Below are positions 1-64,000 of a stretch of DNA of 64,000 nt, in pieces; position 1 is the first letter of the stretch; each line of letters opens with the position of its first letter. Source of the DNA: Chloroflexota bacterium (lineage in GTDB: Bacteria > Chloroflexota > Anaerolineae > Anaerolineales > Villigracilaceae); assembly GCA_016234485.1 (NCBI GenBank), contig JACRBL010000013.1, positions 39,411 through 103,410 on the forward strand. The letters are read 5' to 3'. A program made the position numbers and the translations under genes. Under the pieces are notes generated by a model, which worked only from the letters and a program-made list of their open reading frames with translations, had not been told where the DNA came from and did not search any database.

Positions 1-2
1 GC

Positions 3-1007
3 ATCGGTCGCAAAGCCGTGATGAACGCCAGCCTCGTGATGACGGGCATCGGCTACCTGCTCCTGATGCGCGCCGAAACCTTCACCCAGTTCGTCCTGCT
101 GATGATCCTGATCGGGTTATCCAACCCGCTCTACCAAGTCGGCGCGGACGCGATGCTGGCCGACCTCATCCCCTCCGAACAACGCAACGACGCCTACGCC
201 ATCAACCGCATCGCCAATAACGCCGCCTTCGCCATCGGCCCCGCCGTGGGCGGTTTCCTCGCCACGCGCTCCTACGATTTCGCCTTCTACGGCGCGGCCG
301 CAGGATTCCTCTCCTACGCGGTTCTGTTGTTCTTTTTTGCGCGCGAGACGCTGGATAAGACCGCGAATCAGCGCGTCAGCGAACCAACGATTCAAACTCT
401 CGACGAAGTCGCGGAACGCGGCGGCTATCAGCGAGTCTTGGCCGACAAAAAATACATGAGTTTCGTCGTCCTTATCAGCATGGGCCTCATCGCGCCCAGC
501 ATGTTATGGATTCTGCTCTCGGTCTACACCAAAACCCAATTCGGCCTGCCCGAAGCGCAATACGGCTGGATCCCCACCACCAATGCCCTGATGTGCGTCT
601 TCGTGCAATACTTCGTCACCCTCGTCACGCGGCGACACCGCACCCTGCCCGTCTCCGCGGCGGGCATCCTCGTGTACGCGCTCGGCGCTGGCTCCGTGGC
701 GCTGATGACAGGCTTCTGGGGCTTCTGGCTGAGCATGGTCATCCTCACCTTTGGCGAACTCATCCTCATCCCCACCGCCAGCAAATACGTGGCCGACATC
801 GCCCCCGCCGACCTGCGTGGCCGCTACATGTCCGTCTATTGGATCGGCTGGGGCCTCGCCCGCATGGTCGCGCCCCTCATCGGCGGATTCCTGAACGACG
901 CCATCGCCCCCCGCGCCATCTGGATCGGCGGACTGGTCATCGGCCTGACAAGCGCCCTCGGCCTGACCATCCTCGCCCGCCGCGAACGCGCTACGCTTCC
1001 CTCCTGA
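3..1007 (+). CDS. MFS transporter, 5'-truncated by the window edge
   Basis: This is the C-terminal 334 residues of a major facilitator superfamily permease in the cytoplasmic membrane. The reading frame is open from base 3 and begins with IGRKAVM, which resembles the conserved GRK loop between helices 2 and 3, so the true start lies upstream of the window. About ten hydrophobic helices follow, with a polar central loop around residues 115-145 that would link the two six-helix halves. An internal ATG at 18 is not a plausible start because it would remove the first helices. The substrate cannot be deduced; drug or metabolite efflux is the usual role of such proteins. The gene ends just before a palindromic repeat and grpB. 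Confidence 0.85.
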   Translation: MGRKAVMNASLVMTGIGYLLLMRAETFTQFVLLMILIGLSNPLYQVGADAMLADLIPSEQRNDAYAINRIANNAAFAIGPAVGGFLATRSYDFAFYGAAAGFLSYAVLLFFFARETLDKTANQRVSEPTIQTLDEVAERGGYQRVLADKKYMSFVVLISMGLIAPSMLWILLSVYTKTQFGLPEAQYGWIPTTNALMCVFVQYFVTLVTRRHRTLPVSAAGILVYALGAGSVALMTGFWGFWLSMVILTFGELILIPTASKYVADIAPADLRGRYMSVYWIGWGLARMVAPLIGGFLNDAIAPRAIWIGGLVIGLTSALGLTILARRERATLPS

Positions 1008-1066
1008 CTTTTAGCGGGCCGCGCCTTCGACGGTTGTCCGCCGCCCGAAATTATTGCACTCGTTTT

Positions 1067-1106
1067 CCCAGCAGTTGCACTGCTGGGCGGCAGTCCAACT
1101 GCCGCC
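1067..1106. repeat. double-hairpin repeat, family D copy 1
   Basis: Two adjacent palindromes: CCCAGCAG-TTGCA-CTGCTGGG, then GGCGGCAG-TCCAA-CTGCCGCC. The same design (a GCAGTTGCACTGC-type hairpin followed by a GCAGTCCAACTGC-type hairpin) recurs at 15994-16040 and 43202-43248. It lies between the MFS gene and grpB. It has no T-run, so it is a dispersed hairpin repeat rather than a classical terminator. Confidence 0.7.
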
Positions 1107-1130
1107 AAAACTACGCAACGAAGGTTACAT

Positions 1131-1664
1131 ATGAAAGTCGTCATCGCCCCCTACAATCCAAACTGGCCTATGTTGTTCGAGCAGGAAAAAGCGCGCATCA
1201 AAGACGCGCTCGGCGAACATGCGATCAGCATCCAGCATATCGGCTCCACGTCCGTGCCGGGGTTGGGAGCGAAGCCCATCATAGACGTGATGATCGCCGT
1301 CCCTTCGTTGGAGGAAGCGGACGCGTTCTGCGTCCAGCCGATGGTCGCGTTGGGATACGAGTACGTGAAAAAGTTCGAAGCGGAGATTCCCCATCGTCGC
1401 TACTTCCGCAAATCGGACGAGACGGGAGTCCGCACGCATCACGTCCACATGGTCGTCATCAACAGCGCCTGGTGGGTGGACCATCTGCTCTTCCGCGACT
1501 TCCTGCGCGCCGACGGAAACGCCCGCCGCGCCTACGAGGCCCACAAGCGCGAACTCGCCGAACGCGAGTGGAATGACAGCAACGATTACGCCGAAGCCAA
1601 GACCGATTTCATCTTGAAAACGATGGAAGAGGCGCGGGCGTGGAAAGGGCGAGTATGCGTATGA
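1131..1664 (+). CDS. GrpB family protein (UPF0157)
   Basis: A 177-residue soluble protein of the GrpB/UPF0157 family, which belongs to the nucleotidyltransferase fold. Family signatures are visible: an N-terminal YNPNWP segment, HIGSTSVPGL around residues 41-50, PIIDVMIAV immediately after, and a C-terminal YAEAKTDFI motif. The length matches the family (about 170-180). Biochemical activity is not settled for this family; some members are fused to dephospho-CoA kinase and some are linked to glutamate or nucleotide metabolism. The ATG at 1131 sits shortly after an AACGAAGG sequence that can serve as ribosome binding site. No functional link to its neighbours is apparent. Confidence 0.85.
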   Translation: MKVVIAPYNPNWPMLFEQEKARIKDALGEHAISIQHIGSTSVPGLGAKPIIDVMIAVPSLEEADAFCVQPMVALGYEYVKKFEAEIPHRRYFRKSDETGVRTHHVHMVVINSAWWVDHLLFRDFLRADGNARRAYEAHKRELAEREWNDSNDYAEAKTDFILKTMEEARAWKGRVCV

Positions 1665-1767
1665 TCATCCCTTTTTGAAAGACAAGGGATTAAGACATGC
1701 CATATTTCTGGTCAATTATTACGCGTGGCGCGAAAGGTGCGACAAGTGATCGACTCAAAAGTTGATA

Positions 1768-1796
1768 TTGTTATTTCCCGCCAACGGTTGTATAAA
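1768..1796 (+). promoter_or_regulatory. candidate sigma-70 promoter
   Basis: TTGTTA at 1768-1773 and TATAAA at 1791-1796 are separated by 17 bases and lie about 40 bases upstream of the 1838 start. They match four and five of six consensus positions. This is a sequence-only prediction in a locally AT-rich stretch. Confidence 0.45.
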
Positions 1797-1837
1797 TTAA
1801 ACGCTTCCTGATTTTCACATTTCACGGAGTCATGACC

Positions 1838-2590
1838 ATGACCCTTAACGACATTCTCAATCTTATCGTAGACAGCATTGACACCCTGCTCATCCCCTTC
1901 GTCCTCTTCTTTCTGGGACAGTGGTACATCCGCGCTAAAGAGCGCAGTGACTCCGCCGTCCGCGACGCGACGCAGTTGGAATCCTTTCTCGAGCATCTTT
2001 CCAGCGAGAATCGAGAGAGGCGCAAACTGGCCCTGCTCGCGCTGAATCACATGCGCAACGCGGGACAGTTCCCCGCCGCGTTGTTGCAGGCCATCGAAAG
2101 CATCGCCGCCCTCGACGACCCCGAAATCGCGGCCGCCGCCGACCTGGCCCTCGGACGCACCAGCGCGCAGGCGGGTCTCAGCTCCGATGAACGCGACCTG
2201 CTCTTCGAACTTCTTCTGCCCATGAAAGTCCACTTTGAACGTTCGCACCGCGCCTTCCAGGAATGGGTGCGAAACCCGCCCGCCAAGCCAAACATCGAAA
2301 TCGAAGACGCCATCAAAGCCAGCAATTCCGTCGTTCGCAACATTCTCGCCAGCAAACGGCATTTGATTCCGCCCGACCTGCAACAGGACGCGCTCGACTT
2401 AATCAAGCATTACGACGCCTGGCAGGAGGAATACGAACGGTTGAGACCTGGCGGCATCCGCAACCCCAAAGTGCCGTACGTGTTCGTCGGTCCCAAAGGC
2501 TTCCCCTTCCCCGTCGCGGCCGAGCGCAATTTCATGGCTCGTTTCGAGAAACTTTCTGGACAAAGCGGCGAAACAAAAACAGACACATAA
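1838..2590 (+). CDS. membrane-anchored protein of unknown function
   Basis: A 250-residue protein that I do not recognise. A single hydrophobic helix (about residues 7-27, ending before GQWYIRAKERSD) would anchor it. The rest is soluble, helical and charged. Residues about 50-110 look like alpha-helical repeat material, with short Leu/Ala-rich helices around LALLALNHMRNAG. A second helical region spans 150-220. CGGAG at 1825-1829 is eight bases from the ATG at 1838 but only two from the ATG at 1832, so I prefer 1838. A candidate promoter lies at 1768-1796. The neighbouring genes are unrelated, so context gives no function. Confidence 0.7.
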   Translation: MTLNDILNLIVDSIDTLLIPFVLFFLGQWYIRAKERSDSAVRDATQLESFLEHLSSENRERRKLALLALNHMRNAGQFPAALLQAIESIAALDDPEIAAAADLALGRTSAQAGLSSDERDLLFELLLPMKVHFERSHRAFQEWVRNPPAKPNIEIEDAIKASNSVVRNILASKRHLIPPDLQQDALDLIKHYDAWQEEYERLRPGGIRNPKVPYVFVGPKGFPFPVAAERNFMARFEKLSGQSGETKTDT

Positions 2591-2641
2591 TTCTTACGCG
2601 CTTCAGACCTGGGCGTGATATGCTGGGCATCAGGAGAAAAC

Positions 2642-3598
2642 ATGCTCAGTTGGCAGGCTCTCACCCTTCGATCGCTACTTTCAGCCCGCCGCTTCCTTGC
2701 CCCAAAATTAGGCGGACAGGATATTGAAAGCGCGCGCGCCAACCTGGACATGGCTGGCGAACTCTGGCGACCGCTCATCCCCATAGATCACATCGAGACA
2801 TTGGCAAACGGCGTCCCCAGCGAGTGGGTCATCCCCGCGGGCCTGGGAAGCGACCGCGTTATTCTCTACCTTCATGGGGGCGCGTACAACGCAGGCTCCA
2901 CCCGCTCGCACCGCGCCCTGGCGGCCAACATCGCCTACGCGGCCCGCGCCCGCGCCCTCGTCATTGACTATCGCCTCGCGCCCGAGCATCCCTACCCCGC
3001 CGCGCTCGTGGACGCGTTCTCCGCCTACCGCTGGCTGTTGGACGAAGGCTTCCGCCCCGAACAGATCGCCGTCACTGGCGATTCGGCCGGCGGCGGTTTG
3101 ACCATCGCCCTGCTGACGGCCCTGCGCGAACGCGGCTATCCCATGCCCGCCGCGGCGGTCGTCCTCTCCCCGTGGACAGACCTCTCCACCAGCGGCGCTT
3201 CGTGGCAGGAAAATGCCAAAGTAGATTATTTGATTCACGGTTCAAAATTGAAGGAAGCGGCGCGTCTTTATTTGAAAGATATCAGCCCCCAAACGCCGCT
3301 CGCGTCGCCTGTCTACGCGAATCTCAAAGGATTACCCTCGTTGTTGATCCAGGTTGGCTCCGAGGAAGTTTTGCTGTCCGATTCCCAACGGCTGGCAGTC
3401 CACGCCCGCCTCGCGGGCGTGGACGCGACCCTGGAAGTCTGGGATGGGATGCAACACGTCTGGCACTTCGCGGCCAGTTTCCTACCCGAGGCGCGTCAGG
3501 CGATTGAACGAGTCGGTCAATTTATTCTTGCCCAAGTCGAGCGCCAGGTTGTGCCAGCGCTCGCACCAGCGCTCACAGGCGCTATCCATATAAGATAG
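2642..3598 (+). CDS. alpha/beta hydrolase, HSL-type esterase/lipase
   Basis: A 318-residue hydrolase of the hormone-sensitive-lipase (alpha/beta hydrolase_3) family that cleaves carboxyl esters. The oxyanion-hole motif YLHGGAY is near residue 80, the nucleophile elbow GDSAGGG (catalytic Ser) near 150, and the catalytic His is in WDGMQHVWHF near 275. The acid residue would lie in the segment before it. AGGAG at 2632-2636 stands five bases before the ATG at 2642, which sets this start in preference to the upstream in-frame ATG at 2615. No signal peptide is evident, so it is probably cytoplasmic. The 3' end overlaps the convergent acetyltransferase gene by 17 bases. Confidence 0.85.
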   Translation: MLSWQALTLRSLLSARRFLAPKLGGQDIESARANLDMAGELWRPLIPIDHIETLANGVPSEWVIPAGLGSDRVILYLHGGAYNAGSTRSHRALAANIAYAARARALVIDYRLAPEHPYPAALVDAFSAYRWLLDEGFRPEQIAVTGDSAGGGLTIALLTALRERGYPMPAAAVVLSPWTDLSTSGASWQENAKVDYLIHGSKLKEAARLYLKDISPQTPLASPVYANLKGLPSLLIQVGSEEVLLSDSQRLAVHARLAGVDATLEVWDGMQHVWHFAASFLPEARQAIERVGQFILAQVERQVVPALAPALTGAIHIR

Positions 3599-4160
3599 AT
3601 TCCAACCTCTCGCGAACTCCCTCCCACTCCGAATCTACAATTGAATAGAAAACTGAATGGCGGATCGTGCCATCGGGCAGGATCATGTGGTTGCGAAGGA
3701 TGCCCTCCTTCACCGCGCCGATGCGCTCGATGGCTTTCTGCGAACGGACGTTGCGCGCGTCGGTTTTAAGTTGCACGCGGATCGCGCCGAGCGTCTCGAA
3801 GGCATGTTTCAGCAAAAGATACTTACATTCGGTGTTGACCGCCGTGCGCTGGAAGTCGAGTCCGTACCACGTGCCGCCGATCTCGAGGCCGCGATCTTTG
3901 AGCGACACGTTCAGGTAACGCGTCGCGCCCGCCACCCGTCCAGATGCGAGATGAACCGCTACGAAGGGCAGGTCGCCTTTGCGGGAGAGGATGTCGGTCA
4001 CCCAGTTCCGCATGTCGGCCTCGGTCTTCATCTCGCCATACAACATGAAATGCCAGAATTCCTGTCCCACGCCAATCTCGGCCAGCGCGGGGGCGTGCGC
4101 TTCGGTCATCGGCTCCAGGCGGACGAATTTTCCAGTGAGGGTGAGGGGGGTGAGATTCAT
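3582..4160 (-). CDS. GNAT family N-acetyltransferase (RimJ/RimL-like)
   Basis: A 192-residue acetyltransferase of the GNAT superfamily (Acetyltransf_3/RimJ-RimL branch). It transfers an acetyl group from acetyl-CoA to an amine, often a protein N-terminus or small molecule. The N-terminal LTGKFVRLEPM strand is typical of the branch. The central strand with VAGATRYLNVS and the helix beginning VNTECKYLLLKHAFE form the CoA-binding core, and NVRSQKAIERIGAVKEG is the classic motif B segment. The substrate is unknown. It lies directly downstream of murE on the same strand (8-base gap) and could be co-transcribed with it. Confidence 0.85.
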   Translation of the reverse strand: MNLTPLTLTGKFVRLEPMTEAHAPALAEIGVGQEFWHFMLYGEMKTEADMRNWVTDILSRKGDLPFVAVHLASGRVAGATRYLNVSLKDRGLEIGGTWYGLDFQRTAVNTECKYLLLKHAFETLGAIRVQLKTDARNVRSQKAIERIGAVKEGILRNHMILPDGTIRHSVFYSIVDSEWEGVRERLESILYG

Positions 4161-4168
4161 ATTGCGTA

Positions 4169-5785
4169 TTATGTATTGCGTAACCAGTCGCTTTCAGATT
4201 TATCCTGCGAGGGGAGATAGGGCATTTGAGGGCCAGGGATGCCGAGCAATTCCGAAAGCGCGGCGCGCATCGCGATTCGGTCGTCCCATAAATATTCTAT
4301 TTGACCAAAACACATGGACTGCTCGTGACCCTTCCCGCAGGCGAGGACAATATCACCGGGCCGCGCCATCTTGACCGCCAGGCGGATTGCTTCGCCGCGA
4401 TCGGCCACGCGCCAGAAGGTTTCGCCTTCGCGTCCACCCCTGGACCTCGCGCCATTTGCCATCTCCTCGAGGATTCCCTCCAGCGATTCGATGCGCGGGT
4501 CTTCGGCGGTGAGGATCGTGACATCGGCCAGCTCGGCGGATGTCTCTGCCATCATGCGACGCTTTTCTTTGTCCCGCAATCCTGCCGAGCCAAACGTCAC
4601 TATTACTTTGGGGCGGTCTTCGTTGTCATTAGGAGTTGGGAGATAGGAGTTAGGAAGCATGGCGCGGGCGGCTTCGAGGGCAACTTTGAGGGCATTCGGT
4701 GTATGAGCAAAATCCACGATGGCGGTGAAGGGTTGACCGAGGTCAATGCGTTCCATGCGGCCAGGGATGCCCGCGAGTGAGGCCAGTCCGCGCGCCGCGT
4801 CTTCGGGAGAGATGCCGAGCCCGTAGACCGCGGCCGTGAACGCAGCGAGACAATTCGAGACGTTGTACGCGCCCACCAGTGGACTGGTTACATCCACGCG
4901 GAAATCTTTCGACGCGGCGGTGAAGTGAATGCCAGTGGGAGAATAGGTCACGTTCTCGGCGCGCAGATCGGCGGAATCTTGTAGGCCGTAATTTAGTTTT
5001 TTGGTCTGGATGAAATCGTCCAGGAAGTCGAACGATTGGTCATCGCGATTGATGATCGCGAGACGCGGATTCCCCGATGTTTTGGCGCGAGTCTTTCCCA
5101 AACTCTCGAAAAGGCGGGCTTTCGCCGCGCGATAATTTTCGTAGCCCCCGTGCTGATCCATGTGTTCCCAAGTGATGTTGGTGACAATGCCAATGTCGAA
5201 CTCGCAGGCGTCCACGCGATATTGCGCCCAGGCGTGGGAGGTGGTTTCGAGGACAACGTGCGTCAGACCCGCGTCCACCATTCTGGCAAGATAAGCCTGC
5301 ACATCGTGTGCGTCGGGCGTGGTGACGTGGAAGCCCGTGTCGAGGACCTCGTCGCCGATCACGGCATTGACCGTGGAGATCATGCCCGCTTTGAGTCCCG
5401 CCGTCCGCAGGATGTTGTAGAGCAGGTTCGTGGTGGTGGTCTTGCCGTCCGTGCCAGTGATGCCGATCACCGTCAGGCGCCGCGCCGGCCAATTGTTGAA
5501 CGCGGCCGCCAGAAAGGTCAGGGCTTGACGCGGGTTGTCGAGTCCAATGTAGGGAGTTGGGATGCCACCCCGACCCACGTCGCCAATCACCGCAACCGCG
5601 CCATTGGCGATGGCGTTGGGGATGAAGTCGTGCCTGTCCACTGTGCCGCCTTTCATCGCGACGAAGAGGTTGCCCGGTTTCACGGCGCGGCTGTCTATGG
5701 CAATGCCTGTGATGGGGATATCGGGGATGTCGGATGGGTGGGGAAAGGGGAAATCAATGAAAAGTTGCGCGAGGGTTTTTGTCAT
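4169..5785 (-). CDS. murE: UDP-N-acetylmuramoyl-tripeptide synthetase MurE
   Basis: A 538-residue Mur ligase that adds the third amino acid (a diamino acid) to UDP-MurNAc-L-Ala-D-Glu in the cytoplasm. An N-terminal Mur ligase domain is followed by the ATP-binding loop GTDGKTT (residues 111-117), a central domain with HTPNALK and a C-terminal domain with FGSAGLRDKEKR. The start at 5785 gives MTKTLAQLF; longer in-frame starts would run through the terminator region. Two oddities stand out. The specificity motif reads EDPR (about residue 425) rather than the DNPR typical of meso-diaminopimelate enzymes, so the diamino acid added is uncertain. An extra segment NSYLPTPNDNED (about 377-388) precedes the FGSAG region and is encoded by iterated short words (4625-4660). 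Confidence 0.9.
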   Translation of the reverse strand: MTKTLAQLFIDFPFPHPSDIPDIPITGIAIDSRAVKPGNLFVAMKGGTVDRHDFIPNAIANGAVAVIGDVGRGGIPTPYIGLDNPRQALTFLAAAFNNWPARRLTVIGITGTDGKTTTTNLLYNILRTAGLKAGMISTVNAVIGDEVLDTGFHVTTPDAHDVQAYLARMVDAGLTHVVLETTSHAWAQYRVDACEFDIGIVTNITWEHMDQHGGYENYRAAKARLFESLGKTRAKTSGNPRLAIINRDDQSFDFLDDFIQTKKLNYGLQDSADLRAENVTYSPTGIHFTAASKDFRVDVTSPLVGAYNVSNCLAAFTAAVYGLGISPEDAARGLASLAGIPGRMERIDLGQPFTAIVDFAHTPNALKVALEAARAMLPNSYLPTPNDNEDRPKVIVTFGSAGLRDKEKRRMMAETSAELADVTILTAEDPRIESLEGILEEMANGARSRGGREGETFWRVADRGEAIRLAVKMARPGDIVLACGKGHEQSMCFGQIEYLWDDRIAMRAALSELLGIPGPQMPYLPSQDKSESDWLRNT

Positions 5786-5814
5786 GCGAGGCCTGTGTGT
5801 GTGTTTAAACGAAA

Positions 5815-5881
5815 AGAGGGCTTCGGCAATTTTACCAAAGCCCTCCAAAAGATTTCGGAAGTCTGCGAGACTTCCGAAATC
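5815..5881 (-). terminator. tandem rho-independent terminators after atpFH
   Basis: Two hairpins lie directly downstream of atpFH in the minus direction. The first (5851-5881) is a perfect 13-bp stem, GATTTCGGAAGTC with a TGCGA loop, followed by TTTT. The second (5815-5845) pairs GAGGGCTTTGG with CCGAAGCCCTC and is again followed by TTTT. They separate the ATP synthase genes from murE and indicate that no F1 genes follow in the same transcript. Confidence 0.8.
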
Positions 5882-5885
5882 TGCA

Positions 5886-6620
5886 TTACTTCAAGCTCGT
5901 GCGAAGGCCTTCGAGTTTGCCAGCGACGGAGCCATCGAGGACTTTGTCGCCGACTTTGATGACGAGGCCGCCGAGGATGGATGGGTCGACGCGGAAGGTA
6001 ACGGCTTGCGCGCCGACCTTGGCGAGGACGTCCTTCTTGACGGTGGCTTCCTCATCCTTCGAGAGAGGCAGGGCGCTGGTCACTTCGGCAGAGTCGCCCT
6101 TGAAACTGGCATCGTCGAGAACGACGACTTTGCCGCTCTTCACGCCCGAGAAGAACTCGTTGATGAGGGCGTGCTGGCGCTTCTCGTCCAGCGCTTCGCC
6201 GACGAGTTTCTGCGCGGCGGCGATGGAGAGGGCGGCAACCTGTCCGCGCAGATCGCCAAGGATCTTGTTGCGTTCGCCTTCGACTTCGGCGAGGGCGGCA
6301 TCGCGCGCTTTCGCGGCTTCGGCATCCGCGGCGGACTTCACGTCCTTGGCGGCGGCTTCGGCGCGTTCGCGGGCTTCGGCGACGGTGGCGTTGGCTTTCT
6401 TTTCAGCGTCGGCCACGATCTTTGAGGCGTCTTTTTCGGCGTTGGCGCGGGCTTCGGCGGCCACGCGGGCATCTTCGATGCCTTTGGCGATGGTCTCGCG
6501 GCGCTTCTGCAACATACCTGTCATCGGTTTGAAGACCCAGACATTCAATGTGACCATGACGATCGCGAACGCCAGGATCTGGACGATGATCAATCCAAGA
6601 TTAATACCAAGAGCTTCCAT
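5886..6620 (-). CDS. atpF: ATP synthase F0 subunit b fused to the C-terminal domain of subunit delta
   Basis: A 244-residue peripheral-stalk subunit of F-type ATP synthase. Residues 1-30 form the membrane helix followed by FKPM. Residues 35-160 are a long Ala/Glu/Lys-rich coiled coil typical of subunit b. Residues about 178-244 (TSALPLSKDEE, then DPSILGGLVIKVGDKVLDGS) match the C-terminal domain of subunit delta (AtpH). The N-terminal helical-bundle domain of delta, which normally binds the alpha subunits, is missing. The gene is 16 bases downstream of atpE and is followed by strong terminators. A full-length b-delta fusion is known in mycobacteria; this short version is different. The ORF is continuous, so no frameshift is implied. 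Confidence 0.85.
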   Translation of the reverse strand: MEALGINLGLIIVQILAFAIVMVTLNVWVFKPMTGMLQKRRETIAKGIEDARVAAEARANAEKDASKIVADAEKKANATVAEARERAEAAAKDVKSAADAEAAKARDAALAEVEGERNKILGDLRGQVAALSIAAAQKLVGEALDEKRQHALINEFFSGVKSGKVVVLDDASFKGDSAEVTSALPLSKDEEATVKKDVLAKVGAQAVTFRVDPSILGGLVIKVGDKVLDGSVAGKLEGLRTSLK

Positions 6621-6636
6621 GTTGTGCTCCTAAACC

Positions 6637-6879
6637 TTACACGACCTGGAACAGCATGAGGAACGCGATGACCAGGCAGTAAATGGCGATGGCTTCCGAG
6701 AAGGCGATGCCGAGGATCATGTTGGTCAACAGGTTGCCGTAGGCGTCGGGATTGCGAGCCATGCCGCCCAGCGCGCCCTGCACGCTCAAACCGATACCGA
6801 TACCAGCGCCCGCGGCGCCGATCATTGCCAGGCCAGCCCCGATGAAACGACCAGCGAGTACCAATGCTTCATTTTCCAT
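6637..6879 (-). CDS. atpE: ATP synthase F0 subunit c
   Basis: The 80-residue proteolipid that forms the rotating c-ring in the membrane. It is a two-helix hairpin: helix 1 carries the glycine pattern GAAGAGIGIG (residues 21-30), the polar loop is ARNPD (41-45), and helix 2 carries the ion-binding carboxylate Glu62 in FSEAIAIY. There is no Gln in the helix-1 site and no Ser/Thr after Glu62, so the sodium-binding signature is absent and proton coupling is the likely mode. It sits between atpB and atpF-H in the usual F0 order. Confidence 0.95.
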   Translation of the reverse strand: MENEALVLAGRFIGAGLAMIGAAGAGIGIGLSVQGALGGMARNPDAYGNLLTNMILGIAFSEAIAIYCLVIAFLMLFQVV

Positions 6880-6912
6880 GTTGAATGTCTCCTTCGAAAT
6901 AATTTTTATTGT

Positions 6913-7902
6913 TTAGTGGGATTCGGCGTGCTCTTCACCGCCGTGACCGACGGTGGCTTGCGCCATAAAGACCATCGTCAACATGCCAAACACGAAGGCC
7001 TGGATCACGCCGACGAACAACTCGAACATCATGAGCATCGAGGGAATGATGGTGATCTTGCCCAACAGGGCGGCCACCACAGCCATCAACACGACGCCTG
7101 CGAACATGTTACCGAAAAGACGGAAGGCAAACGAGAGGATCTTCGAGAGTTCCGAGATCAACTCCAACAGGCCGACGAGGAAGTCCATCGCGCCGAAGAA
7201 CGGGACGGTGAACATGCGGCGGGTGTTGAAGAATTTGCTCAAATAACCAAAGCCCTGCGACTGGAAGCCGATGACCTGAATGAAGATCACGGCGATGAGC
7301 GCCAGCGAGAAGGTGAAGTTCAAATCCACGGAAATGCCGCGGAAGAACGGGATCAGGCCATAGCCGTCGTGTTCCGCTTCCTGCGCGACTAGCGTGGTGA
7401 TCGGACCAAGATGCTGAACCTCATAGCCATGCTCGGAATGATGAAGCACGCCGATGGTCTCGAAGCCAGGGACGATCTTGAGCAGATTGGCGAACAGCAC
7501 GTAGATCATGATGGTCGCGAACCAGGGGAAGATCTTCGGCGCCCACTTGGCTCCCGCGGAACCTTCGGTGAGGTTGTAGAGCATTTCAAGCAGGGCTTCA
7601 AAAACGCCGCCGATCCCGTGGGGGACGAGGTCTTTTTCGCTCTTCTTGATAGCGCGGTTCACCGAAAAGGCGATCCAAATGATGAGGATCAGGGTCAGGG
7701 CAAGCGTCGGAAGAGTATTGACGAGGTAGAGAGGACCGAGGCCGAGGAAATTCTCGATGAACGGCTCCTCCATCAATTTCTCCGCGGCCACCTGAATGTG
7801 CGGCTGGACAGGCGCAAAAATACCGCCAAGCAAAAAGCCAGCGATCATCAATGCCAGAACGATCCAGCGGTTTACGGGTCTGCGTTTTTCTGCGGTAGAC
7901 AA
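6913..7902 (-). CDS. atpB: ATP synthase F0 subunit a
   Basis: A 329-residue membrane subunit that forms the ion half-channels next to the c-ring. The essential arginine is in the penultimate conserved helix, SFAFRLFGNMFAG. The C-terminal helix contains GVIQAFVFGMLTMVF. An N-terminal helix precedes a periplasmic segment, as in other a subunits, and the length is somewhat above the usual 240-290. The start codon is TTG at 7902, supported by AGGAGG five bases upstream and by the absence of a better ATG. It follows the atpZ-like gene by nine bases, so the F0 genes form one transcription unit. Confidence 0.95.
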   Translation of the reverse strand: MSTAEKRRPVNRWIVLALMIAGFLLGGIFAPVQPHIQVAAEKLMEEPFIENFLGLGPLYLVNTLPTLALTLILIIWIAFSVNRAIKKSEKDLVPHGIGGVFEALLEMLYNLTEGSAGAKWAPKIFPWFATIMIYVLFANLLKIVPGFETIGVLHHSEHGYEVQHLGPITTLVAQEAEHDGYGLIPFFRGISVDLNFTFSLALIAVIFIQVIGFQSQGFGYLSKFFNTRRMFTVPFFGAMDFLVGLLELISELSKILSFAFRLFGNMFAGVVLMAVVAALLGKITIIPSMLMMFELFVGVIQAFVFGMLTMVFMAQATVGHGGEEHAESH

Positions 7903-7911
7903 ATCCGCCTC

Positions 7912-8184
7912 CTACAAATCAGTGGTTTTGGTTTCAGATTTTGAGTCTGTAATGCGAGCGATGGATCGACGGGCGATCCGATACATGACAACGATGGTAA
8001 TCGGTATTCCTGCCATCACAAGGACAGCCGTGAATAGCGGCTTGGTGCCGAATTGGTTATCGAGCCACAATCCGCCAAATACGGAAAGCAGAACGATGAG
8101 CAACGATGCGATTCCAACCTGCATCATCACGCCCAAAATCGTATTAATTGCCTTGCTGTTGTTGCCTTTGTCCATTTGTGTCAT
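7912..8184 (-). CDS. AtpZ/AtpI-type ATP synthase accessory protein
   Basis: A 90-residue protein with two membrane helices (about residues 15-37 and 48-68) separated by GGLWLDNQFGTKPLF, the signature of the ATPase_gene1/AtpZ family. These small proteins are encoded at the front of atp operons and help assemble the c-ring or F0 sector, or contribute to Mg2+ or Ca2+ handling. The position directly upstream of atpB supports this. The C-terminus is short and polar. Assignment to AtpZ rather than AtpI is tentative because both are small hydrophobic families. Confidence 0.75.
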   Translation of the reverse strand: MTQMDKGNNSKAINTILGVMMQVGIASLLIVLLSVFGGLWLDNQFGTKPLFTAVLVMAGIPITIVVMYRIARRSIARITDSKSETKTTDL

Positions 8185-8228
8185 ACCGCACGATTATATC
8201 AATAGGGTTTACGATGTGTCAACAAAAT

Positions 8229-8280
8229 TACCCTCACCCTAGCCCCTCTCCCCTGCGGGGAGAGGGGAATGAGGGGCTAG
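8229..8280. repeat. palindromic repeat, family E copy 1
   Basis: A palindrome built on CCCCTCTCCC...GGGAGAGGGG, flanked by CCCTCACCCTAG on one side and GAGGGGCTAG on the other. It includes the stop codon of nuoN (CTA at 8277-8279 on the plus strand). A related element lies at 17262-17335. It separates nuoN from the atp genes. Confidence 0.65.
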
Positions 8281-9713
8281 AACAAGTTCAATGCGCCTTG
8301 TGCGGCCAGGTTGAACCAGGGGGCGAACACGGTGCCGAGCAGGATCACGCCCAGCGCGAGCATGGTCAACGCGATGGCGTAGGGACGCGTAATGGGCAGG
8401 GGCGTGTTCTCGGTCGCTTCGTCGCGGTACAGGTAGATGTGCTTGATGACGATCAAGTAGTAGTATACGCCGAAGATGGAATTGATGATACCGACGATCG
8501 CCAGCCAGACGAGCCCGACTTTGACGGCCGCGGCAAACACAAGGACCTTCGCGATGAATCCGCCGAACGGGGGCATGCCAGCCAGGGACAGGAACGCGAT
8601 CAACGCGGCCAGCGCCAGCCAGGGATGCCGTCGGCTCAGGCCATTGTAGGCGGGGATGTCGTCCGAGTGGACGGCGCGGGAGTAGGCGGTGACGATGCCG
8701 AAGGCTAGCAGGTTGGTGGCGATGTAGGCGATCAGGTAGAACACCACGCTGGTCACGCCGAGATCGGAGAGGCCCGCGTCGCTGACGTAGATGGCCGCCA
8801 CGCCGATCAACGTGTAGCCCGCGTGCGCGATGGACGAGAAGGCCAGCATACGCTTGATGTTCTTCTGCCCGATGGCGAGCAAGTTGCCGAGGGTCATCGT
8901 GGCGGCAGCGAGGACGGCGAGGATGAACGACCAGGCCTGCGCGTCGAGCGGGAAGGCCACCACCAACAAGCGGACGAGGACGGCAAATCCCGCGGCCTTC
9001 GAGACCGTGGACAGGAATCCCGCCACAGGAGTGGGCGCGCCTTCGTACACATCGGGAGCCCAGAAGTGGAACGGCACAACCGAGACTTTGAAGCCGAGGC
9101 CGACGAGAAGCAGGAAGACCACGCCAAGGAAGAGTCCCTTCGGGAGTTCGGCCGCGATGGAATAGAGGTCGGCTGTGCCTGTGAAGCCGTAGAGCAGGGA
9201 GAAGCCGTAGAGCATCACGGTGGACGTCAACGCGCCGAAGAGCAGGTATTTGAAGCCCGCCTCGGTGGATTTATCGTCCGAGCGGAGGAACCCCGCCAAA
9301 ACGTAGAGCGGGATCGAGGTGGTCTCGATGGCGAGATAGAGCATGACGAGGTTGGCCGAAGCCGCCATCAGGTTCATGCCGAGGAGCGAGGCGAGCAGTA
9401 ACACGTAGGCTTCGCCGCGTCGGTTGACCTTTTCCATATCCATCAGGAAGAGGGCTGTGGCCGCGCCGCCGAAGAGGAAGAGCATCTTGAAGAAGAAGCC
9501 CAGCCAGTCGAAACGCAACATGCCGCCGAGGACGGTGACGGGTTGGTCGGGGCGTCCGAATAACAGCGACACGACCAACGTCAGGAGAAGACCGCCCGCC
9601 GTCAGCCAGCCGAGGCCGCGTCGGTCGTCCGCCTTCCAGAACGGTTCCAGGATCAGGATGGCGATCCCGATGGCGAGGAGAAGAATTTCGGGGAGAATGG
9701 AGATGAGATTCAC
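8277..9713 (-). CDS. nuoN: NADH-quinone oxidoreductase subunit N
   Basis: A 478-residue antiporter-like membrane subunit of complex I with about 14 helices. It is one of the proton-pumping modules next to NuoJ/K. Conserved features are the charged pair in the helix with AIETTSIPLYVLAGF (Glu of TM5) and the broken-helix lysines in WAPDVYEGAPTPV and KNIKRMLAFSSIAHAGY. The start is GTG at 9713, overlapping the nuoM stop by one base (TAGTG), which implies translational coupling. The gene ends inside a palindromic repeat before the ATP synthase genes. Confidence 0.95.
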   Translation of the reverse strand: MNLISILPEILLLAIGIAILILEPFWKADDRRGLGWLTAGGLLLTLVVSLLFGRPDQPVTVLGGMLRFDWLGFFFKMLFLFGGAATALFLMDMEKVNRRGEAYVLLLASLLGMNLMAASANLVMLYLAIETTSIPLYVLAGFLRSDDKSTEAGFKYLLFGALTSTVMLYGFSLLYGFTGTADLYSIAAELPKGLFLGVVFLLLVGLGFKVSVVPFHFWAPDVYEGAPTPVAGFLSTVSKAAGFAVLVRLLVVAFPLDAQAWSFILAVLAAATMTLGNLLAIGQKNIKRMLAFSSIAHAGYTLIGVAAIYVSDAGLSDLGVTSVVFYLIAYIATNLLAFGIVTAYSRAVHSDDIPAYNGLSRRHPWLALAALIAFLSLAGMPPFGGFIAKVLVFAAAVKVGLVWLAIVGIINSIFGVYYYLIVIKHIYLYRDEATENTPLPITRPYAIALTMLALGVILLGTVFAPWFNLAAQGALNLF

Positions 9714-11266
9714 TATGCGCCTCCCAACAGGTGGAGGATACTATCAACGCCCGTTTGCACCATTGGCGTCATGATCTGGGGGAAGAGACCGATGCCGACC
9801 ATGAAGAGACAAAGGGTGACGATGGCGATCTTATCGAGCGCGGTGAGCGGACTGATGTGGCCGTGGAATTTCTCTGGCACATCGCCGAAGAAGACCATGC
9901 GGATATTGCGCATGATGTAGGCCGCGGTGATGACGATGGAGATGCTGGCGATAATCGCCACGCCCCATTGTTTGCCCCACACGCCCATGAAGATGGGGAA
10001 TTCGGCCACGAAGCCAGAGAAACCTGGCATGCCCATCGAGACGAGGCCGCCGATGATGAAGCCGATGGAGGCGAAGGGCAGGAGTTTGCCCATGCCGCCA
10101 AGCTCGGGAATTTCGCGGGTGTGGGCTCGGTCGTAGACCATGCCTGTGACAGCAAAGAAGAGAGCCGTCATTACGCCGTGCGAGAACATTTGCACGCCCG
10201 CGCCGAGAAGACCGTCAGAATTGAGGGTGGAGATGCCGAGCATCACCAGACCCATGTGTGAGACGGAGGAGAAGCCGATCATGTATTTCAGGTCGGTCTG
10301 GACGAAGGCGATGTACGCGCCGTAGACAACCGCGATGGAGGCGAAGGCCAGGATCAACCATGACCATTCCTTCGCGCCTTCGGGCAGGAGCATGACGCCA
10401 ACGCGCAGGGCGGCGAACGCGCCCAACTTCATCAGCACGCCCGCGTGGAACATGGAGACGGCTGTGGGCGCGGCCACGTGACCATCAGGCGACCAGTTGT
10501 GGAACGGCCAGATGCCGCCCAGCACTGCAAAGCCGAGGAAGACAGGCAGGAACCAGAGCGTTTCAAAGGGGATTTTCGCGCCGAAGACATTCACCATCAC
10601 GTCGAACGCGCCTGCCTGTTGCGCGGCGGAAATGGCGCGCATGTCGAAGGTCGCCTCGCCGAGATACTGCCCCGCCGTCCAATATATCGCGAGCGCGCCG
10701 ACGAGGGCGACGACCGAACCGATGAACAGGTAGAGCGTCAATTTCATGGCGGCGTATTCGCGAGTCTTGACCCAGCCCCAGATGGCGATGAGCAGGTACA
10801 TCGGGAAGACGGCGATCTCGTAGAAGAAGAACAGCATGAACAGGTCGAGCGAGGCGAAGACGCCGAACACCCCCGAGGCCAGCAGGAACAGGAAGGCGAA
10901 GAATTCACGCGGCCGATCCTGAATGCCTGCGGGAGCGTGAGGATCGTCAATGCCCCACGAAATGAGCACGCCCGTGAACATGACGATGCCCGTCAGCAGG
11001 ACGAGCGGAGCGCTCATGCCGTCCACGCCGAAGATGAGTTTCATGCCGAGTACGGGAAGCCAGTTGTATTCTTCCACGAACTGATAGCCCGTCATGTGGT
11101 TTACAAGATATTGAATGTAAACCCATGCCGACAGGAGCAGGGCAAAGGTCGCCGCGGCGAGGGCGAGGGTGCGCGTCTCATTCCGCTTTTCGGCGGGCAT
11201 GAGCAATATCAGCACCGCCGCGACCATGGGGGTAAAAACAATTACGCTGAGAACTGGAAAGTTCAT
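9713..11266 (-). CDS. nuoM: NADH-quinone oxidoreductase subunit M, second copy
   Basis: A 517-residue NuoM paralogue, an antiporter-like pump module of complex I with about 14 helices. FFFYEIAVFPMYLLI (Glu in TM5), WPFHNWSPDGHVAAPTAVSM and DLKYMIGFSSVSHMGLV carry the conserved ion-path residues. It lies immediately downstream of another nuoM and upstream of nuoN, so this operon encodes four antiporter-like subunits (L, M, M, N) instead of three. The start ATG at 11266 is preceded by GAGGTG; a GTG two codons earlier is possible. Complex I with two NuoM subunits is known in, for example, Nitrospira. Confidence 0.93.
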   Translation of the reverse strand: MNFPVLSVIVFTPMVAAVLILLMPAEKRNETRTLALAAATFALLLSAWVYIQYLVNHMTGYQFVEEYNWLPVLGMKLIFGVDGMSAPLVLLTGIVMFTGVLISWGIDDPHAPAGIQDRPREFFAFLFLLASGVFGVFASLDLFMLFFFYEIAVFPMYLLIAIWGWVKTREYAAMKLTLYLFIGSVVALVGALAIYWTAGQYLGEATFDMRAISAAQQAGAFDVMVNVFGAKIPFETLWFLPVFLGFAVLGGIWPFHNWSPDGHVAAPTAVSMFHAGVLMKLGAFAALRVGVMLLPEGAKEWSWLILAFASIAVVYGAYIAFVQTDLKYMIGFSSVSHMGLVMLGISTLNSDGLLGAGVQMFSHGVMTALFFAVTGMVYDRAHTREIPELGGMGKLLPFASIGFIIGGLVSMGMPGFSGFVAEFPIFMGVWGKQWGVAIIASISIVITAAYIMRNIRMVFFGDVPEKFHGHISPLTALDKIAIVTLCLFMVGIGLFPQIMTPMVQTGVDSILHLLGGA

Positions 11267-11279
11267 AATCACCTCGAGG

Positions 11280-11336
11280 TAAAACGTAATGCGTAAAACG
11301 TAAAATGTTAATTACGTTTTATGTTTTACGTTTTAG
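11280..11336. repeat. iterated-word palindrome (CGTAAAA type)
   Basis: The gap between the two nuoM genes consists of repeats of CGTAAAA or CGTAATG followed by their reverse complement TTTTACG or ATTACG, giving one long imperfect hairpin. The same word flanks the terminator at 20701-20758. The structure overlaps the last codons of the upstream nuoM. Confidence 0.65.
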
Positions 11337-12883
11337 AAGAGCATCACCATCGCTTTATTGATGACATCCAAAATCCACGCGGGGTAGACGCCGATGATGA
11401 GGATGAGAGCCATCAACGGAACCATGACGAAAATTTCGCGCGTGTTAATCTCGGTCAGTTTGTGCTCGCCGTGCGCCCAGTGTTCGTTCATCGGTCCGTG
11501 CAGGACGCTCTTGATGCCCTTCAGGATATACGCGCCCGTGAAGAGCAGGCCGATCATGGCGATGGCGGTGTAGACCAGCATCACAGAGTCAGAGTTGACG
11601 CCGACGCCGTACGCGCCCCGTACCACCAGGAACTCGGAGATGAAGCCGTTGAGTCCAGGCAGGCCAAGGGAGGCCATCGAAGTGAAGATCAGGATACCGC
11701 CGTAGACGGGCACGAGCGGGAAGAGTCCGCCAAACTTGCTGAGGTCGCGGGTGTGCGTCCGCTCGTAGATGACGCCGACGAGGAAGAACATGCCCGCCGC
11801 GGAGAGTCCGTGGTTGAACATTTGGAGCACCGCGCCATTGAGGGCGATGGTCGCGTCGATCGTCCCTGCGGCGCGAGCGGCCGCGGCGATACCGAGCAGG
11901 ACGAAGCCCATATGGTTCACGGACGAGTACGCGACCAGTCGTTTGAAGTCCGTCTGACCGTACGAGGCGAACGCGCCGAAGACGATGGCGGCCACTGCCA
12001 GGAAGGCCAGCGAACTGGCGTAGAAATTCGCCTGCTCAGGATAGAGCGGCAGGACAAGGCGCAGGAAGCCGTACGCGCCGAGTTTCAGCAGAACGCCCGC
12101 CAGGATCATCGAACCAGCGGTCGGCGCTTCGGTGTGCGCGTCGGGGAGCCATGTGTGGAATGGCCAGACGGGGACTTTGATGGCGAAGGCCAGCACGAAC
12201 GCCCAGAAGGCGACGATCTTGATCGTGGAATAGGTGATGGCTGTGCCGCCAAAGGTGGCGTCGGGAGAAATGGAATTCCACTTCTCGACGATGCTGGCAA
12301 GGTCAAAGGTCTGGAAGAGGACGCCAAGCAACTGAATGCCGAGGAGAAGTCCGAGCGAACCTCCCATGGTGTAGATCATGAACTTGAGCGAGGCATAGTT
12401 GCGGTTGGCGCTCCCCCACTGATTGATGAGGAAGTACATCGGGACGAGGCCGATCTCCCAGAAGACGAAGAAGACCAGCAGGTCAATGGACATGAATACG
12501 CCCAACATGCCCGTTTCGAGGAACAGGAAGAGCATCATGTAGGCCTTGACCCGGTCGCTGACGCTGAACGAGGCCAGGATGGCAAGAGGCGTCAGGAAGG
12601 TGGTCAACACGACCATCGTCAGGGAGAGACCGTCCACGCCGAAGTGGAGCGAGGAGTTGATGGCTTCGTACCAGATGTATTTGACTTCAAACTGGTAACC
12701 CGCGAGATCGGGATTGAATCCGAGCCAGAGGTAGATCGAAAGCCCGAACGGGATGAGGCTGGCGAAGAAAGCTGTCCAGCGGATGAGTTTGTTCTCTTCG
12801 CTGGGGAAGAAGAAGATGACCAGCGCCGCGAGGGCGGGGAAGAACAGGATCAGGCTAAGGAGGTGTGTGTTGAGAAATTCCAT
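11333..12883 (-). CDS. nuoM: NADH-quinone oxidoreductase subunit M, first copy
   Basis: A 516-residue NuoM of complex I with about 14 membrane helices. The conserved TM5 glutamate is in VFWEIGLVPMYFLI. The WPFHTWLPDAHTEAPTAGSM segment contains the broken helix and its lysine precedes it (AIKVPVW). DFKRLVAYSSVNHMGFV carries the second lysine. It follows nuoL by ten bases and is separated from the second nuoM by an iterated-word hairpin. The two NuoM proteins differ clearly in their N-terminal helices, so this is an old duplication or two distinct lineages rather than a recent copy. Confidence 0.95.
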   Translation of the reverse strand: MEFLNTHLLSLILFFPALAALVIFFFPSEENKLIRWTAFFASLIPFGLSIYLWLGFNPDLAGYQFEVKYIWYEAINSSLHFGVDGLSLTMVVLTTFLTPLAILASFSVSDRVKAYMMLFLFLETGMLGVFMSIDLLVFFVFWEIGLVPMYFLINQWGSANRNYASLKFMIYTMGGSLGLLLGIQLLGVLFQTFDLASIVEKWNSISPDATFGGTAITYSTIKIVAFWAFVLAFAIKVPVWPFHTWLPDAHTEAPTAGSMILAGVLLKLGAYGFLRLVLPLYPEQANFYASSLAFLAVAAIVFGAFASYGQTDFKRLVAYSSVNHMGFVLLGIAAAARAAGTIDATIALNGAVLQMFNHGLSAAGMFFLVGVIYERTHTRDLSKFGGLFPLVPVYGGILIFTSMASLGLPGLNGFISEFLVVRGAYGVGVNSDSVMLVYTAIAMIGLLFTGAYILKGIKSVLHGPMNEHWAHGEHKLTEINTREIFVMVPLMALILIIGVYPAWILDVINKAMVMLF

Positions 12884-12893
12884 GATTGCTCTC

Positions 12894-15047
12894 CTACGCC
12901 GCCGTCAGGAATATGGTCAGGATGAAGCCGACGATGATGATCGTCAACAGCGCAGCCAGCATGTACTGTTGGACGCGTCCCGTTTGCATCGGGCGGAGTC
13001 CGTGGCCGACATCTTTGGTTCCGTAGCCGACGAAATCGCCAAACCAGTTGATGCCTTTGACATCAATGTAGGTGCGGATGAAGCCGCCTAGCCATTGGGT
13101 GGCCGTTCCGAAGAAATGCAGGATGCCATCAAGGATGGTCTTGTCAAACCACGGGACGGCGACTTCGGAGAACCAGTTGAAGAAGCGGATGACGGTGGCG
13201 TTGTAGGCTTCGTCGTGATACCACTTGTTTTTCAACACGCCGATCTGGAAGATATCTTCCTTGACCGACTTGACGTTGCGATAGTACAGCCAGCCGAGAA
13301 TCAAGCCCCCGCCTGCAACGCCGATGGATGTCAACAATGGGATTGGGTCAAACTCAACCGCTTCCGGAACGTGCGCCAGCGTGTGGCCAACGAAATCGTG
13401 GAACCAGTTCGGGACGAGTCCGCCAATGACAGGGAAATGCTCGGGAATGCCGACCCAGCCATACCCGATGGCGAAGATCGAGAGAACGACGAGCGGGGTC
13501 GTCATCGTCCAGGGAGTCTCCTGCGCGTGTTCGGCTTCCTTCGTGCGGGGTTCGCCGAGGAAGGTCAGCGTGATCTGACGCATGGTGTAGAAGGCGGTCA
13601 TGAACGCGGCGACGGCGAGGGTGATGAAAACGACCAAATGGCCGTGCGCCCACGCGTCCGCGAGAATTTCGTCCTTCGACCAGAAGCCCGCGGTGATGAG
13701 CGGGAAGCCCGAAAGCGCGAAGCCGCCGATCAGGAACGTCCAGAAGGTGATGGGCATTTTCTTGCGGAGGCCGCCCATGTTGAACATGTCTTGCGGGTCA
13801 ACGTGATGGTTGCCCATGTGCAAAACGCCATGCTCCATACCGTGGATAACGGAGCCAGAGCCGAGGAAGAGCAGGGCTTTGAAGAAGGCGTGCGTGATGA
13901 GATGGAACGCGGCCGCCACGTACGCGCCGATGCCGATGGCCGCGATCATGAAGCCGAGTTGCGAAATGGTCGAGTATGCCAGCACGCGCTTGATGTCATT
14001 TTGCGCGACGGCAATCGTTGCCGCGAAGATGGCGGTAAACGTGCCGATGATGGCAACAACCGTCATTTCGGGAGTCAAGCCGTGACCATCCCAGCCAGCC
14101 GTGAGGAGCGGGAACATGCGGATGACCGCGTAGACGCCCGCCGAAACCATCGTGGCCGCATGGATCATCGCGCTGACGGGGGTCGGGCCTTCCATCGCGT
14201 CGGGGAGCCAGACGTGGAGCGGCCACTGCGCCGATTTGCCAACCGTACCGATGAAGAGCAGAATGGCGATCATGCCCGCCCAAGATAAGCCCCACAAGGC
14301 AGGCTCGGCGGCCAGGCGGTGCATGAGTTCTTCGTTGCCGAAGATCTCGCGAAAGTTCAGCGTGCCCGTCGCGGAGTAAAGGAAGGAGATGCCCAACAGC
14401 ATGAACACGTCGCCGATGCGGGTGGTCATGAAGGCCTTGATGGCCGCGTTACGGGCGGATTCTTTTCCGTACCAGAAGCCGATCAACAGGTATGAGCACA
14501 AGCCCATGATCTCCCAGCCGACGAAGAGCGTCAGCAAGTTATCGGAGACCACCAGCACGTACATGCCGAAGGCGAACAGGCCGAGGAAGGCGAAGAAGCG
14601 CGAGTACATCGGCTCAACGGAGGGGACAACGTGCTTATGTCCATGCTCCTCAATCGTCGCGCCGTGCGGGGGAAGTCCCTTGCGATCATGGTCGCCTGCA
14701 GGCTGGCCGAAATTATGATAGCCAACGCTATACAGGAAGATCATAAAGATCGTGATCGAAACGAAGAACAACACGGCCGCGCCGAGCGGGTCAATCAACA
14801 CGCCGATGCGGAACCATTCTTCACCAAGCGGTAACCAATTGATCGCCGATTCAAAAGGATGCTCGCCCAAATGCTCCACGCCGAGGGCGCGCACGAAAAC
14901 GATCATGCTCGCCAACCACGAGAGTGCGGCCGCGCCAACGCCAATCGTATGGCTCAGGGCTTTATTCTTGTTCGTGAACAACACGATCAAGAAAAACGCC
15001 AACACGGGCGGGAGGGGGATTAACCAAATCAATGTCTCAGTTGCCAT
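12894..15047 (-). CDS. nuoL: NADH-quinone oxidoreductase subunit L
   Basis: A 717-residue distal pump subunit of complex I, longer than the E. coli protein (613). The antiporter core shows FVGWEIMGLCSYLLIGFWY (TM5 glutamate), WPLHVWLPDAMEGPTPVSAMIH and DIKRVLAYSTISQLGFM. A His-rich loop (about residues 122-145, with HGATIEEHGHKH) is inserted before SRFFAFLGLF. The long C-terminal part includes the motif KNKWYHDEAYNA and would contain the lateral helix. Complexes with a second NuoM need a longer lateral helix to reach the core, which may explain part of the extra length. GGAGG precedes the ATG at 15047. Confidence 0.95.
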   Translation of the reverse strand: MATETLIWLIPLPPVLAFFLIVLFTNKNKALSHTIGVGAAALSWLASMIVFVRALGVEHLGEHPFESAINWLPLGEEWFRIGVLIDPLGAAVLFFVSITIFMIFLYSVGYHNFGQPAGDHDRKGLPPHGATIEEHGHKHVVPSVEPMYSRFFAFLGLFAFGMYVLVVSDNLLTLFVGWEIMGLCSYLLIGFWYGKESARNAAIKAFMTTRIGDVFMLLGISFLYSATGTLNFREIFGNEELMHRLAAEPALWGLSWAGMIAILLFIGTVGKSAQWPLHVWLPDAMEGPTPVSAMIHAATMVSAGVYAVIRMFPLLTAGWDGHGLTPEMTVVAIIGTFTAIFAATIAVAQNDIKRVLAYSTISQLGFMIAAIGIGAYVAAAFHLITHAFFKALLFLGSGSVIHGMEHGVLHMGNHHVDPQDMFNMGGLRKKMPITFWTFLIGGFALSGFPLITAGFWSKDEILADAWAHGHLVVFITLAVAAFMTAFYTMRQITLTFLGEPRTKEAEHAQETPWTMTTPLVVLSIFAIGYGWVGIPEHFPVIGGLVPNWFHDFVGHTLAHVPEAVEFDPIPLLTSIGVAGGGLILGWLYYRNVKSVKEDIFQIGVLKNKWYHDEAYNATVIRFFNWFSEVAVPWFDKTILDGILHFFGTATQWLGGFIRTYIDVKGINWFGDFVGYGTKDVGHGLRPMQTGRVQQYMLAALLTIIIVGFILTIFLTAA

Positions 15048-15056
15048 GAAACCTCC

Positions 15057-15143
15057 GAAGAACGATATTCGATAATTCGTTATTCGACCATCGATTTTCG
15101 AGTATCGAATATCGAATATCGAAATCCGAATATCGATTTTCGC
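15057..15143. repeat. iterated-word palindrome (ATATTCGAT type)
   Basis: The nuoK-nuoL gap is filled by variants of ATATTCGAT or ATTCG, then by their reverse complement ATCGAATAT, and can fold into several alternative hairpins. There is no coding potential in any frame. It sits inside the nuo operon, so it would be transcribed. Confidence 0.65.
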
Positions 15144-15144
15144 T

Positions 15145-15453
15145 TTACCACTTCATCAAATCAATCTCATCCGCCACAACCGTATTGCGACGGCGATAGA
15201 CGGAAATGACCAGCGCCAAACCAACCGCCACCTCCGCGGCCGCAACCGCGAAGACGATGATCGCGAACACCTGCCCGTCAATGCGGGTCGGGTCGTTATA
15301 GCGCCAGAACGAAACGAGGTTGATGTTCACCGCGTTCAACATCAACTCGATGCCAAGCAAGATTGCCACCGCGTTCTTGCGCGCCAGCGCGCCAAACAGG
15401 CCAATGCTGAACAACGCCGCGGACAAAATCAAATACCACCAGAGAGGGATCAT
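15145..15453 (-). CDS. nuoK: NADH-quinone oxidoreductase subunit K
   Basis: A 102-residue, three-helix complex I subunit at the quinone-proximal end of the membrane arm. Conserved glutamates are visible in LLGIELMLNAVNINLV (helix 2) and AAAEVAVGLALVI (helix 3), as in other NuoK/MrpC proteins. Its ATG directly abuts the nuoJ stop codon, so the two are translationally linked. The length matches the family (about 100). Confidence 0.95.
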   Translation of the reverse strand: MIPLWWYLILSAALFSIGLFGALARKNAVAILLGIELMLNAVNINLVSFWRYNDPTRIDGQVFAIIVFAVAAAEVAVGLALVISVYRRRNTVVADEIDLMKW

Positions 15454-15972
15454 CTATTCCTCCCCTTTCCGCTGAAAAGCGATATAAACCGCGCCGACCA
15501 ATGCCGCCAAAAGCAGGACGGACGCGACTTCAAACGGCAGGACGTACGCCTCAGGCGAGACCAGCGCATTCGCCAGCGCGCCAATCGCGTCAAACTCGGA
15601 CCCGAGAGCGGGCGCGACCTTCGACAGCCCGTCCCAACCTTGAAGCAACCAGACCAGCCCGCCAAAGGTGAGCGCCGACGTTACCGCCGAGAGCCACCAA
15701 CCCTTGTTCAAGCCTGGACCCGTGTCGTTCATCTCGCGGCGGGTCAACATCACCGCGAAGATGAACAGGATCGCAATGGCGCCGATGTAGACCACCACCT
15801 GCACCACCGCGATGAAGCCCGCGTTCAGCATGGCGAACAACACCGCCGCGCCGAACAGCGTCACGATCAACCACAGCGCGGCATGGACAAGGTTCCGCGT
15901 CGTCACGACCATCGCCGCCGAACCGAGTATCACTGCCGCCGTAATCAGGAAAATGATTTGTGCTACTGTCAT
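15454..15972 (-). CDS. nuoJ: NADH-quinone oxidoreductase subunit J
   Basis: A 172-residue membrane subunit of complex I with five helices. The helix-3 segment QVVVYIGAIAILFIFAVML, with its pi-bulge tyrosine and glycines, is the NuoJ hallmark. The helix mediates the conformational coupling between the quinone site and the pumps. It precedes nuoK with no gap and follows nuoH after a 77-base spacer that contains a family D hairpin repeat. Confidence 0.95.
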   Translation of the reverse strand: MTVAQIIFLITAAVILGSAAMVVTTRNLVHAALWLIVTLFGAAVLFAMLNAGFIAVVQVVVYIGAIAILFIFAVMLTRREMNDTGPGLNKGWWLSAVTSALTFGGLVWLLQGWDGLSKVAPALGSEFDAIGALANALVSPEAYVLPFEVASVLLLAALVGAVYIAFQRKGEE

Positions 15973-15993
15973 AGTTTTCTCTACTTTATTAGT

Positions 15994-16040
15994 TCGCGAG
16001 CAGTTGCACTGCGAGCGGGATGCAGTCCAACTGCATCCCG
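15994..16040. repeat. double-hairpin repeat, family D copy 2
   Basis: TCGCGAGCAGTTGCACTGCGAG forms one imperfect hairpin and GGGATGCAG-TCCAA-CTGCATCCC the second. It has the same architecture as 1067-1106 and 43202-43248. It occupies the nuoH-nuoJ spacer inside the operon. Confidence 0.65.
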
Positions 16041-16049
16041 AACCAGCGC

Positions 16050-17252
16050 TTAGTGATGCCCCGCCTCCACTACCGCGCCTTCCACTTTCACGCGCTCACC
16101 GTGAGCGCGTCGGCGCAGGATTTCGAGCGTGATCCAACCGAGCAAAATATTCGAGAGGAACATGCCCCATGTATAAATCCACATGGCGCCTTCGGTTGCG
16201 CGAAAACCAGCCAAAAGCGCGTTCATCAACGCCACGTACATCAACAACACGAACGAGAACGGGACAAGGAATTTCCAGTTCAAGTCCATCATCTTGTCAA
16301 TGCGGATACGCGGCATGGTGTACTTGATCCAACCGAAGAGCCAGTAACCGACAGTGGCCTTCGCGAGGAAATACAACAAACCGAGCGCGGGAATTTCACT
16401 CACCCACGGACCCTGCCAGCCGCCGAAGAAGAAGGCCGCAATGAAACCGCCGAAGGTGAAGGTGTGTAAAAGCTCGGAAGCATAGAACAAACCGAACTTC
16501 ATGCCCGAATACTCGATGTGATGACCCGCGATCAATTCCGACTCGGCCTCGGTCAGGTCGAAGGGCGCGCGTCCCAATTCCGCTGTGGCGCTGATCAGGA
16601 ACAGCAAAAACGCCAGCGGCGCGAGAACGATGTACCACGACGATTCCTGCGCGGCCACGATCGAGTTGATGCCCATCGAGCCAGACAGAATGGTCGGGAT
16701 GAGTAACGCCACCACCATCGGGATTTCGTAGGAGATCATCACCGCCACCTGGCGGAACGCGCCGAGCAAGGCATACTTGTTATTGGATGACCAGCCCGCC
16801 ATGATGATCGAAAGCGTCCCGAGCGCGCCCACGCCGATGAGGTAAAGCACCCCCACGTTCAAGTCGAGACCGAGGAACTCCGTCAACGGCAGAACCGCCC
16901 ACAACAACAGAACCGAGGTCATCATAATGATCGGCGCAAGGTTGTAGACGATCTTATCCACGCCGACGGGATAGATATTCTCTTTGATGATCAGTTTGAT
17001 GATGTCCGCGAACGGCTGAACCAAGCCAAACGGTCCAAGACGGTTCGGCCCGATGCGATCCTGAAAGCGCGCCACGATCTTGCGCTCGGTCCACACCAGG
17101 AAAATATCCAACACCATCACGACGCTAATGAGGACAAGAATGCCAACAAACGCGGCCAACACGTGCGCCGCGTCTGCATTCATACCCCATCCGACGAAAA
17201 TGCCCGAAAGCCATTCGCCGGCGGCTTCTACGGGATCAGTCCAAAAGTCCAT
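16050..17252 (-). CDS. nuoH: NADH-quinone oxidoreductase subunit H
   Basis: A 400-residue membrane subunit that links the peripheral arm to the pumps and helps form the quinone channel. It is longer than usual (about 330). The hallmark segments are ERKIVARFQDRIGPNRLGPFG near residues 57-77, AELGRAPFDLTEAESELIAG with its acidic quinone-channel loop, and KYTMPRIRIDKMM near residues 325-337. About eight helices are present, plus an N-terminal extension and a His-ending C-terminus. A 158-base gap with hairpins separates it from nuoA, exactly where nuoBCD normally sit. Confidence 0.95.
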   Translation of the reverse strand: MDFWTDPVEAAGEWLSGIFVGWGMNADAAHVLAAFVGILVLISVVMVLDIFLVWTERKIVARFQDRIGPNRLGPFGLVQPFADIIKLIIKENIYPVGVDKIVYNLAPIIMMTSVLLLWAVLPLTEFLGLDLNVGVLYLIGVGALGTLSIIMAGWSSNNKYALLGAFRQVAVMISYEIPMVVALLIPTILSGSMGINSIVAAQESSWYIVLAPLAFLLFLISATAELGRAPFDLTEAESELIAGHHIEYSGMKFGLFYASELLHTFTFGGFIAAFFFGGWQGPWVSEIPALGLLYFLAKATVGYWLFGWIKYTMPRIRIDKMMDLNWKFLVPFSFVLLMYVALMNALLAGFRATEGAMWIYTWGMFLSNILLGWITLEILRRRAHGERVKVEGAVVEAGHH

Positions 17253-17261
17253 GCGCTACTC

Positions 17262-17335
17262 CTAGTTACCCACACCCGCTCCACCTCCCCCCTCTCCCCG
17301 CAAAGCGTTCGGGAGAGGGGACGGGGGTGAGGGCC
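17262..17335. repeat. palindromic repeat, family E copy 2
   Basis: CCCCCTCTCCCCG...CGGGAGAGGGG is flanked by CCACACCCGCTCC and GGGGGTGAGGG. It is related to the element at 8229-8280 and lies between nuoA and nuoH. Confidence 0.6.
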
Positions 17336-17361
17336 GGTGAGGGTAGAGATTACACAAAGAG

Positions 17362-17390
17362 AAGGCTGAAAAGATAAACCTTTCAGCCTT
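17362..17390 (-). terminator. probable terminator after nuoA
   Basis: A perfect ten-base stem, AAGGCTGAAA pairing with TTTCAGCCTT around a nine-base loop, lies 21 bases past the nuoA stop on the minus strand and is followed by the T/C-rich tract CTCTTTG. It could end or attenuate the nuoA transcript before nuoH. Confidence 0.55.
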
Positions 17391-17410
17391 CCCGATTTAA
17401 AAACGCTAAC

Positions 17411-17767
17411 TTACGCCCATTCCAGCATCCCCTTGCGCCAGGTATAGGCCAGGCCAGCCAGAAGGATGCCGATGAAAATAATGCCTTCCACAACGGCAAA
17501 CAACCCCAACTGGTTCAACGTCATCGCCCAGGGGAAAAGGAACACAGTCTCCACGTCAAAGACAAGGAAGACCAGCGCAAAAATATAGTATTGAGCCTTG
17601 AACTGCACCCAGTTACTGCCCACTGTTTCGATGCCGCATTCATACGTGCTGTCCTTGATCGGGTTCGGCTTATAAGGCGAAAGAACGGCCGCCAAAATGA
17701 TCGCCGCCGCAGGGATGATGATGCCCACGATCAGGAACAAGCCAATGTAAATCCACTCGGTCTGCAT
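17411..17767 (-). CDS. nuoA: NADH-quinone oxidoreductase subunit A
   Basis: A 118-residue, three-helix complex I subunit next to the quinone cavity. Conserved features include KDSTYECGIETVGSNWVQFKAQYY (residues about 38-61, with the loop cysteine that changes accessibility during turnover) and FLVFDVETVFLFPWA in helix 2. It is the first nuo gene of the run but stands apart: a terminator-like hairpin and a repeat follow, and nuoB, C, D, E, F, G and I are not present between it and nuoH. The missing genes must be elsewhere if a full complex I is made. Confidence 0.95.
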   Translation of the reverse strand: MQTEWIYIGLFLIVGIIIPAAAIILAAVLSPYKPNPIKDSTYECGIETVGSNWVQFKAQYYIFALVFLVFDVETVFLFPWAMTLNQLGLFAVVEGIIFIGILLAGLAYTWRKGMLEWA

Positions 17768-17786
17768 GGTCGCTCCGTTTAAGTAA

Positions 17787-17835
17787 GTCGGGTTGGCAAC
17801 CCGACCTACAAAGATGCGTCAATTGTGAATTGACG
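17787..17835. repeat. two small perfect hairpins upstream of nuoA
   Basis: GTCGGGTT-GGC-AACCCGAC (17787-17805) and CGTCAATT-GTG-AATTGACG (17817-17835) lie in the nuoA leader or promoter region. Neither has a T-run. Their role is unknown. Confidence 0.6.
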
Positions 17836-17901
17836 TGCAAATTGTACCACTAAGGCCAAACGCGATATATGAAAGCATGTCAATTTTTTGGGTGATAATC
17901 G

Positions 17902-18525
17902 TCATATATTTCCCGTACCATGAGATTCATCTCGCCGCCCCCTTGCAGACAGAATCCCCATCCCCACCCCGATGAAAAGACCGACGACTCCTCCCATCCG
18001 CGCCTCGCTCCCCGTCCGCCCCAACACGGACCTTGAGCGGGCCTCCACCCTTTGAGCCAATACCGGCCCGCGCGCCTCCTCACCACCCGCCTTCGGCACG
18101 AAGCGCAGATACAGCCAGACCGTCCCGCGCGCCGCGCCCGCTTCGCGTTGAGTCACCTCCCAATAAAACGTGGGAGAAGCCCCCCGCGCCAGCGCCGCGC
18201 TGACAAGGTCCGCAGGACGCGCGTCCGCCCCTTCCAACTCCAGCCGCGCCTCCACAATGACGTTGTATTCTTCATATACATTTTCGCCGTCCACATCGCC
18301 ATCCGCCGAAAGATTCAACTCCACCACCTGCGAATCTCCCAGCCGAGTAACAGGCGCATACGTGACGTGGATCGTGCGCGCCTCCGGCAAGGCCGGCAGA
18401 TCCGCGGGAATTAACAGCGGAGTCGAAACCGTCTCGCGGCGCGGGGGAATAAATCCCCATGCCAACATGGGCAGGGAAAAAACAATCAGAGCAAGCGAAA
18501 GCGCGAACTGAATTTTTTTCATCAT
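17902..18525 (-). CDS. membrane-anchored extracytoplasmic protein of unknown function
   Basis: A protein of about 207 residues that I cannot assign to a family. It begins MMKKIQFALSLALIVF, a typical signal peptide or anchor (residues 1-25). A soluble, strand-rich middle part follows, then a second hydrophobic helix near the C-terminus (GGVVGLFIGVGMGIL) with a basic tail. The layout suggests an extracytoplasmic domain held by two membrane segments. An upstream in-frame ATG at 18558 exists but would put charged residues before the signal sequence and has no ribosome binding site, so I prefer 18525 or 18522. It lies upstream of nuoA on the same strand but is not close enough to call an operon. 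Confidence 0.6.
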   Translation of the reverse strand: MMKKIQFALSLALIVFSLPMLAWGFIPPRRETVSTPLLIPADLPALPEARTIHVTYAPVTRLGDSQVVELNLSADGDVDGENVYEEYNVIVEARLELEGADARPADLVSAALARGASPTFYWEVTQREAGAARGTVWLYLRFVPKAGGEEARGPVLAQRVEARSRSVLGRTGSEARMGGVVGLFIGVGMGILSARGRRDESHGTGNI

Positions 18526-18570
18526 AGTCAAAAGTTCAAACCTTAATCTTTCTACCATTTACCATACATC

Positions 18571-18660
18571 CGTCATTGCGAGGGTGTTCTTCCCGAAGCA
18601 ATCCCCTCCCATGACACGGAGACTGCTTCGTCGGGAAGACCGCCCTCCTCGCAGTGACAG
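18571..18660. repeat. family A palindromic repeat, copy 1
   Basis: The element begins CGTCATTGCGAGG and ends CTCGCAGTGACAG. The inner arms GAAGCAATCCCC and GACTGCTTCGTCGGGAAG make it a long imperfect hairpin. It is the first of eleven copies in the window and lies between two divergent genes. Confidence 0.85.
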
Positions 18661-18779
18661 AATCTCTCGTGTTTGTACAGCAGAGAAACCTTTATCAAAA
18701 ATGTAAACTTCCCTAATCCTCAACGCAAACAATTATAATGGACAGATAATTGCGTCTTCACCAAGAGCAAGGTTTGGCA

Positions 18780-19868
18780 ATGGAAAAACTCGAATCGCCC
18801 AACATCTTCTTTCGCGTTGACCTGTTAACGGGTTGCAACAACCTCGTCAGTTTCAACGAGGCATTGTCAGACAACTTTTACAATCTGGCTAACGCCCCCA
18901 TTTCACTGATCGCATTGGACGTTAACGAATTCCGCGCGATCAATCGCGTCAAGGGAGCCGCCTTTGGCGATAGCCTGCTCCGCTGGTGCGGATTCGCCAT
19001 CAAAGACGTGACAGACGCGGAAACCTATCGAATTTCAGGGGATGATTTTGTAGCGGTACTCATCGGCGAAAATCATCAAGCGCATGCCCAAAAAGGACAG
19101 GAACTAGCCGAGCGGCTCAACGGCGGCGCCCAACAATTTGGCCTGCAAGCACCCATCGTGCGCGTCACTGTCTTGCACTTTCCCGTTGGCCTGCCGCTGG
19201 ATATGGCCGTCGTCTGGAAATACCTGAACGAAAAACACAACTACGCCGATAGCCACGATCCCTTCCGCGTTATTGAAGTAGACCCGAATCTCAGATTAAC
19301 CTACGAAACGGGACAGGCCCTCGTCCTCATGGCGCAGCGCATCGCCGACCTGGGCTTTACGCTCGAAAACACCTTTGGCATGGCATACACCGATCCCATC
19401 AGCGGCTCGCCCAACATGCTCGCCATCCAACATAAACTCGATCTCGCCCTGGCAGAAGCCTCGCAACAGAAAAAGACCCTCAGCCTCTGCCTGCTCGATG
19501 GCGACGACCTCCGCCGCTACAACAGCAACGACTACGCCGCAGGCGACGAGGCCATTCGCAAGATCAGCGCCGTCCTCTCCGCCTCCCTGCGCCCGAATGA
19601 TTTTCTCGGCCGCTGGCGCATGGGCGATGAATTCATCCTCATCCTCCCCGATACCGGCATCCAGGAAGCGCGCACCGTCGGCGAGCGCCTGCGCTCTGCC
19701 GTCGAAGCGGCCTCCAAAGATTGGCTCTACCCCACCACCATCTCCATCGGCATTTCCTGCTGTCCACAACATGGCGACCAGGCCGCATCGTTATTAGACT
19801 TTGCAGAACAGGCGCTAAAAATTGCAAAACGCCAGGGCAAGAACAAAGTCGTTCTCGCCGAACCATGA
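18780..19868 (+). CDS. tandem GGDEF-domain protein
   Basis: A 362-residue cytoplasmic signalling protein with two diguanylate-cyclase-like domains. The first (about residues 5-150) has the signature loop SGDDF at 86-90, which is degenerate. The second (about 205-360) has RMGDEF at 280-285, also not a canonical GG(D/E)EF, although the flanking DGDDLRRYNSNDYAAGDE helix and the SIGISCCPQHGD strand are well conserved. Cyclase activity is therefore uncertain in both; c-di-GMP or GTP sensing is possible. The ATG at 18780 is preferred over a TTG at 18750. TATAAT at 18734-18739 could be its -10 box. The stop overlaps the next gene's start (ATGA). Confidence 0.8.
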   Translation: MEKLESPNIFFRVDLLTGCNNLVSFNEALSDNFYNLANAPISLIALDVNEFRAINRVKGAAFGDSLLRWCGFAIKDVTDAETYRISGDDFVAVLIGENHQAHAQKGQELAERLNGGAQQFGLQAPIVRVTVLHFPVGLPLDMAVVWKYLNEKHNYADSHDPFRVIEVDPNLRLTYETGQALVLMAQRIADLGFTLENTFGMAYTDPISGSPNMLAIQHKLDLALAEASQQKKTLSLCLLDGDDLRRYNSNDYAAGDEAIRKISAVLSASLRPNDFLGRWRMGDEFILILPDTGIQEARTVGERLRSAVEAASKDWLYPTTISIGISCCPQHGDQAASLLDFAEQALKIAKRQGKNKVVLAEP

Positions 19869-20716
19869 ATCTTTCCCCTCGACATTCAAAAAACGCAAAC
19901 GTGACGCGCCTCTCGGACAACGGCTGGCGCATGGACATCCCCGCCGGCGACGCGTCCGCCTATCGCTTCGCGCAACTGGACGATTATTCGCGCCTACCGC
20001 GCTCGCGCTTCCCCTCGCAACCTCCCTTGACGTTGAGCCTGTGCGCGCGGACCTCGAGCGCTTCAGTCACCGGGACGTGGGGCTTCGGCCTGTGGAATGA
20101 TCCATTTGGACTGAGTCTCGGCTTCGGCGGGAATCCGTTTCGCCTGCCCGCGCTGCCGAATGCCATTTGGTTTTTCCACGCGTCAGGAGATGATGTGGTG
20201 CGGACCCCCCTTCGGGGACGATGTGGCATTCCGCAAGACTCGGCGGGATTCCATCCCGCCCCACGAGGAGAGAATTGGCTTTCGTTTTCCGATAAACCTG
20301 GCAATGGATTCCTCGCCCAGGCGTTTCGCTCGCCGAAAATCCCATCGCCGCTTCTCGCCTCGCTGGGCCTCCTCTCGCTCCCCATCGTTCTCCCCGCTCT
20401 GGCTACGCGCAGGATGCGGAAGTGGTTGAGATGGCTGGCAGGACGCTTCATCCGCGACGACTCGGTCCGCGTCAGCGTGGACCAGACTCAATGGCACGCG
20501 TACCGCCTCGAGTGGAGTCTGACGCGGTCCGCTTTTTGGGTGGATGAGGCGCTGGTGTTTGAGTCGCCGCTAGGGCCGCGTCCACCGCTGGGAGTCGTCA
20601 TCTGGATTGATAATCAGTTCGCGCGGTTCGCGCCGGAGGGAGAGATTGGTTTTGGGGTGTTGGAGGGAGAAGCGGAGTGGTTGGAGGTAGATGAAGTCGT
20701 ACTGCGTAAAATGTAA
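19865..20716 (+). CDS. concanavalin-like (LamG/GH16-type) protein, function unknown
   Basis: A 283-residue soluble protein. The C-terminal part shows a jelly-roll pattern seen in lectin/glucanase-like proteins: WHAYRLEWS, SAFWVDEALVFES, VVIWIDNQFARF and a final WLEVDEVVL. The N-terminal part contains TWGFGLWNDPFGL and an F/W-rich strand. I see no catalytic ExDxE motif, so binding rather than hydrolysis is likely. It starts with the ATGA overlap of the GGDEF gene, so the two are translationally coupled. Residues about 115-145 are encoded by GC-rich palindromic DNA (20206-20260) and look like an in-frame insertion. Confidence 0.65.
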   Translation: MNLSPRHSKNANVTRLSDNGWRMDIPAGDASAYRFAQLDDYSRLPRSRFPSQPPLTLSLCARTSSASVTGTWGFGLWNDPFGLSLGFGGNPFRLPALPNAIWFFHASGDDVVRTPLRGRCGIPQDSAGFHPAPRGENWLSFSDKPGNGFLAQAFRSPKIPSPLLASLGLLSLPIVLPALATRRMRKWLRWLAGRFIRDDSVRVSVDQTQWHAYRLEWSLTRSAFWVDEALVFESPLGPRPPLGVVIWIDNQFARFAPEGEIGFGVLEGEAEWLEVDEVVLRKM

Positions 20717-20742
20717 AAAGCCCCGAGTATTCGAGGCTTTTT
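20715..20742. terminator. bidirectional terminator
   Basis: AAAAAGCC, a 12-base loop and GGCTTTTT form a symmetric hairpin with A and T runs on both sides. It overlaps the stop of the plus-strand gene and precedes the end of the convergent prenyltransferase gene. CGTAAAA words flank it. Confidence 0.8.
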
Positions 20743-20758
20743 ACGTTTTACGTTTTAT

Positions 20759-21823
20759 TTACATTGGCCAGTATTTGGCCAGCAGGTCGGCAGTGAAGGG
20801 GATGACGCGCAGGGCGGAATCGAGGATGAGGCCGAGGATCAGCAAACCGCCGAACATGCGGTTGTGATAGAAAGCAAAGCCCGAGAACCAGGTGGGCCAG
20901 CCCGGCCATTCTTTGGGCGGTTCGTTGGGGCGCGGTTTGGTGAGGACGCCGATGACGAGCAGGGCGCGTTTGCCCGCGAAGAAGACGATCAGCATGAGGG
21001 GGCTGAAGTAGTGGACAACCACGAGGTAGATGATGACCGCGTAGGTGGCGATGACCGCAAACTGGTTGACGAAGCGGGCAAATTTTTCGCCGACGCGTAC
21101 GGGGAAGGTGCCGACGCCTTTGGCCTTGTCATCCTGCATTTTGTCAATGTGTTTGCCAATGTTGATACTGGCAACGCTGAGGCCGAAGGGAATGCCCGCC
21201 AAAATCACGTTGACGAGGTTGGCGGGATTATGTACCCCTGCCCCAAGCGCCAGCACGAAGTAGACGCCCGCGATCATAATCGGCCCCCAGATGAGGAAGA
21301 TGGCAAACTCGCCGAGCGCCCAGTATTTGAGCGGCCAGGTATAGAAGAGCAGGACGAGCGCGCCGAACACGAACAGCCCGATGACGTATGGATTGAAGCC
21401 CGTGTAGGTGAGCGCGTAGATGCCGCCGATGGTGGCAATGATGCCGCTGGCGATGAACCACTGGATCTGCTGGGGCTTTGTCCAGAAGCCTTGCACGAGC
21501 GGATGGACGCCGTATTGCGTGCGGAAGTAGTTGTCTTTGTCCACGCCGCGCGAGAAGTCAGTGTAGTCGTTGAGCAGGTTGTTCGTGCCGTGGGCAATGA
21601 AGAGGCTGATGGTGAGGACGAGGAACGGCCCCCATGAGAAGAATCCGTCGCGCCAGGCCAACAGCCCCGCGATGATGCAGGAGTAGACAGTGACGAGAGT
21701 GACCGCGGAACGCGTGGCGATCAGCCACTTGGAAATGATATCGAGCGCGTCCCATTCTTTCTTGTTGTCCATCTTGACGAGTTGCCAGATGGCGGTGCGC
21801 CACATGGAAAAATTGATTTTCAT
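20759..21823 (-). CDS. UbiA-family prenyltransferase
   Basis: A 354-residue integral membrane prenyltransferase with about nine helices. The first Asp-rich motif NDYTDFSRGVDKDN (near residue 90) and the second, DKMQDDKAKG (near 215), bind the prenyl diphosphate through Mg2+. This family includes MenA, UbiA, chlorophyll and haem farnesyltransferases; the sequence resembles the MenA/ubiquinone branch, but the substrate cannot be fixed. A cytosolic N-terminal extension (NKKEWDALDIISKWL) precedes helix 1. It is a clear paralogue of the next gene upstream (21994-23007), which shares this extension. Confidence 0.85.
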   Translation of the reverse strand: MKINFSMWRTAIWQLVKMDNKKEWDALDIISKWLIATRSAVTLVTVYSCIIAGLLAWRDGFFSWGPFLVLTISLFIAHGTNNLLNDYTDFSRGVDKDNYFRTQYGVHPLVQGFWTKPQQIQWFIASGIIATIGGIYALTYTGFNPYVIGLFVFGALVLLFYTWPLKYWALGEFAIFLIWGPIMIAGVYFVLALGAGVHNPANLVNVILAGIPFGLSVASINIGKHIDKMQDDKAKGVGTFPVRVGEKFARFVNQFAVIATYAVIIYLVVVHYFSPLMLIVFFAGKRALLVIGVLTKPRPNEPPKEWPGWPTWFSGFAFYHNRMFGGLLILGLILDSALRVIPFTADLLAKYWPM

Positions 21824-21907
21824 TTACTCTCTCCTTGGTTGGTTGTGCCAGATTATACAACTGAAATGGGACGCGGATTGATGCGGAAAAATTGAACGGC
21901 ATTAAAC

Positions 21908-21940
21908 GAAAACGGGATGGAGAAAACCATCCCGTCGTTT
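21908..21940 (-). terminator. rho-independent terminator after the second prenyltransferase
   Basis: ACGGGATGG and CCATCCCGT pair around an AGAAAA loop, with AAAACG and CGTTTT outside. On the minus strand the hairpin is followed by TTTTCGTTT. A second 9-bp stem (TGTAGCGCA...TGCGCTACA, 21955-21983) lies between it and the stop codon. Confidence 0.7.
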
Positions 21941-21993
21941 TGCACAGATCAACATGTAGCGCATTTTAGCAAATTGCGCTACAACGAGCGCGC

Positions 21994-23007
21994 CTATCGC
22001 CAAAAGGCAGGGACGATGACGCGCAGGAGAACGTCCACGAACAGGCCGAGCATGAAGAGCGATCCAAAGGTGCGGTTGTTATAGAAGGCGTATCCCACGA
22101 AATAGAGCGGCCAGCCTGGTTGACCTTCGGGCGCGGAGGTGGGCTTGGGCTTGAGAAACACGGGATAGTATTTCAGAAAAGTGGGGATGGCGAGAAGCAC
22201 GATCAGCATCACGGGCGTGAAAAATTTCGCCGCGATCAAATAGACGGTGATGAAATACGGCAGGATCATCATTGCCAACACCGCGTAGCGCGAGGCCTTT
22301 TCGCCGATGACGACGGGCAGGGTGTGGATGCCTTTCGTTTTGTCCATATCGAGTTTGTCAATGTGCTTGCCAAAGATGACGGTTGTGACTCCCAGCACGT
22401 AGGGCAGGCTGGCGATGACCACGAACCAATTCCATTGATGCGCGATGACGTAATGCCCGCCGCCGATCATCAGCGGCCCCCAGACGATCAGTACCGCCAC
22501 CTCGCCTAACGCGAGACCTTTGAGCGGCCACGTGTAAAAGAGGAGGAAGAATGCCCCGAGGCCGAGCAACACCCACGAAGTGGACGAGAAGCCCACGCTC
22601 CAGAGCAGGTAAATTCCCAGCGCGAGGGCAATCAGCGCGGTGACGGCAAAATACGTCAGGTGCTGGCGCTTGGTCATAAGCCCTTTGGCGATGGGTTGCG
22701 CGCCGTAGATGTTGCGGTAGTAGTTGTCCTTGTCCACGCCGCGGACGAAGTCGGTGAAATCGTTGAAGATGTTGTTGGAGGCGTGGGCGAAGATGAGGCC
22801 GAGGACGAGGGCGATCCAGGGCAGGAAACTGAACGCGCCGTCGCGCCAGGCAAAAAGTCCCGCGAGCGCGGCGGAGATGAAGGTCATCACGAGGACGGCC
22901 GCGCGAGTGGCGATCAACCATTTCGAGATGACATCCAATTGATCCCACTCCTCTTTCGAGACATCGGGGATGACGTTCAGGGCTTTTTTCCACATGGCAA
23001 AGTTCAT
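21994..23007 (-). CDS. UbiA-family prenyltransferase, paralogue
   Basis: A 337-residue membrane prenyltransferase with the two Asp motifs NDFTDFVRGVDKDN and DKLDMDKTKG and about nine helices. It shares with its neighbour the N-terminal EEWDQLDVISKWLIATRAA segment, the spacing of both motifs and a C-terminal YNNRTFGSLFMLGL segment. The pair arose by duplication. It reads away from the Fe-S/Etf island across a 237-base divergent region holding two CRP/FNR-like palindromes, so quinone-type lipid synthesis may be co-regulated with electron transfer. The product (menaquinone or another prenylated compound) is not determined. Confidence 0.85.
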   Translation of the reverse strand: MNFAMWKKALNVIPDVSKEEWDQLDVISKWLIATRAAVLVMTFISAALAGLFAWRDGAFSFLPWIALVLGLIFAHASNNIFNDFTDFVRGVDKDNYYRNIYGAQPIAKGLMTKRQHLTYFAVTALIALALGIYLLWSVGFSSTSWVLLGLGAFFLLFYTWPLKGLALGEVAVLIVWGPLMIGGGHYVIAHQWNWFVVIASLPYVLGVTTVIFGKHIDKLDMDKTKGIHTLPVVIGEKASRYAVLAMMILPYFITVYLIAAKFFTPVMLIVLLAIPTFLKYYPVFLKPKPTSAPEGQPGWPLYFVGYAFYNNRTFGSLFMLGLFVDVLLRVIVPAFWR

Positions 23008-23139
23008 CGGAACACTCCTAAAAAGATTTTGGCGATTATATCAACACCAACGCCGCCCAATAGGCTCAATTTACAAATATTGTCTAATCATGCTTGCGAT
23101 AACCAACTCAATTGTCTAGATGGGTTGTCAAACTTCTAT

Positions 23140-23155
23140 TGTGACATTTGTCACA
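23140..23155. promoter_or_regulatory. CRP/FNR-family operator, site 1
   Basis: TGTGACATTTGTCACA is an exact match to the CRP-type consensus TGTGA-N6-TCACA. It sits in the divergent region between the prenyltransferase and the HdrD-like gene. If TAGTAT at 23177-23182 is a -10 box, the site is centred near -41.5, a typical activator position. Confidence 0.65.
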
Positions 23156-23185
23156 TATTGTGATGATTTCCCGCCCTAGTATTTT

Positions 23186-23201
23186 TGTGAATTATTTCAC
23201 A
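23186..23201. promoter_or_regulatory. CRP/FNR-family operator, site 2
   Basis: TGTGAATTATTTCACA is a second exact TGTGA-N6-TCACA palindrome, 46 bases centre-to-centre from site 1 and 44 bases before the GTG start of the downstream gene. It could act as a second activator site or as a repressor site over the start of transcription. Confidence 0.65.
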
Positions 23202-23244
23202 TAATGGAAATAGAGCCTTTCCATGCTAACCGAAGGAGTTTCCC

Positions 23245-24450
23245 GTGGAAATCACGTTATCCCCTCTCAGCCCATCCATCAGCAAAACCTTCTATTCCAG
23301 TTTGCATGAACTGAAGGACGGCGAACGAATTCGCAAGTGCCTGCAATGTGGAACGTGTTCGGGCGTGTGCCCGTTCGGGTATTTTATGAAGTACCCGCCT
23401 GGAAAGATCATCGGGACGTTGCGCGCGGGCGTGTTCGACCTGGTGACCAAAACCGACAGCATCTGGATGTGCGTTTCGTGCTCCGCCTGCTCGGCTTTCT
23501 GCCCGACTCAGATTCCCATCACCGCGGCCTTGATGACCCGCGTGAAAGAAGAGATGATATTGGAGGGGAAAGTTCCCGCTGAACTGCAAACTGCATTCAA
23601 GAATTCACAACAATATGGAAATCCGCTGGGCGAATCGCCGCGCAAACGCGCGGATTGGGCGGCGGGACTCCGCCCCGAAGTGAACATCCTCGGCAAGACG
23701 CGCCAACCCGTGGACGTGTTGTGGTTCGTCGGCGACTACGCTTCGTACCACCCGCGCATGGTCGCGGCCACGAAGGCGTTCGCGAAAATTTTGAACGCGT
23801 TGGGAATCAAATTTGGCATTCTTGGACCCGAGGAGAACAGCGACGGCGATTCGCAGAGACTGGCGGGCGAGCGCGGCATTTTTGAAATGCTCGCGAGGAA
23901 GAACGGGCTGGCGTTCAAGAAATATCAGTTCAAGGAAATCATCACCACCGATCCCCACGCGTACAATGCGCTGAAAAACGAATATCCTGCGTTGGGCATT
24001 TCGTATCCCGTGCAGCACTTCACGGAATTTTTATGCCAGCGGCAGGAACAGATCAAGCCATTGCTCAAGAAGGAAATCAAGGCGAAAGTCGCGTATCACG
24101 ACCCGTGCTATCTCGGACGCGTTAACGGCGTTTACGACGCGCCGCGCGAACTGCTGAGCGCCATCCCTGGCGTGGAATTGGTCGAGATGGCGCACACCCA
24201 TTCCAACAGTCTGTGTTGCGGCGGTGGCGGCGGCGGGATGTGGCTGGACGGCTTCCAATGGGAAAAGGCGCACGTGCGACTCTCCGAGTGGCGCGTGAAG
24301 GAAGCAATGGCAACCAATGCCGAAATTCTCGCGGTTGCCTGCCCCTACGAACCGCCGCGCTTTGAGGACGCGACCAAGACCGTCCCGAACGCGGGAGGGT
24401 TGAAGGTACGCGAGATTGCTGAGTTGTTGGCTGAGTCAATGGGCATTTAG
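23245..24450 (+). CDS. soluble HdrD-like Fe-S oxidoreductase (DUF224/CCG domain)
   Basis: A 401-residue Fe-S protein. Two [4Fe-4S] motifs lie near the N-terminus: CLQCGTCSGVCP (residues 32-43) and CVSCSACSAFCP (76-87). A C-terminal CCG domain follows with DPCYLGR and LCCGGGGGG, but the final CxxC is replaced by CPYEP, so the special CCG cluster may be altered. No membrane helices are present. The start is GTG at 23245 with AAGGAG six bases before it. It is a close paralogue of the C-terminal half of the 26476 protein (both have LWFVGDYASY), and together they flank etfBA. It probably passes electrons from Etf or an unknown dehydrogenase. Confidence 0.85.
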   Translation: MEITLSPLSPSISKTFYSSLHELKDGERIRKCLQCGTCSGVCPFGYFMKYPPGKIIGTLRAGVFDLVTKTDSIWMCVSCSACSAFCPTQIPITAALMTRVKEEMILEGKVPAELQTAFKNSQQYGNPLGESPRKRADWAAGLRPEVNILGKTRQPVDVLWFVGDYASYHPRMVAATKAFAKILNALGIKFGILGPEENSDGDSQRLAGERGIFEMLARKNGLAFKKYQFKEIITTDPHAYNALKNEYPALGISYPVQHFTEFLCQRQEQIKPLLKKEIKAKVAYHDPCYLGRVNGVYDAPRELLSAIPGVELVEMAHTHSNSLCCGGGGGGMWLDGFQWEKAHVRLSEWRVKEAMATNAEILAVACPYEPPRFEDATKTVPNAGGLKVREIAELLAESMGI

Positions 24451-24473
24451 CGCCTTACGAATGAAAACCATTA

Positions 24474-24551
24474 ACCACAAAGGACACAAAGGTCACGAAG
24501 GAAGAAAGATGACTTTGAAAATCCTTTGTGTACTTCGTGCCCTTTGTGGTT
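24474..24551. repeat. family B palindromic repeat, copy 1
   Basis: ACCACAAAGGACACAAAGG and TCACGAAGG pair with their reverse complements CCTTTGTG, TACTTCGTG and CCCTTTGTGGT across a short loop. A second copy lies at 31651-31735. It sits between the HdrD-like gene and etfB. Confidence 0.8.
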
Positions 24552-24595
24552 GACCTCTTTTGTTTCTTCGGCTTGTCCGAGCAAGGATGTGACTA

Positions 24596-25360
24596 ATGAA
24601 GATCGCGGTTCCAATCAAGTTCGTCCCCGATTTGGTGGAAGAGCTCACTATTGACTCCAACGGCGCCGCGCTCGACACCTCCTGGTTGCGCTTCATCATC
24701 AACGAGTTCGACGATCATGCCATCGAGCAGGCAATTTTGCTGAAGGAACGCGCGGGCGCGGAAGTGACCGTCATCTGCGCGGAGGGCGATGGCGTAGACG
24801 ACATCCTCTTCGCCACCGCGGCCAAAGGCGCGGACTCGCTCGTCAAATTGACAGGCGACTTCGGCGGCGGGATCAACAGTCACGCCGCGGCGCGTGCTTT
24901 GGCCGACCTATTCAAAGAGTCCAAGCCCGATTTGATTCTGACGGGCGTGCAGGGTCACAATGATCTCGACGGTTCCGTCGGCGCGCTGCTGGCGGAATAT
25001 CTCGGCATGCCCTTCGTGGGATACGTGGCAGGCGTGGCGCTTTCAGACGGTAAGGCCGTCATCCGCAAAGAATATCCTGGCGGAATCATCGCCGAGATGG
25101 AGATCAAACTGCCCGCCGTGCTTGGAATTCAGGCCGCGGAACAGCCGCCGCGCTACGTGGCTTACAGCAAGATCAATCAAATCATGAAGACTGCCAAAAT
25201 CGAAGATCGCGCCCTCGCCAATTTGGACTTCAACGGCGGCGCGACCGTTAGTCGCATGTTCAAACCCAAAGCCGCGTCACAGGCGACGATGATCCAGGGC
25301 AGTCCCGATGAAGTGGCCGAGCGGGTGTTCGGTCTCCTCAAAGAACACGGCGTAATGTGA
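24596..25360 (+). CDS. etfB: electron transfer flavoprotein, beta subunit
   Basis: A 254-residue EtfB that forms the FAD-containing heterodimer with EtfA and shuttles electrons from acyl-CoA-type dehydrogenases. MKIAVPIKFVPD at the N-terminus, the INEFDDHAIEQAILLKE helix, the GVQGHNDLDGSVGALLAEYL nucleotide-binding segment and LPAVLGIQ near residue 180 are family features. AAGGA precedes the ATG at 24596. It is ten bases upstream of etfA and next to two HdrD-like Fe-S proteins, the arrangement found in syntrophic fatty-acid oxidisers. Whether this Etf bifurcates electrons cannot be told by eye. Confidence 0.93.
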   Translation: MKIAVPIKFVPDLVEELTIDSNGAALDTSWLRFIINEFDDHAIEQAILLKERAGAEVTVICAEGDGVDDILFATAAKGADSLVKLTGDFGGGINSHAAARALADLFKESKPDLILTGVQGHNDLDGSVGALLAEYLGMPFVGYVAGVALSDGKAVIRKEYPGGIIAEMEIKLPAVLGIQAAEQPPRYVAYSKINQIMKTAKIEDRALANLDFNGGATVSRMFKPKAASQATMIQGSPDEVAERVFGLLKEHGVM

Positions 25361-25370
25361 GGAGGAAGAA

Positions 25371-26330
25371 ATGACTCAAGATATCTTCGTTCTCATCGAA
25401 CATCTGCGCGGACAGGTTCTCGATATTTCCTACGTCATGCTGGCCGCGGCGCGGGGATTTGCACAGGATGGCCAAGTGACCGCCGTCCTGTTCGGTCACG
25501 ACGCGAAGGGATTGGCGAACAGTCTCGCCGCCGACCGCGTGTTGTATGTCGATCATCCCGCGTTGAAAGAATTTACATCCGAAGCGTACTCGCTGACGCT
25601 TGCGAGTCTCGTCAACAAGCATCATCCGCGCGCCGTGTTGATGGGTCACACCTCCATCGGCATGGACGTGGCGGGCGCGCTCTCCGCGAAATTGTCGCTT
25701 CCGCTGGTCAGTTCGTGCCGCACGCTTTCCGCTGATGGAAAATTCGTCAGCCAGATTTGCGGCGGAAAGATCATGGCCGAAGGCGACCTGCCCTCCCCCA
25801 CCGCGCTCGTCACCATGATTCCCGGCGGATACAAAACCGAGCAGGGACAAAGCGCCAATGCGCCCGCGATTGAATCCTTCACGCCTCCCGCGTTGGACAA
25901 CTTGCGCGTCGTGCTCAAGCAAATCATCGAACCTGAAGCGGGCGACGTGGATATTTCCAAATCACCGTTCCTGATCGCGGTCGGACGCGGCATCCAAAAC
26001 AAGGACAATCTCGACTTGCCCAACGAACTGGCCGCGGCCACAAGTGGGACAGTCTGCGCCTCGCGTCCCGTTGTGGATCAGGGTTGGTTGCCCACCACGC
26101 GGCTGGTCGGCAAGTCGGGCAAGCGCGTCAAACCGAAGATCTATCTCGCGCTCGGAATCAGCGGCGCGCCCGAACATGTGGAAGGCATGGGTGAAAGCGA
26201 TGTGATCATCGCGGTCAACACCGATCCCAACGCGCCGATCTTCAACGTCGCGAAATACGGCACAACGATTGACCTGCTGGAACTCCTTCCGCTTTTGACT
26301 GAGAAGGCGAAGCAGGCGACACCTAGTTAA
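25371..26330 (+). CDS. etfA: electron transfer flavoprotein, alpha subunit
   Basis: A 319-residue EtfA. The C-terminal FAD-binding signature is complete and easy to follow: SRPVVDQGWLPTTRLVGKSG, then YLALGISGAPEHVEGM, then NTDPNAPIFNVAKYGTTID. The usual GAxQH is GAPEH here. The N-terminal domain begins with FVLIEHLRGQVLD and carries GHTSIGMDVAGALSAKL. A strong AGGAGG lies just before the ATG. It is co-transcribed with etfB. The downstream gene encodes the probable membrane electron acceptor. Confidence 0.93.
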   Translation: MTQDIFVLIEHLRGQVLDISYVMLAAARGFAQDGQVTAVLFGHDAKGLANSLAADRVLYVDHPALKEFTSEAYSLTLASLVNKHHPRAVLMGHTSIGMDVAGALSAKLSLPLVSSCRTLSADGKFVSQICGGKIMAEGDLPSPTALVTMIPGGYKTEQGQSANAPAIESFTPPALDNLRVVLKQIIEPEAGDVDISKSPFLIAVGRGIQNKDNLDLPNELAAATSGTVCASRPVVDQGWLPTTRLVGKSGKRVKPKIYLALGISGAPEHVEGMGESDVIIAVNTDPNAPIFNVAKYGTTIDLLELLPLLTEKAKQATPS

Positions 26331-26341
26331 TTATTGGATTC

Positions 26342-26440
26342 CGTCATTGCGAGGAGCGAACGGAGTGAGCGACGAAGCAATCCCCTCGCCACGACCAGGA
26401 GATTGCTTCGTCGGGAAGAGCGCCCTCCTCGCAATGACGA
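26342..26440. repeat. family A palindromic repeat, copy 2
   Basis: Starts CGTCATTGCGAGGAGCGAAC and ends CCTCCTCGCAATGACG, with GAAGCAATCCCCT and AGATTGCTTCG inner arms. It occupies the gap between etfA and the membrane Fe-S oxidoreductase gene. Confidence 0.85.
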
Positions 26441-26475
26441 ATGTACAGTAGAGCATCCACAACAGGAATGCAACC

Positions 26476-28455
26476 ATGTACGACACGATCAAATCCATCC
26501 TCGTCCTCATCGCCCTGGTCGCATCCATCGGAATCTTTTTCCGATACGCGTGGCAACGGCTATGGGTCAACCTGCGGCGCGGGCAACCCACTCCCCCGTT
26601 CACGCAATGGGGCGAGCGCGTCAAGGGCTTGATTGTCTACGTCGCCGCGCAGTGGCGTCTCTTCCGTTTCCGCGTCCCAGGCATCGCGCACTTCTTCATC
26701 TTCTGGGGTTTCCTGCTCCTCTCGCTCACCATTCTGCAAGCAATGGTCGAGGGTTTGCTTGCATTTACGAATCCACACTTTGTCATTCCCATCATCGGCA
26801 CGTGGGGCGCGCTCGCCTTCGTGCAAGACTTCTTCGCGCTGTTCGTCATCGCGGGCGTCTCATACGGACTCTACCTGCGACTCGTCGTCAACCCCGAACG
26901 CTACGCGGGAAGTCATCGCGGCAAGGGCGTGAAGGTGCTGACCTTTATCCTGACGATCATGCTCAGCCTCCTGCTGATGAACGGACTCCGCATCAACCTG
27001 GACCTCGACCTGCTCGGGCGTTACAGGCCGATCTCCACCCTCATCGGTGGACTCTTCGCCTCCCTCCCCGACGCGACTCAGTCCATCCTCGCGGAGGTCT
27101 CCTACTGGATTCACCTCGGCGTCGTCCTGCTCTTCCTGACCGAACTGCCGCAGGGCAAGCACTTCCATATCGTCACATCCATCCCCGCGGTTCTCCTTCG
27201 CGACCTCGAGCCGCGCGGACGCCTGCCCAAACCCGCGGACGGCGCGTCTGGCGTCGGGACGATGGAGCAATTCCGCTGGCGGACGATGCTCGACTTCTAC
27301 ACCTGTACCGAGTGTGGACGTTGTCAGGAAATGTGCCCCGCGCACACCAGCGGTTCGACTCTTTCGCCCAAGTTGCTGACCATGAACCTGCGCCATAACC
27401 TCGAAGAACGCGGCGCGGCCTTATCGGCAAAAAAGACGAATGGCGTGTTATCCAAGACTCTGATTGGCGATGTGATCGCCGAAGAAGCAATTTGGAGTTG
27501 CACCACCTGCTACACCTGCGACCAGGAATGTCCGCTGTTCATCGAACATGTCAATCCCATCGTTGAAATGCGTCGTCATCTCGTCCTCGAAGGCAAGATG
27601 GACAAGATGTTGCAGGAGGCGCTCGCCAACCTCGGACGTTACGGCAACTCGCTCGGCCAGTCCGACCGTATGCGCGCCAAGTGGACACAGGGACTCCAGC
27701 CCGCAGTCAAAGACGCGCGCCGCGAGCCAGTGGAATATCTGTGGTTTGTGGGCGATTATGCCTCGTACAGCCCGACGTTGACCGACGTCACGCGCAAAAC
27801 CGCGCAGGTCTTCCAGCACGCGGGACTCAACTTCGGCATTCTCTTCGACGCGGAACGCAACGCAGGCAACGACGTGCGCCGCGTAGGTGAAGAGGGTCTC
27901 TTTGAAATGCTGTCGGGCAAAAACATGCAAGCATTGTCGAAGTGCAAATACGAGACCATTGTCACTACCGACCCGCATACCTACAACACGTTGAAGAACG
28001 AATATCCGTGGAACGGAAACCGTCCCAACATTTTGCATTACACCGAACTGCTCGATCAACTGATTGCGAAAGGACAACTCAAACTCAGCAAGAAACTCGA
28101 CTCACGAATCACCTACCATGACCCCTGCTATCTCGGACGTTACAACGGCGTGTACGACTCCCCGCGGCGATTGCTCCGCGCGACAGGATGTGAACTCATC
28201 GAAATGTCACGTCACGGTGATCGCGCCTTCTGTTGCGGCGCAGGCGGAGGACGAATCTGGATGGAGGAAAAACCCGGCCGGGAGCGGCCCAGCGAGATGC
28301 GAGTCAAAGACGCGGCTGAGTTGGCAGGAATCCGCGAGTTTGTCGTCGCCTGCCCGAAGGATGTGACCATGTTCAAGGACGCGGTCAAAACCACAGGCAA
28401 CGAGAGCAAGTTGCATGTCAAGGATGTGATCGAGTTGGTTTACGAGGCGCTTTGA
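26476..28455 (+). CDS. membrane Fe-S oxidoreductase (HdrDE-like; Etf:quinone oxidoreductase type)
   Basis: A 659-residue fusion. Residues 1-245 form five or so membrane helices of the NarI/HdrE cytochrome b type, with candidate haem-ligand histidines in IAHFFIFWG and YWIHLGVVLLF. The soluble part has two [4Fe-4S] motifs, CTECGRCQEMCP and CTTCYTCDQECP, then a CCG domain with DPCYLGR and FCCGAGGG; the last CxxC is reduced to ACPKD. Proteins of this type next to etfAB act as Etf:menaquinone oxidoreductases in beta-oxidation. The gene follows etfBA after a repeat. Its C-terminal 400 residues are paralogous to the 23245 protein. Confidence 0.88.
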   Translation: MYDTIKSILVLIALVASIGIFFRYAWQRLWVNLRRGQPTPPFTQWGERVKGLIVYVAAQWRLFRFRVPGIAHFFIFWGFLLLSLTILQAMVEGLLAFTNPHFVIPIIGTWGALAFVQDFFALFVIAGVSYGLYLRLVVNPERYAGSHRGKGVKVLTFILTIMLSLLLMNGLRINLDLDLLGRYRPISTLIGGLFASLPDATQSILAEVSYWIHLGVVLLFLTELPQGKHFHIVTSIPAVLLRDLEPRGRLPKPADGASGVGTMEQFRWRTMLDFYTCTECGRCQEMCPAHTSGSTLSPKLLTMNLRHNLEERGAALSAKKTNGVLSKTLIGDVIAEEAIWSCTTCYTCDQECPLFIEHVNPIVEMRRHLVLEGKMDKMLQEALANLGRYGNSLGQSDRMRAKWTQGLQPAVKDARREPVEYLWFVGDYASYSPTLTDVTRKTAQVFQHAGLNFGILFDAERNAGNDVRRVGEEGLFEMLSGKNMQALSKCKYETIVTTDPHTYNTLKNEYPWNGNRPNILHYTELLDQLIAKGQLKLSKKLDSRITYHDPCYLGRYNGVYDSPRRLLRATGCELIEMSRHGDRAFCCGAGGGRIWMEEKPGRERPSEMRVKDAAELAGIREFVVACPKDVTMFKDAVKTTGNESKLHVKDVIELVYEAL

Positions 28456-28460
28456 CGCTA

Positions 28461-28548
28461 CGTCATTGCGAGCCGCGAAGCGGCGAAGCAATCCCCTCCA
28501 TCGCGCGGAGATTGCTTCGTCGGGAAGAGCGCCCTCCTCGCAATGACG
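28461..28548. repeat. family A palindromic repeat, copy 3
   Basis: CGTCATTGCGAGCCGCGAAG...CTCGCAATGACG. It lies six bases after the stop of the membrane Fe-S protein and before the sensor kinase gene. Confidence 0.85.
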
Positions 28549-28575
28549 GGACAAAACAAAGGAGACTGACTCAAC

Positions 28576-30564
28576 ATGAACGCGGTCGCCAAAACCGCCA
28601 CTGGATGGATCAAACGAATCAGGCTGCCAATTGCCACTAAATTGACCCTGAGTTTTCTATCTATTATTTTGTTGAGCAGTCTCATCTTCACCATCGTCGG
28701 CATTCAGATCATTAACAACCGAATCATTGCAGAAGCGCAGGAACGAGTTCGCAACGACCTGAACACGGCGCGCGAAATCTACAGCGACAGGCTGGTGCAT
28801 ATCGAGCAGTCCGTCGAGTTCACCACCGTTCGGCTCTTCATGGCCGATATTTTACGCGGCGACATCCGCCAGGAATATCTCGATGAGTTGATCCGTTTCA
28901 AGGACAGTGAAAATCTCGACGTGCTGACCATCACGGATGCCAGCGGCAAAGTTGTTTTGCGCGTCAACAACCCATCCATGTTGGGCGATGACCAGGGTCG
29001 AGACGCGATCCTCAGTTACGTTCTGCGAACGAAAGCGCCGCTCTCAGGCACGGTCATCGTCAGCGCGGAGGAGTTGGAGCGTGAATCGTCCGCGTTGGCG
29101 GAGCAGGCATATCTGAAGTTCGTTGAGACTCCGATGGCGCGCGCCCGCCCCGAGGTCGAGGAAGACGCGGGCATGATGTTGAAAGCCGCCGCGCCCATCT
29201 TCGATGCGGACGGGAAACTGATCGGCGTCGTCTATGGCGGAGTCCTGTTGAATCGAAATTACGAGATCGTGGACAAGGTCAAGGCGACCGTCTTCCAGAA
29301 CATGGCGTACGAAGGCAAGGACATCGGCGCCGCGACGATCTTTCAGGACGATGTGCGGATTTCGACCAACGTGATGGACGAGCGCGACGAACGCGCCGTC
29401 GGGACGCGCATCGCGGAAGACGTGTACAACCGCGTAATCGTCGAGGAAGAACCGTGGATCGGGCGGGCGTACGTCGTCACCGATTGGTACATCACCGCCT
29501 ATGAACCGATCCGCGATGTCGAGCAGAAGGTCGTCGGGATTCTGTACGTGGGCATCCTCGAGCAGAAATACACCGACATTCAAAACCAGACCATTCTCGT
29601 TTTTGTCGGCATCACGCTGGCAGGCGCGGCGTTGAGCACGATCATCGCGTTGTGGATCTCGCGGCAGATTTCCAGCCCGATCCGAAATTTGGTGGACGCG
29701 TCGCGTCAACTCGCGAGCGGAAACCTTGACGTAAAACTCGAGCCGACCAGTTACGACGAACTCGGCAAACTTTCGTACCGCTTCAATCAGATGGCCGAAG
29801 CGCTGCGACAGCGCGACGAACGATTGAAAGAATTTACAAAACGCAAGATCATGGAATCGGAGCGACTCGCCATCGTCGGTCAACTGGCCGCGAACGTGGC
29901 GCACGAACTCAACAACCCGTTGCAGGGCATTGTCACCTATTCGAGCCTGCTGCTCGAAAAAGATAGTTGCGACGAGCCCTCGCGGCAGAACCTTGAAAAA
30001 ATTTCCATCCAGGCAAATCGCTGTCGCGAGATCATCCGCGGCCTGCTCGATTTTTCGCGGCAGAAAAAACCGCAAAAAACGCTCACGAACATCAACGCGC
30101 TGCTCCAACGTTGCGTGTCGCTCGTGGAAAACCAGGCGGTGTTCCACAACATCGCCATCCGCCAGAACCTCGACGAGAGCATGCCAATGATTGTCGTTGA
30201 CCCCTCGCAGATCGAGCGCGTCTTCCTCAACCTGATCATCAACGCCGCCGAAGCGATGAACGGCAACGGCGCGCTCCACCTCTCCACCTGCATGGGACTC
30301 AACTGCAAGACCATCGAAATCGAAGTGAAAGACACAGGTCACGGAATCAGCGACGAGAATATGGAAAAAATTTTCAACCCGTTCTTCACCACCAAGGAGA
30401 TCGGTCACGGCGTCGGCCTCGGGCTGGCGATCAGTTACGGAATTGTCAAGGAACACAACGGCGAGATCACGGTCGAAAGCGAATTCGGCAAAGGCGCGAC
30501 CTTTCTAGTGAGCCTGCCCGTTGTGACGGAAGAAATCGGTGAACCTGATGGAATCAAAGCCTAG
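28576..30564 (+). CDS. sensor histidine kinase with extracytoplasmic cache domain
   Basis: A 662-residue membrane sensor. TM1 (about residues 20-42) and TM2 (about 335-360) bracket a large extracytoplasmic cache-type domain (FTTVRLFMADILRG to YEPIRDVEQKVVGILYVGI). A HAMP linker follows, then a HisKA domain with the phosphoacceptor His443 in AHELNNPL and an ATPase domain with NLIINAAEAM, DTGHGI and GVGLGLAIS boxes. AAAGGAGA precedes the ATG. The ligand is unknown. It overlaps the next gene, a REC-kinase hybrid, and sits between the Etf-linked and Hdr gene sets, so it may sense redox or substrate state for this island. Confidence 0.9.
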   Translation: MNAVAKTATGWIKRIRLPIATKLTLSFLSIILLSSLIFTIVGIQIINNRIIAEAQERVRNDLNTAREIYSDRLVHIEQSVEFTTVRLFMADILRGDIRQEYLDELIRFKDSENLDVLTITDASGKVVLRVNNPSMLGDDQGRDAILSYVLRTKAPLSGTVIVSAEELERESSALAEQAYLKFVETPMARARPEVEEDAGMMLKAAAPIFDADGKLIGVVYGGVLLNRNYEIVDKVKATVFQNMAYEGKDIGAATIFQDDVRISTNVMDERDERAVGTRIAEDVYNRVIVEEEPWIGRAYVVTDWYITAYEPIRDVEQKVVGILYVGILEQKYTDIQNQTILVFVGITLAGAALSTIIALWISRQISSPIRNLVDASRQLASGNLDVKLEPTSYDELGKLSYRFNQMAEALRQRDERLKEFTKRKIMESERLAIVGQLAANVAHELNNPLQGIVTYSSLLLEKDSCDEPSRQNLEKISIQANRCREIIRGLLDFSRQKKPQKTLTNINALLQRCVSLVENQAVFHNIAIRQNLDESMPMIVVDPSQIERVFLNLIINAAEAMNGNGALHLSTCMGLNCKTIEIEVKDTGHGISDENMEKIFNPFFTTKEIGHGVGLGLAISYGIVKEHNGEITVESEFGKGATFLVSLPVVTEEIGEPDGIKA

Positions 30565-31693
30565 GATTCTCATCATTGACGATGAAGAAGTCGTGCGGGA
30601 CTCCTGCGCGCAGATTCTCGCGGGAGGGAACTACGAACTCGCCTCCGCCTCCGACGGGATGGCGGGTTTGGCCCTCGCGGACGAGTTCCACCCCGACTTG
30701 ATCTTCGTTGACCTCAAAATGCCTGGCATCTCTGGCTTCGAGGTGCTGGAGAAGGTCAGCGCGATGGATTCAACCATCGTCATGGTCGTCATCACGGGCT
30801 TCGCCACCATCAGCTCCGCCGTGGACGCGATGAAGCGCGGCGCGTACGACTTCCTGCCCAAGCCGTTCACGCCCGAGGAGTTTCGTCTCATCACGCGGCG
30901 CAGTTTGGAAAAGCGCAGGCTGACTCTGGAAACCATCGCTCTGCGCCGCGAGAAGGAAATGTTACGCGAGCATTTCGCCCACATCGTCTCGCACGAGTTG
31001 AAGTCGCCGCTGAACGCCGTCCAGCAAAATTTGATGGCGCTCGAATTTGAAGTAGGCGGCTCGCTGACCGAAGTCCAAAAGGACAAACTCTCGCGGACGA
31101 AGAATCGCATCAGCGACCTGATCAAACTCATCAACTCCTGGTTGCGAGCCATCTCGATGGATGCAGACCAGATGAAGGAGGCCTTCACACAGGTTTCGGT
31201 GAAAGATGAAATTGCCAAGGCGCTCGAAAATATGGAGCCGTATGCCGTGCGAAAGGACGTGGAGATTGTCACTTCGATTGGCGAGCCGTTGCATTCTGTA
31301 ATGGGAGACGATCTCAGCCTTTCGGAAGCATTCGGCAACATCATCGGCAATGCGGTGAAATACTCTCGCGATGGGAGCAAGGTCACGGTGAAGGCCGAAG
31401 AAAACGGAAATGACGTGGTGATCGCGGTCAAGGATGAAGGCATCGGCATCGCGCAGGAAGACCTGCCGCACATCTTCGATGGCTTCTATCGCGGTAAGTC
31501 AGGTCAGGCCGTGGCAAGCGGACATGGCATCGGGCTGGCCGTCAGCCGTCAAATTATTGAGGCGCATAAAGGAACGATTACCGTAGAAAGTGAAGTGAGC
31601 AAAGGAACAACGTTTATTGTTCGATTGCCGAAAATCAGCCCTAACTCATTAAACACAAAGGACTCAAAGGTCACGAAGGAAGAAAGTCCGTAA
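30548..31693 (+). CDS. response regulator/histidine kinase hybrid
   Basis: A 381-residue cytoplasmic protein. The N-terminal receiver domain has the acidic pocket DDEE, the phosphoacceptor Asp55 in FVDLKMPG and the lysine in LPKPF. A coiled linker leads to a HisKA domain with His149 (SHELKSPL) and an ATPase domain (NAVKYS, DEGIGI, GHGIGLAVS). There is no DNA-binding domain, so output is by phosphotransfer, probably to the next small regulator. The ATG at 30548 is used; a GTG at 30539 is also in frame. It overlaps the sensor kinase gene by 17 bases. The last 15 or so residues (from LNTKDSKVTKE) are encoded by a family B repeat. Confidence 0.88.
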   Translation: MESKPRILIIDDEEVVRDSCAQILAGGNYELASASDGMAGLALADEFHPDLIFVDLKMPGISGFEVLEKVSAMDSTIVMVVITGFATISSAVDAMKRGAYDFLPKPFTPEEFRLITRRSLEKRRLTLETIALRREKEMLREHFAHIVSHELKSPLNAVQQNLMALEFEVGGSLTEVQKDKLSRTKNRISDLIKLINSWLRAISMDADQMKEAFTQVSVKDEIAKALENMEPYAVRKDVEIVTSIGEPLHSVMGDDLSLSEAFGNIIGNAVKYSRDGSKVTVKAEENGNDVVIAVKDEGIGIAQEDLPHIFDGFYRGKSGQAVASGHGIGLAVSRQIIEAHKGTITVESEVSKGTTFIVRLPKISPNSLNTKDSKVTKEESP

Positions 31694-31735
31694 GACGTAC
31701 CGCGTTCCCTTTGTGTACTTCGTGCCCTTTGTGTT
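31651..31735. repeat. family B palindromic repeat, copy 2
   Basis: AACACAAAGGACTCAAAGG and TCACGAAGGA pair with CCCTTTGTG, TACTTCGTG and CCCTTTGTGTT. It provides the final codons and stop of the hybrid kinase gene and the spacer before the next regulator. Confidence 0.75.
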
Positions 31736-31798
31736 TGAAGCTTTTACCCCAAACGCAAAAATGACCAAACTCTTGCAAAACTTGAATGGAGGCATGAC

Positions 31799-32215
31799 AT
31801 GGTGAAACGACTACTGATCATTGACGACGATCCCGATTACGTGACGGGGATCAAGTCCATCCTCGACAACGCGGGATATGCAGTCGAGGTCGCCTACGAC
31901 CCGAAGGCGGGACTGCAAGCCCTGCAATCGCGTCCCTACGACCTGCTCCTGCTCGACATCATGATGGGACGCGGCGCGGAAGGCGTGATGATCGCGCGCA
32001 AACTCCGCAAGGACTCCAAACTGCGTGAAATGCCTGTGTTGATCATCACAGGCATGAGGGAACAGATCGCCTTCCTTTTCCCTGGCGAACCGATTCACCC
32101 AGGCTTCGTGAAACTGGATGAACTGGTCGAGAAGCCTGTGGAGCCGTCGCTTCTGCTGGAGAAGGTCAATCACCTGCTCCAATTGGCGGAGGAAAGGAAG
32201 GCGGTACCAGCGTAG
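31799..32215 (+). CDS. single-domain response regulator
   Basis: A 138-residue receiver protein without output domain. The acidic pair is in IIDDDPD, the phosphoacceptor is Asp53 in LLLLDIMMG and the conserved lysine is Lys112 in VEKPVEPS. The switch Thr is in IITGM. An insertion of about 15 residues (FLFPGEPIHPGFVKLD) precedes the lysine strand, which is longer than in CheY. GGAGG precedes the start. It is the third member of the signalling trio and may pass phosphate to an unlinked partner or bind an enzyme of the Hdr/Mvh set. Confidence 0.88.
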   Translation: MVKRLLIIDDDPDYVTGIKSILDNAGYAVEVAYDPKAGLQALQSRPYDLLLLDIMMGRGAEGVMIARKLRKDSKLREMPVLIITGMREQIAFLFPGEPIHPGFVKLDELVEKPVEPSLLLEKVNHLLQLAEERKAVPA

Positions 32216-32223
32216 AGACTTCG

Positions 32224-32344
32224 CGTCATTGCGAGCCGCCGTCCTGAGCGGAGCGAGGCGATAGTCAAGCGCAGTCGAAGGACGAGTGAGCAAAGCAATC
32301 CCCTCCCCCATGAGAAGATTGCTTCCCGAAGGCTCGCAATGACG
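32224..32344. repeat. family A palindromic repeat, copy 4
   Basis: A longer copy (121 bases). CGTCATTGCGAGCCGCC opens and CTCGCAATGACG closes. Between them is an extra stretch with GAGCGAGGCGATAG. It separates the regulator genes from hdrC. Confidence 0.8.
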
Positions 32345-32373
32345 AACGGAAGTCTACAACCAACGAGGCAACT

Positions 32374-32952
32374 ATGACAGAAGCATCTGAAACCTACACC
32401 TTCACCTTCATGAAAGAAGTTTCCAGCCTGCTGCACGCCGCGGACGGAAACCCCTTCCCCATGTGCGTCCAATGCGGCACTTGCTCGGGCTCGTGTCCTG
32501 TGGCCGCCTACATGGACTACACCCCGCGCCAAATCATCGCCATGGTCAACGCGGGACTCAAAGACCAGGTGCTGGACAGCAACACCTTCTGGTACTGCGC
32601 TTCCTGCTATCAATGCACGGTGCGCTGTCCACAGAACATCAGCATCACGGAATTGATGTATGCCTTGCAGCGCTATTCGATCTGGAAAAGCCGCTACAAG
32701 GAAGACATGATCGGACCGTCGTTCTCAGAGGCATTCGCCAAAACCATCATGCGGACAGGTCGCACCTTCGAGCCGATCCTCGCCCCTTCGTACATCTTCA
32801 AGTTCAAACTGCGCGAGTTCTTTATGGAGATACAGAACGCGACCGAGTTGATGTTGAAGGGACGCCTACCCCTGCTCCCGCCGCGCATCAAACGCCTGGA
32901 TAACTTCAAGCGCATGATCCGCCGCATCATCCCGATGGGAGGTGAAGCATGA
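32374..32952 (+). CDS. hdrC: HdrC-like ferredoxin subunit
   Basis: A 192-residue subunit C of a heterodisulfide-reductase-type complex, which relays electrons between HdrA and HdrB. Two [4Fe-4S] motifs are present: CVQCGTCSGSCP (near residue 30) and CASCYQCTVRCP (near 72). A helical C-terminal region with basic residues follows. GAGG precedes the ATG. The stop overlaps the hdrB start (ATGA), so the two are translationally coupled. Bacterial Hdr complexes act without coenzyme M/B, so the disulfide or other substrate here is unknown. Confidence 0.9.
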   Translation: MTEASETYTFTFMKEVSSLLHAADGNPFPMCVQCGTCSGSCPVAAYMDYTPRQIIAMVNAGLKDQVLDSNTFWYCASCYQCTVRCPQNISITELMYALQRYSIWKSRYKEDMIGPSFSEAFAKTIMRTGRTFEPILAPSYIFKFKLREFFMEIQNATELMLKGRLPLLPPRIKRLDNFKRMIRRIIPMGGEA

Positions 32953-33821
32953 AAGAATATGCCTACTTCCCTGGCTGTTCGCTGGAAAAACTCGCCATCG
33001 GCTATCACCAGTCCGCGCTGGAGACGACGAAAAAACTCGGCGTGAAACTCCGCGAATTGGACGACTGGAACTGCTGTGGCTCGACCACCTACTTCCATAT
33101 TGACGAACTGCTGGCCTACACGCTCACAGCGCGCAATTTGGCTATCGCCGAAAAGACGGGATTGGACGTTGTTGCGCCGTGCAGCGCGTGCTTCAAAAAT
33201 ATGTTCTTCACGCAGTCACACCTCAAAAAGGATCCCGACCTGGCAGAACACATCAATTTCGCGCTGGAGGAGGACGGCCTGCAATTTTCGGGCGACCTCC
33301 GCATCCAGCACCTGCTGGAGATGTTCACGCAGGATATCGGTGCGGAGGAGATCAAGAGCAAGGTCACGAACCCGCTCGAGGGAGTCCGCATTGCGCCGTA
33401 TTACGGGTGCCAGATTCTACGTCCACGTAGAGACCACGATTCTGCCGAATCGTTGGAGAATCCGCAATACTTCGAGGAACTGCTCACGGCCATCGGCGCG
33501 ACGCCCGTGGACTATCCGCTCAAGACGCGTTGCTGCGGCGGCTCGCTGATCATCTCCAGCCGCGTCGCCGCGTTGAGCATGGTTCGTAACCTGCTCCAGT
33601 CCGCGGTCGAGCGTGAGGCAGCGCTCATCGCCACGGCCTGCCCGATGTGCCAGGTCAATCTCGAATGTTACCAGCAGGCGGTGAACCAGGAATTCGGCAC
33701 GAATTTTGAAGTGCCCATCCTGTACTTCACCCAATTGGTGGGACTGGCGCTCGGCATCCCTGAGAAGAAGCTCGGCATCGGAAAGGAACTCGTTTCCGCC
33801 ATGCCTGTTCTTGCACGTTAA
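32949..33821 (+). CDS. hdrB: HdrB-like CCG-domain subunit
   Basis: A 290-residue catalytic-type subunit with two complete CCG domains: YFPGCS...WNCCGS...CSAC in the first half and YYGCQ...TRCCGG...CPMC in the second. These ligate the unusual clusters that reduce disulfides in methanogen HdrB. All expected cysteines are present, unlike the two DUF224 proteins earlier in this island. No membrane helices are found. It overlaps hdrC by four bases and is followed by a repeat and hdrA. The physiological acceptor in this bacterium is unknown. Confidence 0.92.
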   Translation: MKEYAYFPGCSLEKLAIGYHQSALETTKKLGVKLRELDDWNCCGSTTYFHIDELLAYTLTARNLAIAEKTGLDVVAPCSACFKNMFFTQSHLKKDPDLAEHINFALEEDGLQFSGDLRIQHLLEMFTQDIGAEEIKSKVTNPLEGVRIAPYYGCQILRPRRDHDSAESLENPQYFEELLTAIGATPVDYPLKTRCCGGSLIISSRVAALSMVRNLLQSAVEREAALIATACPMCQVNLECYQQAVNQEFGTNFEVPILYFTQLVGLALGIPEKKLGIGKELVSAMPVLAR

Positions 33822-33828
33822 CACAGTT

Positions 33829-33899
33829 CGTCATTGCGAGCGGAGCGAAGCAATCCCCTCCACCGCGCGGAGATTGCTTCCCGAAGGCTCGCAATGACG
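33829..33899. repeat. family A palindromic repeat, copy 5
   Basis: A short version (71 bases): CGTCATTGCGAGCGGAGCG...GAGATTGCTTCCCGAAGG...CTCGCAATGACG. It lies between hdrB and hdrA. Confidence 0.85.
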
Positions 33900-33939
33900 G
33901 GCGAACAGTAGCATAGCAAACTCAAAGGAGAAAAATCCT

Positions 33940-35937
33940 ATGGAAAAAATTGGAGTCTACGTTTGTCATTGCGGCACGAACATCGCGGGCATGGTGGACG
34001 TCCAGCAGGTGGCTGAGTGGGCGGCGGCGAAACTCCAGCGCCGCGGCGTGGTCATCGGCCGCGACTACAAATTTATGTGTTCCAGTCTCGGGCAGGAATT
34101 GATCGAGAAGGACATCAAGGAACTCGGCCTGACGCGCGTGGTCGTGGCGGCCTGCTCGCCGCACCTGCATGAGAACACCTTCCGCACCGCCTGCAAGCGC
34201 GCGGGACTGAACCCGTACCTGTGCGAACTCGTGTCAATCCGCGAGCAGGTTTCGTGGGTGCATACGGACAAGGATCAGGCTACGGCTAAATCCATGGCGG
34301 TCGTTTCGGGCGGAGTCGAACGCGTCATCCATCACGCGCCCCTCGAACCGATGAAAGTTTCGATCCACCCCGATACGCTCGTCGTCGGCGGCGGGATCGC
34401 GGGCATACAGGCCGCGTTGGAGATCGCGGACGCGGGATACAAAGTCTACCTCGTGGAACGCGAACCCTCCATCGGCGGTCACATGGCGCAGTTCGACAAG
34501 ACCTTCCCCACCCTGGACTGCGCGGCCTGCATCCTGACCCCGAAGATGGTGTCGGTCGGGACGCATCCCAACATCGAACTGCTGACCTGGAGCGAGGTCG
34601 AGAAAGTGGACGGTTACGTCGGCAACTTCGCGGTGACCATCCGCAAGCGCGCCCGCGACGTTGACACCTCGCTTTGCACGGGCTGTGGCATCTGCTGGGA
34701 AAAATGCCCGAAGAAAGTGGTGGATGACAAGTTTGAAGCGGGCATGGGCATGCGGAAAGCGGTTTACACGCCATTCGCGCAAGCCGTCCCGAAATATCCC
34801 GTCATTGACCGCCCGAACTGCACCTACTACATCAAGGGAACGTGCAAGGCGTGTGAAAAATTCTGCCCAACCAATGCCATCAAGTTCAACCAGGAAGACG
34901 AAGTCATCACGGTCAACGTCGGCAACATCATCCTGGCCACGGGCTACGACACCTTCGACGCGAAGCGCATCGCGCAGTACGGTTACGGACGCCTGCCGAA
35001 CGTCGTCACCAGCCTCGAGTTCGAGCGGCTGTGCAACGCGGCGGGACCCACCAACGGCGAAATCCTGCTCAAGGACGGCAAGACCAAACCGAAAGCGGTC
35101 GGCATCGTCCACTGCGTCGGGAGCCGCGACAAGCATTACAACGAATACTGCTCGGTCATCTGCTGTATGCAGGGACTGAAGTTCGCGCACCTCGTCCACG
35201 AGCGGACGGGCGCGGAGGTCTACAACTTCTACATTGACATGCGTACCCCGTTCAAGGGTTACGAGGAGTTCTATCAGCGGGTTCTGGAGGAGGGCACCCA
35301 CTTCATCCGCGGCAAGGTGGCTGAGATCAACAACGCCCCGCGCACGAAGGAGGAGGAGGGCAAGCTTATCGTCCAGGTGGAGGATACGCTGGTCGGCGTC
35401 CAAATGCGGATTCCGCTCGACATGGTCATCCTCTCGGTCGCGCTCGAACCGCGTCACGACGCCAAAGAGACCGCGCATCGCTTCGGCCTCTCGTGCAGCG
35501 CCGACGGCTGGTTCATCGAGAAGCATCCCAAACTCGATCCCGTCGCGACCATGACGGAGGGCATCCTAATCGCGGGCTGTGTGCAAGGACCGAAGGACAT
35601 TCCCGCCACCGTGTCGCAGGGAGCCGCCGCGGCGGCGCGCGCGCTCGGCAAGATCCACGCGAAAGAAATCGCGCTCGAACCGTTCCGCGCCAGCGTCAAC
35701 GAAGAGCAATGCTCGGGCTGTCGCATCTGCAATGGGCTGTGTCCCTTCAACGCAATTCTCTTCCACGAGGATCGCATGGTCACCGAGATCAACGGAGCCT
35801 TGTGCCAGGGTTGCGGAACCTGCGTGGCGGCCTGCCCCGCGGGCGCGATCAGCGGCACCGGCTTCAGCAACGAGCAAGTGCTGGCGCAGATCGAGGGCCT
35901 GCTGTTGATGAATATCGGAGAGGAGGCGCTTGCATAG
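33940..35937 (+). CDS. hdrA: HdrA, flavin-containing bifurcating subunit
   Basis: A 665-residue HdrA, about the size of the methanogen protein. It starts with the N-terminal domain GVYVCHCGTNIAG. A FAD-binding Rossmann domain follows with VVGGGIAGIQAALE (about residues 148-161) and GGHMAQFDKTFPTLDCAAC. Ferredoxin motifs are CTGCGICWEKCP and CKACEKFCP in the middle, and CSGCRICNGLCP and CQGCGTCVAACP at the C-terminus. The FAD is the site of flavin-based electron bifurcation in MvhADG-HdrABC. AAAGGAG precedes the ATG. The following mvhDGA-type genes show that hydrogen is the likely donor, with ferredoxin as one acceptor. Confidence 0.93.
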   Translation: MEKIGVYVCHCGTNIAGMVDVQQVAEWAAAKLQRRGVVIGRDYKFMCSSLGQELIEKDIKELGLTRVVVAACSPHLHENTFRTACKRAGLNPYLCELVSIREQVSWVHTDKDQATAKSMAVVSGGVERVIHHAPLEPMKVSIHPDTLVVGGGIAGIQAALEIADAGYKVYLVEREPSIGGHMAQFDKTFPTLDCAACILTPKMVSVGTHPNIELLTWSEVEKVDGYVGNFAVTIRKRARDVDTSLCTGCGICWEKCPKKVVDDKFEAGMGMRKAVYTPFAQAVPKYPVIDRPNCTYYIKGTCKACEKFCPTNAIKFNQEDEVITVNVGNIILATGYDTFDAKRIAQYGYGRLPNVVTSLEFERLCNAAGPTNGEILLKDGKTKPKAVGIVHCVGSRDKHYNEYCSVICCMQGLKFAHLVHERTGAEVYNFYIDMRTPFKGYEEFYQRVLEEGTHFIRGKVAEINNAPRTKEEEGKLIVQVEDTLVGVQMRIPLDMVILSVALEPRHDAKETAHRFGLSCSADGWFIEKHPKLDPVATMTEGILIAGCVQGPKDIPATVSQGAAAAARALGKIHAKEIALEPFRASVNEEQCSGCRICNGLCPFNAILFHEDRMVTEINGALCQGCGTCVAACPAGAISGTGFSNEQVLAQIEGLLLMNIGEEALA

Positions 35938-36000
35938 AACGTATTGCGTACTGAGTATTGCGTAACGCGTTACGAAGTACGAAATACGCAATATGGACGC
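35938..36000. repeat. iterated-word palindrome (ATTGCGTA type)
   Basis: Variants of CGTATTGCGTA and GAGTATTGCGTAACG are followed by their reverse complements CGTTACGAAGTACG and AATACGCAATA, giving a long hairpin between hdrA and mvhD. The same word occurs at 4160-4195 beside murE. Confidence 0.65.
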
Positions 36001-36027
36001 AATGCGACTTCGGCAAGGAGAACAACT

Positions 36028-36498
36028 ATGAACAACGAACAATTTGAACCCACCATTATCGGCTTCACCTGCAACTGGTGTTCCTATCGCGCCGCAGACC
36101 TGGCCGGTACCGCCCGCATGAAATATCCGCCCAACATCCGCCTCATCCGCCTGATGTGCAGTGGGCGACTCGATCCGACCTTCGTCTTCAAAGCCCTCAC
36201 CAACGGCGCGGACGGCGTGATGATCACGGGCTGTCACCCAGGCGAGTGTCACTACCTCGAGCAGAACTACAAAGCCCTGCGACGCTTCCACCTGATCCGC
36301 CGCACCCTGCAAGGATTGGGCGTGGAACCGAACCGCGTCAAACTCGTTTGGGCGAGCGCGGCGGAAGGCGCGAAATTCACCAACGAAGTGAAATCCTTCG
36401 TGGAGGAAATCCGCGCGCTCGGACCGCTCAACTGGGGCGGCGCGGGCGGGAACGGCCATCGCGTCGAAACACAAATCCCTGAGGAGGTTCCAGCATGA
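36028..36498 (+). CDS. mvhD: MvhD-type hydrogenase iron-sulfur subunit
   Basis: A 156-residue [2Fe-2S] protein that connects a hydrogenase (or formate dehydrogenase) to HdrA. The Cys pattern is CNWCSYRAAD near residue 15, LMCSGRLDP near 46 and TGCHPGECHY near 67. The ATG at 36028 has AAGGAG eight bases upstream; the longer in-frame reading would be translated from the repeat. The stop overlaps the next start (ATGA). Its place between hdrA and the hydrogenase subunits matches the mvhDGA order of methanogens. Confidence 0.9.
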   Translation: MNNEQFEPTIIGFTCNWCSYRAADLAGTARMKYPPNIRLIRLMCSGRLDPTFVFKALTNGADGVMITGCHPGECHYLEQNYKALRRFHLIRRTLQGLGVEPNRVKLVWASAAEGAKFTNEVKSFVEEIRALGPLNWGGAGGNGHRVETQIPEEVPA

Positions 36499-37487
36499 GC
36501 GACAAACCTAAATTCGCAATGTACTGGGCGGCCTCGTGCGGCGGTTGCGAGATCGCCGTGCTGAACATCCACGAAAAAATCCTGGATGTGGACGCCAACT
36601 TCGATGTCGTCTTCTGGCCTGTCGCCATGGACGCGAAATACAAAGACGTGGAGGCCATGGAAGACGGCTCGATCCTGCTGACCCTCTTCAACGGCGGCAT
36701 CCGCAACGACGAGAACGAGCACATCGCCAAACTGCTCCGCAGGAAATCCAAACTCCTCGTCGCGTTCGGCTCGTGCGCCAACGAGGGTTGCATCCCTGGC
36801 CTCGCCAACCTCAGCCCCGTCGGCGAGATCGTGACGACCGCCTTCAACACCGTCAGCACGGACAACCCGAATCAGATTTATCCGCGCACCTCGTTCGACA
36901 CGCCCGAGGGCGAGATCCACATCCCGACCCTCTACCCTCGCCTCAAAACCCTCGACCAGGTGGTGGACGTGGACTACTACATGCCTGGTTGCCCGCCCGA
37001 GAGTCACCAGATCGCGGCGGTGATTGACCTCGTGGTGCAAGTTTTGCAAGGCAAAGCGCAACTCCCGCCGAAAGGCGCGGTGATCGGCGCTGGCACCTCC
37101 ACCGTCTGCGACGAATGCAAACGCACGCGCCACGTCAAAACCATCACCTCGTTCAAGCGCATCTTCGGCCAACCCATTGACCCGTCCCTGTGCCTGCTCG
37201 AACAGGGCATCCCCTGCAACGGCATCGCCACGCGCGACGGATGCAACGCGCGCTGCCCGTCCGCGGGCGCGCAGTGCATCGGCTGTTACGGACCCGCCGA
37301 GGGAGTCGTGGATTATGGCGCGCGTCTCATCACGGGCTTCGCATCCGTCATCGAGAGCAACGACCCCGATCAAATTGACCGCATCCTCGACGGCATCCCC
37401 GACCCAACAGGACAGTTCTATCGCTTCAACCTGGCAGGGTCGCTGATGAAGGCGGGCGTGTCCGCGTGGAAGAAGGAGAAGGTGTGA
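36495..37487 (+). CDS. mvhG: [NiFe]-hydrogenase small subunit, MvhG-like (group 3)
   Basis: A 330-residue Fe-S subunit carrying electrons from the active site to MvhD. Proximal-cluster cysteines are in SCGGCEIAV (near residue 15), GSCANEGC (near 95) and MPGCPPES (near 163). Further clusters use CDECKR and the Cys-rich segment CNARCPSAGAQCIGCYG near residue 255. No twin-arginine signal is present, so the enzyme is cytoplasmic, as in group 3 hydrogenases. It overlaps mvhD by four bases. The F420-non-reducing (Mvh) assignment rests on the neighbouring hdrA and mvhD. Confidence 0.9.
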   Translation: MSDKPKFAMYWAASCGGCEIAVLNIHEKILDVDANFDVVFWPVAMDAKYKDVEAMEDGSILLTLFNGGIRNDENEHIAKLLRRKSKLLVAFGSCANEGCIPGLANLSPVGEIVTTAFNTVSTDNPNQIYPRTSFDTPEGEIHIPTLYPRLKTLDQVVDVDYYMPGCPPESHQIAAVIDLVVQVLQGKAQLPPKGAVIGAGTSTVCDECKRTRHVKTITSFKRIFGQPIDPSLCLLEQGIPCNGIATRDGCNARCPSAGAQCIGCYGPAEGVVDYGARLITGFASVIESNDPDQIDRILDGIPDPTGQFYRFNLAGSLMKAGVSAWKKEKV

Positions 37488-37673
37488 TTGGTAAATGGTA
37501 ATTGGTAATTTCCTCGTCGTCCCGTCATTGCGAGCCGCAAAGCGGCGAAGCAATCTCCTCCTCGTACGCGGAGATTGCTTCGTCGGGAAAACCACCCTCC
37601 TCGCAATGACAAGCCAAACAGAGGAACACCAATTACCAACCACTAATTACCAATTACCGAAATGGAGATCACT
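37488..37673. repeat. composite: iterated-word palindrome enclosing family A copy 6
   Basis: TTGGTAAATGGTAATTGG (from 37488) and its reverse complement near CCAATTACC (to 37660) form outer arms. Inside lies family A copy 6 at 37523-37610 (CGTCATTGCGAGCC...CTCGCAATGAC). The element separates the small and large hydrogenase subunit genes. Confidence 0.75.
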
Positions 37674-39140
37674 ATGACACAACGCATAACTATTGACCCC
37701 ATCACCCGCCTCGAAGGTCACGGCAAGATCGAGATCTTCCTCACGCCCGAGGGCGACGTTGCCAACACCTACTTCCAGATTCCCGAACTGCGCGGCTTCG
37801 AACGCTTCTGCGTTGGCCGCCCCGTGGAGGAAATGCCGCTTCTCACCAACCGCATTTGCGGCGTCTGCCCCGAGGCGCATCACATGGCCGCCGCCAAAGC
37901 CGCCGACGCGGTCTATCACGTCAACCCGCCGCGCACCGCGAAAATGCTGCGCGAGTTGCTCTACTCCGCGTTCTACGTCACCGATCATGCCACGCATTTC
38001 TACGCGCTGGGCGGACCCGATTTCGTCATGGGACCCGACGCGCCCGTCGCCGAACGAAACATCCTCGGCGTCATCCACAAAGTCGGGTTGGAAATTGGCG
38101 GCAAGGTCATCGCGGCGCGTAAGGCTGGTCACACTGTCGTCGAGATCATCGGCGGACGTAAAGTCCACCCATGCACGTCCATCCCTGGCGGCATGACCAA
38201 AGGCATCACCGAAGATCAGCGCAAAGAAATCCTCGAGATGGGCAAGTGGGCGGTCGAGTTCGGGCAGTTCAGCCTGAAGATCTTCAACGACATTGTGCTA
38301 GGCAACAAAGCCTACGTTGACCTGATCCTCGGCGACATCTACACCCATCGCACTTACTACATGGGCACGGTGGACGAGAACAATCACGTCAACTTCTACG
38401 ATGGCAAAGTGCGCGTGGTTGACCCCGACGGCAAAGAGTTCGTCAAGTACTCGCCGAACGAATACACCCAGCACATCGCCGAACACGTCGAGCCGTGGAC
38501 GTATCTCAAATTCCCGTATCTCAAAAACGTCGGCTGGAAAGGATTCACCGACGGGAAGGATTCGGGAGTCTACATGGCGACTCCGCTCTCGCGACTCAAC
38601 GCCGCGGACGGGATGGCGACTCCGCTCGCGCAAGCCGAGTACGAACGCTTCTATGGGACGTTGGGCGGGAAACCTGTTCACCAGCGTTTAGCCACCCACT
38701 GGGCGCGCCTGATCGAACTGCTCTACGCGGCAGAAAGATGGGTCGAACTCGCTTCTGACCCCGAGGTGGCCTCGCCCAACTTCCACACCGTCCCCACCGC
38801 GACCCCCACCGAGGGAGTCGGAATCGTGGAAGCTCCGCGCGGGACGCTCACCCATCACTACACCACCGACGAGCGCGGTGTGCTGACCAAAGTGAATCTC
38901 ATCGTCGGCACCACCAACAACTACGCGCCGATCAGCATGTCCATCAACAAAGCCGCGACCAGCCTGATCAAAAAAGGGACAGTCGTCACCGAGCCAATGT
39001 TGAACATGGTCGAGATGGCCTTCCGCGCCTACGATCCCTGCTTCGGCTGCGCGACACACTCGTTGCCCGGACAGATGCCGCTCGAAATTACCATTCGCAA
39101 TTCGGATGGTGAGGTGATGGAGATGTTGAAACGGGGTTAG
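37674..39140 (+). CDS. mvhA: [NiFe]-hydrogenase large subunit, MvhA-like (group 3)
   Basis: A 488-residue catalytic subunit that activates H2. Both Ni-Fe ligand pairs are intact: RICGVCPEAHH near residue 60 and DPCFGCATH near 454. The N-terminal motif ITRLEGHG is typical. After the second motif the chain continues for about 30 residues (ending MLKRG), so the C-terminal peptide expected to be removed by the maturation protease has to be judged by alignment. The ATG at 37674 is used because GGAG precedes it by seven bases. Together with MvhG and MvhD it would feed electrons to HdrA. Confidence 0.92.
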   Translation: MTQRITIDPITRLEGHGKIEIFLTPEGDVANTYFQIPELRGFERFCVGRPVEEMPLLTNRICGVCPEAHHMAAAKAADAVYHVNPPRTAKMLRELLYSAFYVTDHATHFYALGGPDFVMGPDAPVAERNILGVIHKVGLEIGGKVIAARKAGHTVVEIIGGRKVHPCTSIPGGMTKGITEDQRKEILEMGKWAVEFGQFSLKIFNDIVLGNKAYVDLILGDIYTHRTYYMGTVDENNHVNFYDGKVRVVDPDGKEFVKYSPNEYTQHIAEHVEPWTYLKFPYLKNVGWKGFTDGKDSGVYMATPLSRLNAADGMATPLAQAEYERFYGTLGGKPVHQRLATHWARLIELLYAAERWVELASDPEVASPNFHTVPTATPTEGVGIVEAPRGTLTHHYTTDERGVLTKVNLIVGTTNNYAPISMSINKAATSLIKKGTVVTEPMLNMVEMAFRAYDPCFGCATHSLPGQMPLEITIRNSDGEVMEMLKRG

Positions 39141-39243
39141 TCGAATAGTCGCTTAGTCACGTAGTCGAGTAGTCTTTCTCGTTCGCAAGCCAGCTACTTG
39201 ACTACGTGATCATTTGACCATGCGACTACGCGACCATCAGACT
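39141..39243. repeat. iterated-word palindrome (TAGTCG/GACTA type)
   Basis: Words such as TAGTCGCTTAGTCACGTAGTC are followed, after a short non-repeating core, by reverse-complement words such as GACTACGTGATC and GCGACTACGCGACC. It fills the gap between mvhA and the protease gene and replaces any recognisable ribosome binding site. Confidence 0.65.
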
Positions 39244-39777
39244 ATGAAGACTATCGTAATCGGCCTCGGCAATCCCATTCTCGGCGACGACGGCGTCGGC
39301 TGGAAGGTGGCGCAGGAAGTCCAGCGTGTCGTCGAGACGGACGCGCGCTACTTCATGCCAATCCGCCCGTTGGGGACGAAGACCGTCCAACACGTTTCGC
39401 CCATCGAAGTGGACTGTGTCGCGTTGGGCGGACTCAGCCTCATGGAGCGGATGGTCGGCTATCAGCGCGCGATCCTTGTTGACTCAATGGAGACGGGTCA
39501 AAATCCCATTGGAAGCGTGAAAGTCTTCGCGCTGGAGGAGTTGCCAAACCCATCGGCCAGCCATTCCACCGCGGCGCACGATACGTCGCTCCTCACCGCG
39601 CTGGAGGTGGGACGAAAAATGAAATTGAACGTCCCCGATTCGGTGACGGTGGTGGCTATCGAAGCGAAGAACGTGTATGATTTCTCCGAAGAACTCTCTC
39701 CCGCCGTGGCCGAGGCTGTGCCTGTGGCTTATGAAGCCGTGATGAATTTGCTCAAAAGCCCCGAAGGGGTGATCTGA
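39244..39777 (+). CDS. hydrogenase maturation protease
   Basis: A 177-residue endopeptidase of the HyaD/HybD/FrhD family that trims the large-subunit C-terminus after Ni insertion. GLGNPILGDDGVGW at the N-terminus holds the first metal-binding acid, VDSMETG near residue 81 is the second, and the HDTSLLTALEVG segment near residue 112 contains the conserved His. The ATG at 39244 gives the family length. There is no clear ribosome binding site. The partner is almost certainly the MvhA-like protein encoded just upstream. A second, different protease (hycI) serves the other hydrogenase. Confidence 0.88.
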   Translation: MKTIVIGLGNPILGDDGVGWKVAQEVQRVVETDARYFMPIRPLGTKTVQHVSPIEVDCVALGGLSLMERMVGYQRAILVDSMETGQNPIGSVKVFALEELPNPSASHSTAAHDTSLLTALEVGRKMKLNVPDSVTVVAIEAKNVYDFSEELSPAVAEAVPVAYEAVMNLLKSPEGVI

Positions 39778-39825
39778 TCGTAGAGTGGGCAGAGCGCGGT
39801 GGCGAAGGAATAATTTGCGCAAGAA

Positions 39826-39859
39826 AAGAACCAGCGGAGAGAGGTCTCCGCTGATTCTT
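39826..39859. terminator. hairpin terminating the Hdr/Mvh island
   Basis: AAGAACCAGCGGAGA pairs with TCTCCGCTGATTCTT around a GAGG loop, and the right arm is followed by T-rich sequence. It is placed just after the maturation protease and before the end of the opposing orphan gene. Confidence 0.5.
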
Positions 39860-39912
39860 GGATTCTTTCGATTCGCTGGACTGGCTAATCACCTTAGATC
39901 GATATTTATTCT

Positions 39913-40557
39913 CTAGAACCTGAACAAAAAGCCAAATCCAAATATTGCAAAAGCAAAAACGAATGCAATCGTAAAAATTCCCAGAATCAGATATACGATA
40001 AATGCAATGTTGTTCACTTTTACAGAGTTGTTTTTGTAGTAATCATCCATTGAGTTTGCAATATCTTTGGCATAACGAACATGTTGCCATTGTTTAATGC
40101 GAATCTGCGCTGTTCCCATCCATGATGCCACTGCCGCCTGTAAATCTGCGTTCAATCCAGTGAGTTTTATTTTGGAAATAGTTTCTTCGTAGGGAAGGTT
40201 TAATTTGTTTAGCGCGCTAGTAAGGGCTTCACGAAATGTCTCATCGGAAACGCCAAATATCATGTAGCCTGTCATTTGTCGCCAAAAGACAAAAACTAGC
40301 AGTATGAAGATCGCCACTTGAAAAAATGGCATAACGACGAAAAATGGATCTCTACGTCCCCAAGAGTCGAAAAGGGGAATGAATGACTGAATAGTAATTG
40401 GGATGTACATTGCAATCAAGAACCACATCAGTTGGCGAGCCGCAAAAACCAATGGGCGTTTCTTGACTAATCCCCAAAGTCCAATTCCAAATACATACAG
40501 ACCAAAAGCAATCATCACGATTCCGTACAGACCCATTACCCACTTCATGTTATCCAT
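39913..40557 (-). CDS. orphan integral membrane protein, AT-rich
   Basis: A 214-residue protein that I do not recognise. Four hydrophobic segments are visible: about residues 8-30, 40-62, 72-93 and 186-212. A polar, helical cytoplasmic stretch of about 90 residues (with NKLNLPYEETISKIKL) lies before the last helix. AAAGGAGT precedes the ATG at 40557 by five bases, so translation is well supported. Codon and base use are visibly more AT-rich than in every neighbour, and it sits alone between two convergent redox operons. Acquisition by transfer is possible. No role can be given. Confidence 0.75.
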   Translation of the reverse strand: MDNMKWVMGLYGIVMIAFGLYVFGIGLWGLVKKRPLVFAARQLMWFLIAMYIPITIQSFIPLFDSWGRRDPFFVVMPFFQVAIFILLVFVFWRQMTGYMIFGVSDETFREALTSALNKLNLPYEETISKIKLTGLNADLQAAVASWMGTAQIRIKQWQHVRYAKDIANSMDDYYKNNSVKVNNIAFIVYLILGIFTIAFVFAFAIFGFGFLFRF

Positions 40558-40730
40558 GTTTTACTCCTTTGTGATTTTGCTATGTTAGTTTTTGCAAATC
40601 GCCTGCCAACTTATCATGACAGTCTACAAAACTCCATTTGGACAAACCGCGCATCATTCTAGTTGCAGTGTAGCGGTTGGACGGCAACTTTTCGCCAGTA
40701 TAGCACAACAAACCCCAATTTAACCACCAA

Positions 40731-40757
40731 CGCCAGAGCGCCCTCCTCGCTCTGGCG
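40731..40757. terminator. hairpin downstream of the hyf locus
   Basis: CGCCAGAGCG and CGCTCTGGCG form a perfect ten-base stem with a seven-base loop, 22 bases after the stop of the FDH-like gene. There is no long T-run, so termination is plausible rather than certain. Confidence 0.5.
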
Positions 40758-40778
40758 TCTCTCATCGCGAACCAGTGT

Positions 40779-43175
40779 CTATCCCACCGCCACAAACTTC
40801 CCCTTCCCCACAGGGAAGGTCGTACCGAACAGGATTGGGGAGCCAGAATCCGCGTAACTGTAGACAGGCCACATCAATACGTCGCCGCGCTCGAGGCGCT
40901 CGTGCGAGACGCCCGCGTAGATGGGAGTCAACGCCGCGATCTCTTTCATGATCTCGCCCGCGGTGGCATACATCCAGGCGGCGTAGGAGCCGTCGGGGGC
41001 GCGCCCGCTCAAGGTCAGGATGCGACGCGCCAAGTCCGAGATCACTTGCCAGCCAGGCCGCGCTTCACCTTGCGGTTCGATCGCCTTCCGCACCAGTTGA
41101 ATCCGTCGCTCGGTGTTGGTGTACGTCCCCGACTTTTCCGCAAAACTGACGCCAGGCAGGAGCACGTCGGCGTAATGCGAACCCTCGGACGCCATCACGT
41201 CGCACACGGCCACGAACTCGCAGTTTTCCAGGGCGTGGCGGGTGAGCATGCCCGTCTCGTCCGACCAGAGATTTCCGCCGATGACGAAGAGCGCCTTCAA
41301 CGCGCCTTGTTCCGCCGCGTACATCATTTCGGGCGCGGAAAGGCCAGGCCGCGATGGCAGTTCCGTTCCCCATGCCGTTTCGAATTTTTTATGCGATTGT
41401 TTTTCGGCCACGGGCTGGTAACCCGAATAATACGCGGGCAGGCCGCCCATATCGAAGGCGCCTTGCGAATTGTTCTGGCTTCGCAACGGCGCCAGCCCGC
41501 CGCCCGATACGCCGAGATTGCCGAGCATCAATTGCAGGTTGGCCAGGTTCCGCACCGCGTCCGCGTTGGCGCCCTGGTGTGAAATATCCGCCCCCCACAC
41601 CACCGAGCACGGACGGTTCGCAGCGATGACCTGCGCGGCCTGTTTCATTTTTTCGACGGGCACGCGGGTCGCCTGCGAAACATGCGCCAGATCAACCTTT
41701 TCAATGGCCGCCTTCAGTTCATCGAATCCCTGCGTGCGTTCCTGAATGAATTTCGAATCCATCCAGCCGTTATCCAAGATGATCTTCATCAACCCGTTGA
41801 GCAACGCGCTCTCGGAGCCGCGTTTGTAGCGCATCGCAAGCGTGGCATATTCTTCGATGTTGTAAAAGATGGGGCTGGCCGTGATCAGTTTGGCCTTGCG
41901 CCGCAACACCGCCTGACGGATGCGCGTCCCAAAGACGGGATGATTCTCGGTGATGTTCGAGCCGATGACCAAAATGGATCGCGCGTTGTTGGCGATGTCG
42001 TCCATCGAATTCGACATGGCCGCGAGTCCCAGCGAGCCGATCAAGCCATCCACGATACTGCCGCGGATCATGTGCGCGCCGCAATCAATGTTGTTCGTTC
42101 CCATCACCTGGCGCGCCAGTTTGTTCATCAGGTAATTTTCTTCATTGAACGATTTCGCCGATGTCAACAAGCCGACGCTTTCGCCGCCGTGACGTTCGCG
42201 CGTGGACGCGAGTTTTTTCGCCACGATGTTCAGCGCGGTCTCCCAATCCGCTTCCACCCACGGACCTCGGTTGGCGGGGCGCGGCGTTCCTTCGAGCAGA
42301 TACTTGCGGACGCGCGGCCGCCTCAGCCGATTCTCGGAGTGGATGAAGTCGTAGCCGTAGCGTCCCTTCAAACAAAGATGGTCGCCATTGACAGGCGCCT
42401 TCGCGTTCGAATCCACCGAGATGACGCGCTCCCCCATCCCGTCATTTTTGATGTTCAGATAGAGTTGACAGCCCACCCCGCAATACGGACAGATGGCCGT
42501 CACCGTTCGGTCGGGATGTCCCAACTTGACCGACATGCGGTTATCCAACGCACCCGTTGGGCAGTGCGCCACACACGCGCCGCACGACTCACAACGCGAC
42601 TGGAGCATGGACGAATCCGCGCCCGCCACGATGCGAAGGTCGTAGCCGCGATAGGCCTGTGTCCAGACGAAACGTCCCTGCACTTCGGCGCAGGCGCGTA
42701 CGCAACGCGTACACATGATGCACTTGTTCTTGTCCACCCAGATGTATGGATTCGGGTCGCTGTCTATCTGGCGGAACGGCTCATGCGCCATGGCCTTCTT
42801 CATATCAATGCCATAGTAGTTGACCCAATACGCGAACTGCGAATCCAACTCGGGCTTAAGCGCGCCGTTGGTCTTTTTGTAGCCCGCATCGTAGAAGCGC
42901 ACCAGCAGGAGTTCCAGGATGGTTTTGCGGTAGCGCGTGAGCGCGGGGCTTTCGGTCTGCACCACCATCCCAGGCGAGACGAGCATGGTGCAGGCCGTGG
43001 CAGGCAGGCGCATGCCTTGAATATCCACAGAACACAGACGACACCCGCCGTAGGGCGTCAGGTCTTTGTGATGGCATAACGTCGGGATGACGATGCCCGC
43101 CTGTTCCGCGGCTTGCAAGACGGTGGTATTTTCCTTGACTTCCAGGGTTTGACCATTGATCGTTAAACTAATCAT
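40779..43175 (-). CDS. formate-dehydrogenase/NuoG-like molybdopterin-family subunit with degenerate active site
   Basis: A 798-residue protein. The N-terminal [2Fe-2S] domain has CHHKDLTPYGGCRLC and CTM. Next come CIMCTRCVRAC and CESCGACVAHCP ferredoxin motifs, then the CPYCGVGC cluster and a molybdopterin oxidoreductase domain. The segment that reads DCCARV(U/C)HGPS in formate dehydrogenases is DCGAHMIRGS here, so the catalytic Sec/Cys is Ile370 and the His is Arg371. The His-Cys3 motif expected near residue 105 is absent. The protein stops at GKGKFVAVG, before the C-terminal molydopterin-binding domain. It is therefore probably an electron wire, not a formate dehydrogenase. The ATG at 43175 has AAGGA upstream. 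It is last in the hyf-nuoEF-like operon. Confidence 0.85.
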   Translation of the reverse strand: MISLTINGQTLEVKENTTVLQAAEQAGIVIPTLCHHKDLTPYGGCRLCSVDIQGMRLPATACTMLVSPGMVVQTESPALTRYRKTILELLLVRFYDAGYKKTNGALKPELDSQFAYWVNYYGIDMKKAMAHEPFRQIDSDPNPYIWVDKNKCIMCTRCVRACAEVQGRFVWTQAYRGYDLRIVAGADSSMLQSRCESCGACVAHCPTGALDNRMSVKLGHPDRTVTAICPYCGVGCQLYLNIKNDGMGERVISVDSNAKAPVNGDHLCLKGRYGYDFIHSENRLRRPRVRKYLLEGTPRPANRGPWVEADWETALNIVAKKLASTRERHGGESVGLLTSAKSFNEENYLMNKLARQVMGTNNIDCGAHMIRGSIVDGLIGSLGLAAMSNSMDDIANNARSILVIGSNITENHPVFGTRIRQAVLRRKAKLITASPIFYNIEEYATLAMRYKRGSESALLNGLMKIILDNGWMDSKFIQERTQGFDELKAAIEKVDLAHVSQATRVPVEKMKQAAQVIAANRPCSVVWGADISHQGANADAVRNLANLQLMLGNLGVSGGGLAPLRSQNNSQGAFDMGGLPAYYSGYQPVAEKQSHKKFETAWGTELPSRPGLSAPEMMYAAEQGALKALFVIGGNLWSDETGMLTRHALENCEFVAVCDVMASEGSHYADVLLPGVSFAEKSGTYTNTERRIQLVRKAIEPQGEARPGWQVISDLARRILTLSGRAPDGSYAAWMYATAGEIMKEIAALTPIYAGVSHERLERGDVLMWPVYSYADSGSPILFGTTFPVGKGKFVAVG

Positions 43176-43201
43176 GGTTGTTATCCTTTTTCTTCTCAAT
43201 G

Positions 43202-43305
43202 TTCGCGAGCAGTTGAACTGCGAGCCCGCCAGCAGTGCAACTGCTGGCAAACGGTTGGTACCGCAAGATTTATCTTGCGAGAGTCGCAACATGAATGTTG
43301 CGGTA
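43202..43305. repeat. family D copy 3 plus two further hairpins
   Basis: The GCGAGCAGTTGAACTGCGAG and GCCAGCAGTGCAACTGCTGGC hairpins are followed by CGCAAGA-TTTA-TCTTGCG and CGCAACAT-GA-ATGTTGCG, framed by GGTACCG and GCGGTAC. The structure fills the spacer between the NuoF-like and FDH-like genes. Confidence 0.7.
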
Positions 43306-43321
43306 CTGATAGATTCAACGG

Positions 43322-44962
43322 CTACGCAACTGCCGCCAATTCCTTGATCGGACAAACGCCCGTCGGGCAGACGTGGTCAACGATGTGCGCTTCCACTTCC
43401 GCGCGGAAATATTTCAGGATGTCGCGCAGGGCGGTGGCGGCGGTCTGGCCGAGGCCGCAGTTCGAGACTTCGGACATGGCTTCGGAGATCTTCTGCATCA
43501 GGTCAAAATCATCGAGCGAGCCGCGTCCCTCCGAGATCTGGCTGATGATTTCGTAAAGGCGCAACGTGCCGATACGGCAGGGCGTACATTTTCCGCAACA
43601 CTCGTTACGGAAGAAACGCAGGATCACCTTCGCCAGATCCACCACGCAGGTATCTTCGTCACAGACGAGCAACGCGCCCGAGCCGAGGGACACGCCCGCG
43701 TTGCGGAACGCGTCGAAGTCGAGCGGCGTGTCCTGCAAACTGGCAGGGACGATCGTCCCGCTCGATCCGCCCGTTTGCACGAGTTTGAGCGCCTTGTCGT
43801 TCTTCATCCCTTTGCCGTAAATGTCAATTACTTCGCGCAGGGTAATGCCCATCGGCGCTTCGATCACGCCCGTGAAGTTGACGTTGCCCAAAATGGTGTA
43901 AACCTTCGTGCCCGTGCTCTTCGGCGAACCGACTTCGCGATACCACATCGCGCCGTTGCGGATGATGGCTGGCATGCTGGCAAGCGTCTCCACGTTGTTG
44001 ACGACCGTCGGCTTGCCGTAGAGTCCGTACGTGGTCGGGTACGGCGGACGGGCGCGCGGCATGCCGCGTTTGCCCTCCAGCGATTCGATCAGCGCGGTCT
44101 CTTCGCCGCAAATGTACGCGCCCGCGCCCGCGTGCGGATGAATGTGGAAACTGAAATCCGTCCCGAAAATATGCTCGCCCAACATGCCGTGTTTCTCCGC
44201 TTCGGCAATGGCATGTTCGATGCGTTTATACGCCAATGGATATTCGCCGCGAATGTAGATGAAACCTTCGTGCGCGTTGATGGCGTAGCCCGCGATGGTC
44301 ATCGCTTCGATGATGCTGAACGGATCGCCCTCGATGATGAGGCGGTCTTTGAACGTGCCAGGCTCGCTCTCGTCCGCGTTGCAGATCACGTACTTAGGAC
44401 TGCCTGGCGTGGCCGCCACGAAACTCCATTTGCGCCCCGTCGGGAAGCCTGCGCCGCCGCGTCCCTGCAGACCCGACTTCTCCACCTCCGCGATCACTTC
44501 CGCGGGAGTCATCTTGGTCAGCGCCTTGCCGAGCGCCTGATAGCCGTCGTAAAGAATATAGTCTTCGATGCTGGCGGGGTTCACCACGCCCGCCCGTTCC
44601 AGCACGATGCGTTTTTGCACGGGCAACGCGCCGCGGCGTCCACGCATCCAGCCGATCTCGGGAGCCATCTCGCGCATCATCGCCAACAGGCCAGGGACGA
44701 TGTTGCCCTTGTGGAGATGCTCCTCCACGATGGTGTGCACGTCCTCCACCGTCACGGGTCCGTACACCGCCGCGTCGGGGTAGACGATGACGGTGGGCTT
44801 CTCGCCGTGCATGCCCGCGTCACGGATGGTCGTCACGGTGATCTGGTCGGAGAGGCCAAACTCGTCGATCTCCTCCAGAAAGGCGTGGAAGACATCCTGC
44901 GCGCCGCGCGCCAGGCTTTCATCATCGGCTGAAACAAGAACCATCGAACGGATAATTTTCAT
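43322..44962 (-). CDS. NuoF/HydB-like flavoprotein subunit
   Basis: A 546-residue NADH-binding flavoprotein. Residues 1-90 are a thioredoxin-like domain without cysteines, so the extra [2Fe-2S] cluster found in HydB-type proteins is missing. The FMN/NADH core follows with GLQGRGGAGFPTGRKW (near 167) and GAGAYICGEETALIESLEG. An SLBB domain comes next, and the [4Fe-4S] motif is CCGKCTPCRIGT with the fourth Cys in SNCGLGQ. The tail ends CPTGVCP. GAGGTG precedes the ATG. With the NuoE-like and FDH/NuoG-like partners it would form an NAD(P)H-reacting module attached to the Hyf hydrogenase. Confidence 0.9.
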   Translation of the reverse strand: MKIIRSMVLVSADDESLARGAQDVFHAFLEEIDEFGLSDQITVTTIRDAGMHGEKPTVIVYPDAAVYGPVTVEDVHTIVEEHLHKGNIVPGLLAMMREMAPEIGWMRGRRGALPVQKRIVLERAGVVNPASIEDYILYDGYQALGKALTKMTPAEVIAEVEKSGLQGRGGAGFPTGRKWSFVAATPGSPKYVICNADESEPGTFKDRLIIEGDPFSIIEAMTIAGYAINAHEGFIYIRGEYPLAYKRIEHAIAEAEKHGMLGEHIFGTDFSFHIHPHAGAGAYICGEETALIESLEGKRGMPRARPPYPTTYGLYGKPTVVNNVETLASMPAIIRNGAMWYREVGSPKSTGTKVYTILGNVNFTGVIEAPMGITLREVIDIYGKGMKNDKALKLVQTGGSSGTIVPASLQDTPLDFDAFRNAGVSLGSGALLVCDEDTCVVDLAKVILRFFRNECCGKCTPCRIGTLRLYEIISQISEGRGSLDDFDLMQKISEAMSEVSNCGLGQTAATALRDILKYFRAEVEAHIVDHVCPTGVCPIKELAAVA

Positions 44963-45005
44963 CTTTCACCTCTTCTCGACAAAGAGCCGCTTCATCCTGA
45001 ACCCG

Positions 45006-45509
45006 TTACTGGTACTTCGCCAAAATCTCTGGCACCCGCTCGGGCGTGACGTTGCCGTACAGGTCATCGTCCACGAGGAAGACGGGGCCAACGCTGCAGA
45101 CGCCGATGCAACTCGTCGTGAGCAGAGACCACTTTCGGTCCGCGCTGGTTTCGCCAGGTTGGAGTCCCAACTCGCGCTGTAACGTGTCGAACACTTCGCG
45201 TCCGCCCTCCACGTGACAGGGCGCGCTCTCGCAGAATCGGATCACATGCCTGCCGAGCGGTTCGAGCGAGAACATCTGATAAAAGCTCGCGGCAGAATAC
45301 AGGTGACTATCCGCGACGAAGACGCCCTCCTGCTTTTGCTGTGCCTGAATGTGACGGCGGATCTCAGGCAGCGCCGCGGCGGGAATGTATCCCAGCGCGC
45401 GGTTGATCTCGCTCAGAATCGGAATGACCGCGTCGCGCGTCGAGCCAAGCTCGTCCATCACCTTCGTCACCAAACTGGCGATATCCAAATCCTTGACTTC
45501 GGGTTCCAT
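45006..45509 (-). CDS. NuoE/HydC-like [2Fe-2S] subunit
   Basis: A 167-residue thioredoxin-fold ferredoxin of the 24-kDa complex I subunit family. The four ligands are visible as CESAPC (near residue 94) and SCIGVC (near 136). The helical N-terminal domain LSEINRALGYIP is typical. It works with the NuoF-like subunit in NAD(P)H oxidation or reduction. AGGAG lies eight bases before the ATG. The 43-base gap to the NuoF-like gene and the common strand indicate one operon. Confidence 0.92.
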   Translation of the reverse strand: MEPEVKDLDIASLVTKVMDELGSTRDAVIPILSEINRALGYIPAAALPEIRRHIQAQQKQEGVFVADSHLYSAASFYQMFSLEPLGRHVIRFCESAPCHVEGGREVFDTLQRELGLQPGETSADRKWSLLTTSCIGVCSVGPVFLVDDDLYGNVTPERVPEILAKYQ

Positions 45510-45543
45510 AAAAATTTCTCCTGTTTCGTCACTCTTCCATGTC

Positions 45544-45630
45544 CGTCATTGCGAGCGTTCTTTGCGAAGCAATCCCCTCGTACTGTCGGGAGATTGCTTC
45601 GTCGGGAAGATCGCCCTCCTCGCAATGACG
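45544..45630. repeat. family A palindromic repeat, copy 7
   Basis: CGTCATTGCGAGCGTTC...GATTGCTTCGTCGGGAAG...CTCGCAATGACG, between the NuoE-like and HndB-like genes. Confidence 0.85.
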
Positions 45631-45641
45631 GCTGGCTAAAT

Positions 45642-46028
45642 TCAAATCGTCGGGAACGGCGTGGCGTCAATGACGTAATCTTCGACGACCTTCCCATCCA
45701 GGACATGCTCGCGCACAATGCGTTTCACCGCGTCGACGGTGACGCGTCCATATGTGACCTTGGGCTGGTCGCCGATCACGACTTCGAGAATCGGCTCGTG
45801 GTGGCACAGACCGATGCAACCCGTCTCTGACACAACCGCGCCATCGAGATGGTCGGCCTTCACCTGCGCTTTGACGGCTTGCAACACATCCAGCGCGCCC
45901 GCCGCGATTCCGCAACTGCCGAGCGTGACGATCAATTCCACTTTGCCCGCGCTGGCCTTGCGGCGCTTCTCTTCAATGATCTGCTCGCGAAATTTTTTCA
46001 GGTCTTCAAGTGATTGAATTTTTTTCAT
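45642..46028 (-). CDS. HndB-like (2Fe-2S) thioredoxin-fold protein
   Basis: A 128-residue protein of the HndB/thioredoxin-like ferredoxin family, found with NADP-reducing and electron-bifurcating hydrogenases. Cysteines are in LGSCGIAAGA (near residue 37) and ETGCIGLCHHEP (near 72), as in HndB. A basic helical N-terminus (KFREQIIEEKRRKA) precedes the fold. The ATG at 46028 is chosen; a GTG at 46034 is possible. Its presence next to NuoE/NuoF-like genes makes the module resemble NAD(P)-linked hydrogenases. Confidence 0.85.
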   Translation of the reverse strand: MKKIQSLEDLKKFREQIIEEKRRKASAGKVELIVTLGSCGIAAGALDVLQAVKAQVKADHLDGAVVSETGCIGLCHHEPILEVVIGDQPKVTYGRVTVDAVKRIVREHVLDGKVVEDYVIDATPFPTI

Positions 46029-46036
46029 AGTCACAG

Positions 46037-46116
46037 TTCCTCAACGCGAATATCGCGAATGGGCGAATGACGCAAATTTATTTTTTTATTCGCGGCATTC
46101 GCGGCATTCGCGTTAA
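46037..46116. repeat. iterated-word palindrome (GCGAAT/ATTCGC type)
   Basis: GCGAATATCGCGAATGGGCG is mirrored by ATTCGCGGCATTCGCG and GCATTCGCG around an AT-rich centre. It lies between hycI and the HndB-like gene. Confidence 0.65.
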
Positions 46117-46146
46117 AAATTGGCCGATTGCTCACACCAACACAGA

Positions 46147-46602
46147 TCACGACAAAGTCTCCCATGTAGCATCATCCCGTTTCAGGGATTCGTAGATCCG
46201 CGTCACGGCCTTCTGCACTTCGGGGAAAACGGGATAACCAAATGCCACAACGCGCGGCTGGACTCCCAGCAACTCCACTTTGGGGACGAATTCCTGCAAC
46301 GAAAGCATCAAATACGTGAGCGGAAGCGTGTGCGTCGTCATGATGAACGGGTCATCCACGCGGGTCGGGTCAATGAGGCGGACATCGCCAGGCTCCAATC
46401 CCATCTCGGCCGCGTCCACGATCAACGCGTGGTCGGGATTCATTTCGCGGATGCGCCACAGGTAACTTTCGGGCGCGTTGCCGCCGTCGAGCAAGTCCCA
46501 GCCTTCGAGCGGCTTGCTCTCGATCATGCGCGCCAGTAGAGGGCCGACCGCGTCATCGCCCATCATTTCGTTGCCAACCGTCACAACCAGTTTCTTTTTC
46601 AT
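46147..46602 (-). CDS. hycI: hydrogenase 3-type maturation protease HycI
   Basis: A 151-residue Ni-dependent endopeptidase that processes the large subunit of group 4 hydrogenases. VTVGNEMMGDDAVGP at the N-terminus carries the first acidic ligand, VDAAEMGLEPG the second, and TTHTLPLTYLM the conserved His. Its ATG overlaps the hycH stop (ATGA), so it is coupled to that gene. The substrate should be the HyfG-like large subunit in the same operon; it differs clearly from the protease at 39244 that serves the MvhA-like enzyme. Confidence 0.9.
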   Translation of the reverse strand: MKKKLVVTVGNEMMGDDAVGPLLARMIESKPLEGWDLLDGGNAPESYLWRIREMNPDHALIVDAAEMGLEPGDVRLIDPTRVDDPFIMTTHTLPLTYLMLSLQEFVPKVELLGVQPRVVAFGYPVFPEVQKAVTRIYESLKRDDATWETLS

Positions 46603-47003
46603 TGGCGCATCTTCACCATCAAATACAAGGCAGGCTCGGCGTTGATCTGATCCAAATAGTGGACAAACCGCGCCGTCCATTCTTTTTCGTCCGCGTTCAT
46701 TGTGGACATGGACGCGTCCAGCATGGACTTCAATCCGCTGACATGACTTTGATTGATCTCGATCTCGTCAAAGGCCAGCGCGCCTTCCAACTTGCGACGC
46801 CCCTCTCCTTCGGGCAGGCGGGACAGCCACTTCCCGAACGCCTCCGCAGGGACGGCCATCAGCTCGTCGAAGCAGTCCATTACGCCCACGTGATGCCCGA
46901 TCGCCAGCGAGTAATACACAATCTGACGGGCATCCTCGGGGACACTCTGCTGGTTGCTGACGACTTTTCGTCCGAGTTGGTAGAAGACGATTTGCGGTTC
47001 CAA
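46599..47003 (-). CDS. hycH: formate hydrogenlyase maturation protein HycH
   Basis: A 134-residue maturation factor of the HycH family, needed for large-subunit maturation of hydrogenase 3. The segment RQIVYYSLAIGHHVGVMDC and the C-terminal ALYLMVK are nearly the same as in E. coli HycH, and the length is equal (136). The start is TTG at 47003, preceded by AAAGGAA, since no ATG fits. It overlaps hycI. Its presence supports a Hyc/Hyf-type (group 4a) hydrogenase rather than an Ech or Mbh enzyme. Confidence 0.92.
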   Translation of the reverse strand: MEPQIVFYQLGRKVVSNQQSVPEDARQIVYYSLAIGHHVGVMDCFDELMAVPAEAFGKWLSRLPEGEGRRKLEGALAFDEIEINQSHVSGLKSMLDASMSTMNADEKEWTARFVHYLDQINAEPALYLMVKMRQ

Positions 47004-47019
47004 TGGTTTCCTTTGTTCT

Positions 47020-47177
47020 CGTCATTGCGAGGAGGGCGCTCTTCCCGATGAAGCAATCTCCTGGTCGTGCGCGGGGATTGCTTCGCTCTGTTGGTCTCGA
47101 TACGCTCGCACACCTGCCCTGGCGGGCGGTGCCAGGGAAGAACGCTCGCTACTCGACCAACTTCGCTCGCAATGACG
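47020..47177. repeat. family A palindromic repeat, copy 8, with nested insert
   Basis: A 158-base copy. The usual arms (GTCATTGCGAGG...GCTCGCAATGACG) enclose extra sequence that includes a 27-base element at 47111-47137. The same 27 bases occur inverted at 50414-50440 and 52874-52900. It lies between hyfI and hycH. Confidence 0.8.
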
Positions 47178-47188
47178 ATGCACGAGTT

Positions 47189-47971
47189 TTACGCTTTACG
47201 CATTAGATAAATCTCACTCAATCGTCCAAAGATCTCCGTCAAACGCGAATCGTCTTTTTGCGCGAGAAAATTTTGGATATTGCGTTCGATGTCCGAAGCG
47301 GGAGCCTTCAACAGGTTCAGGAAAGAATCGGCAATCTGCTGGCCGTGCCAGTAGCCAGCCATCCGTCGGGACTCGCGCTCCACGTCCACGCGCAAATCCA
47401 ACGGCAGTTCGGGGTGACGCGGTTGGACGCGTTCGTCCTCCCCCTCCACGTGATGCGTCGCCTTGAGTTTTTGACTCAGGATTCCCAACGCCATCGCGAA
47501 GCCGAAGATGGTGGCGGGCGGCGTGGGCGGACAGCCAGGGATGTACGCGTCGATCGGGATGACCTGATCCGCGCCGCCCCAGACGCAATAGAGGTCGTGG
47601 AAGATCCCGCCCGAGGAGCCGCACGCGCCATACGCCACGCAGACCTTCGGATCGGGCGCGGCGTGATAGGCGCGCAACGCGGGGACGCGCATCGAGCGCG
47701 TCATCGAACCCGTGTAGAGGAGGATGTCGGCGTGACGCGGCGAAGAGACGACCTTGATGCCGAAGCGTTCGGCGTCGAAGATCGGCGTGATAGCCGCGAA
47801 GATCTCGATTTCGCAACCGTTGCATCCGCCACAGTCCACGCGGTAGACGAAGATCGAGCGGCGGATGTCGTGCAGGAGCGCGCCCTTCAACGCCGCGGTC
47901 TGATCGTCCATGTGGATAGCATACTGGGTCTCGCCCATCAGGGTGTCGCGTCGCTTGTAATCGGTGACCAT
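47189..47971 (-). CDS. hyfI: HyfI/HycG-like hydrogenase small subunit
   Basis: A 260-residue NuoB-type Fe-S subunit of the group 4a hydrogenase. The [4Fe-4S] ligands are in DCGGCNGCE (near residue 48), GACGSSGG (near 117) and PGCPPTP (near 147). The C-terminal 80 residues are a family extension rich in charged helices. The ATG at 47971 overlaps the hyfH stop by one base (TAATG). It relays electrons from the ferredoxin subunit to the HyfG active site at the membrane interface. Confidence 0.9.
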   Translation of the reverse strand: MVTDYKRRDTLMGETQYAIHMDDQTAALKGALLHDIRRSIFVYRVDCGGCNGCEIEIFAAITPIFDAERFGIKVVSSPRHADILLYTGSMTRSMRVPALRAYHAAPDPKVCVAYGACGSSGGIFHDLYCVWGGADQVIPIDAYIPGCPPTPPATIFGFAMALGILSQKLKATHHVEGEDERVQPRHPELPLDLRVDVERESRRMAGYWHGQQIADSFLNLLKAPASDIERNIQNFLAQKDDSRLTEIFGRLSEIYLMRKA

Positions 47972-48507
47972 TAGACTGCCTCCTGATTCAGCGCAACCAG
48001 TTTGACGATATCGTTCTTCCGCCTGCAAGTGGGACACATCGCCAACAGCGCGCCGCGCTCCGCGAGTTCATCGCCCGTCACGCCCGATTGTTCGAGCAGG
48101 GCAAGGACGTAGGTCAACTCTTTGGCGGGCGCGAACAACACGCCGCAACGCGTGCAGGCGGCCAACCTGTAATCGGCCTGCTCGTAGAGATCGGCCTTGT
48201 TCATCACCGCCAATTCAAAGTCGTGGCTGAGCGAGATGGCGCGCGTCGGGCAGACCTCCTCACAGCGTCCGCAATAGATGCATCGCCCGTAGAAGATCTG
48301 CCAGGTGATGATGCCTTCGTCCAGATTGGTCGTCATCGTCAACGCGTTGGGCGGACAGGCCACCGCGCACGCGCCGCAGGCGATGCACTGCGCGGGGTCA
48401 TGTTGCGGACGGCCGCGGAACCCAGGCGTCAAATCCACCGCCACAAAGGGATACGGGACAGTGGCCTCGCCAACTTTCAAGACTTCACGGAGTAATTTGA
48501 AAGGCAT
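47971..48507 (-). CDS. hyfH: HyfH/HycF-like ferredoxin subunit
   Basis: A 178-residue two-cluster ferredoxin (NuoI-type) of the hydrogenase. The motifs are CIACGACAVACP (near residue 41) and CIYCGRCEEVCP (near 76). A C-terminal zinc-ribbon-like pair, CTRCG (near 118) and CPTCRRK (near 158), is also found in HycF. GGAG precedes the ATG at 48507. The stop overlaps hyfI by one base. It links the small subunit to the electron-input module. Confidence 0.92.
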   Translation of the reverse strand: MPFKLLREVLKVGEATVPYPFVAVDLTPGFRGRPQHDPAQCIACGACAVACPPNALTMTTNLDEGIITWQIFYGRCIYCGRCEEVCPTRAISLSHDFELAVMNKADLYEQADYRLAACTRCGVLFAPAKELTYVLALLEQSGVTGDELAERGALLAMCPTCRRKNDIVKLVALNQEAV

Positions 48508-48529
48508 GTCAATCTCCTTGCACTCGTTT

Positions 48530-48618
48530 CGTCATTGCGAGGAGGGCACTCTTCCCGACGAAGCAATCTCCTTGCGGGAGTCGGGGATTGCTTCGGGAAG
48601 AACACCCTCGCAATGACG
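48530..48618. repeat. family A palindromic repeat, copy 9
   Basis: CGTCATTGCGAGGAGGGC...GGGATTGCTTCGGGAAG...CTCGCAATGACG, between hyfG and hyfH. Confidence 0.85.
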
Positions 48619-48629
48619 GGCAGGCAAAT

Positions 48630-50363
48630 CTATTTCAACGGCGAATCCTTGCGCTCGACACAATAGCGTTCCAACTCTTTATACGCGACCGTCTTCACCG
48701 ATTTCTTGCGGATGTCAACGACCGTTACGCGTTCGGTGCAGGAATAGCATGGGTCAATGCTAGCGACGATGAGCGGCGCATCCGAGAAGGTGTTGCCGCG
48801 CAGCATGTAGCGCAACGCAGGCCAGTTGTTGTAACTGGAGGCGCGGCACTTCCAGCGATAGATTTTCTGATTGTCGCCCAACATGCTCCAGTGGATGTCT
48901 TCGCCGCGCGGGGCTTCGACGTAACCGAGCGCGAAACTATACGGTTTGTACGCGAACCCTTCGGTCAAGATCGGACCTTCGGGGATGGTCTCCAAACATT
49001 GCGCCACCATATCGAGCGAGACGAAGAACTCCTCCGCGCGGATCAGTGTGCGCGAGAGCACGTCGCAACCCGTCTTGGAGATCGTCGTCCACGGCACACG
49101 GTCATACGCGCAATAGGGATGGATGACGCGGATGTCGCGGTGGAAGCCTGAGCCGCGCAGGTTGGGACCCACGGGGCTGTAATCGCGCGCCACATTCGGC
49201 TCGAGTCGACCGATGCCCGCCGTGCGCTGGACGATGTTCGGCGTGTTGAGCAAAATGTCCACGAGGCGGGTCACTTCCCCGCGCAGTTCGGCAATCCATT
49301 GCAAGACCTGTGTGCGTTCCTCTTTCAAAATGTCCTTACGGATTCCACCGATCAGGTTCATGCCGTAGGTCTTGCGCGCGCCCGTCAACAACTCGGCCAT
49401 CTTCATGGTCTTCTCGCGCACGCGGAAGAATTGCATGAAGCCCGTATCGAAACCCACGAAGTGGCAGGCCAATCCCAAATTCAACAAGTGGCTGTGCAAG
49501 CGTTCCACTTCCAGCAAAATCGTGCGGATGTATTGCGCCCGCGCGGGGACTTCGATTCCCAGCGCGCGCTCGATGGATGTGCTGTACGCCACGCTATGGG
49601 CGTATCCACAAATGCCGCAGATGCGGTCCGTCAAAAATGTGATCTGGTCGTAGGTCATGCGCGACTCGGCCAGTTTCTCCATGCCGCGATGGACGTAGAA
49701 GAGTCGGTAGTCCGCATCCACAATGTGCTCGCCGTCCATGTACAGGCGGAAGTGACCAGGCTCATCCGACGTCATGTGCAGAGGGCCAAGCGGCACTTCC
49801 ACCACGCCCTCCCCCTCCACCTGGATAAACTCGTAGTTCTCCTCCTCCCGCGTCGGCGTGGGACGGAAGCGATAATCCATCGCGTCCTTGCGAAGCGGAT
49901 GCAATTCGGGCGGCCAGTCATCGGGCAGGACGAGTCGGCGCTTGTCCACCATCCCGACGGGCTGAATGCCAAACATATCGCGGACCTCGCGCTCATACCA
50001 AACCGCGGCGGGCACGCGCGAAGCGACCGCGGGAAACTCAGGCTGATGCGGCGGGATGAGCGCCCGGATCACCACGTAGGCTTTTTCGGTTTCGGTCTCG
50101 TCGCCTTCCACCGAGAGCACGTAGTAGATCGCGAAATGCCCGTTGATCGGACGCTCGTCCGAGCCGACCACGGTGGAGAGCCAGCCGCCCAAACGATAAT
50201 AGACAAACTCCACCACGTCGGGCAGGGAGTTGAGTTCCACCATCAGCGTGACCTGCTCCGCGGCCTGCCACGACTCTTCGAGGATCTTGCCGCCAAATTG
50301 CGCGCGCATCGCGTCCACGTATTTCTGTCCGACTTTCGGTTTTGCTTCTGCCAATTCGATCAT
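48630..50363 (-). CDS. hyfG: HyfG/HycE-like [NiFe]-hydrogenase large subunit (group 4a)
   Basis: A 577-residue fusion of a NuoC-like N-terminal domain (residues 1-160, including VWYEREVRDMFGI) and a NuoD-like catalytic domain. Both Ni-Fe ligand pairs are present: RICGICGYAHS near residue 245 and DPCYSCTER near 545, so it is a hydrogenase and not a complex I subunit. After the second motif about 28 residues remain as a possible C-terminal peptide for HycI. The NuoD-like helix EVERLHSHLLNLG is typical. GGAG precedes the ATG. Together with HyfB-F it would evolve or consume H2 with ion translocation. Confidence 0.93.
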   Translation of the reverse strand: MIELAEAKPKVGQKYVDAMRAQFGGKILEESWQAAEQVTLMVELNSLPDVVEFVYYRLGGWLSTVVGSDERPINGHFAIYYVLSVEGDETETEKAYVVIRALIPPHQPEFPAVASRVPAAVWYEREVRDMFGIQPVGMVDKRRLVLPDDWPPELHPLRKDAMDYRFRPTPTREEENYEFIQVEGEGVVEVPLGPLHMTSDEPGHFRLYMDGEHIVDADYRLFYVHRGMEKLAESRMTYDQITFLTDRICGICGYAHSVAYSTSIERALGIEVPARAQYIRTILLEVERLHSHLLNLGLACHFVGFDTGFMQFFRVREKTMKMAELLTGARKTYGMNLIGGIRKDILKEERTQVLQWIAELRGEVTRLVDILLNTPNIVQRTAGIGRLEPNVARDYSPVGPNLRGSGFHRDIRVIHPYCAYDRVPWTTISKTGCDVLSRTLIRAEEFFVSLDMVAQCLETIPEGPILTEGFAYKPYSFALGYVEAPRGEDIHWSMLGDNQKIYRWKCRASSYNNWPALRYMLRGNTFSDAPLIVASIDPCYSCTERVTVVDIRKKSVKTVAYKELERYCVERKDSPLK

Positions 50364-50382
50364 GGTGATCTCCGTTTATTCT

Positions 50383-50490
50383 GTCATTGCGAGGAGGGCG
50401 CTCTTCCCGACGACCCTGGCACCGCCCGCCAGGGCAGGTGAGCAATCTCCGCGTCGTGGAGGGGATTGCTTCGCTCCGCTCGCAATGACG
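50383..50490. repeat. family A palindromic repeat, copy 10, with nested insert
   Basis: GTCATTGCGAGGAGGGC...GCTCGCAATGACG with a 27-base insert at 50414-50440 (begins CCCTGGCACC, ends GGGCAGGTG). It lies between hyfF and hyfG. Confidence 0.8.
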
Positions 50491-50497
50491 AGAAAAA

Positions 50498-52117
50498 TTA
50501 ATGTCCGCTAAAGAACGAGAAAAACGATTCGACGGACAACCCGCCCAGAGGTCCCGCCACCGATGCGCTTCCATTCGGACCCGCGAGCGGGGTCGCGGTC
50601 ACTCCAGCGTTAACCACCTCGACGGCGCCGTTCAGCAAGTCGGTCAACTGCGCGGGCATGAAGAGTCCGAGGACGAGCGCCAACACCATCAGGATGGCAA
50701 TCGGCGCGAGCGTGGTAAATCCGCTTTCGCCATTTTGAATCTCAACAGGCTTCTGGCCGAGCGTCACAGAACTGCCCATGCGGAAGAGCGCCGTGAAGGC
50801 CAGCATGAGCAGTAACATGCAGACGATCATCAACCACCAGTAGCCTGTGGCGATGCCCGCCGAAACGATCAGGAACTTGCTGAAGAAAATATTGAAGGGC
50901 GGCGCGCCGACCAGTGCGAAGACGCCCGCCAGCAGGAAGAAGCTCGTCAGCGGCGCGGCTTGCATGAGGCCTTTCACCACGTCCAAACTGCGCGAGCGAT
51001 ATTTCATCAGGATGTTGCCCGAGAGGAAGAACATCATCGTTTTGACGATGCTGTGATTCACCAGTTGAAGCAGTCCCGCCAAAATGCCGATGGGACCGCC
51101 AAGGCCGAGGGCGATGAGGATCAGGCCAATGTTCTCGGGGCTGGAATAGGCCAGCAGGCGGTTGATGTCTTTTTGTCCCATCATGAAGAAGACCGCCGCG
51201 GCGAGAGAGATAACGCCAAAGACGAGGAAGAGGATCTGTGCGAAGGATGTACCCAGCGCGAGATTGACGATGATCGAGAAGCGGATGATGACGAACAGCG
51301 TGCAGTTGACCAGCACGCCCGAGAGCAGCGCGCTGACGGGGCTGGGCGCTTCGCTGTAGGTATCGGGAAGCCACGAGTGCATGGGGACGATGCCCGCCTT
51401 GGTGCCGAACCCGATCAGGATGAAAACGAAGGCCAGTTTCAACAGAGTCGGGTCGAGCGTGGAGGCGTTCTTGACGATCTCCGTCCACAGGCTGGCTTTG
51501 CTGGTTTCCTGAATCAGATTCACCGCGTCCGAGTAGACGAGGATCGTTCCGTACAAGCCGAAGGCCACGCCCACCGTGCAGATAACCACGTACTTCCACG
51601 CGGCTTCCAGCGCGGGACGCGTCCCATACAGCCCGACGAGGAAGGCCGAGCTGAGCGTGGTCGCTTCGATGGCGACCCACATGATGATGATGTTATTGGA
51701 CGTGACCGCCAGCAACATGGTGAAGAGGAAAAAATGGAAGAGGCTGTAAAAGACGCGCAGGCGTCCCATGTCGAGACCGCCGATGGCGATGTCGTGATTG
51801 GTGTATCCGACGGCGAGTTCATGGCGGGTGAATCCAATGGAATAAATGCCAGATAGGAATCCCATTACTCCCACGATGACAACGAAGAGCGCGCCGAGCG
51901 AATCCACTCGCAGCCAGTCGCTGAAAGCCAGCGCTTCGCCCGCGTCGAGAACCTGACCCGCCACGATGAAGGTAAGAACGAGGGTCGCGGTCACGCTGGC
52001 GAGATGGAGAAATTCCAAAATCGGACGGGTGAAATCTCCGAACCAGTGCACGATGAGCGACAGAACGGAAGCGATCAGCGGGACGAACAGAAGCCAGATC
52101 AGGTGAGGGGATTCCAT
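50498..52117 (-). CDS. hyfF: HyfF-like antiporter-type membrane subunit
   Basis: A 539-residue membrane protein of the NuoL/M/N-MrpA/D superfamily with about 14 helices. The TM5 glutamate region is MWVAIEATTLSSAFLVG. The broken helix is in GIVPMHSWLPDTYSEAPSPVSALLSG, and DINRLLAYSSPENIGLI replaces the usual lysine position with Asn. It is a proton- or sodium-pump module of the hydrogenase. It follows hyfE by nine bases. Hyf complexes carry three such subunits (B, D, F) and the shorter Hyc complexes only one, so this locus is Hyf-like. Confidence 0.9.
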   Translation of the reverse strand: MESPHLIWLLFVPLIASVLSLIVHWFGDFTRPILEFLHLASVTATLVLTFIVAGQVLDAGEALAFSDWLRVDSLGALFVVIVGVMGFLSGIYSIGFTRHELAVGYTNHDIAIGGLDMGRLRVFYSLFHFFLFTMLLAVTSNNIIIMWVAIEATTLSSAFLVGLYGTRPALEAAWKYVVICTVGVAFGLYGTILVYSDAVNLIQETSKASLWTEIVKNASTLDPTLLKLAFVFILIGFGTKAGIVPMHSWLPDTYSEAPSPVSALLSGVLVNCTLFVIIRFSIIVNLALGTSFAQILFLVFGVISLAAAVFFMMGQKDINRLLAYSSPENIGLILIALGLGGPIGILAGLLQLVNHSIVKTMMFFLSGNILMKYRSRSLDVVKGLMQAAPLTSFFLLAGVFALVGAPPFNIFFSKFLIVSAGIATGYWWLMIVCMLLLMLAFTALFRMGSSVTLGQKPVEIQNGESGFTTLAPIAILMVLALVLGLFMPAQLTDLLNGAVEVVNAGVTATPLAGPNGSASVAGPLGGLSVESFFSFFSGH

Positions 52118-52126
52118 GGTACGCCT

Positions 52127-52777
52127 CTATCCTTTGAGCGTTTGCAATTCAGCCGAATCCAGCGTGTGCAGACGTTTATAGATTTGTCCTGCGAGCGCCA
52201 CGAGGATGATGACCGCGAAGACCGCGTCGGTGGCGATGCCGATCTCCACGAGTTCGGGCGCGCGATAGGCAAGCAAGGCCAGGGTCAGGTGCGAGCCGTT
52301 TTCCATCAGGCAGAAGCCGAGGATCTGTTTGAAGAGATTTCGTTGGGTGACGATGCACAATTGACCGAAGAAGAAGTGCGCGACAGAGATCGCCAGCGCG
52401 GGGATGAAGTCCGCGGCGGATTTCAGCTCGATCTGACTCACGACTGTGAAGGACACCACGACAGCAAGAGCCGCCAGCAAAACCGAGACAGGAGCGCTAA
52501 CCGTGTTGAGCGATGTGACGGTCTGGTCTACTTTGCCCAACGCGCGGTAGAGAATCACAGGGACGAGCACGACCTTCGTCAGAAACGCGCTCGCCGCCCA
52601 CAGGTAGAGCTGGTCGGCTTCCATCCGAATCGCCAGCGCGAGGAAGATTGCCACGAGGATCAGCGACTGGAAACTATATAGGATGGCCGATTGGCGCGGC
52701 TTCTTCGTCTCAATCACGAGCAGGGATGTGAGGAGGAGCAGTCCGCTTAGGGTGTTGATCAGGTTGACGTTCAACAT
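52127..52777 (-). CDS. hyfE: HyfE-like membrane subunit
   Basis: A 216-residue membrane protein with six or seven helices, homologous to HyfE and partly to NuoK. The helix with NLFKQILGFCLMENGSHLTLAL carries the NuoK-like glutamate, and ELVEIGIATDAVFAVIILVAL is the next helix with its acidic residues. The ATG at 52777 with GGAG eight bases upstream gives the family length; longer readings pass through repeats. HyfE is specific to Hyf-type hydrogenases. Confidence 0.88.
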   Translation of the reverse strand: MLNVNLINTLSGLLLLTSLLVIETKKPRQSAILYSFQSLILVAIFLALAIRMEADQLYLWAASAFLTKVVLVPVILYRALGKVDQTVTSLNTVSAPVSVLLAALAVVVSFTVVSQIELKSAADFIPALAISVAHFFFGQLCIVTQRNLFKQILGFCLMENGSHLTLALLAYRAPELVEIGIATDAVFAVIILVALAGQIYKRLHTLDSAELQTLKG

Positions 52778-52786
52778 GTTGGTCTC

Positions 52787-52848
52787 CGAGGGAGGTACAC
52801 AGGTAGACACGTAAACAAGTAGGCAGGTACACAAGTACGCAGGTGTTT
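52787..52848. repeat. iterated-word stretch (ACAGGTAG/ACAAGTAG type)
   Basis: Direct, imperfect repeats of GGTACACAGGTAGACACG and AACAAGTAGGCAGG lie between hyfE and family A copy 11. Unlike other iterated-word elements, no clear reverse-complement arm is visible. Confidence 0.55.
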
Positions 52849-52850
52849 CC

Positions 52851-52964
52851 GTCATTGCGAGGAGGGCGCTCTCCCTGGCACCGCCCGCCAGGGCAGGTGT
52901 CCCGACGAAGCAATCTCCTAGTCGTACGCGGGGATTGCTTCGCAACGAACGCTCACAATGACGA
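52851..52964. repeat. family A palindromic repeat, copy 11, with nested insert
   Basis: CGTCATTGCGAGGAGGGC...CGCTCACAATGACG with the 27-base insert at 52874-52900, in the same orientation as copy 10 and opposite to copy 8. It lies between hyfD and hyfE. Confidence 0.8.
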
Positions 52965-52973
52965 GCGAGGCCC

Positions 52974-54419
52974 TCACTTCAACCACGCCATCGCGAAGAA
53001 GCCAGAGAGAAGCGCGAGGCACGCCAGAATGACGAGGGCGAACTTCATCGAAGGCGCAATGTCGGATGCGGCCGCGACTTCGGCGGAGGAATCGCCAGGC
53101 ACAGACGAGCTAAAGACCCAGAACAGCCAGGCGAAACTGCCGATGGTCTCCAGAATGGCGATGACGACGAGGATCATCAAAAGTGGCGCATTCTTGGCGG
53201 CTTCGAAGCCGCCCGCGAAGATGGTGAACTTGCTGAAGAATCCGTTGAAGGGCGGCACGCCCGTCACAGCCAGCGCGGCGACCGCGAAGCAGATTCCCAC
53301 GAGTGGCATCTTCTTGAGCAAGCCCTTCAAGTTCGGCAACAGGCGCGTCCCCGTGGAGAAGCCGACCGCGCCCGCCACGAGGAAGAAGAGTCCCTTGCCG
53401 AGAGCGTGGTTGAAGACGTGGGCGATCGCGCCGTTGAAGGCCGTCGCGGAGCCGAAGATCGAAAGGGACAGCGCGAAGAAGATATAAGACAACTGCGTGA
53501 TGGTGGAATACGCCAGCAGGCGTTTGAAATCTTTTTGCGGGAAGTACATCAACAGGCCGTAGAACATGGTGACGATCGCCATGATGACGCCCACGACCCC
53601 GATGACTTGCGGAACCGTCCCCGCAGAGAGCAGACAACGCGCGAAGATGTAGACGCCCGCCTTCACCATTGAAGCTGCGTGCAGGTACGCGCTGATCGGC
53701 GTCGGCGCGGCCATCGCGTCGGGAAGCCAGAAGTGGAGGGGCAACTGCGCCGACTTGCCCCAGGCTGCGATCAGGATGCCGATGAAGAGCCAGGTTTTGA
53801 TCGTGTCGTCCAACGTTGCGAACGCGGAGAGTTGGAAGCCGCCCGTCAATACGAAAAAGGCAGCAGTAGCGATGAACAATCCCACGGAGGCCAACTCGGT
53901 GGTGACAATGGCTTTCAGCGCGGCCTTGAGCGATTTCTCGTCGTTGTAGTAACCAATGAGTCCCCACGAGCAGACGCCCGTCAACTCAAAGAAGGCGAGC
54001 AGGCCAAGCATGGTGGAGGACATCACCAGTCCCGCCATCGCGCCGATGAAGGTCAGCAGGAAGAAGTAATAGCGACGTTGCACGCCGTTGTGTTCGACGT
54101 GGTCGCGGTTCTTCTCGGAGAGGTATCCGCCTGAATAAACCACCACCAGGAACCCGAACAGGATGAAGACCGAGCCGAGTAACGCGCTGATCTTGTCCAC
54201 GATCACGCCGTAGAGGACGATGTCGCCGAAGAAGAGTAGGTCTTGGGTATAGCCGACCTTGCCCGTCATGCCGAGACTGTACAGGACGAACAGCGTGCAG
54301 AGCATCGCAGCAAACGTGACGAGTTGACTGGTCGCTTTCACCCACGAACGCGGCAGGATCAGCACGAGAAGGCTTCCCAAAAACGGGAGCAGGATGCCCG
54401 CGAGCACGAATGTCACCAT
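52974..54419 (-). CDS. hyfD: HyfD-like antiporter-type membrane subunit
   Basis: A 481-residue antiporter-like subunit with about 14 helices. FFELTGVCSWGLIGYY contains the TM5 glutamate, WGKSAQLPLHFWLPDAMAAPTPISAYLH the broken helix with its lysine, and DFKRLLAYSTITQLSYI the second lysine, so the ion path looks intact. It closely resembles the NuoL core without the C-terminal lateral helix. It follows hyfC by 12 bases. It is the second of three pump modules in this hydrogenase. Confidence 0.9.
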   Translation of the reverse strand: MVTFVLAGILLPFLGSLLVLILPRSWVKATSQLVTFAAMLCTLFVLYSLGMTGKVGYTQDLLFFGDIVLYGVIVDKISALLGSVFILFGFLVVVYSGGYLSEKNRDHVEHNGVQRRYYFFLLTFIGAMAGLVMSSTMLGLLAFFELTGVCSWGLIGYYNDEKSLKAALKAIVTTELASVGLFIATAAFFVLTGGFQLSAFATLDDTIKTWLFIGILIAAWGKSAQLPLHFWLPDAMAAPTPISAYLHAASMVKAGVYIFARCLLSAGTVPQVIGVVGVIMAIVTMFYGLLMYFPQKDFKRLLAYSTITQLSYIFFALSLSIFGSATAFNGAIAHVFNHALGKGLFFLVAGAVGFSTGTRLLPNLKGLLKKMPLVGICFAVAALAVTGVPPFNGFFSKFTIFAGGFEAAKNAPLLMILVVIAILETIGSFAWLFWVFSSSVPGDSSAEVAAASDIAPSMKFALVILACLALLSGFFAMAWLK

Positions 54420-54431
54420 CTCATACTCCTT

Positions 54432-55370
54432 TTAGATCCTGACCAGATAAAACGCGAAGCACAACAGTCCCACGCCGACGGCGATCCACGTGAACGAGGG
54501 GGCTTTGATGAAGCGCGTACGCGCCATGGCGTTTTCCAGAATGGCGGCGAGGAAGTAGAGCGCCGCAGCTTTGATGAGGAAGATCGCCAGTGCGAGCAGT
54601 CCGCCCAACAGCGAGAGAGTTGTCATCGTGCCGAAGGGAACGAAGACCGCGATGAAGAGCGAGACGACCGCCAGTTGCTTCATGTAGAAGCCCCACTGCA
54701 TCAGCGCCAGTCCGCGGCCAGAGTATTCGGTGAAGGCGCCCTCCTGCAATTCCTGTTCGGCTTCGGAAAGATCGAAGGGAAGTTTGCCCGCTTCCACGAA
54801 GACCACGAACGCGAACGAGACCATCCCCAGCCAGACCGTGGCGAGGTAGGGGATCGCGCCCGTCGCGACGCCGCGGCTGATGGCGCCGAGATTGGTTGAT
54901 TCTGCGAGCAGGGACATGACGAACAGCACCAGCAGGATCAACGGCTCCACCAGCGCCGAGACGAACAACTCGCGGCGCGCACCCATCCCGCCGAAGGTGC
55001 TGCCCGAGGAGAGTCCCGCGAGCGACGTGAAGAAGCGCGCCAGCATCAGTAGGTAGACGACGAGGATCATGTCGCCGACCCAGCCGAAGGGTGAGTCCGC
55101 GGCGAGAATGGGGACGATCATCACGACCAGCAGCGCAGAAACAATCGTCACGTAAGGCGTGATGCGAAAGACCAGGCTTCCGTGCGCGGGCAGAATCTCC
55201 TGCCGCTTCATCAACTTGAACAGGTCGTAATAATTTTGCAACAGCGGAGGTCCATGCCGCGAGTGCATCTTGGCGCGCAACACTCTGGCAAAACCAGAAA
55301 AGAGCGGAGCCAGGGCGGCGACGAGAACCGCTTGCAGGAGGCCAATGAAAATTAAACTGCCAGTGGTCAT
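54432..55370 (-). CDS. hyfC: HyfC/HycD-like membrane subunit
   Basis: A 312-residue NuoH-type subunit with about eight helices that links the hydrogenase module to the membrane arm. LRAKMHSRHGPPLLQNYYDLFKL (residues about 33-55) corresponds to the first cytoplasmic loop of NuoH, and PFDLSEAEQELQEG (near 197) is the acidic loop. GLSSGSTFGGMGARRELFVS is typical of HycD/HyfC. It lies nine bases after hyfB. Confidence 0.92.
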   Translation of the reverse strand: MTTGSLIFIGLLQAVLVAALAPLFSGFARVLRAKMHSRHGPPLLQNYYDLFKLMKRQEILPAHGSLVFRITPYVTIVSALLVVMIVPILAADSPFGWVGDMILVVYLLMLARFFTSLAGLSSGSTFGGMGARRELFVSALVEPLILLVLFVMSLLAESTNLGAISRGVATGAIPYLATVWLGMVSFAFVVFVEAGKLPFDLSEAEQELQEGAFTEYSGRGLALMQWGFYMKQLAVVSLFIAVFVPFGTMTTLSLLGGLLALAIFLIKAAALYFLAAILENAMARTRFIKAPSFTWIAVGVGLLCFAFYLVRI

Positions 55371-55379
55371 GGGTCTCTC

Positions 55380-57398
55380 CTACTTGAAAATCACGATCAG
55401 CAGAACGGCGAGCGCGATGAAAATGTAGAGACAGTACATCCGCAGGTCGCCCATTTGCATGCGCTGCACCCAGCCCCCCACTGTCCGCACGAAGGCGAAG
55501 ATCGGCTGGGAGACGGTTCGCTCGACGACGGGTTCCGCGGCGGGAAGCGACGCGCCGAATCTCTTCGCGAACGACGCGATCCCGTCCAGCGGTTTTTGCG
55601 CGAGCGTGCGCAAAAGATACAGCGGACGAAACGCGGCCAGCATCGGTTGGGCAAAGTTCGTGGCCGAGATGCCCATCTGCGGCTGGTAGCCGTACCCGCA
55701 CGCCCACGGATCCGCATCGACCCGTTGGCCTGCTCGGTGACCTCCGAGCGCGAACACGGCGACGAGCGGGAAGGTCAGCAAGCCCGCGTGGAGCAGGAAA
55801 ATGATCGGCGTGGACAGGACGCCCTGCGCTTCATTCCCAGGGAAAATTTGGATGCCGCTCGCCAGCGTTTCAGTCGGGACGTTTGCCACCTGTGCCGCGA
55901 CTCCCCCGATGAACGGCGTCACCCACGGCGCGCCGAGGCCAAGCAGAGTGACGGCAATCGCGAGCGCTCCCATCCCCGCCAGCATCGAGCCTGGGACTTC
56001 GACCGCGTCCCGCGCGTGAACGCTACGCGGCTGACCCGTGAACGTCGTCCCATACGCCTTGACGAAAGTCATCGCCGCCATCGCGCCGACGAGACCGAGC
56101 AACACGGCGAACAGCGGCGCGAAGACTCGCAACACGCCGAGTTCAGTACTGCTGGCAATGAACAGCGACTGGAAGACAAACCACTCGCTGACAAATCCAT
56201 TCAACGGAGGGATGGCCGAGATCGCCACCGCGCCGACGAGGAAGACGAAACTCGTCCACGGCATGGCGCGGGCGAGACCGCCCATCTCGTTCATGTTGCG
56301 CGTGTGCGCGGAATAAACGACCGCGCCCGCGCCCATGAACAAGAGTCCCTTGAACATGGCATGGTTGAGTAAGTGATAGAGCGCGGCTAAAAATCCGATT
56401 ACTGCCAGCGTGGGCAATTGCAGAGACATGCCCATCATCCCGACACCGACGCCCATCAAAATAATGCCGACATTCTCGACGCTGGAATAAGCCAGCAGGC
56501 GCTTCAGGTCGCGCTCGTCGAGGGCGTAGACGATGCCCAGCAACGCGGACAACCCGCCGAAGCACAGCACGACGAATCCCCACCACCAGAGCGGCGCGCC
56601 GAGAATGTCCACGCACAGGCGGATGAGACCGTAGATGGCGGTCTTGATCATCACGCCCGAAAGCAAGGCCGAAACATGCGAAGGCGCGGCAGGATGCGCG
56701 CGCGGGAGCCAGATGTGCAGAGGCACAATGCCCGCCTTCGCGCCGAAGCCGAAGAAGGCCAGCAGAAAGATCAGGCTTTGAATGCCGAGGGGCAAACCCG
56801 CGTTGCGGAAGGAGTCGAAATCAAAACTACCCGTCTGCTGATACAGGATGAAGAACGACAGCATGATTAGCGCCGTTCCGATATGCGCGATCAGGAAGTA
56901 GAGATAGCCCGCGCTGACCGATTCCTTTTTTTCCTGCTCGAAGATGACGAGGAAGTAGGAGGCCAGCGTCATCAACTCCCAGAAGATGAGGAAGTAGAAG
57001 GCGTTGGCGACCGTCACCACCATCAACATGGCGGCGATGAAAATATTGTTGAAGAAACCCAGTTCGCCGCACCCGCGTCCGCGATATTCGTGGACGTAAC
57101 CGATGGAGTAGATGCTGGCCGCGAATGCGAGCAGGGAGATCGCCCCGACCATGAACGCGGAGAGACCGTCCATTGCAAGGACGAAGCGACCGAACGCGGA
57201 GAAGCCAGTCAGCTCGAGTGAGGCGGAGTCACCCACGAACGCGGCCAGGGCGGAGAGAAACGCCAGCACGGAGGCCGCGGCCCCTCCCAGTCCAGAAACG
57301 ACGCGGGCGGGGCGTTCGAGTCCGCGCAGGAGCAGGGAGAGCAGTCCCGTCGCCGCGAACGTCAGTGCGGAGGATATGAGGAGTTGGATGGCGTCCAT
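55380..57398 (-). CDS. hyfB: HyfB/HycC-like antiporter-type membrane subunit
   Basis: A 672-residue subunit with about 16 helices. The TM5 region is FLIFWELMTLASYFLV, the broken helix is in AGIVPLHIWLPRAHPAAPSHVSALLSG, and DLKRLLAYSSVENVGII has the second lysine. The C-terminal extension (residues about 520-640) includes the conserved ACGYGYQPQMGISATNF segment of HyfB/HycC and ends in a last helix. It is the distal pump equivalent of NuoL. Its ATG overlaps the hyfA stop by one base (TAATG). Confidence 0.92.
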   Translation of the reverse strand: MDAIQLLISSALTFAATGLLSLLLRGLERPARVVSGLGGAAASVLAFLSALAAFVGDSASLELTGFSAFGRFVLAMDGLSAFMVGAISLLAFAASIYSIGYVHEYRGRGCGELGFFNNIFIAAMLMVVTVANAFYFLIFWELMTLASYFLVIFEQEKKESVSAGYLYFLIAHIGTALIMLSFFILYQQTGSFDFDSFRNAGLPLGIQSLIFLLAFFGFGAKAGIVPLHIWLPRAHPAAPSHVSALLSGVMIKTAIYGLIRLCVDILGAPLWWWGFVVLCFGGLSALLGIVYALDERDLKRLLAYSSVENVGIILMGVGVGMMGMSLQLPTLAVIGFLAALYHLLNHAMFKGLLFMGAGAVVYSAHTRNMNEMGGLARAMPWTSFVFLVGAVAISAIPPLNGFVSEWFVFQSLFIASSTELGVLRVFAPLFAVLLGLVGAMAAMTFVKAYGTTFTGQPRSVHARDAVEVPGSMLAGMGALAIAVTLLGLGAPWVTPFIGGVAAQVANVPTETLASGIQIFPGNEAQGVLSTPIIFLLHAGLLTFPLVAVFALGGHRAGQRVDADPWACGYGYQPQMGISATNFAQPMLAAFRPLYLLRTLAQKPLDGIASFAKRFGASLPAAEPVVERTVSQPIFAFVRTVGGWVQRMQMGDLRMYCLYIFIALAVLLIVIFK

Positions 57399-58024
57399 TA
57401 TTCTTCTCCTTGCGCGTCCACCGACGGCTCGTCCACTTTCACGCGGGCAAAGGCCTTGACCTGAACCATGCGCTCATCAGGTGCGTGGGTCGGGTAATAC
57501 GTCAACGCCTTATGCGGACAGGCACGCGCACACGCGGGTCCTTGCGGGTCGAAATAGCACAGGTCGCATTTGAGCGCCACCTTGCGTTGGCCGATGCTCC
57601 ACGCCAGCAGGGAGAGGTACCCCTGCGTGTTCATTTCGCGCAGATACATCGGCTCGGATTGATAGGGCGTGTTGACGTAGGAATACTGCCCGATGTCGAA
57701 ACCCAGCACGGGGATGGGCGAGCCACCTGGCAGGATCACGCCAAACGGACAAGCCAGCCCGCACATCTTGCAACCGATACACAACCCCTCGTTGAGTTGC
57801 ACAGTATGGTCTTTCATCACGATGGCCTTCACAGGGCAGACCGTCGCGCAGGGCGAATCGTCACATTGGCGGCATTGCATCGGCATCGTGCCATCGGGCG
57901 TGTTGGTGACGACGAGACGTGGATACGCCTGCAAGCCCATCCTGCGATGGTTTTCCACACAGGCGGCCTGACAGGCAAAACAACCGATGCAACGACTTGA
58001 ATCGGCAAGCACAAAACCGTTCAT
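57398..58024 (-). CDS. hyfA: HyfA/HycB-like four-cluster ferredoxin subunit
   Basis: A 208-residue Fe-S protein with four [4Fe-4S] motifs: CIGCFACQAAC (near residue 12), CRQCDDSPCATVCP (near 50), CIGCKMCGLACP (near 81) and CDLCYFDPQGPACARACP (near 150). In formate hydrogenlyase this subunit connects the dehydrogenase to the hydrogenase. It is the first gene of the operon. The ATG at 58024 has GGAG six bases upstream. The Cys spacing in the second and fourth motifs is the usual extended type. Confidence 0.92.
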   Translation of the reverse strand: MNGFVLADSSRCIGCFACQAACVENHRRMGLQAYPRLVVTNTPDGTMPMQCRQCDDSPCATVCPVKAIVMKDHTVQLNEGLCIGCKMCGLACPFGVILPGGSPIPVLGFDIGQYSYVNTPYQSEPMYLREMNTQGYLSLLAWSIGQRKVALKCDLCYFDPQGPACARACPHKALTYYPTHAPDERMVQVKAFARVKVDEPSVDAQGEE

Positions 58025-58406
58025 ACCGTCTCCTGTTTCAAGAGAAGGGAACTGGCGAACCTTTTCATCCACTGCGCCTCCGTTCTCTCCAAAACGTCGG
58101 GCACCTCCATCCTTTGGCGTGGACGAACCGGTCAAACAATCCACCCTATTTGTTGTAAGTTATTTCATTTTTATTCTATGATGTTCCATCCTTAAAGACA
58201 ATCAAATCATGATCTACGTCATACGAGACTGGATTTACAAACCTGGCCATTGAGTGATTCGCCCCAATCCCGACCTTTCGGCGGCCGCGCTTTCAATGAA
58301 CATTCGCGGCCGTTTAGGGATTTTCCGATTAAAAGAAATCGCGCGCCTCCCTTATTTGGGATGGCGCGCAAGTAAAAAAACGCAGCGCAGTGAACGCGGT
58401 AGCGGA
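58025..58406. other. 382-base gene-free region between rarD and hyfA
   Basis: It contains the leader and probable promoter of the hyf operon (58173-58201) and, nearer rarD, two strong GC-rich hairpins: CGGCCGCG...CGCGGCCG at 58282-58312 and GCGCGCC-T-CCC...GGG-A-TGGCGCGC at 58341-58369. The second is followed by AAGTAAAAAAA on the plus strand, so on the minus strand an A/T-rich tract precedes it. I see no ORF with a ribosome binding site and no tRNA. Confidence 0.6.
58173..58201 (-). promoter_or_regulatory. candidate sigma-70 promoter of the hyf operon
   Basis: On the minus strand TTGTCT (58201-58196) and TAGAAT (58178-58173) are 17 bases apart. Transcription would start near 58166, leaving a leader of about 140 bases before hyfA. 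I looked for a sigma-54 motif, as used by fhl promoters, and found none. Confidence 0.4.
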
Positions 58407-59306
58407 CTACCCCTCCCCCAACTCGGGAATCGGCTCGGCCGCTGCGCGGTGGGCGAGATAATTCTCCACCCAAAAGATGACGAGCGCCAGCCAGACGATG
58501 CTGAAACCGATCAAGTGTGAACGGTCAAAAGGTTCCTTGTAGATGAATACGCCAATGAGGAACTGCAATGTGGGCGCGATATATTGAAGGATGCCCACCA
58601 TCGTCAAGGGAATCTGCTTCGCGGCAGACGCGAACATCAACAAAGGAATGGTGGTGACAATGCCCGCGCCCGCGAGCAGCAGGTCAACGGTTGCCCCCTC
58701 ATGCAGGAAAGCGCCTTCGCCCGTCGAATTTACGAAGAGCAGGTAAATCAACGCAGCGGGGAAGACCATCGCCGTCTCGAGTGTGAGGCCGTAGAGCGAA
58801 CCAAGCGGCGCCAGCTTTTTGACAAGGCCGTAGATGCCGAAGGAGAACGCCAGCGAGAGCGCGATCCACGGCAGGCGGCCATAAACGTAGGTCAGGTAAA
58901 AGACGCCGATCGCGGCCAACGCGACAGGAATCCACTGGGCGAGACGCAAACGTTCGCGCAGGAAGATGACGCCGAGTAGCACGCTCAAGAGCGGGTTGAT
59001 AAAGTAACCGAGGCTGGTCTCCACGATAAAGCCCGCGTTGACGCCCCACACATACACAAGCCAGTTAATGGAAAGCAAAACGCCCGCCAGGGCATACGTC
59101 CCAACCGTCTTGGGGTGGAAGGCCACGGCGCGAAAGTCCTGCCATTGTTTCGTCAACAGGATAAACAGGATGAGAACGATGAACGACCAACTGATACGAT
59201 GTCCAATAACTTGGAGGGCGGGAACGACATGCAGAAACTTCCAATAAATGGGAAAGAACCCCCACAGCACATACGCGCCGATACCGTACAAAATACCTTT
59301 TTTCAT
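58407..59306 (-). CDS. rarD: RarD-type EamA-family transporter
   Basis: A 299-residue membrane protein with ten helices in two EamA repeats. MKKGILYGIGAYVLWGFFPIYWK at the N-terminus, the HRISWS motif near residue 37 and ETSLGYFINPLLSVLLG near 97 are characteristic of RarD. Family members export metabolites or drugs; the name comes from chloramphenicol sensitivity in Pseudomonas, but the substrate is not established. AAGGAG precedes the ATG at 59306. It appears to be transcribed alone. Confidence 0.9.
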   Translation of the reverse strand: MKKGILYGIGAYVLWGFFPIYWKFLHVVPALQVIGHRISWSFIVLILFILLTKQWQDFRAVAFHPKTVGTYALAGVLLSINWLVYVWGVNAGFIVETSLGYFINPLLSVLLGVIFLRERLRLAQWIPVALAAIGVFYLTYVYGRLPWIALSLAFSFGIYGLVKKLAPLGSLYGLTLETAMVFPAALIYLLFVNSTGEGAFLHEGATVDLLLAGAGIVTTIPLLMFASAAKQIPLTMVGILQYIAPTLQFLIGVFIYKEPFDRSHLIGFSIVWLALVIFWVENYLAHRAAAEPIPELGEG

Positions 59307-59417
59307 TTTTCTCCTTGACTACGACTTCACTCTCCGAAAACCCCGAATTCAGACGAGGGATGCGAGTATTCCAATAAAATAAACTTGGATCGCGGGCTTC
59401 ACATCCGCAACCGTTTT

Positions 59418-60248
59418 TTACAACTTCCGCAAATACCACCTGCCCGAAACCACTTCCTCCACGTCGCGGGCAAAATCGCCTGCAGTCGGATAGCGCTCGT
59501 TGGGATCCTTGGCCATCGACTTGCCCACCACTTCCTGCCAGACGGAAGGAATGTTCTGCCCGATCGTCCGCACATCGGGGATCGGCCTGTTCACGTGCGC
59601 GTTGATCAGTGCAGTGGTGGAATCGGCGGCAAACGGCAGTTGCCCCGTCAACAGACGATAGAGCACAACGCCCAACGCGTAGATGTCGGCGCGGCCATCC
59701 ACGATCGCGCCCGTCACCTGCTCCGGACTCATGAAGGCAGGCGTACCCACCATCCACTCCCCCTCATCGTCCGCGATGGACTTCGATTTGGCGATGCCGA
59801 AATCGGAGAGAAAGGCTTCGCCCGCGGAATCGAACAGGATGTTGGACGGCTTGATATCGCGGTGCACAATTCCGCGCGCGTGCGCCGCATCCAACGCGCT
59901 GGCTACACGCTTGAAGATGCGCGCGGCTTCGTTCAGTTTCACTTCGCCTTTTTTGAGTTGGTCTTCGAGCGAACCGCCCTTCATGTAACGCATCACAATG
60001 TAGGGTTGCTGTCCGTGCCAGCCGAAATCATAGACGGGGACAATGTTCGGGTGTTCGAGCGCGGCGATCACTTCGGCTTCGCGCTGAAAAAATTCGCGGT
60101 ACACGGGTTCGAGCGTGTGGCTATACATCAACACCTTCACCACCACCTGGCGTTGAATATACGGATCGCGCGCCAGGTAGATCAATCCCATGCCGCCGAC
60201 GGCGAGTTCGTTCTCAATTTCGTAACGACCGATTTTTTCGTCAGGCAT
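59418..60248 (-). CDS. serine/threonine protein kinase, catalytic domain only
   Basis: A 276-residue Hanks-type kinase. The glycine loop is LAVGGMGLIY, the ATP-binding lysine is Lys38 in VVVKVL, the catalytic loop is HRDIKPSN, the Mg loop is DFGIAKS and the activation segment ends in GTPAFMSPEQV. All catalytic residues are present. There is no membrane helix, PASTA or other sensor domain, so it is a soluble minimal kinase. The start ATG at 60248 has GGGAA upstream. It lies two bases downstream of the DUF2203 gene, and the two are probably co-transcribed. Confidence 0.92.
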   Translation of the reverse strand: MPDEKIGRYEIENELAVGGMGLIYLARDPYIQRQVVVKVLMYSHTLEPVYREFFQREAEVIAALEHPNIVPVYDFGWHGQQPYIVMRYMKGGSLEDQLKKGEVKLNEAARIFKRVASALDAAHARGIVHRDIKPSNILFDSAGEAFLSDFGIAKSKSIADDEGEWMVGTPAFMSPEQVTGAIVDGRADIYALGVVLYRLLTGQLPFAADSTTALINAHVNRPIPDVRTIGQNIPSVWQEVVGKSMAKDPNERYPTAGDFARDVEEVVSGRWYLRKL

Positions 60249-60250
60249 TT

Positions 60251-60634
60251 TTATTCCCAATCAATCCATTTTCGGCCAGAAAATCCAGACTCGAGTTCAT
60301 GCCAGAATTGGACGCGGTCCTCGCCAAACTTCCAGCAAAGATAAACGATGCGGTCTTCGTACAGCGCGGGAAAGTCAATCAACCCCGCCGATAAATCCTT
60401 CACTTCAATACCCATGTCATTGATTTGATGAAGGAGATAATCAAGTCTATCGAAATCGGGCAGGATCTTGCTGAGCGCGGGATTACCGCCATTGCCCGCC
60501 GTCGCCTGCGCCACCGCCCACAACTCGGGCTGGTGGATGCGAATCCGCTCCGAGATTTCCATCAACTCGCGAATCATCGGGCGGACGATGGTTAATGTCT
60601 CGTTGGCTTCTCTGAACGTAAAATAATGTGGCAT
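60251..60634 (-). CDS. DUF2203 family protein
   Basis: A 127-residue soluble protein of the DUF2203 family. YFTFREANETLTIVRPMIREL at the N-terminus is typical, and so are the helical middle and the C-terminal strands GLIDFPAL and VYLCWKFGEDRVQFWHELESGF. No activity is known. The ATG at 60634 gives the family length. It forms a two-gene unit with the protein kinase. Its start lies 54 bases from the divergent hydrolase gene. Confidence 0.8.
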   Translation of the reverse strand: MPHYFTFREANETLTIVRPMIRELMEISERIRIHQPELWAVAQATAGNGGNPALSKILPDFDRLDYLLHQINDMGIEVKDLSAGLIDFPALYEDRIVYLCWKFGEDRVQFWHELESGFSGRKWIDWE

Positions 60635-60687
60635 GGGGCGAGTATACTCGAAAGCATTGCACAACTGAAAAGGTCTGGATAGACAAA

Positions 60688-61572
60688 ATGGCAACTCCCC
60701 TCCGACATCCCAACACTCCACCCAGTTTTCAGTACGAGGATTTCCACCTGCCCAATACGCGCCTGCATACGGTGAAGTCTGGCGCTGGGCCGCCGCTCAT
60801 CATTGTGCCAGCCGCGGTGTCGCTCATCCGTCAGTGGTTGCCGCTGACGCAATTCATGGGGCAACGCTTCACCGCGCATTTCTTTGAGTTACCTGGGCAC
60901 GGCGGTTCCACGCCGTATCCCGTGCCGTTCGCCAGTCAACTCGTTCCAAAGACGGTGGAAGCGCTGGCCGATACGCTGGGCTACGAACGCTTCAGCCTGA
61001 TGGGTTTCTCGTTTGGCGGTCTGCTGGCCTTGCGAACCATCGAGCATTTGCAGGATCGCATCGAAAGGGTGATCCTGCTCTCGCCAGCAGTCAGCCAGCG
61101 CGCGCTGAAATATTCCGCGCCGCATCGGATGATCTACCGCGCCATGGCACGCACGCTCATGCGCCCACGCGTCCAACGGGCGGTTCACCGCGTCCTCCAG
61201 ACCGAACGGCTGGAAGTTCCCCTGCTTCTCGGCATCAGCAAATTTAGCAAGGTGAAGCGAAGCATCCTCGAAAGCAAAAACGCGCTGAAGATTCCCCTGT
61301 CCACGCTGGATGTGTTGTCCTACACGCTGGATGAAATCTTTCGCATGGAATACCGCTCGCCAAACGGCGCGTTCCAAATCCCCTGCTTCTTCGGCATGTC
61401 CGTCAATGACGACCTGTTGCGCTACGACGTGACCGCGGCCATCGTCCGCAATCTTTTTTCCGACCTGACCATCCGCTCCTTCACGCATCCCTACCACCAG
61501 CCGCCTCACCCTCCGACCTTTGAATGGCTCGTGCGGGACTTCGGCTCTTTTCTGGATATTTTGGAAAGATAA
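60688..61572 (+). CDS. alpha/beta hydrolase
   Basis: A 294-residue hydrolase of the alpha/beta fold. The strand LIIVPAAVS and the following FFELPGHGGS loop are typical. The nucleophile elbow is GFSFGG (near residue 115), with Ser as catalytic residue. The acid is probably in the MSVNDDLL segment near 250 and the His in HPYHQPPH near 270. No signal peptide is present. The substrate is unknown. It is divergent from the DUF2203/kinase pair and ends next to a terminator for the HMA gene. Confidence 0.8.
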   Translation: MATPLRHPNTPPSFQYEDFHLPNTRLHTVKSGAGPPLIIVPAAVSLIRQWLPLTQFMGQRFTAHFFELPGHGGSTPYPVPFASQLVPKTVEALADTLGYERFSLMGFSFGGLLALRTIEHLQDRIERVILLSPAVSQRALKYSAPHRMIYRAMARTLMRPRVQRAVHRVLQTERLEVPLLLGISKFSKVKRSILESKNALKIPLSTLDVLSYTLDEIFRMEYRSPNGAFQIPCFFGMSVNDDLLRYDVTAAIVRNLFSDLTIRSFTHPYHQPPHPPTFEWLVRDFGSFLDILER

Positions 61573-61603
61573 AAAAACTCCCCGCATCTTTCTCGACGGG
61601 GAG
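61571..61603 (-). terminator. rho-independent terminator of the HMA gene
   Basis: On the minus strand CTCCCCG and CGGGGAG pair around a 12-base loop, and seven Ts follow (61577-61571). It lies 13 bases past the HMA stop and overlaps the end of the convergent hydrolase gene. Confidence 0.85.
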
Positions 61604-61615
61604 GCGGGTCGCTCG

Positions 61616-61828
61616 CTACGCAGGGACGGCGGTGTAACCCTTGCGTTTCACCGCGTCCACGATCAGCTCCTCGGTGAGTTTGGATTCATCGTACTCAACC
61701 ACCATCGCCAGCTTATGATAACTGGCATTGATCTCTTTTACGCCATCGAGGGAGTCTTCGAGACTCTCCAGTTTCATGGCGCAGTTGGAGCAGAACATAT
61801 CGGCGACGCGGAAGGTTTGTTTTTTCAT
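61616..61828 (-). CDS. heavy-metal-associated (HMA) domain protein
   Basis: A 70-residue metallochaperone-like protein with one ferredoxin-fold HMA domain. The metal site is MFCSNC at residues 11-16 (normally MxCxxC), and the C-terminal KRKGYTAV strand is typical of CopZ and MerP-type domains. AGGAG lies six bases before the ATG. The neighbours are a TauE/DsbD-like membrane protein with a cupredoxin tail and YHS proteins, so copper is the most likely metal. It is followed by a strong terminator. Confidence 0.88.
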   Translation of the reverse strand: MKKQTFRVADMFCSNCAMKLESLEDSLDGVKEINASYHKLAMVVEYDESKLTEELIVDAVKRKGYTAVPA

Positions 61829-61850
61829 TGGTTCTCCTGGGAACAGGAAA

Positions 61851-61941
61851 ACCTGACATGTCTCCGTAGCAGTCTGATGATTATGGCCGCTGTCCACGCG
61901 AGGAGCGAGGAAAGCAACGGCGCGGATGAGACATGTCAGGT
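61851..61941. repeat. 91-base element with 13-bp terminal inverted repeats
   Basis: ACCTGACATGTCT (61851-61863) and AGACATGTCAGGT (61929-61941) are perfect inverted copies flanking 65 bases that have no ORF. It overlaps the end of the TauE-like gap and the HMA leader. It is unlike the other repeat families and could be a miniature inverted-repeat element. Confidence 0.6.
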
Positions 61942-61952
61942 TTCTGTCGAGT

Positions 61953-63170
61953 CTACTCAAACACGATCTGCCCCGTGTACATTCCCATCGAGCAGGTGAA
62001 GAAGAGTTTCGAACCTGCGGGCTGGGCGGGGATGGTCACTTGCACTGTGCCAGTGGTGGGAAGGAGTTGATAGTAGTCCAACGCGGGGATGATGAAGTCG
62101 CGCGAACAGGAGCGGGTGTCGTTGGTGACGAGGTTTAGGGTCAGGGCTTTGTTTGCAGAGGCTTTGAGCGTGGCGGGGAAGTATCCGTTGTTTTCCACGT
62201 TGAGGAGGAGTTCGCCGTCCACGGCGGAGGGAGAGGCCACGGAGACTGAGTCGCTGGGTTGGGCAAACCAGCCGCGGGTCAGGTTTTGAAACGAGAGGGG
62301 GGAGCCCATCAGGTTGAGGCCGCCGTCCAATGTCACGAATCCCAAAATCAAAACAACAACCGCGACGAATCGCATGAAGAATTTTTCGAGACGCGCGCCG
62401 AGTTCGGTGGTCAAATAGGCGATGACGAAGAAAACGGGACTCGTGCCGAGGGTGAAGGCGAGCATGAGCGCCGCGCCCATCAGCGCGCTGCCTGTGCCGA
62501 GGGCGGTGGCCATCATGGCTTGCGTCACGCCGCAGGGGATGAAGACGGTGAGCAGGCCGAGGAAGATGGGCGTGGCGGTGTCTGTGCCTTTAGCGGTGCG
62601 GCGGATGTAGCGCGTGATGAATTTGGGCGGCTCGATATTAAAGTAGCGAAAGATCGGATGGACGTTGAACATGCGCAGGGCGTTGCCGATCATGAAGATG
62701 CCGATGGCGACCATCAACAGGGCGCGGGTAAGAGGGCTGAGGGTGAGGAAGGAACCGAGCCAGCCAAGCAGAGCGCCGAGCAGGGTGTAGGCAATCAGTT
62801 TCGCGGCAAGAAAGAGGAGAATCGGAATGGCGGAGCTGGCGCGGGGAATCTCGGGGGCGACTTTGATTTTTTTCCCATGCCTTATCAAATGACCGGGCGC
62901 GGGCCGCGCGAGGTAATCCTGTTCGATCTGATGCGCGAGCGAGGAAGCCAGCAAGCCGCCCTGCACCGCGAGGCAGCTCAATCCACCCGTGGTGATGCCC
63001 GTGACGAACGCGACCATCAATTGAGTCAACGCGCCCGAATCGGCGGCGACGTCAATGGAATTGGATTGGGGTTGGAAGGCGACCAGCGCGATGGCAATCG
63101 CCACCAGTAAAACGCCGAGCATTACGATAACGACAGGGTCAACGGAGGGGTTTTGTTTTTTATAAGTCAT
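61953..63170 (-). CDS. TauE/DsbD-like membrane protein with C-terminal cupredoxin-like domain
   Basis: A 405-residue membrane protein. A first helix (about 13-32) is followed by a six-helix bundle of the sulfite exporter TauE/SafE and cytochrome-biogenesis type, with GLSCLAVQGG near residue 62 and FIPCGVTQAMMATALG near 210, each carrying a conserved Cys. The C-terminal 110 residues look like an extracytoplasmic cupredoxin domain ending FFTCSMGMYTGQIVF, with Cys, Met and probably other metal ligands. The likely role is copper trafficking or thiol/metal transfer across the membrane. It is upstream of the HMA gene and downstream of YHS genes on the same strand. Confidence 0.82.
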   Translation of the reverse strand: MTYKKQNPSVDPVVIVMLGVLLVAIAIALVAFQPQSNSIDVAADSGALTQLMVAFVTGITTGGLSCLAVQGGLLASSLAHQIEQDYLARPAPGHLIRHGKKIKVAPEIPRASSAIPILLFLAAKLIAYTLLGALLGWLGSFLTLSPLTRALLMVAIGIFMIGNALRMFNVHPIFRYFNIEPPKFITRYIRRTAKGTDTATPIFLGLLTVFIPCGVTQAMMATALGTGSALMGAALMLAFTLGTSPVFFVIAYLTTELGARLEKFFMRFVAVVVLILGFVTLDGGLNLMGSPLSFQNLTRGWFAQPSDSVSVASPSAVDGELLLNVENNGYFPATLKASANKALTLNLVTNDTRSCSRDFIIPALDYYQLLPTTGTVQVTIPAQPAGSKLFFTCSMGMYTGQIVFE

Positions 63171-63239
63171 TATGCCTCTTTAAGGTTTTTTAAATAATAA
63201 TTCTTCAAAATATACCACCAAACATGGTTGTGTTTGCGA

Positions 63240-63446
63240 TTAATCTTCCTCGAGGGGATGTTCCACATCGCTTGCCATGAAAGCATCAGGGTCATTCTCG
63301 AAGACGCGCAGGCAGGCGCGCGTGCAGAAATAGATTTGCTCGCCGCGATAGTCCGCGCTGGGATATTTGGATGTGTCTTTAATTTTGCCGCCGCAGGCGG
63401 TTTTGAATTCGGGTTCGGCGGGAATGTTTGCTTGATTCTGATCCAC
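63240..63446 (-). CDS. YHS-domain-like small protein
   Basis: A protein of about 68 residues with a TACGGKI turn and the pair FCTRAC, followed by FENDPDAF, which corresponds to the YHS metal-binding fold (CGM...YFCSxxC...F..P). The start is probably GTG at 63446 with AAGGAAAA seven bases upstream; another GTG at 63482 would add 12 basic residues. It is somewhat divergent from the YHS consensus. It belongs to the metal cluster. Confidence 0.7.
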   Translation of the reverse strand: MDQNQANIPAEPEFKTACGGKIKDTSKYPSADYRGEQIYFCTRACLRVFENDPDAFMASDVEHPLEED

Positions 63447-63583
63447 GATTATTTTCCTTGTTTTTTCAATAAAGAATTTCACTCCAGGTTAATATCTGGT
63501 TTTTTGACTTGAAAAATATGCCGATAGCGTAGATCGCATTGACGAGGCGTGCGAGCGATTTTCAGCCTGCCGCGACATAAGAA

Positions 63584-63610
63584 AGTGGCCTATCTTTTGG
63601 ACAGGCCACT
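63584..63610 (-). terminator. terminator after the YHS gene
   Basis: AGTGGCCT and AGGCCACT form an eight-base stem around an 11-base loop. On the minus strand it is followed by TTTCTTATG. It is placed 17 bases after the YHS stop. Confidence 0.7.
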
Positions 63611-63627
63611 CAAGAAGAGAAGAGACG

Positions 63628-63807
63628 CTAATGCTGATGCGTTTGCTCGTCGGCCTTGCCGAGATACTTCTCAGGCTCCTTGTCGAAAGATTTCTTACAG
63701 CCGAGCGAGCAGAAGTAGTAGGTCTGTCCATTGTATTCGGATGTGCCTGCCGCGCTGGCGGGGTCAATGTCCATGCCGCAGACGGGATCGTGTACTGTGG
63801 TTGTCAT
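63628..63807 (-). CDS. YHS domain protein
   Basis: A 59-residue protein consisting of one YHS domain: DPVCGMDIDP at residues 7-16, then YNGQTYYFCSLGC near 25-37 and FDKEPEKYL. These domains bind copper or other soft metals and are common next to CopA-type ATPases. The His-rich tail THQH may add ligands. The ATG at 63807 has AAGGAG nine bases upstream. It is the clearest member of the metal-handling cluster. Confidence 0.9.
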   Translation of the reverse strand: MTTTVHDPVCGMDIDPASAAGTSEYNGQTYYFCSLGCKKSFDKEPEKYLGKADEQTHQH

Positions 63808-63884
63808 AGGTTGGTCTCCTTTGGTCTGATTCTCAAGCATTATCGTCATCTTGAATAGGGCCAAATTGCCCATATCGAGAAGGC

Positions 63885-64000
63885 TTACATCCTCATCGCC
63901 ATCGGGAGTACGAACAAGTAGATGTTCATTGCGGTGAGGATGACCATCAACACCGCGTAAGGCGCGAAGGTCGCCCAGGATTTTCCGTCGGGATGATTCA
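63885..64000 (-). CDS. C-terminal end of a membrane protein, cut by the window edge
   Basis: An open frame enters from the window end and stops with TAA at 63885-63887. The visible 38 residues include HPDGKSWATFAPYA, then a single hydrophobic helix (VLMVILTAMNIYLFVLPM) and the end AMRM. The position just upstream of the YHS gene on the same strand suggests membership in the metal cluster. The rest of the protein is outside the window, so its family cannot be named. Confidence 0.5.
   Translation of the reverse strand, partial: NHPDGKSWATFAPYAVLMVILTAMNIYLFVLPMAMRM

Follow-up and report, generated by a model that had tools for sequence, protein, structure and literature searches.

The window analysed here (the whole stretch of DNA, 64,000 nucleotides) was found to carry 15 genes on the minus strand, running from 58024 to 40779 in the order hyfABCDEFGHI-hycH-hycI and then HndB-, NuoE-, NuoF- and formate dehydrogenase (FDH)-like genes, in agreement with the gene set, order and single strand claimed in a sequence-only reading of this DNA. 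Intergenic gaps across the cluster were -10 to 190 bp, and the gap between hycI and the HndB-like gene, the junction between Hyf and the module, was 112 bp, inside the range of the gaps within hyf.

57398..58024, minus strand: hyfA, ferredoxin of HycB type carrying four [4Fe-4S] Cys motifs; matches HycB of E. coli FHL best among solved chains (7z0s_B, 162 bits)
55380..57398, minus strand: hyfB, antiporter-like subunit (NF005086, 789 bits, cut-off 667)
54432..55370, minus strand: hyfC, NuoH-like membrane subunit (NuoH family 96.9 bits, below cut-off; operon position)
52974..54419, minus strand: hyfD, antiporter-like subunit (NF005097, 618 bits, cut-off 430)
52127..52783, minus strand: hyfE, small membrane subunit (NF008556, 279 bits, cut-off 136)
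50498..52117, minus strand: hyfF, antiporter-like subunit (NF005044, 663 bits, cut-off 610)
48630..50363, minus strand: hyfG, [NiFe] large subunit with both ligand motifs (RICGIC, DPCYSC) intact and a HycI-type C-terminal tail; closest among solved chains E. coli HycE (7z0s_E, 869 bits)
47971..48507, minus strand: hyfH, two [4Fe-4S] motifs and a C-terminal CxxC/CPxC pair as in HycF (NF009053, 227 bits, cut-off 204)
47189..47941, minus strand: hyfI, NuoB-like hydrogenase small subunit (NF005012, 117 bits, cut-off 116)
46599..47003, minus strand: hycH, maturation protein (NF011664, 165 bits, cut-off 145; PF07450)
46147..46608, minus strand: hycI, large-subunit protease (TIGR00142, 138 bits, cut-off 119)
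45642..46034, minus strand: HndB-like, [2Fe-2S] thioredoxin fold with three Cys (PF01257, 19.4 bits, below Pfam cut-off)
45006..45509, minus strand: NuoE-like [2Fe-2S] subunit (PF01257, 135 bits)
43322..44962, minus strand: NuoF-like flavoprotein (PF01512, PF10589), FMN/NADH motif GRGGAGFPTG and N3 cysteines
40779..43175, minus strand: dead FDH-like subunit, [2Fe-2S] and three [4Fe-4S] ligand sets intact, Ile370 at the catalytic position, no C-terminal domain
40730..40758, minus strand: hairpin with an 11-bp perfect stem, 20 bp past the last stop; it may mark the end of the operon, has no strong T run and is absent from the terminator-like matches

Scores above an NCBIfam equivalog or subfamily cut-off were obtained for HyfB, HyfD, HyfE, HyfF, HycH and HycI, and for HyfH with the FHL/Hyd-4 Fe-S subfamily. 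The large membrane arm HyfB/C/D/E/F is present, with B, D, E and F above their cut-offs and C below its own. Glu and Lys motifs of HyfB are present in the sequence, at what we take to be the motif positions. HyfG has the [NiFe] CxxC pairs and HycI-type tail of Hydrogenase-4, and across its clade the RICGIC motif is kept in 129/129 rows and DPCYSC in 127/129. From these sequence features the hydrogenase was judged to be a Hydrogenase-4 (Hyf), placed in group 4a by HycE/Hyf similarity and not by formal HydDB assignment. Many members of the HyfG clade among the best 120 proteins listed are annotated at source as 'formate hydrogenlyase'; a plain FHL, of which genome G081 gives an example of the layout, was considered for the operon and rejected.

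The start of the FDH-like gene is best taken as the ATG at 43175, giving 798 aa, rather than the TTG at 43355 (858 aa) chosen previously, a difference that leaves the conclusion of a dead site unaffected. The protein scored 513 bits against the FDH-alpha equivalog, below the cut-off of 666. Its Sec/Cys position is occupied by Ile370, the next position, His in active FDHs, is Arg371, and the sequence lacks the C-terminal part seen in active FDHs, which bears out the destroyed active site that had been claimed. The loss is shared by a clade, 129/130 rows of which lack Sec/Cys, and a local mutation or sequencing error was rejected on this count; none of the 130 rows is long enough to hold the C-terminal pterin domain. 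The catalytic position holds 16 different residues in the clade, none of these Cys, and the pterin-pocket residues of the active clade (D434, R436, G530 to H534, H644) are mostly lost, with several pterin-domain motifs still conserved. Each of the 16 Fe-S cysteines is conserved in >99% of rows, and the predicted structure has an intact fold, with parts of the N-terminal Fe-S region at low confidence (pLDDT 42 to 75 in residues 100-210). Neither the catalytic Sec/Cys and bis-MGD pocket of an NAD-dependent FDH nor the active Sec/Cys FDH that serves FHL-2 as operon input subunit was found here, and the FDH-like protein is, by its sequence, catalytically dead. The N5-type His-Cys3 cluster is absent, with the ferredoxin-type clusters and N7 kept; close active FDHs also lack N5, and its loss was therefore rejected as an adaptation to Hyf.

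The dead form makes up a single clade in the tree, and this clade branches from within active NAD-linked FDHs. Independent dead copies lie outside it, namely L057/L105 of genome G035, in tandem with an active Sec FDH in a genome without Hyf of this type, and L138 of a Proteobacteria MAG; a tree including these needs three changes, and they do not enter the clade counts. The 130 rows (128 distinct sequences) exclude L138_714, L057_1959, L123, L126, L128 to L134 and L139, which are distant or outside the clade, as well as rows <700 aa and six duplicates. Two of the active rows, L083 and L084, are truncated at a contig end, and a third, L119 (852 aa), stops at a TGA. For other NuoG-type FDH rows in relatives the first criterion was frame length or TGA, and eight further full-length rows without TGA (G019, G003, G026, G053, G046, G322, G155, G411) had a Cys-His active site in 8/8. 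The protein lists comprise the best 120 only, 50/80 loci were taken into one of the locus analyses, and genes of other genomes were named by eye as histidine kinase, response regulator, transposase or nuo.

Among 61 relatives, Hyf was found in 4/4 carriers of the dead gene and in 0/57 others, and 10/11 of the Hyf genomes found carry the dead FDH, the eleventh having a selenocysteine FdhF before hyfA. Both genes were present on 11 further contigs drawn from the best 120 proteins, contigs being paired by exact size rather than read. Synteny across relatives, proposed as a check in the sequence-only reading, supports that reading: the dead-clade gene forms a conserved clade and its module was never seen without Hyf in the genomes examined. 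Against one complex, G002 has its module on the opposite strand to hyfA and 7.4 kb away, and in G007, G445 and G454 the two are on different contigs. An intact FDH elsewhere in the genome, named in the same reading as a possible refutation, applies weakly, as at least two are present, a Sec-FDH with its own NuoEF (C37) and a Cys-FDH (C48); 31/57 relatives without Hyf have FDH matches like the latter in identity (36 to 42%) and in size, with no N-terminal Fe-S part, and this type thus does not track Hyf.

The module contains the Pfam families Complex1_51K, NADH_4Fe-4S and 2Fe-2S_thioredx. The FMN/NADH motif and N3 cysteines were found in 9/9 Hyf-linked NuoF rows, as expected of a diaphorase module, and NAD(H) is the predicted substrate. 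The NuoE Cys pattern (BfuC-type [2Fe-2S]) was found in 8/9, the ninth being cut by a contig end. Searched against plasmids, the NuoF query gave only matches of <60% identity.

We consider it probable that Hyf, the HndB-, NuoE- and NuoF-like proteins and the dead FDH form one membrane complex passing electrons between NAD(H) and H2, and not from formate. What is read directly from the DNA in this interpretation is the gene order, the [NiFe] and Fe-S ligands, the FMN/NADH motif of NuoF, the loss of the FDH site and the co-occurrence with Hyf; as the active site is lost and the Fe-S wiring kept, exchange of electrons between NADH and H2 is likely and use of formate is not. NADH would reduce FMN on NuoF, and electrons would pass by the NuoF [4Fe-4S] (N3-type) cluster to the [2Fe-2S] and [4Fe-4S] clusters of the dead FDH, from where HyfA, HyfH and HyfI would carry them on to [NiFe] in HyfG, with the former FDH acting as adaptor and wire like NuoG in complex I. 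Since the N5-type cluster is absent, electrons are not expected to leave the dead FDH as they do at N5 in complex I, and the exit is likely to be the ferredoxin-type clusters or an N7-type cluster facing HyfA. It speaks against this arrangement that the N-terminal Fe-S part of the dead FDH may cover the surface at which FdhF contacts HycB. Ion movement would be coupled to turnover by the three antiporter-like subunits. With E' of -280 mV for NADH and E0' of -414 mV for H2 (PMC9304861), the calculated break-even for NADH to H2 is near 3 Pa H2, which makes a reversible valve the likely setting: H2 would be released when partners hold it very low, and NAD+ reduced at high H2. The reaction is uphill except at very low H2, and pumping on NADH alone is therefore doubtful.

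The same subunits could confurcate, with NADH and reduced ferredoxin oxidised together at NuoE, NuoF and HndB and the averaged electrons sent via the dead FDH to Hyf, driving H2 formation and ion pumping, a reading that we regard as unlikely. It draws on the B2 cluster, whose ligands are tied to bifurcation and whose His is absent from non-bifurcating homologues according to PMC9304861. The NuoF-like protein has C439/S477/H526/C532/C537 at these positions, including the His525 equivalent, and 439, 526, 532 and 537 are kept as C, H, C and C in 9/9 Hyf-linked rows, with Ser in eight and Ala in one at 477. Its best solved match is HydB of a bifurcating NiFe hydrogenase (7t2r_B), and the three Cys of HndB are kept in 7/8 Hyf-linked copies, the eighth being cut by a contig end. 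However, the same four B2 residues occur in 17/47 NuoF rows beside active FDHs and are thus not Hyf-specific, and the N-terminal [2Fe-2S] cysteines (B5) and C-terminal 2x[4Fe-4S] ferredoxin port (B3/B4) were absent in 9/9 Hyf-linked rows; the NuoF-like protein likewise lacks the C-terminal 4Fe-4S ferredoxin domain of BfuB (IPR017896). Ferredoxin, which had been suggested as an electron donor, is weakened by the missing port, with the B2 positions remaining in its favour.

Two enzymes under one regulon, Hyf being fed by ferredoxin or another FDH via HyfA and NuoEF, the dead FDH and HndB forming a separate soluble diaphorase, would suit the genomes in which module and Hyf are divergent or apart and the intact FDHs elsewhere, and co-regulation or vertical descent could account for co-occurrence and co-location without one complex. 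We hold this to be quite improbable, as the dead-clade module never occurs without Hyf in the genomes examined, a diaphorase with a dead third site needs a partner, and Hyf without its own FdhF gene would miss its usual input. It is very improbable that some pterin chemistry survives in the FDH-like protein, now acting on a different substrate and with Hyf taking up the electrons: the intact predicted fold and conserved pterin-domain motifs would allow it, but the drift of the catalytic position, the shortness of all rows and the mostly lost pocket residues all speak against it.

The operon appears to add another natural example in which a group 4 hydrogenase whose [NiFe] ligands are intact has been joined by an NADH module and a former FDH. 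The module shares its gene order with NAD-dependent FDHs (FdsABG type, 6tg9; Anaerolineae HndB-NuoE-NuoF-FDH, e.g. L074, L118), which unlike the operon protein keep Cys/Sec and the C-terminal domain. The dead FDH is ~50 to 58% identical to the active Anaerolineae NAD-linked FDHs, likely the ancestor type of the module; in G446, G454, G470, G011 and G000 an active one coexists with the dead copy, on contigs other than that of Hyf. Complex I NuoEFG and the large subunit of the Stn/Nfn-ABC transhydrogenases use the FDH-like fold as a non-catalytic Fe-S conduit. The operon would make the same use of it by a separate, more recent conversion, and differs from complex I in that the dead FDH lacks the N5 His-Cys3 of NuoG while keeping both ferredoxin-type clusters and N7, and in that its partner HyfG keeps both CxxC pairs of a [NiFe] site, where complex I has a quinone-reducing NuoCD without [NiFe] ligands. 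We give about even chances to the proposal that Hydrogenase-4 swapped its FDH input for an NADH module, an NAD-linked FDH becoming an Fe-S wire once, in Anaerolineae, as an independent repeat of the proposed gain of NuoEFG by complex I, with H2 still made at [NiFe]. If so, the operon is a possible living parallel to that gain, an extant enzyme would allow a test of whether the module joined first, catalysis was lost next and the quinone site came later, and the 'formate hydrogenlyase' annotations would be wrong for this HyfG clade, which matters for predicting how much H2 and formate Anaerolineae turn over.

Among published proposals the closest is the Mbh-Bfu complex predicted for Dehalococcoides (PMC9304861), also a Chloroflexota group 4 hydrogenase with a NuoE/NuoF-type diaphorase. 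There, a complete BfuABC core that includes the ferredoxin port is flanked by six genes for an energy-converting hydrogenase, whereas the operon has Hyf, with its three antiporter-like subunits, a NuoF that lacks B3/B4 and keeps the B2 ligand positions, and a former FDH as putative adaptor. The earlier remark that no complex with exactly this set was known is qualified by this prediction and stands in that the parts differ; no description of the gene set was found in the titles, abstract starts and papers examined, among which subscription papers and preprints are thinly represented. FHL-2/Hyf, e.g. of Pectobacterium atrosepticum (PMC7384014), and the E. coli FHL-1 structure (PMC9474812) share with the operon the hydrogenase core, the HycB/HyfA and HycF/HyfH Fe-S chain and HycH/HycI, and FHL-2 also the large membrane arm (PMC7384014), but both take input from an active FdhF where the operon has the dead FDH and NuoE/NuoF/HndB. 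An engineered ferredoxin-Hyd-3 fusion (PMC5817251) likewise gives a formate hydrogenlyase another electron donor; it is man-made and uses ferredoxin, whereas the operon would be a natural rewiring with NAD(H) as the predicted donor.

Fifteen genes, running from hyfA to an FDH-like gene, lie on the minus strand of the window in the order hyfA, B, C, D, E, F, G, H, I, hycH, hycI, HndB-like, NuoE-like, NuoF-like and FDH-like, with spacing between genes of -10 to 190 bp. The source genome (G000; 4.46 Mb, 68 contigs, 94% complete), whose contig C61 contains the window at 39411-103410, has Anaerolineae/Chloroflexota MAGs as its nearest named relatives. The operon and its surroundings are as follows.

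58024 to 40779, minus strand: operon of 15 genes, hyfA to the end of the FDH-like gene
40730-40758: 11-bp hairpin with no good T run after the final operon stop, read directly from sequence
39913-40557, minus strand: 214-aa membrane protein directly past the operon, with no Pfam match
37662-39140, plus strand: second [NiFe] hydrogenase large subunit, VhuA/MvhA-like
23245-39777: HdrA, HdrB/C and Etf subunit look-alikes (by eye) with the VhuA/MvhA-like gene, adjoining the Hyf operon but read from the other strand
8277-17252, minus strand: genes resembling the membrane arm of complex I, by eye NuoN, M, L, J and H

Elsewhere in G000, contig C3 gave both a NuoD-type and a NuoG-type match, and contig C30 a NuoD-type match. 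Within the operon, hycI and the HndB-like gene are 112 bp apart, and none of the window's minus-strand terminator-like matches falls between them. HyfG keeps both [NiFe] ligand pairs, RICGIC (129/129 rows of the HyfG clade) and DPCYSC (127/129), and a Glu and two Lys are kept in each of HyfB, HyfD and HyfF, at places where antiporter-like subunits usually have such residues.

The FDH-like protein (dead FDH; Ile370 at the catalytic Sec/Cys position) and Hyf were found together in nearly all genomes that carry Hyf. Among 61 relatives, where the active sites of the remaining full-length FDH rows without TGA were read directly, Hyf at 77% at least and dead-clade FDH were both limited to G000, G002, G007 and G011. 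In a set of 396 genomes from across the class, Hyf was present in G000 and G081 (E <=1e-180), and among the 10 that had an FDH match at 1e-260 or better, G000 alone carried the dead gene. Named loci, of which 50 out of 80 were used, led to 49 genomes; eight of these had Hyf at 76% at least, all eight with the dead gene, and the other 41 had no Hyf match above 44%. All sets combined, the dead gene was present in 10 of 11 Hyf genomes. Protein-database entries for the dead FDH and for HyfG, 11 of each, matched on contigs of exactly equal size (10.9 kb to 4.99 Mb), where shifted lists gave a mean of 0.055 pairs and a maximum of 1. Distances of 20 HyfG/dead FDH pairs were correlated (r 0.74; 0/5000 permutations), which vertical descent alone could also yield.

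The exception, G081, carries FdhF, the usual active input of formate hydrogenlyase (FHL), directly before hyfA, with TGA exactly at the catalytic position, and has no dead-clade gene. In the HyfG tree G081 and a protein row, P0144, fall outside the dead-module rows. Hyf with FdhF in G081 is an ordinary FHL. A response regulator was named by eye before this FdhF (L143:24-656).

G443 and G455 share the window's layout, with the module (HndB-, NuoE-, NuoF-like and dead FDH genes) collinear with Hyf, and so does G011, where a contig end within NuoE interrupts the module. G002 has the window's order with two transposase-like genes inserted (HndB to hyfA, 7.4 kb). In G446 and G470 the module and hyfA are divergently oriented, and a histidine kinase and a response regulator lie between them. 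Module and Hyf lie on separate contigs in G007, G445 and G454, the module contig of the latter two beginning <0.5 kb from HndB. By eye, a histidine kinase-like gene was named between divergent hyf and dead module at loci L066, L090, L037 (G002) and L153 (G454), with a response regulator too where the contig continues; neither was seen adjoining hyfA in the window.

In a tree of 105 FDH rows, built with active-site, N5 and C-terminal columns left out, 33 dead rows formed a single clade (SH-aLRT 100) inside the active FDHs, with L061, L118, L074 and L083 as neighbours; L118 and L074 also have the HndB-NuoE-NuoF-FDH order. On this sequence tree, the dead form of the Hyf-linked clade has one origin. 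Dead FDHs of L057 and L138 were placed elsewhere, outside the clade. L057 is an independent second case: its gene (L057:1947-4448, = L105, G035) has no Sec/Cys, is too short for the C-terminal domain, keeps the N5 ligands and stands in tandem with an active Sec-FDH, with a NuoEF fusion on its other side.

All nine Hyf-linked NuoF rows carry the FMN/NADH motif and N3 ligands. Electrons would probably pass from NADH through FMN, N3 and the dead FDH clusters to HyfA, HyfH, HyfI and [NiFe], reversibly, with ion movement via the Hyf membrane arm; they would leave the dead FDH from either an N7-type cluster, like FdhF, or a ferredoxin-type cluster. The same carriers as in the solved FHL chain (FdhF A1, HycB B1-B4, HycF F1-F2, HycG G1; PMC9474812) are encoded by the window's Hyf genes. 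Ferredoxin confurcation is a possible alternative, because the B2 cluster positions C439, H526, C532 and C537 are kept in 9/9 Hyf-linked NuoF; position 477 is Ser in eight and Ala in one. The same four residues occur in 17/47 NuoF rows adjoining active FDHs. Measured against the bifurcating Bfu family as defined in PMC9304861, Hyf-linked NuoF has neither the C-terminal 2x[4Fe-4S] domain nor the N-terminal [2Fe-2S] cysteines. The separate HndB-like protein has three Cys in 7/8 Hyf-linked copies, the eighth being cut. Beside other FDHs, one of four copies counted has three Cys and three have none, and further copies outside Hyf have three (L059, L060, L068, L070) or none (L062, L076); since both kinds occur outside Hyf, the pattern is no clean Hyf marker.

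A group 4 hydrogenase with BfuABC was predicted in Dehalococcoides (Mbh-Bfu; PMC9304861). Hyf combined with NuoEF and a dead FDH was not seen described in the literature searched, most subscription papers lying outside it.

Group 4 large subunits at ~43% to HyfG were also seen in G013, G030 and G035. In each, the N-terminal [NiFe] motif reads RICGI-TGA-G, an in-frame TGA taking the exact place of its second Cys; G026 has Cys at this point.

L042 (G013), around 11782-13389: TGA-bearing group 4 large subunit
L045 (G030), 13441-15096, minus strand: the same
L044 (G035), 6322-7890: the same

Known NiFeSe hydrogenases have selenocysteine in the C-terminal motif; these reading frames suggest selenocysteine outside it. 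In Desulfobacterota MAGs (L131-L134, e.g. L132:7530-20498; L130 partly), a complex I-like operon, named by eye as nuoB, C, D, then H, I, J, K, L, M, N, has in the NuoG place an 889-aa TGA-containing formate dehydrogenase with a NuoG-type N-terminus. In L131 and L132, no CxxC pair was found along the NuoD-like part. The operon resembles a complex I fed by formate, in mirror image to the window's Hyf with dead FDH.
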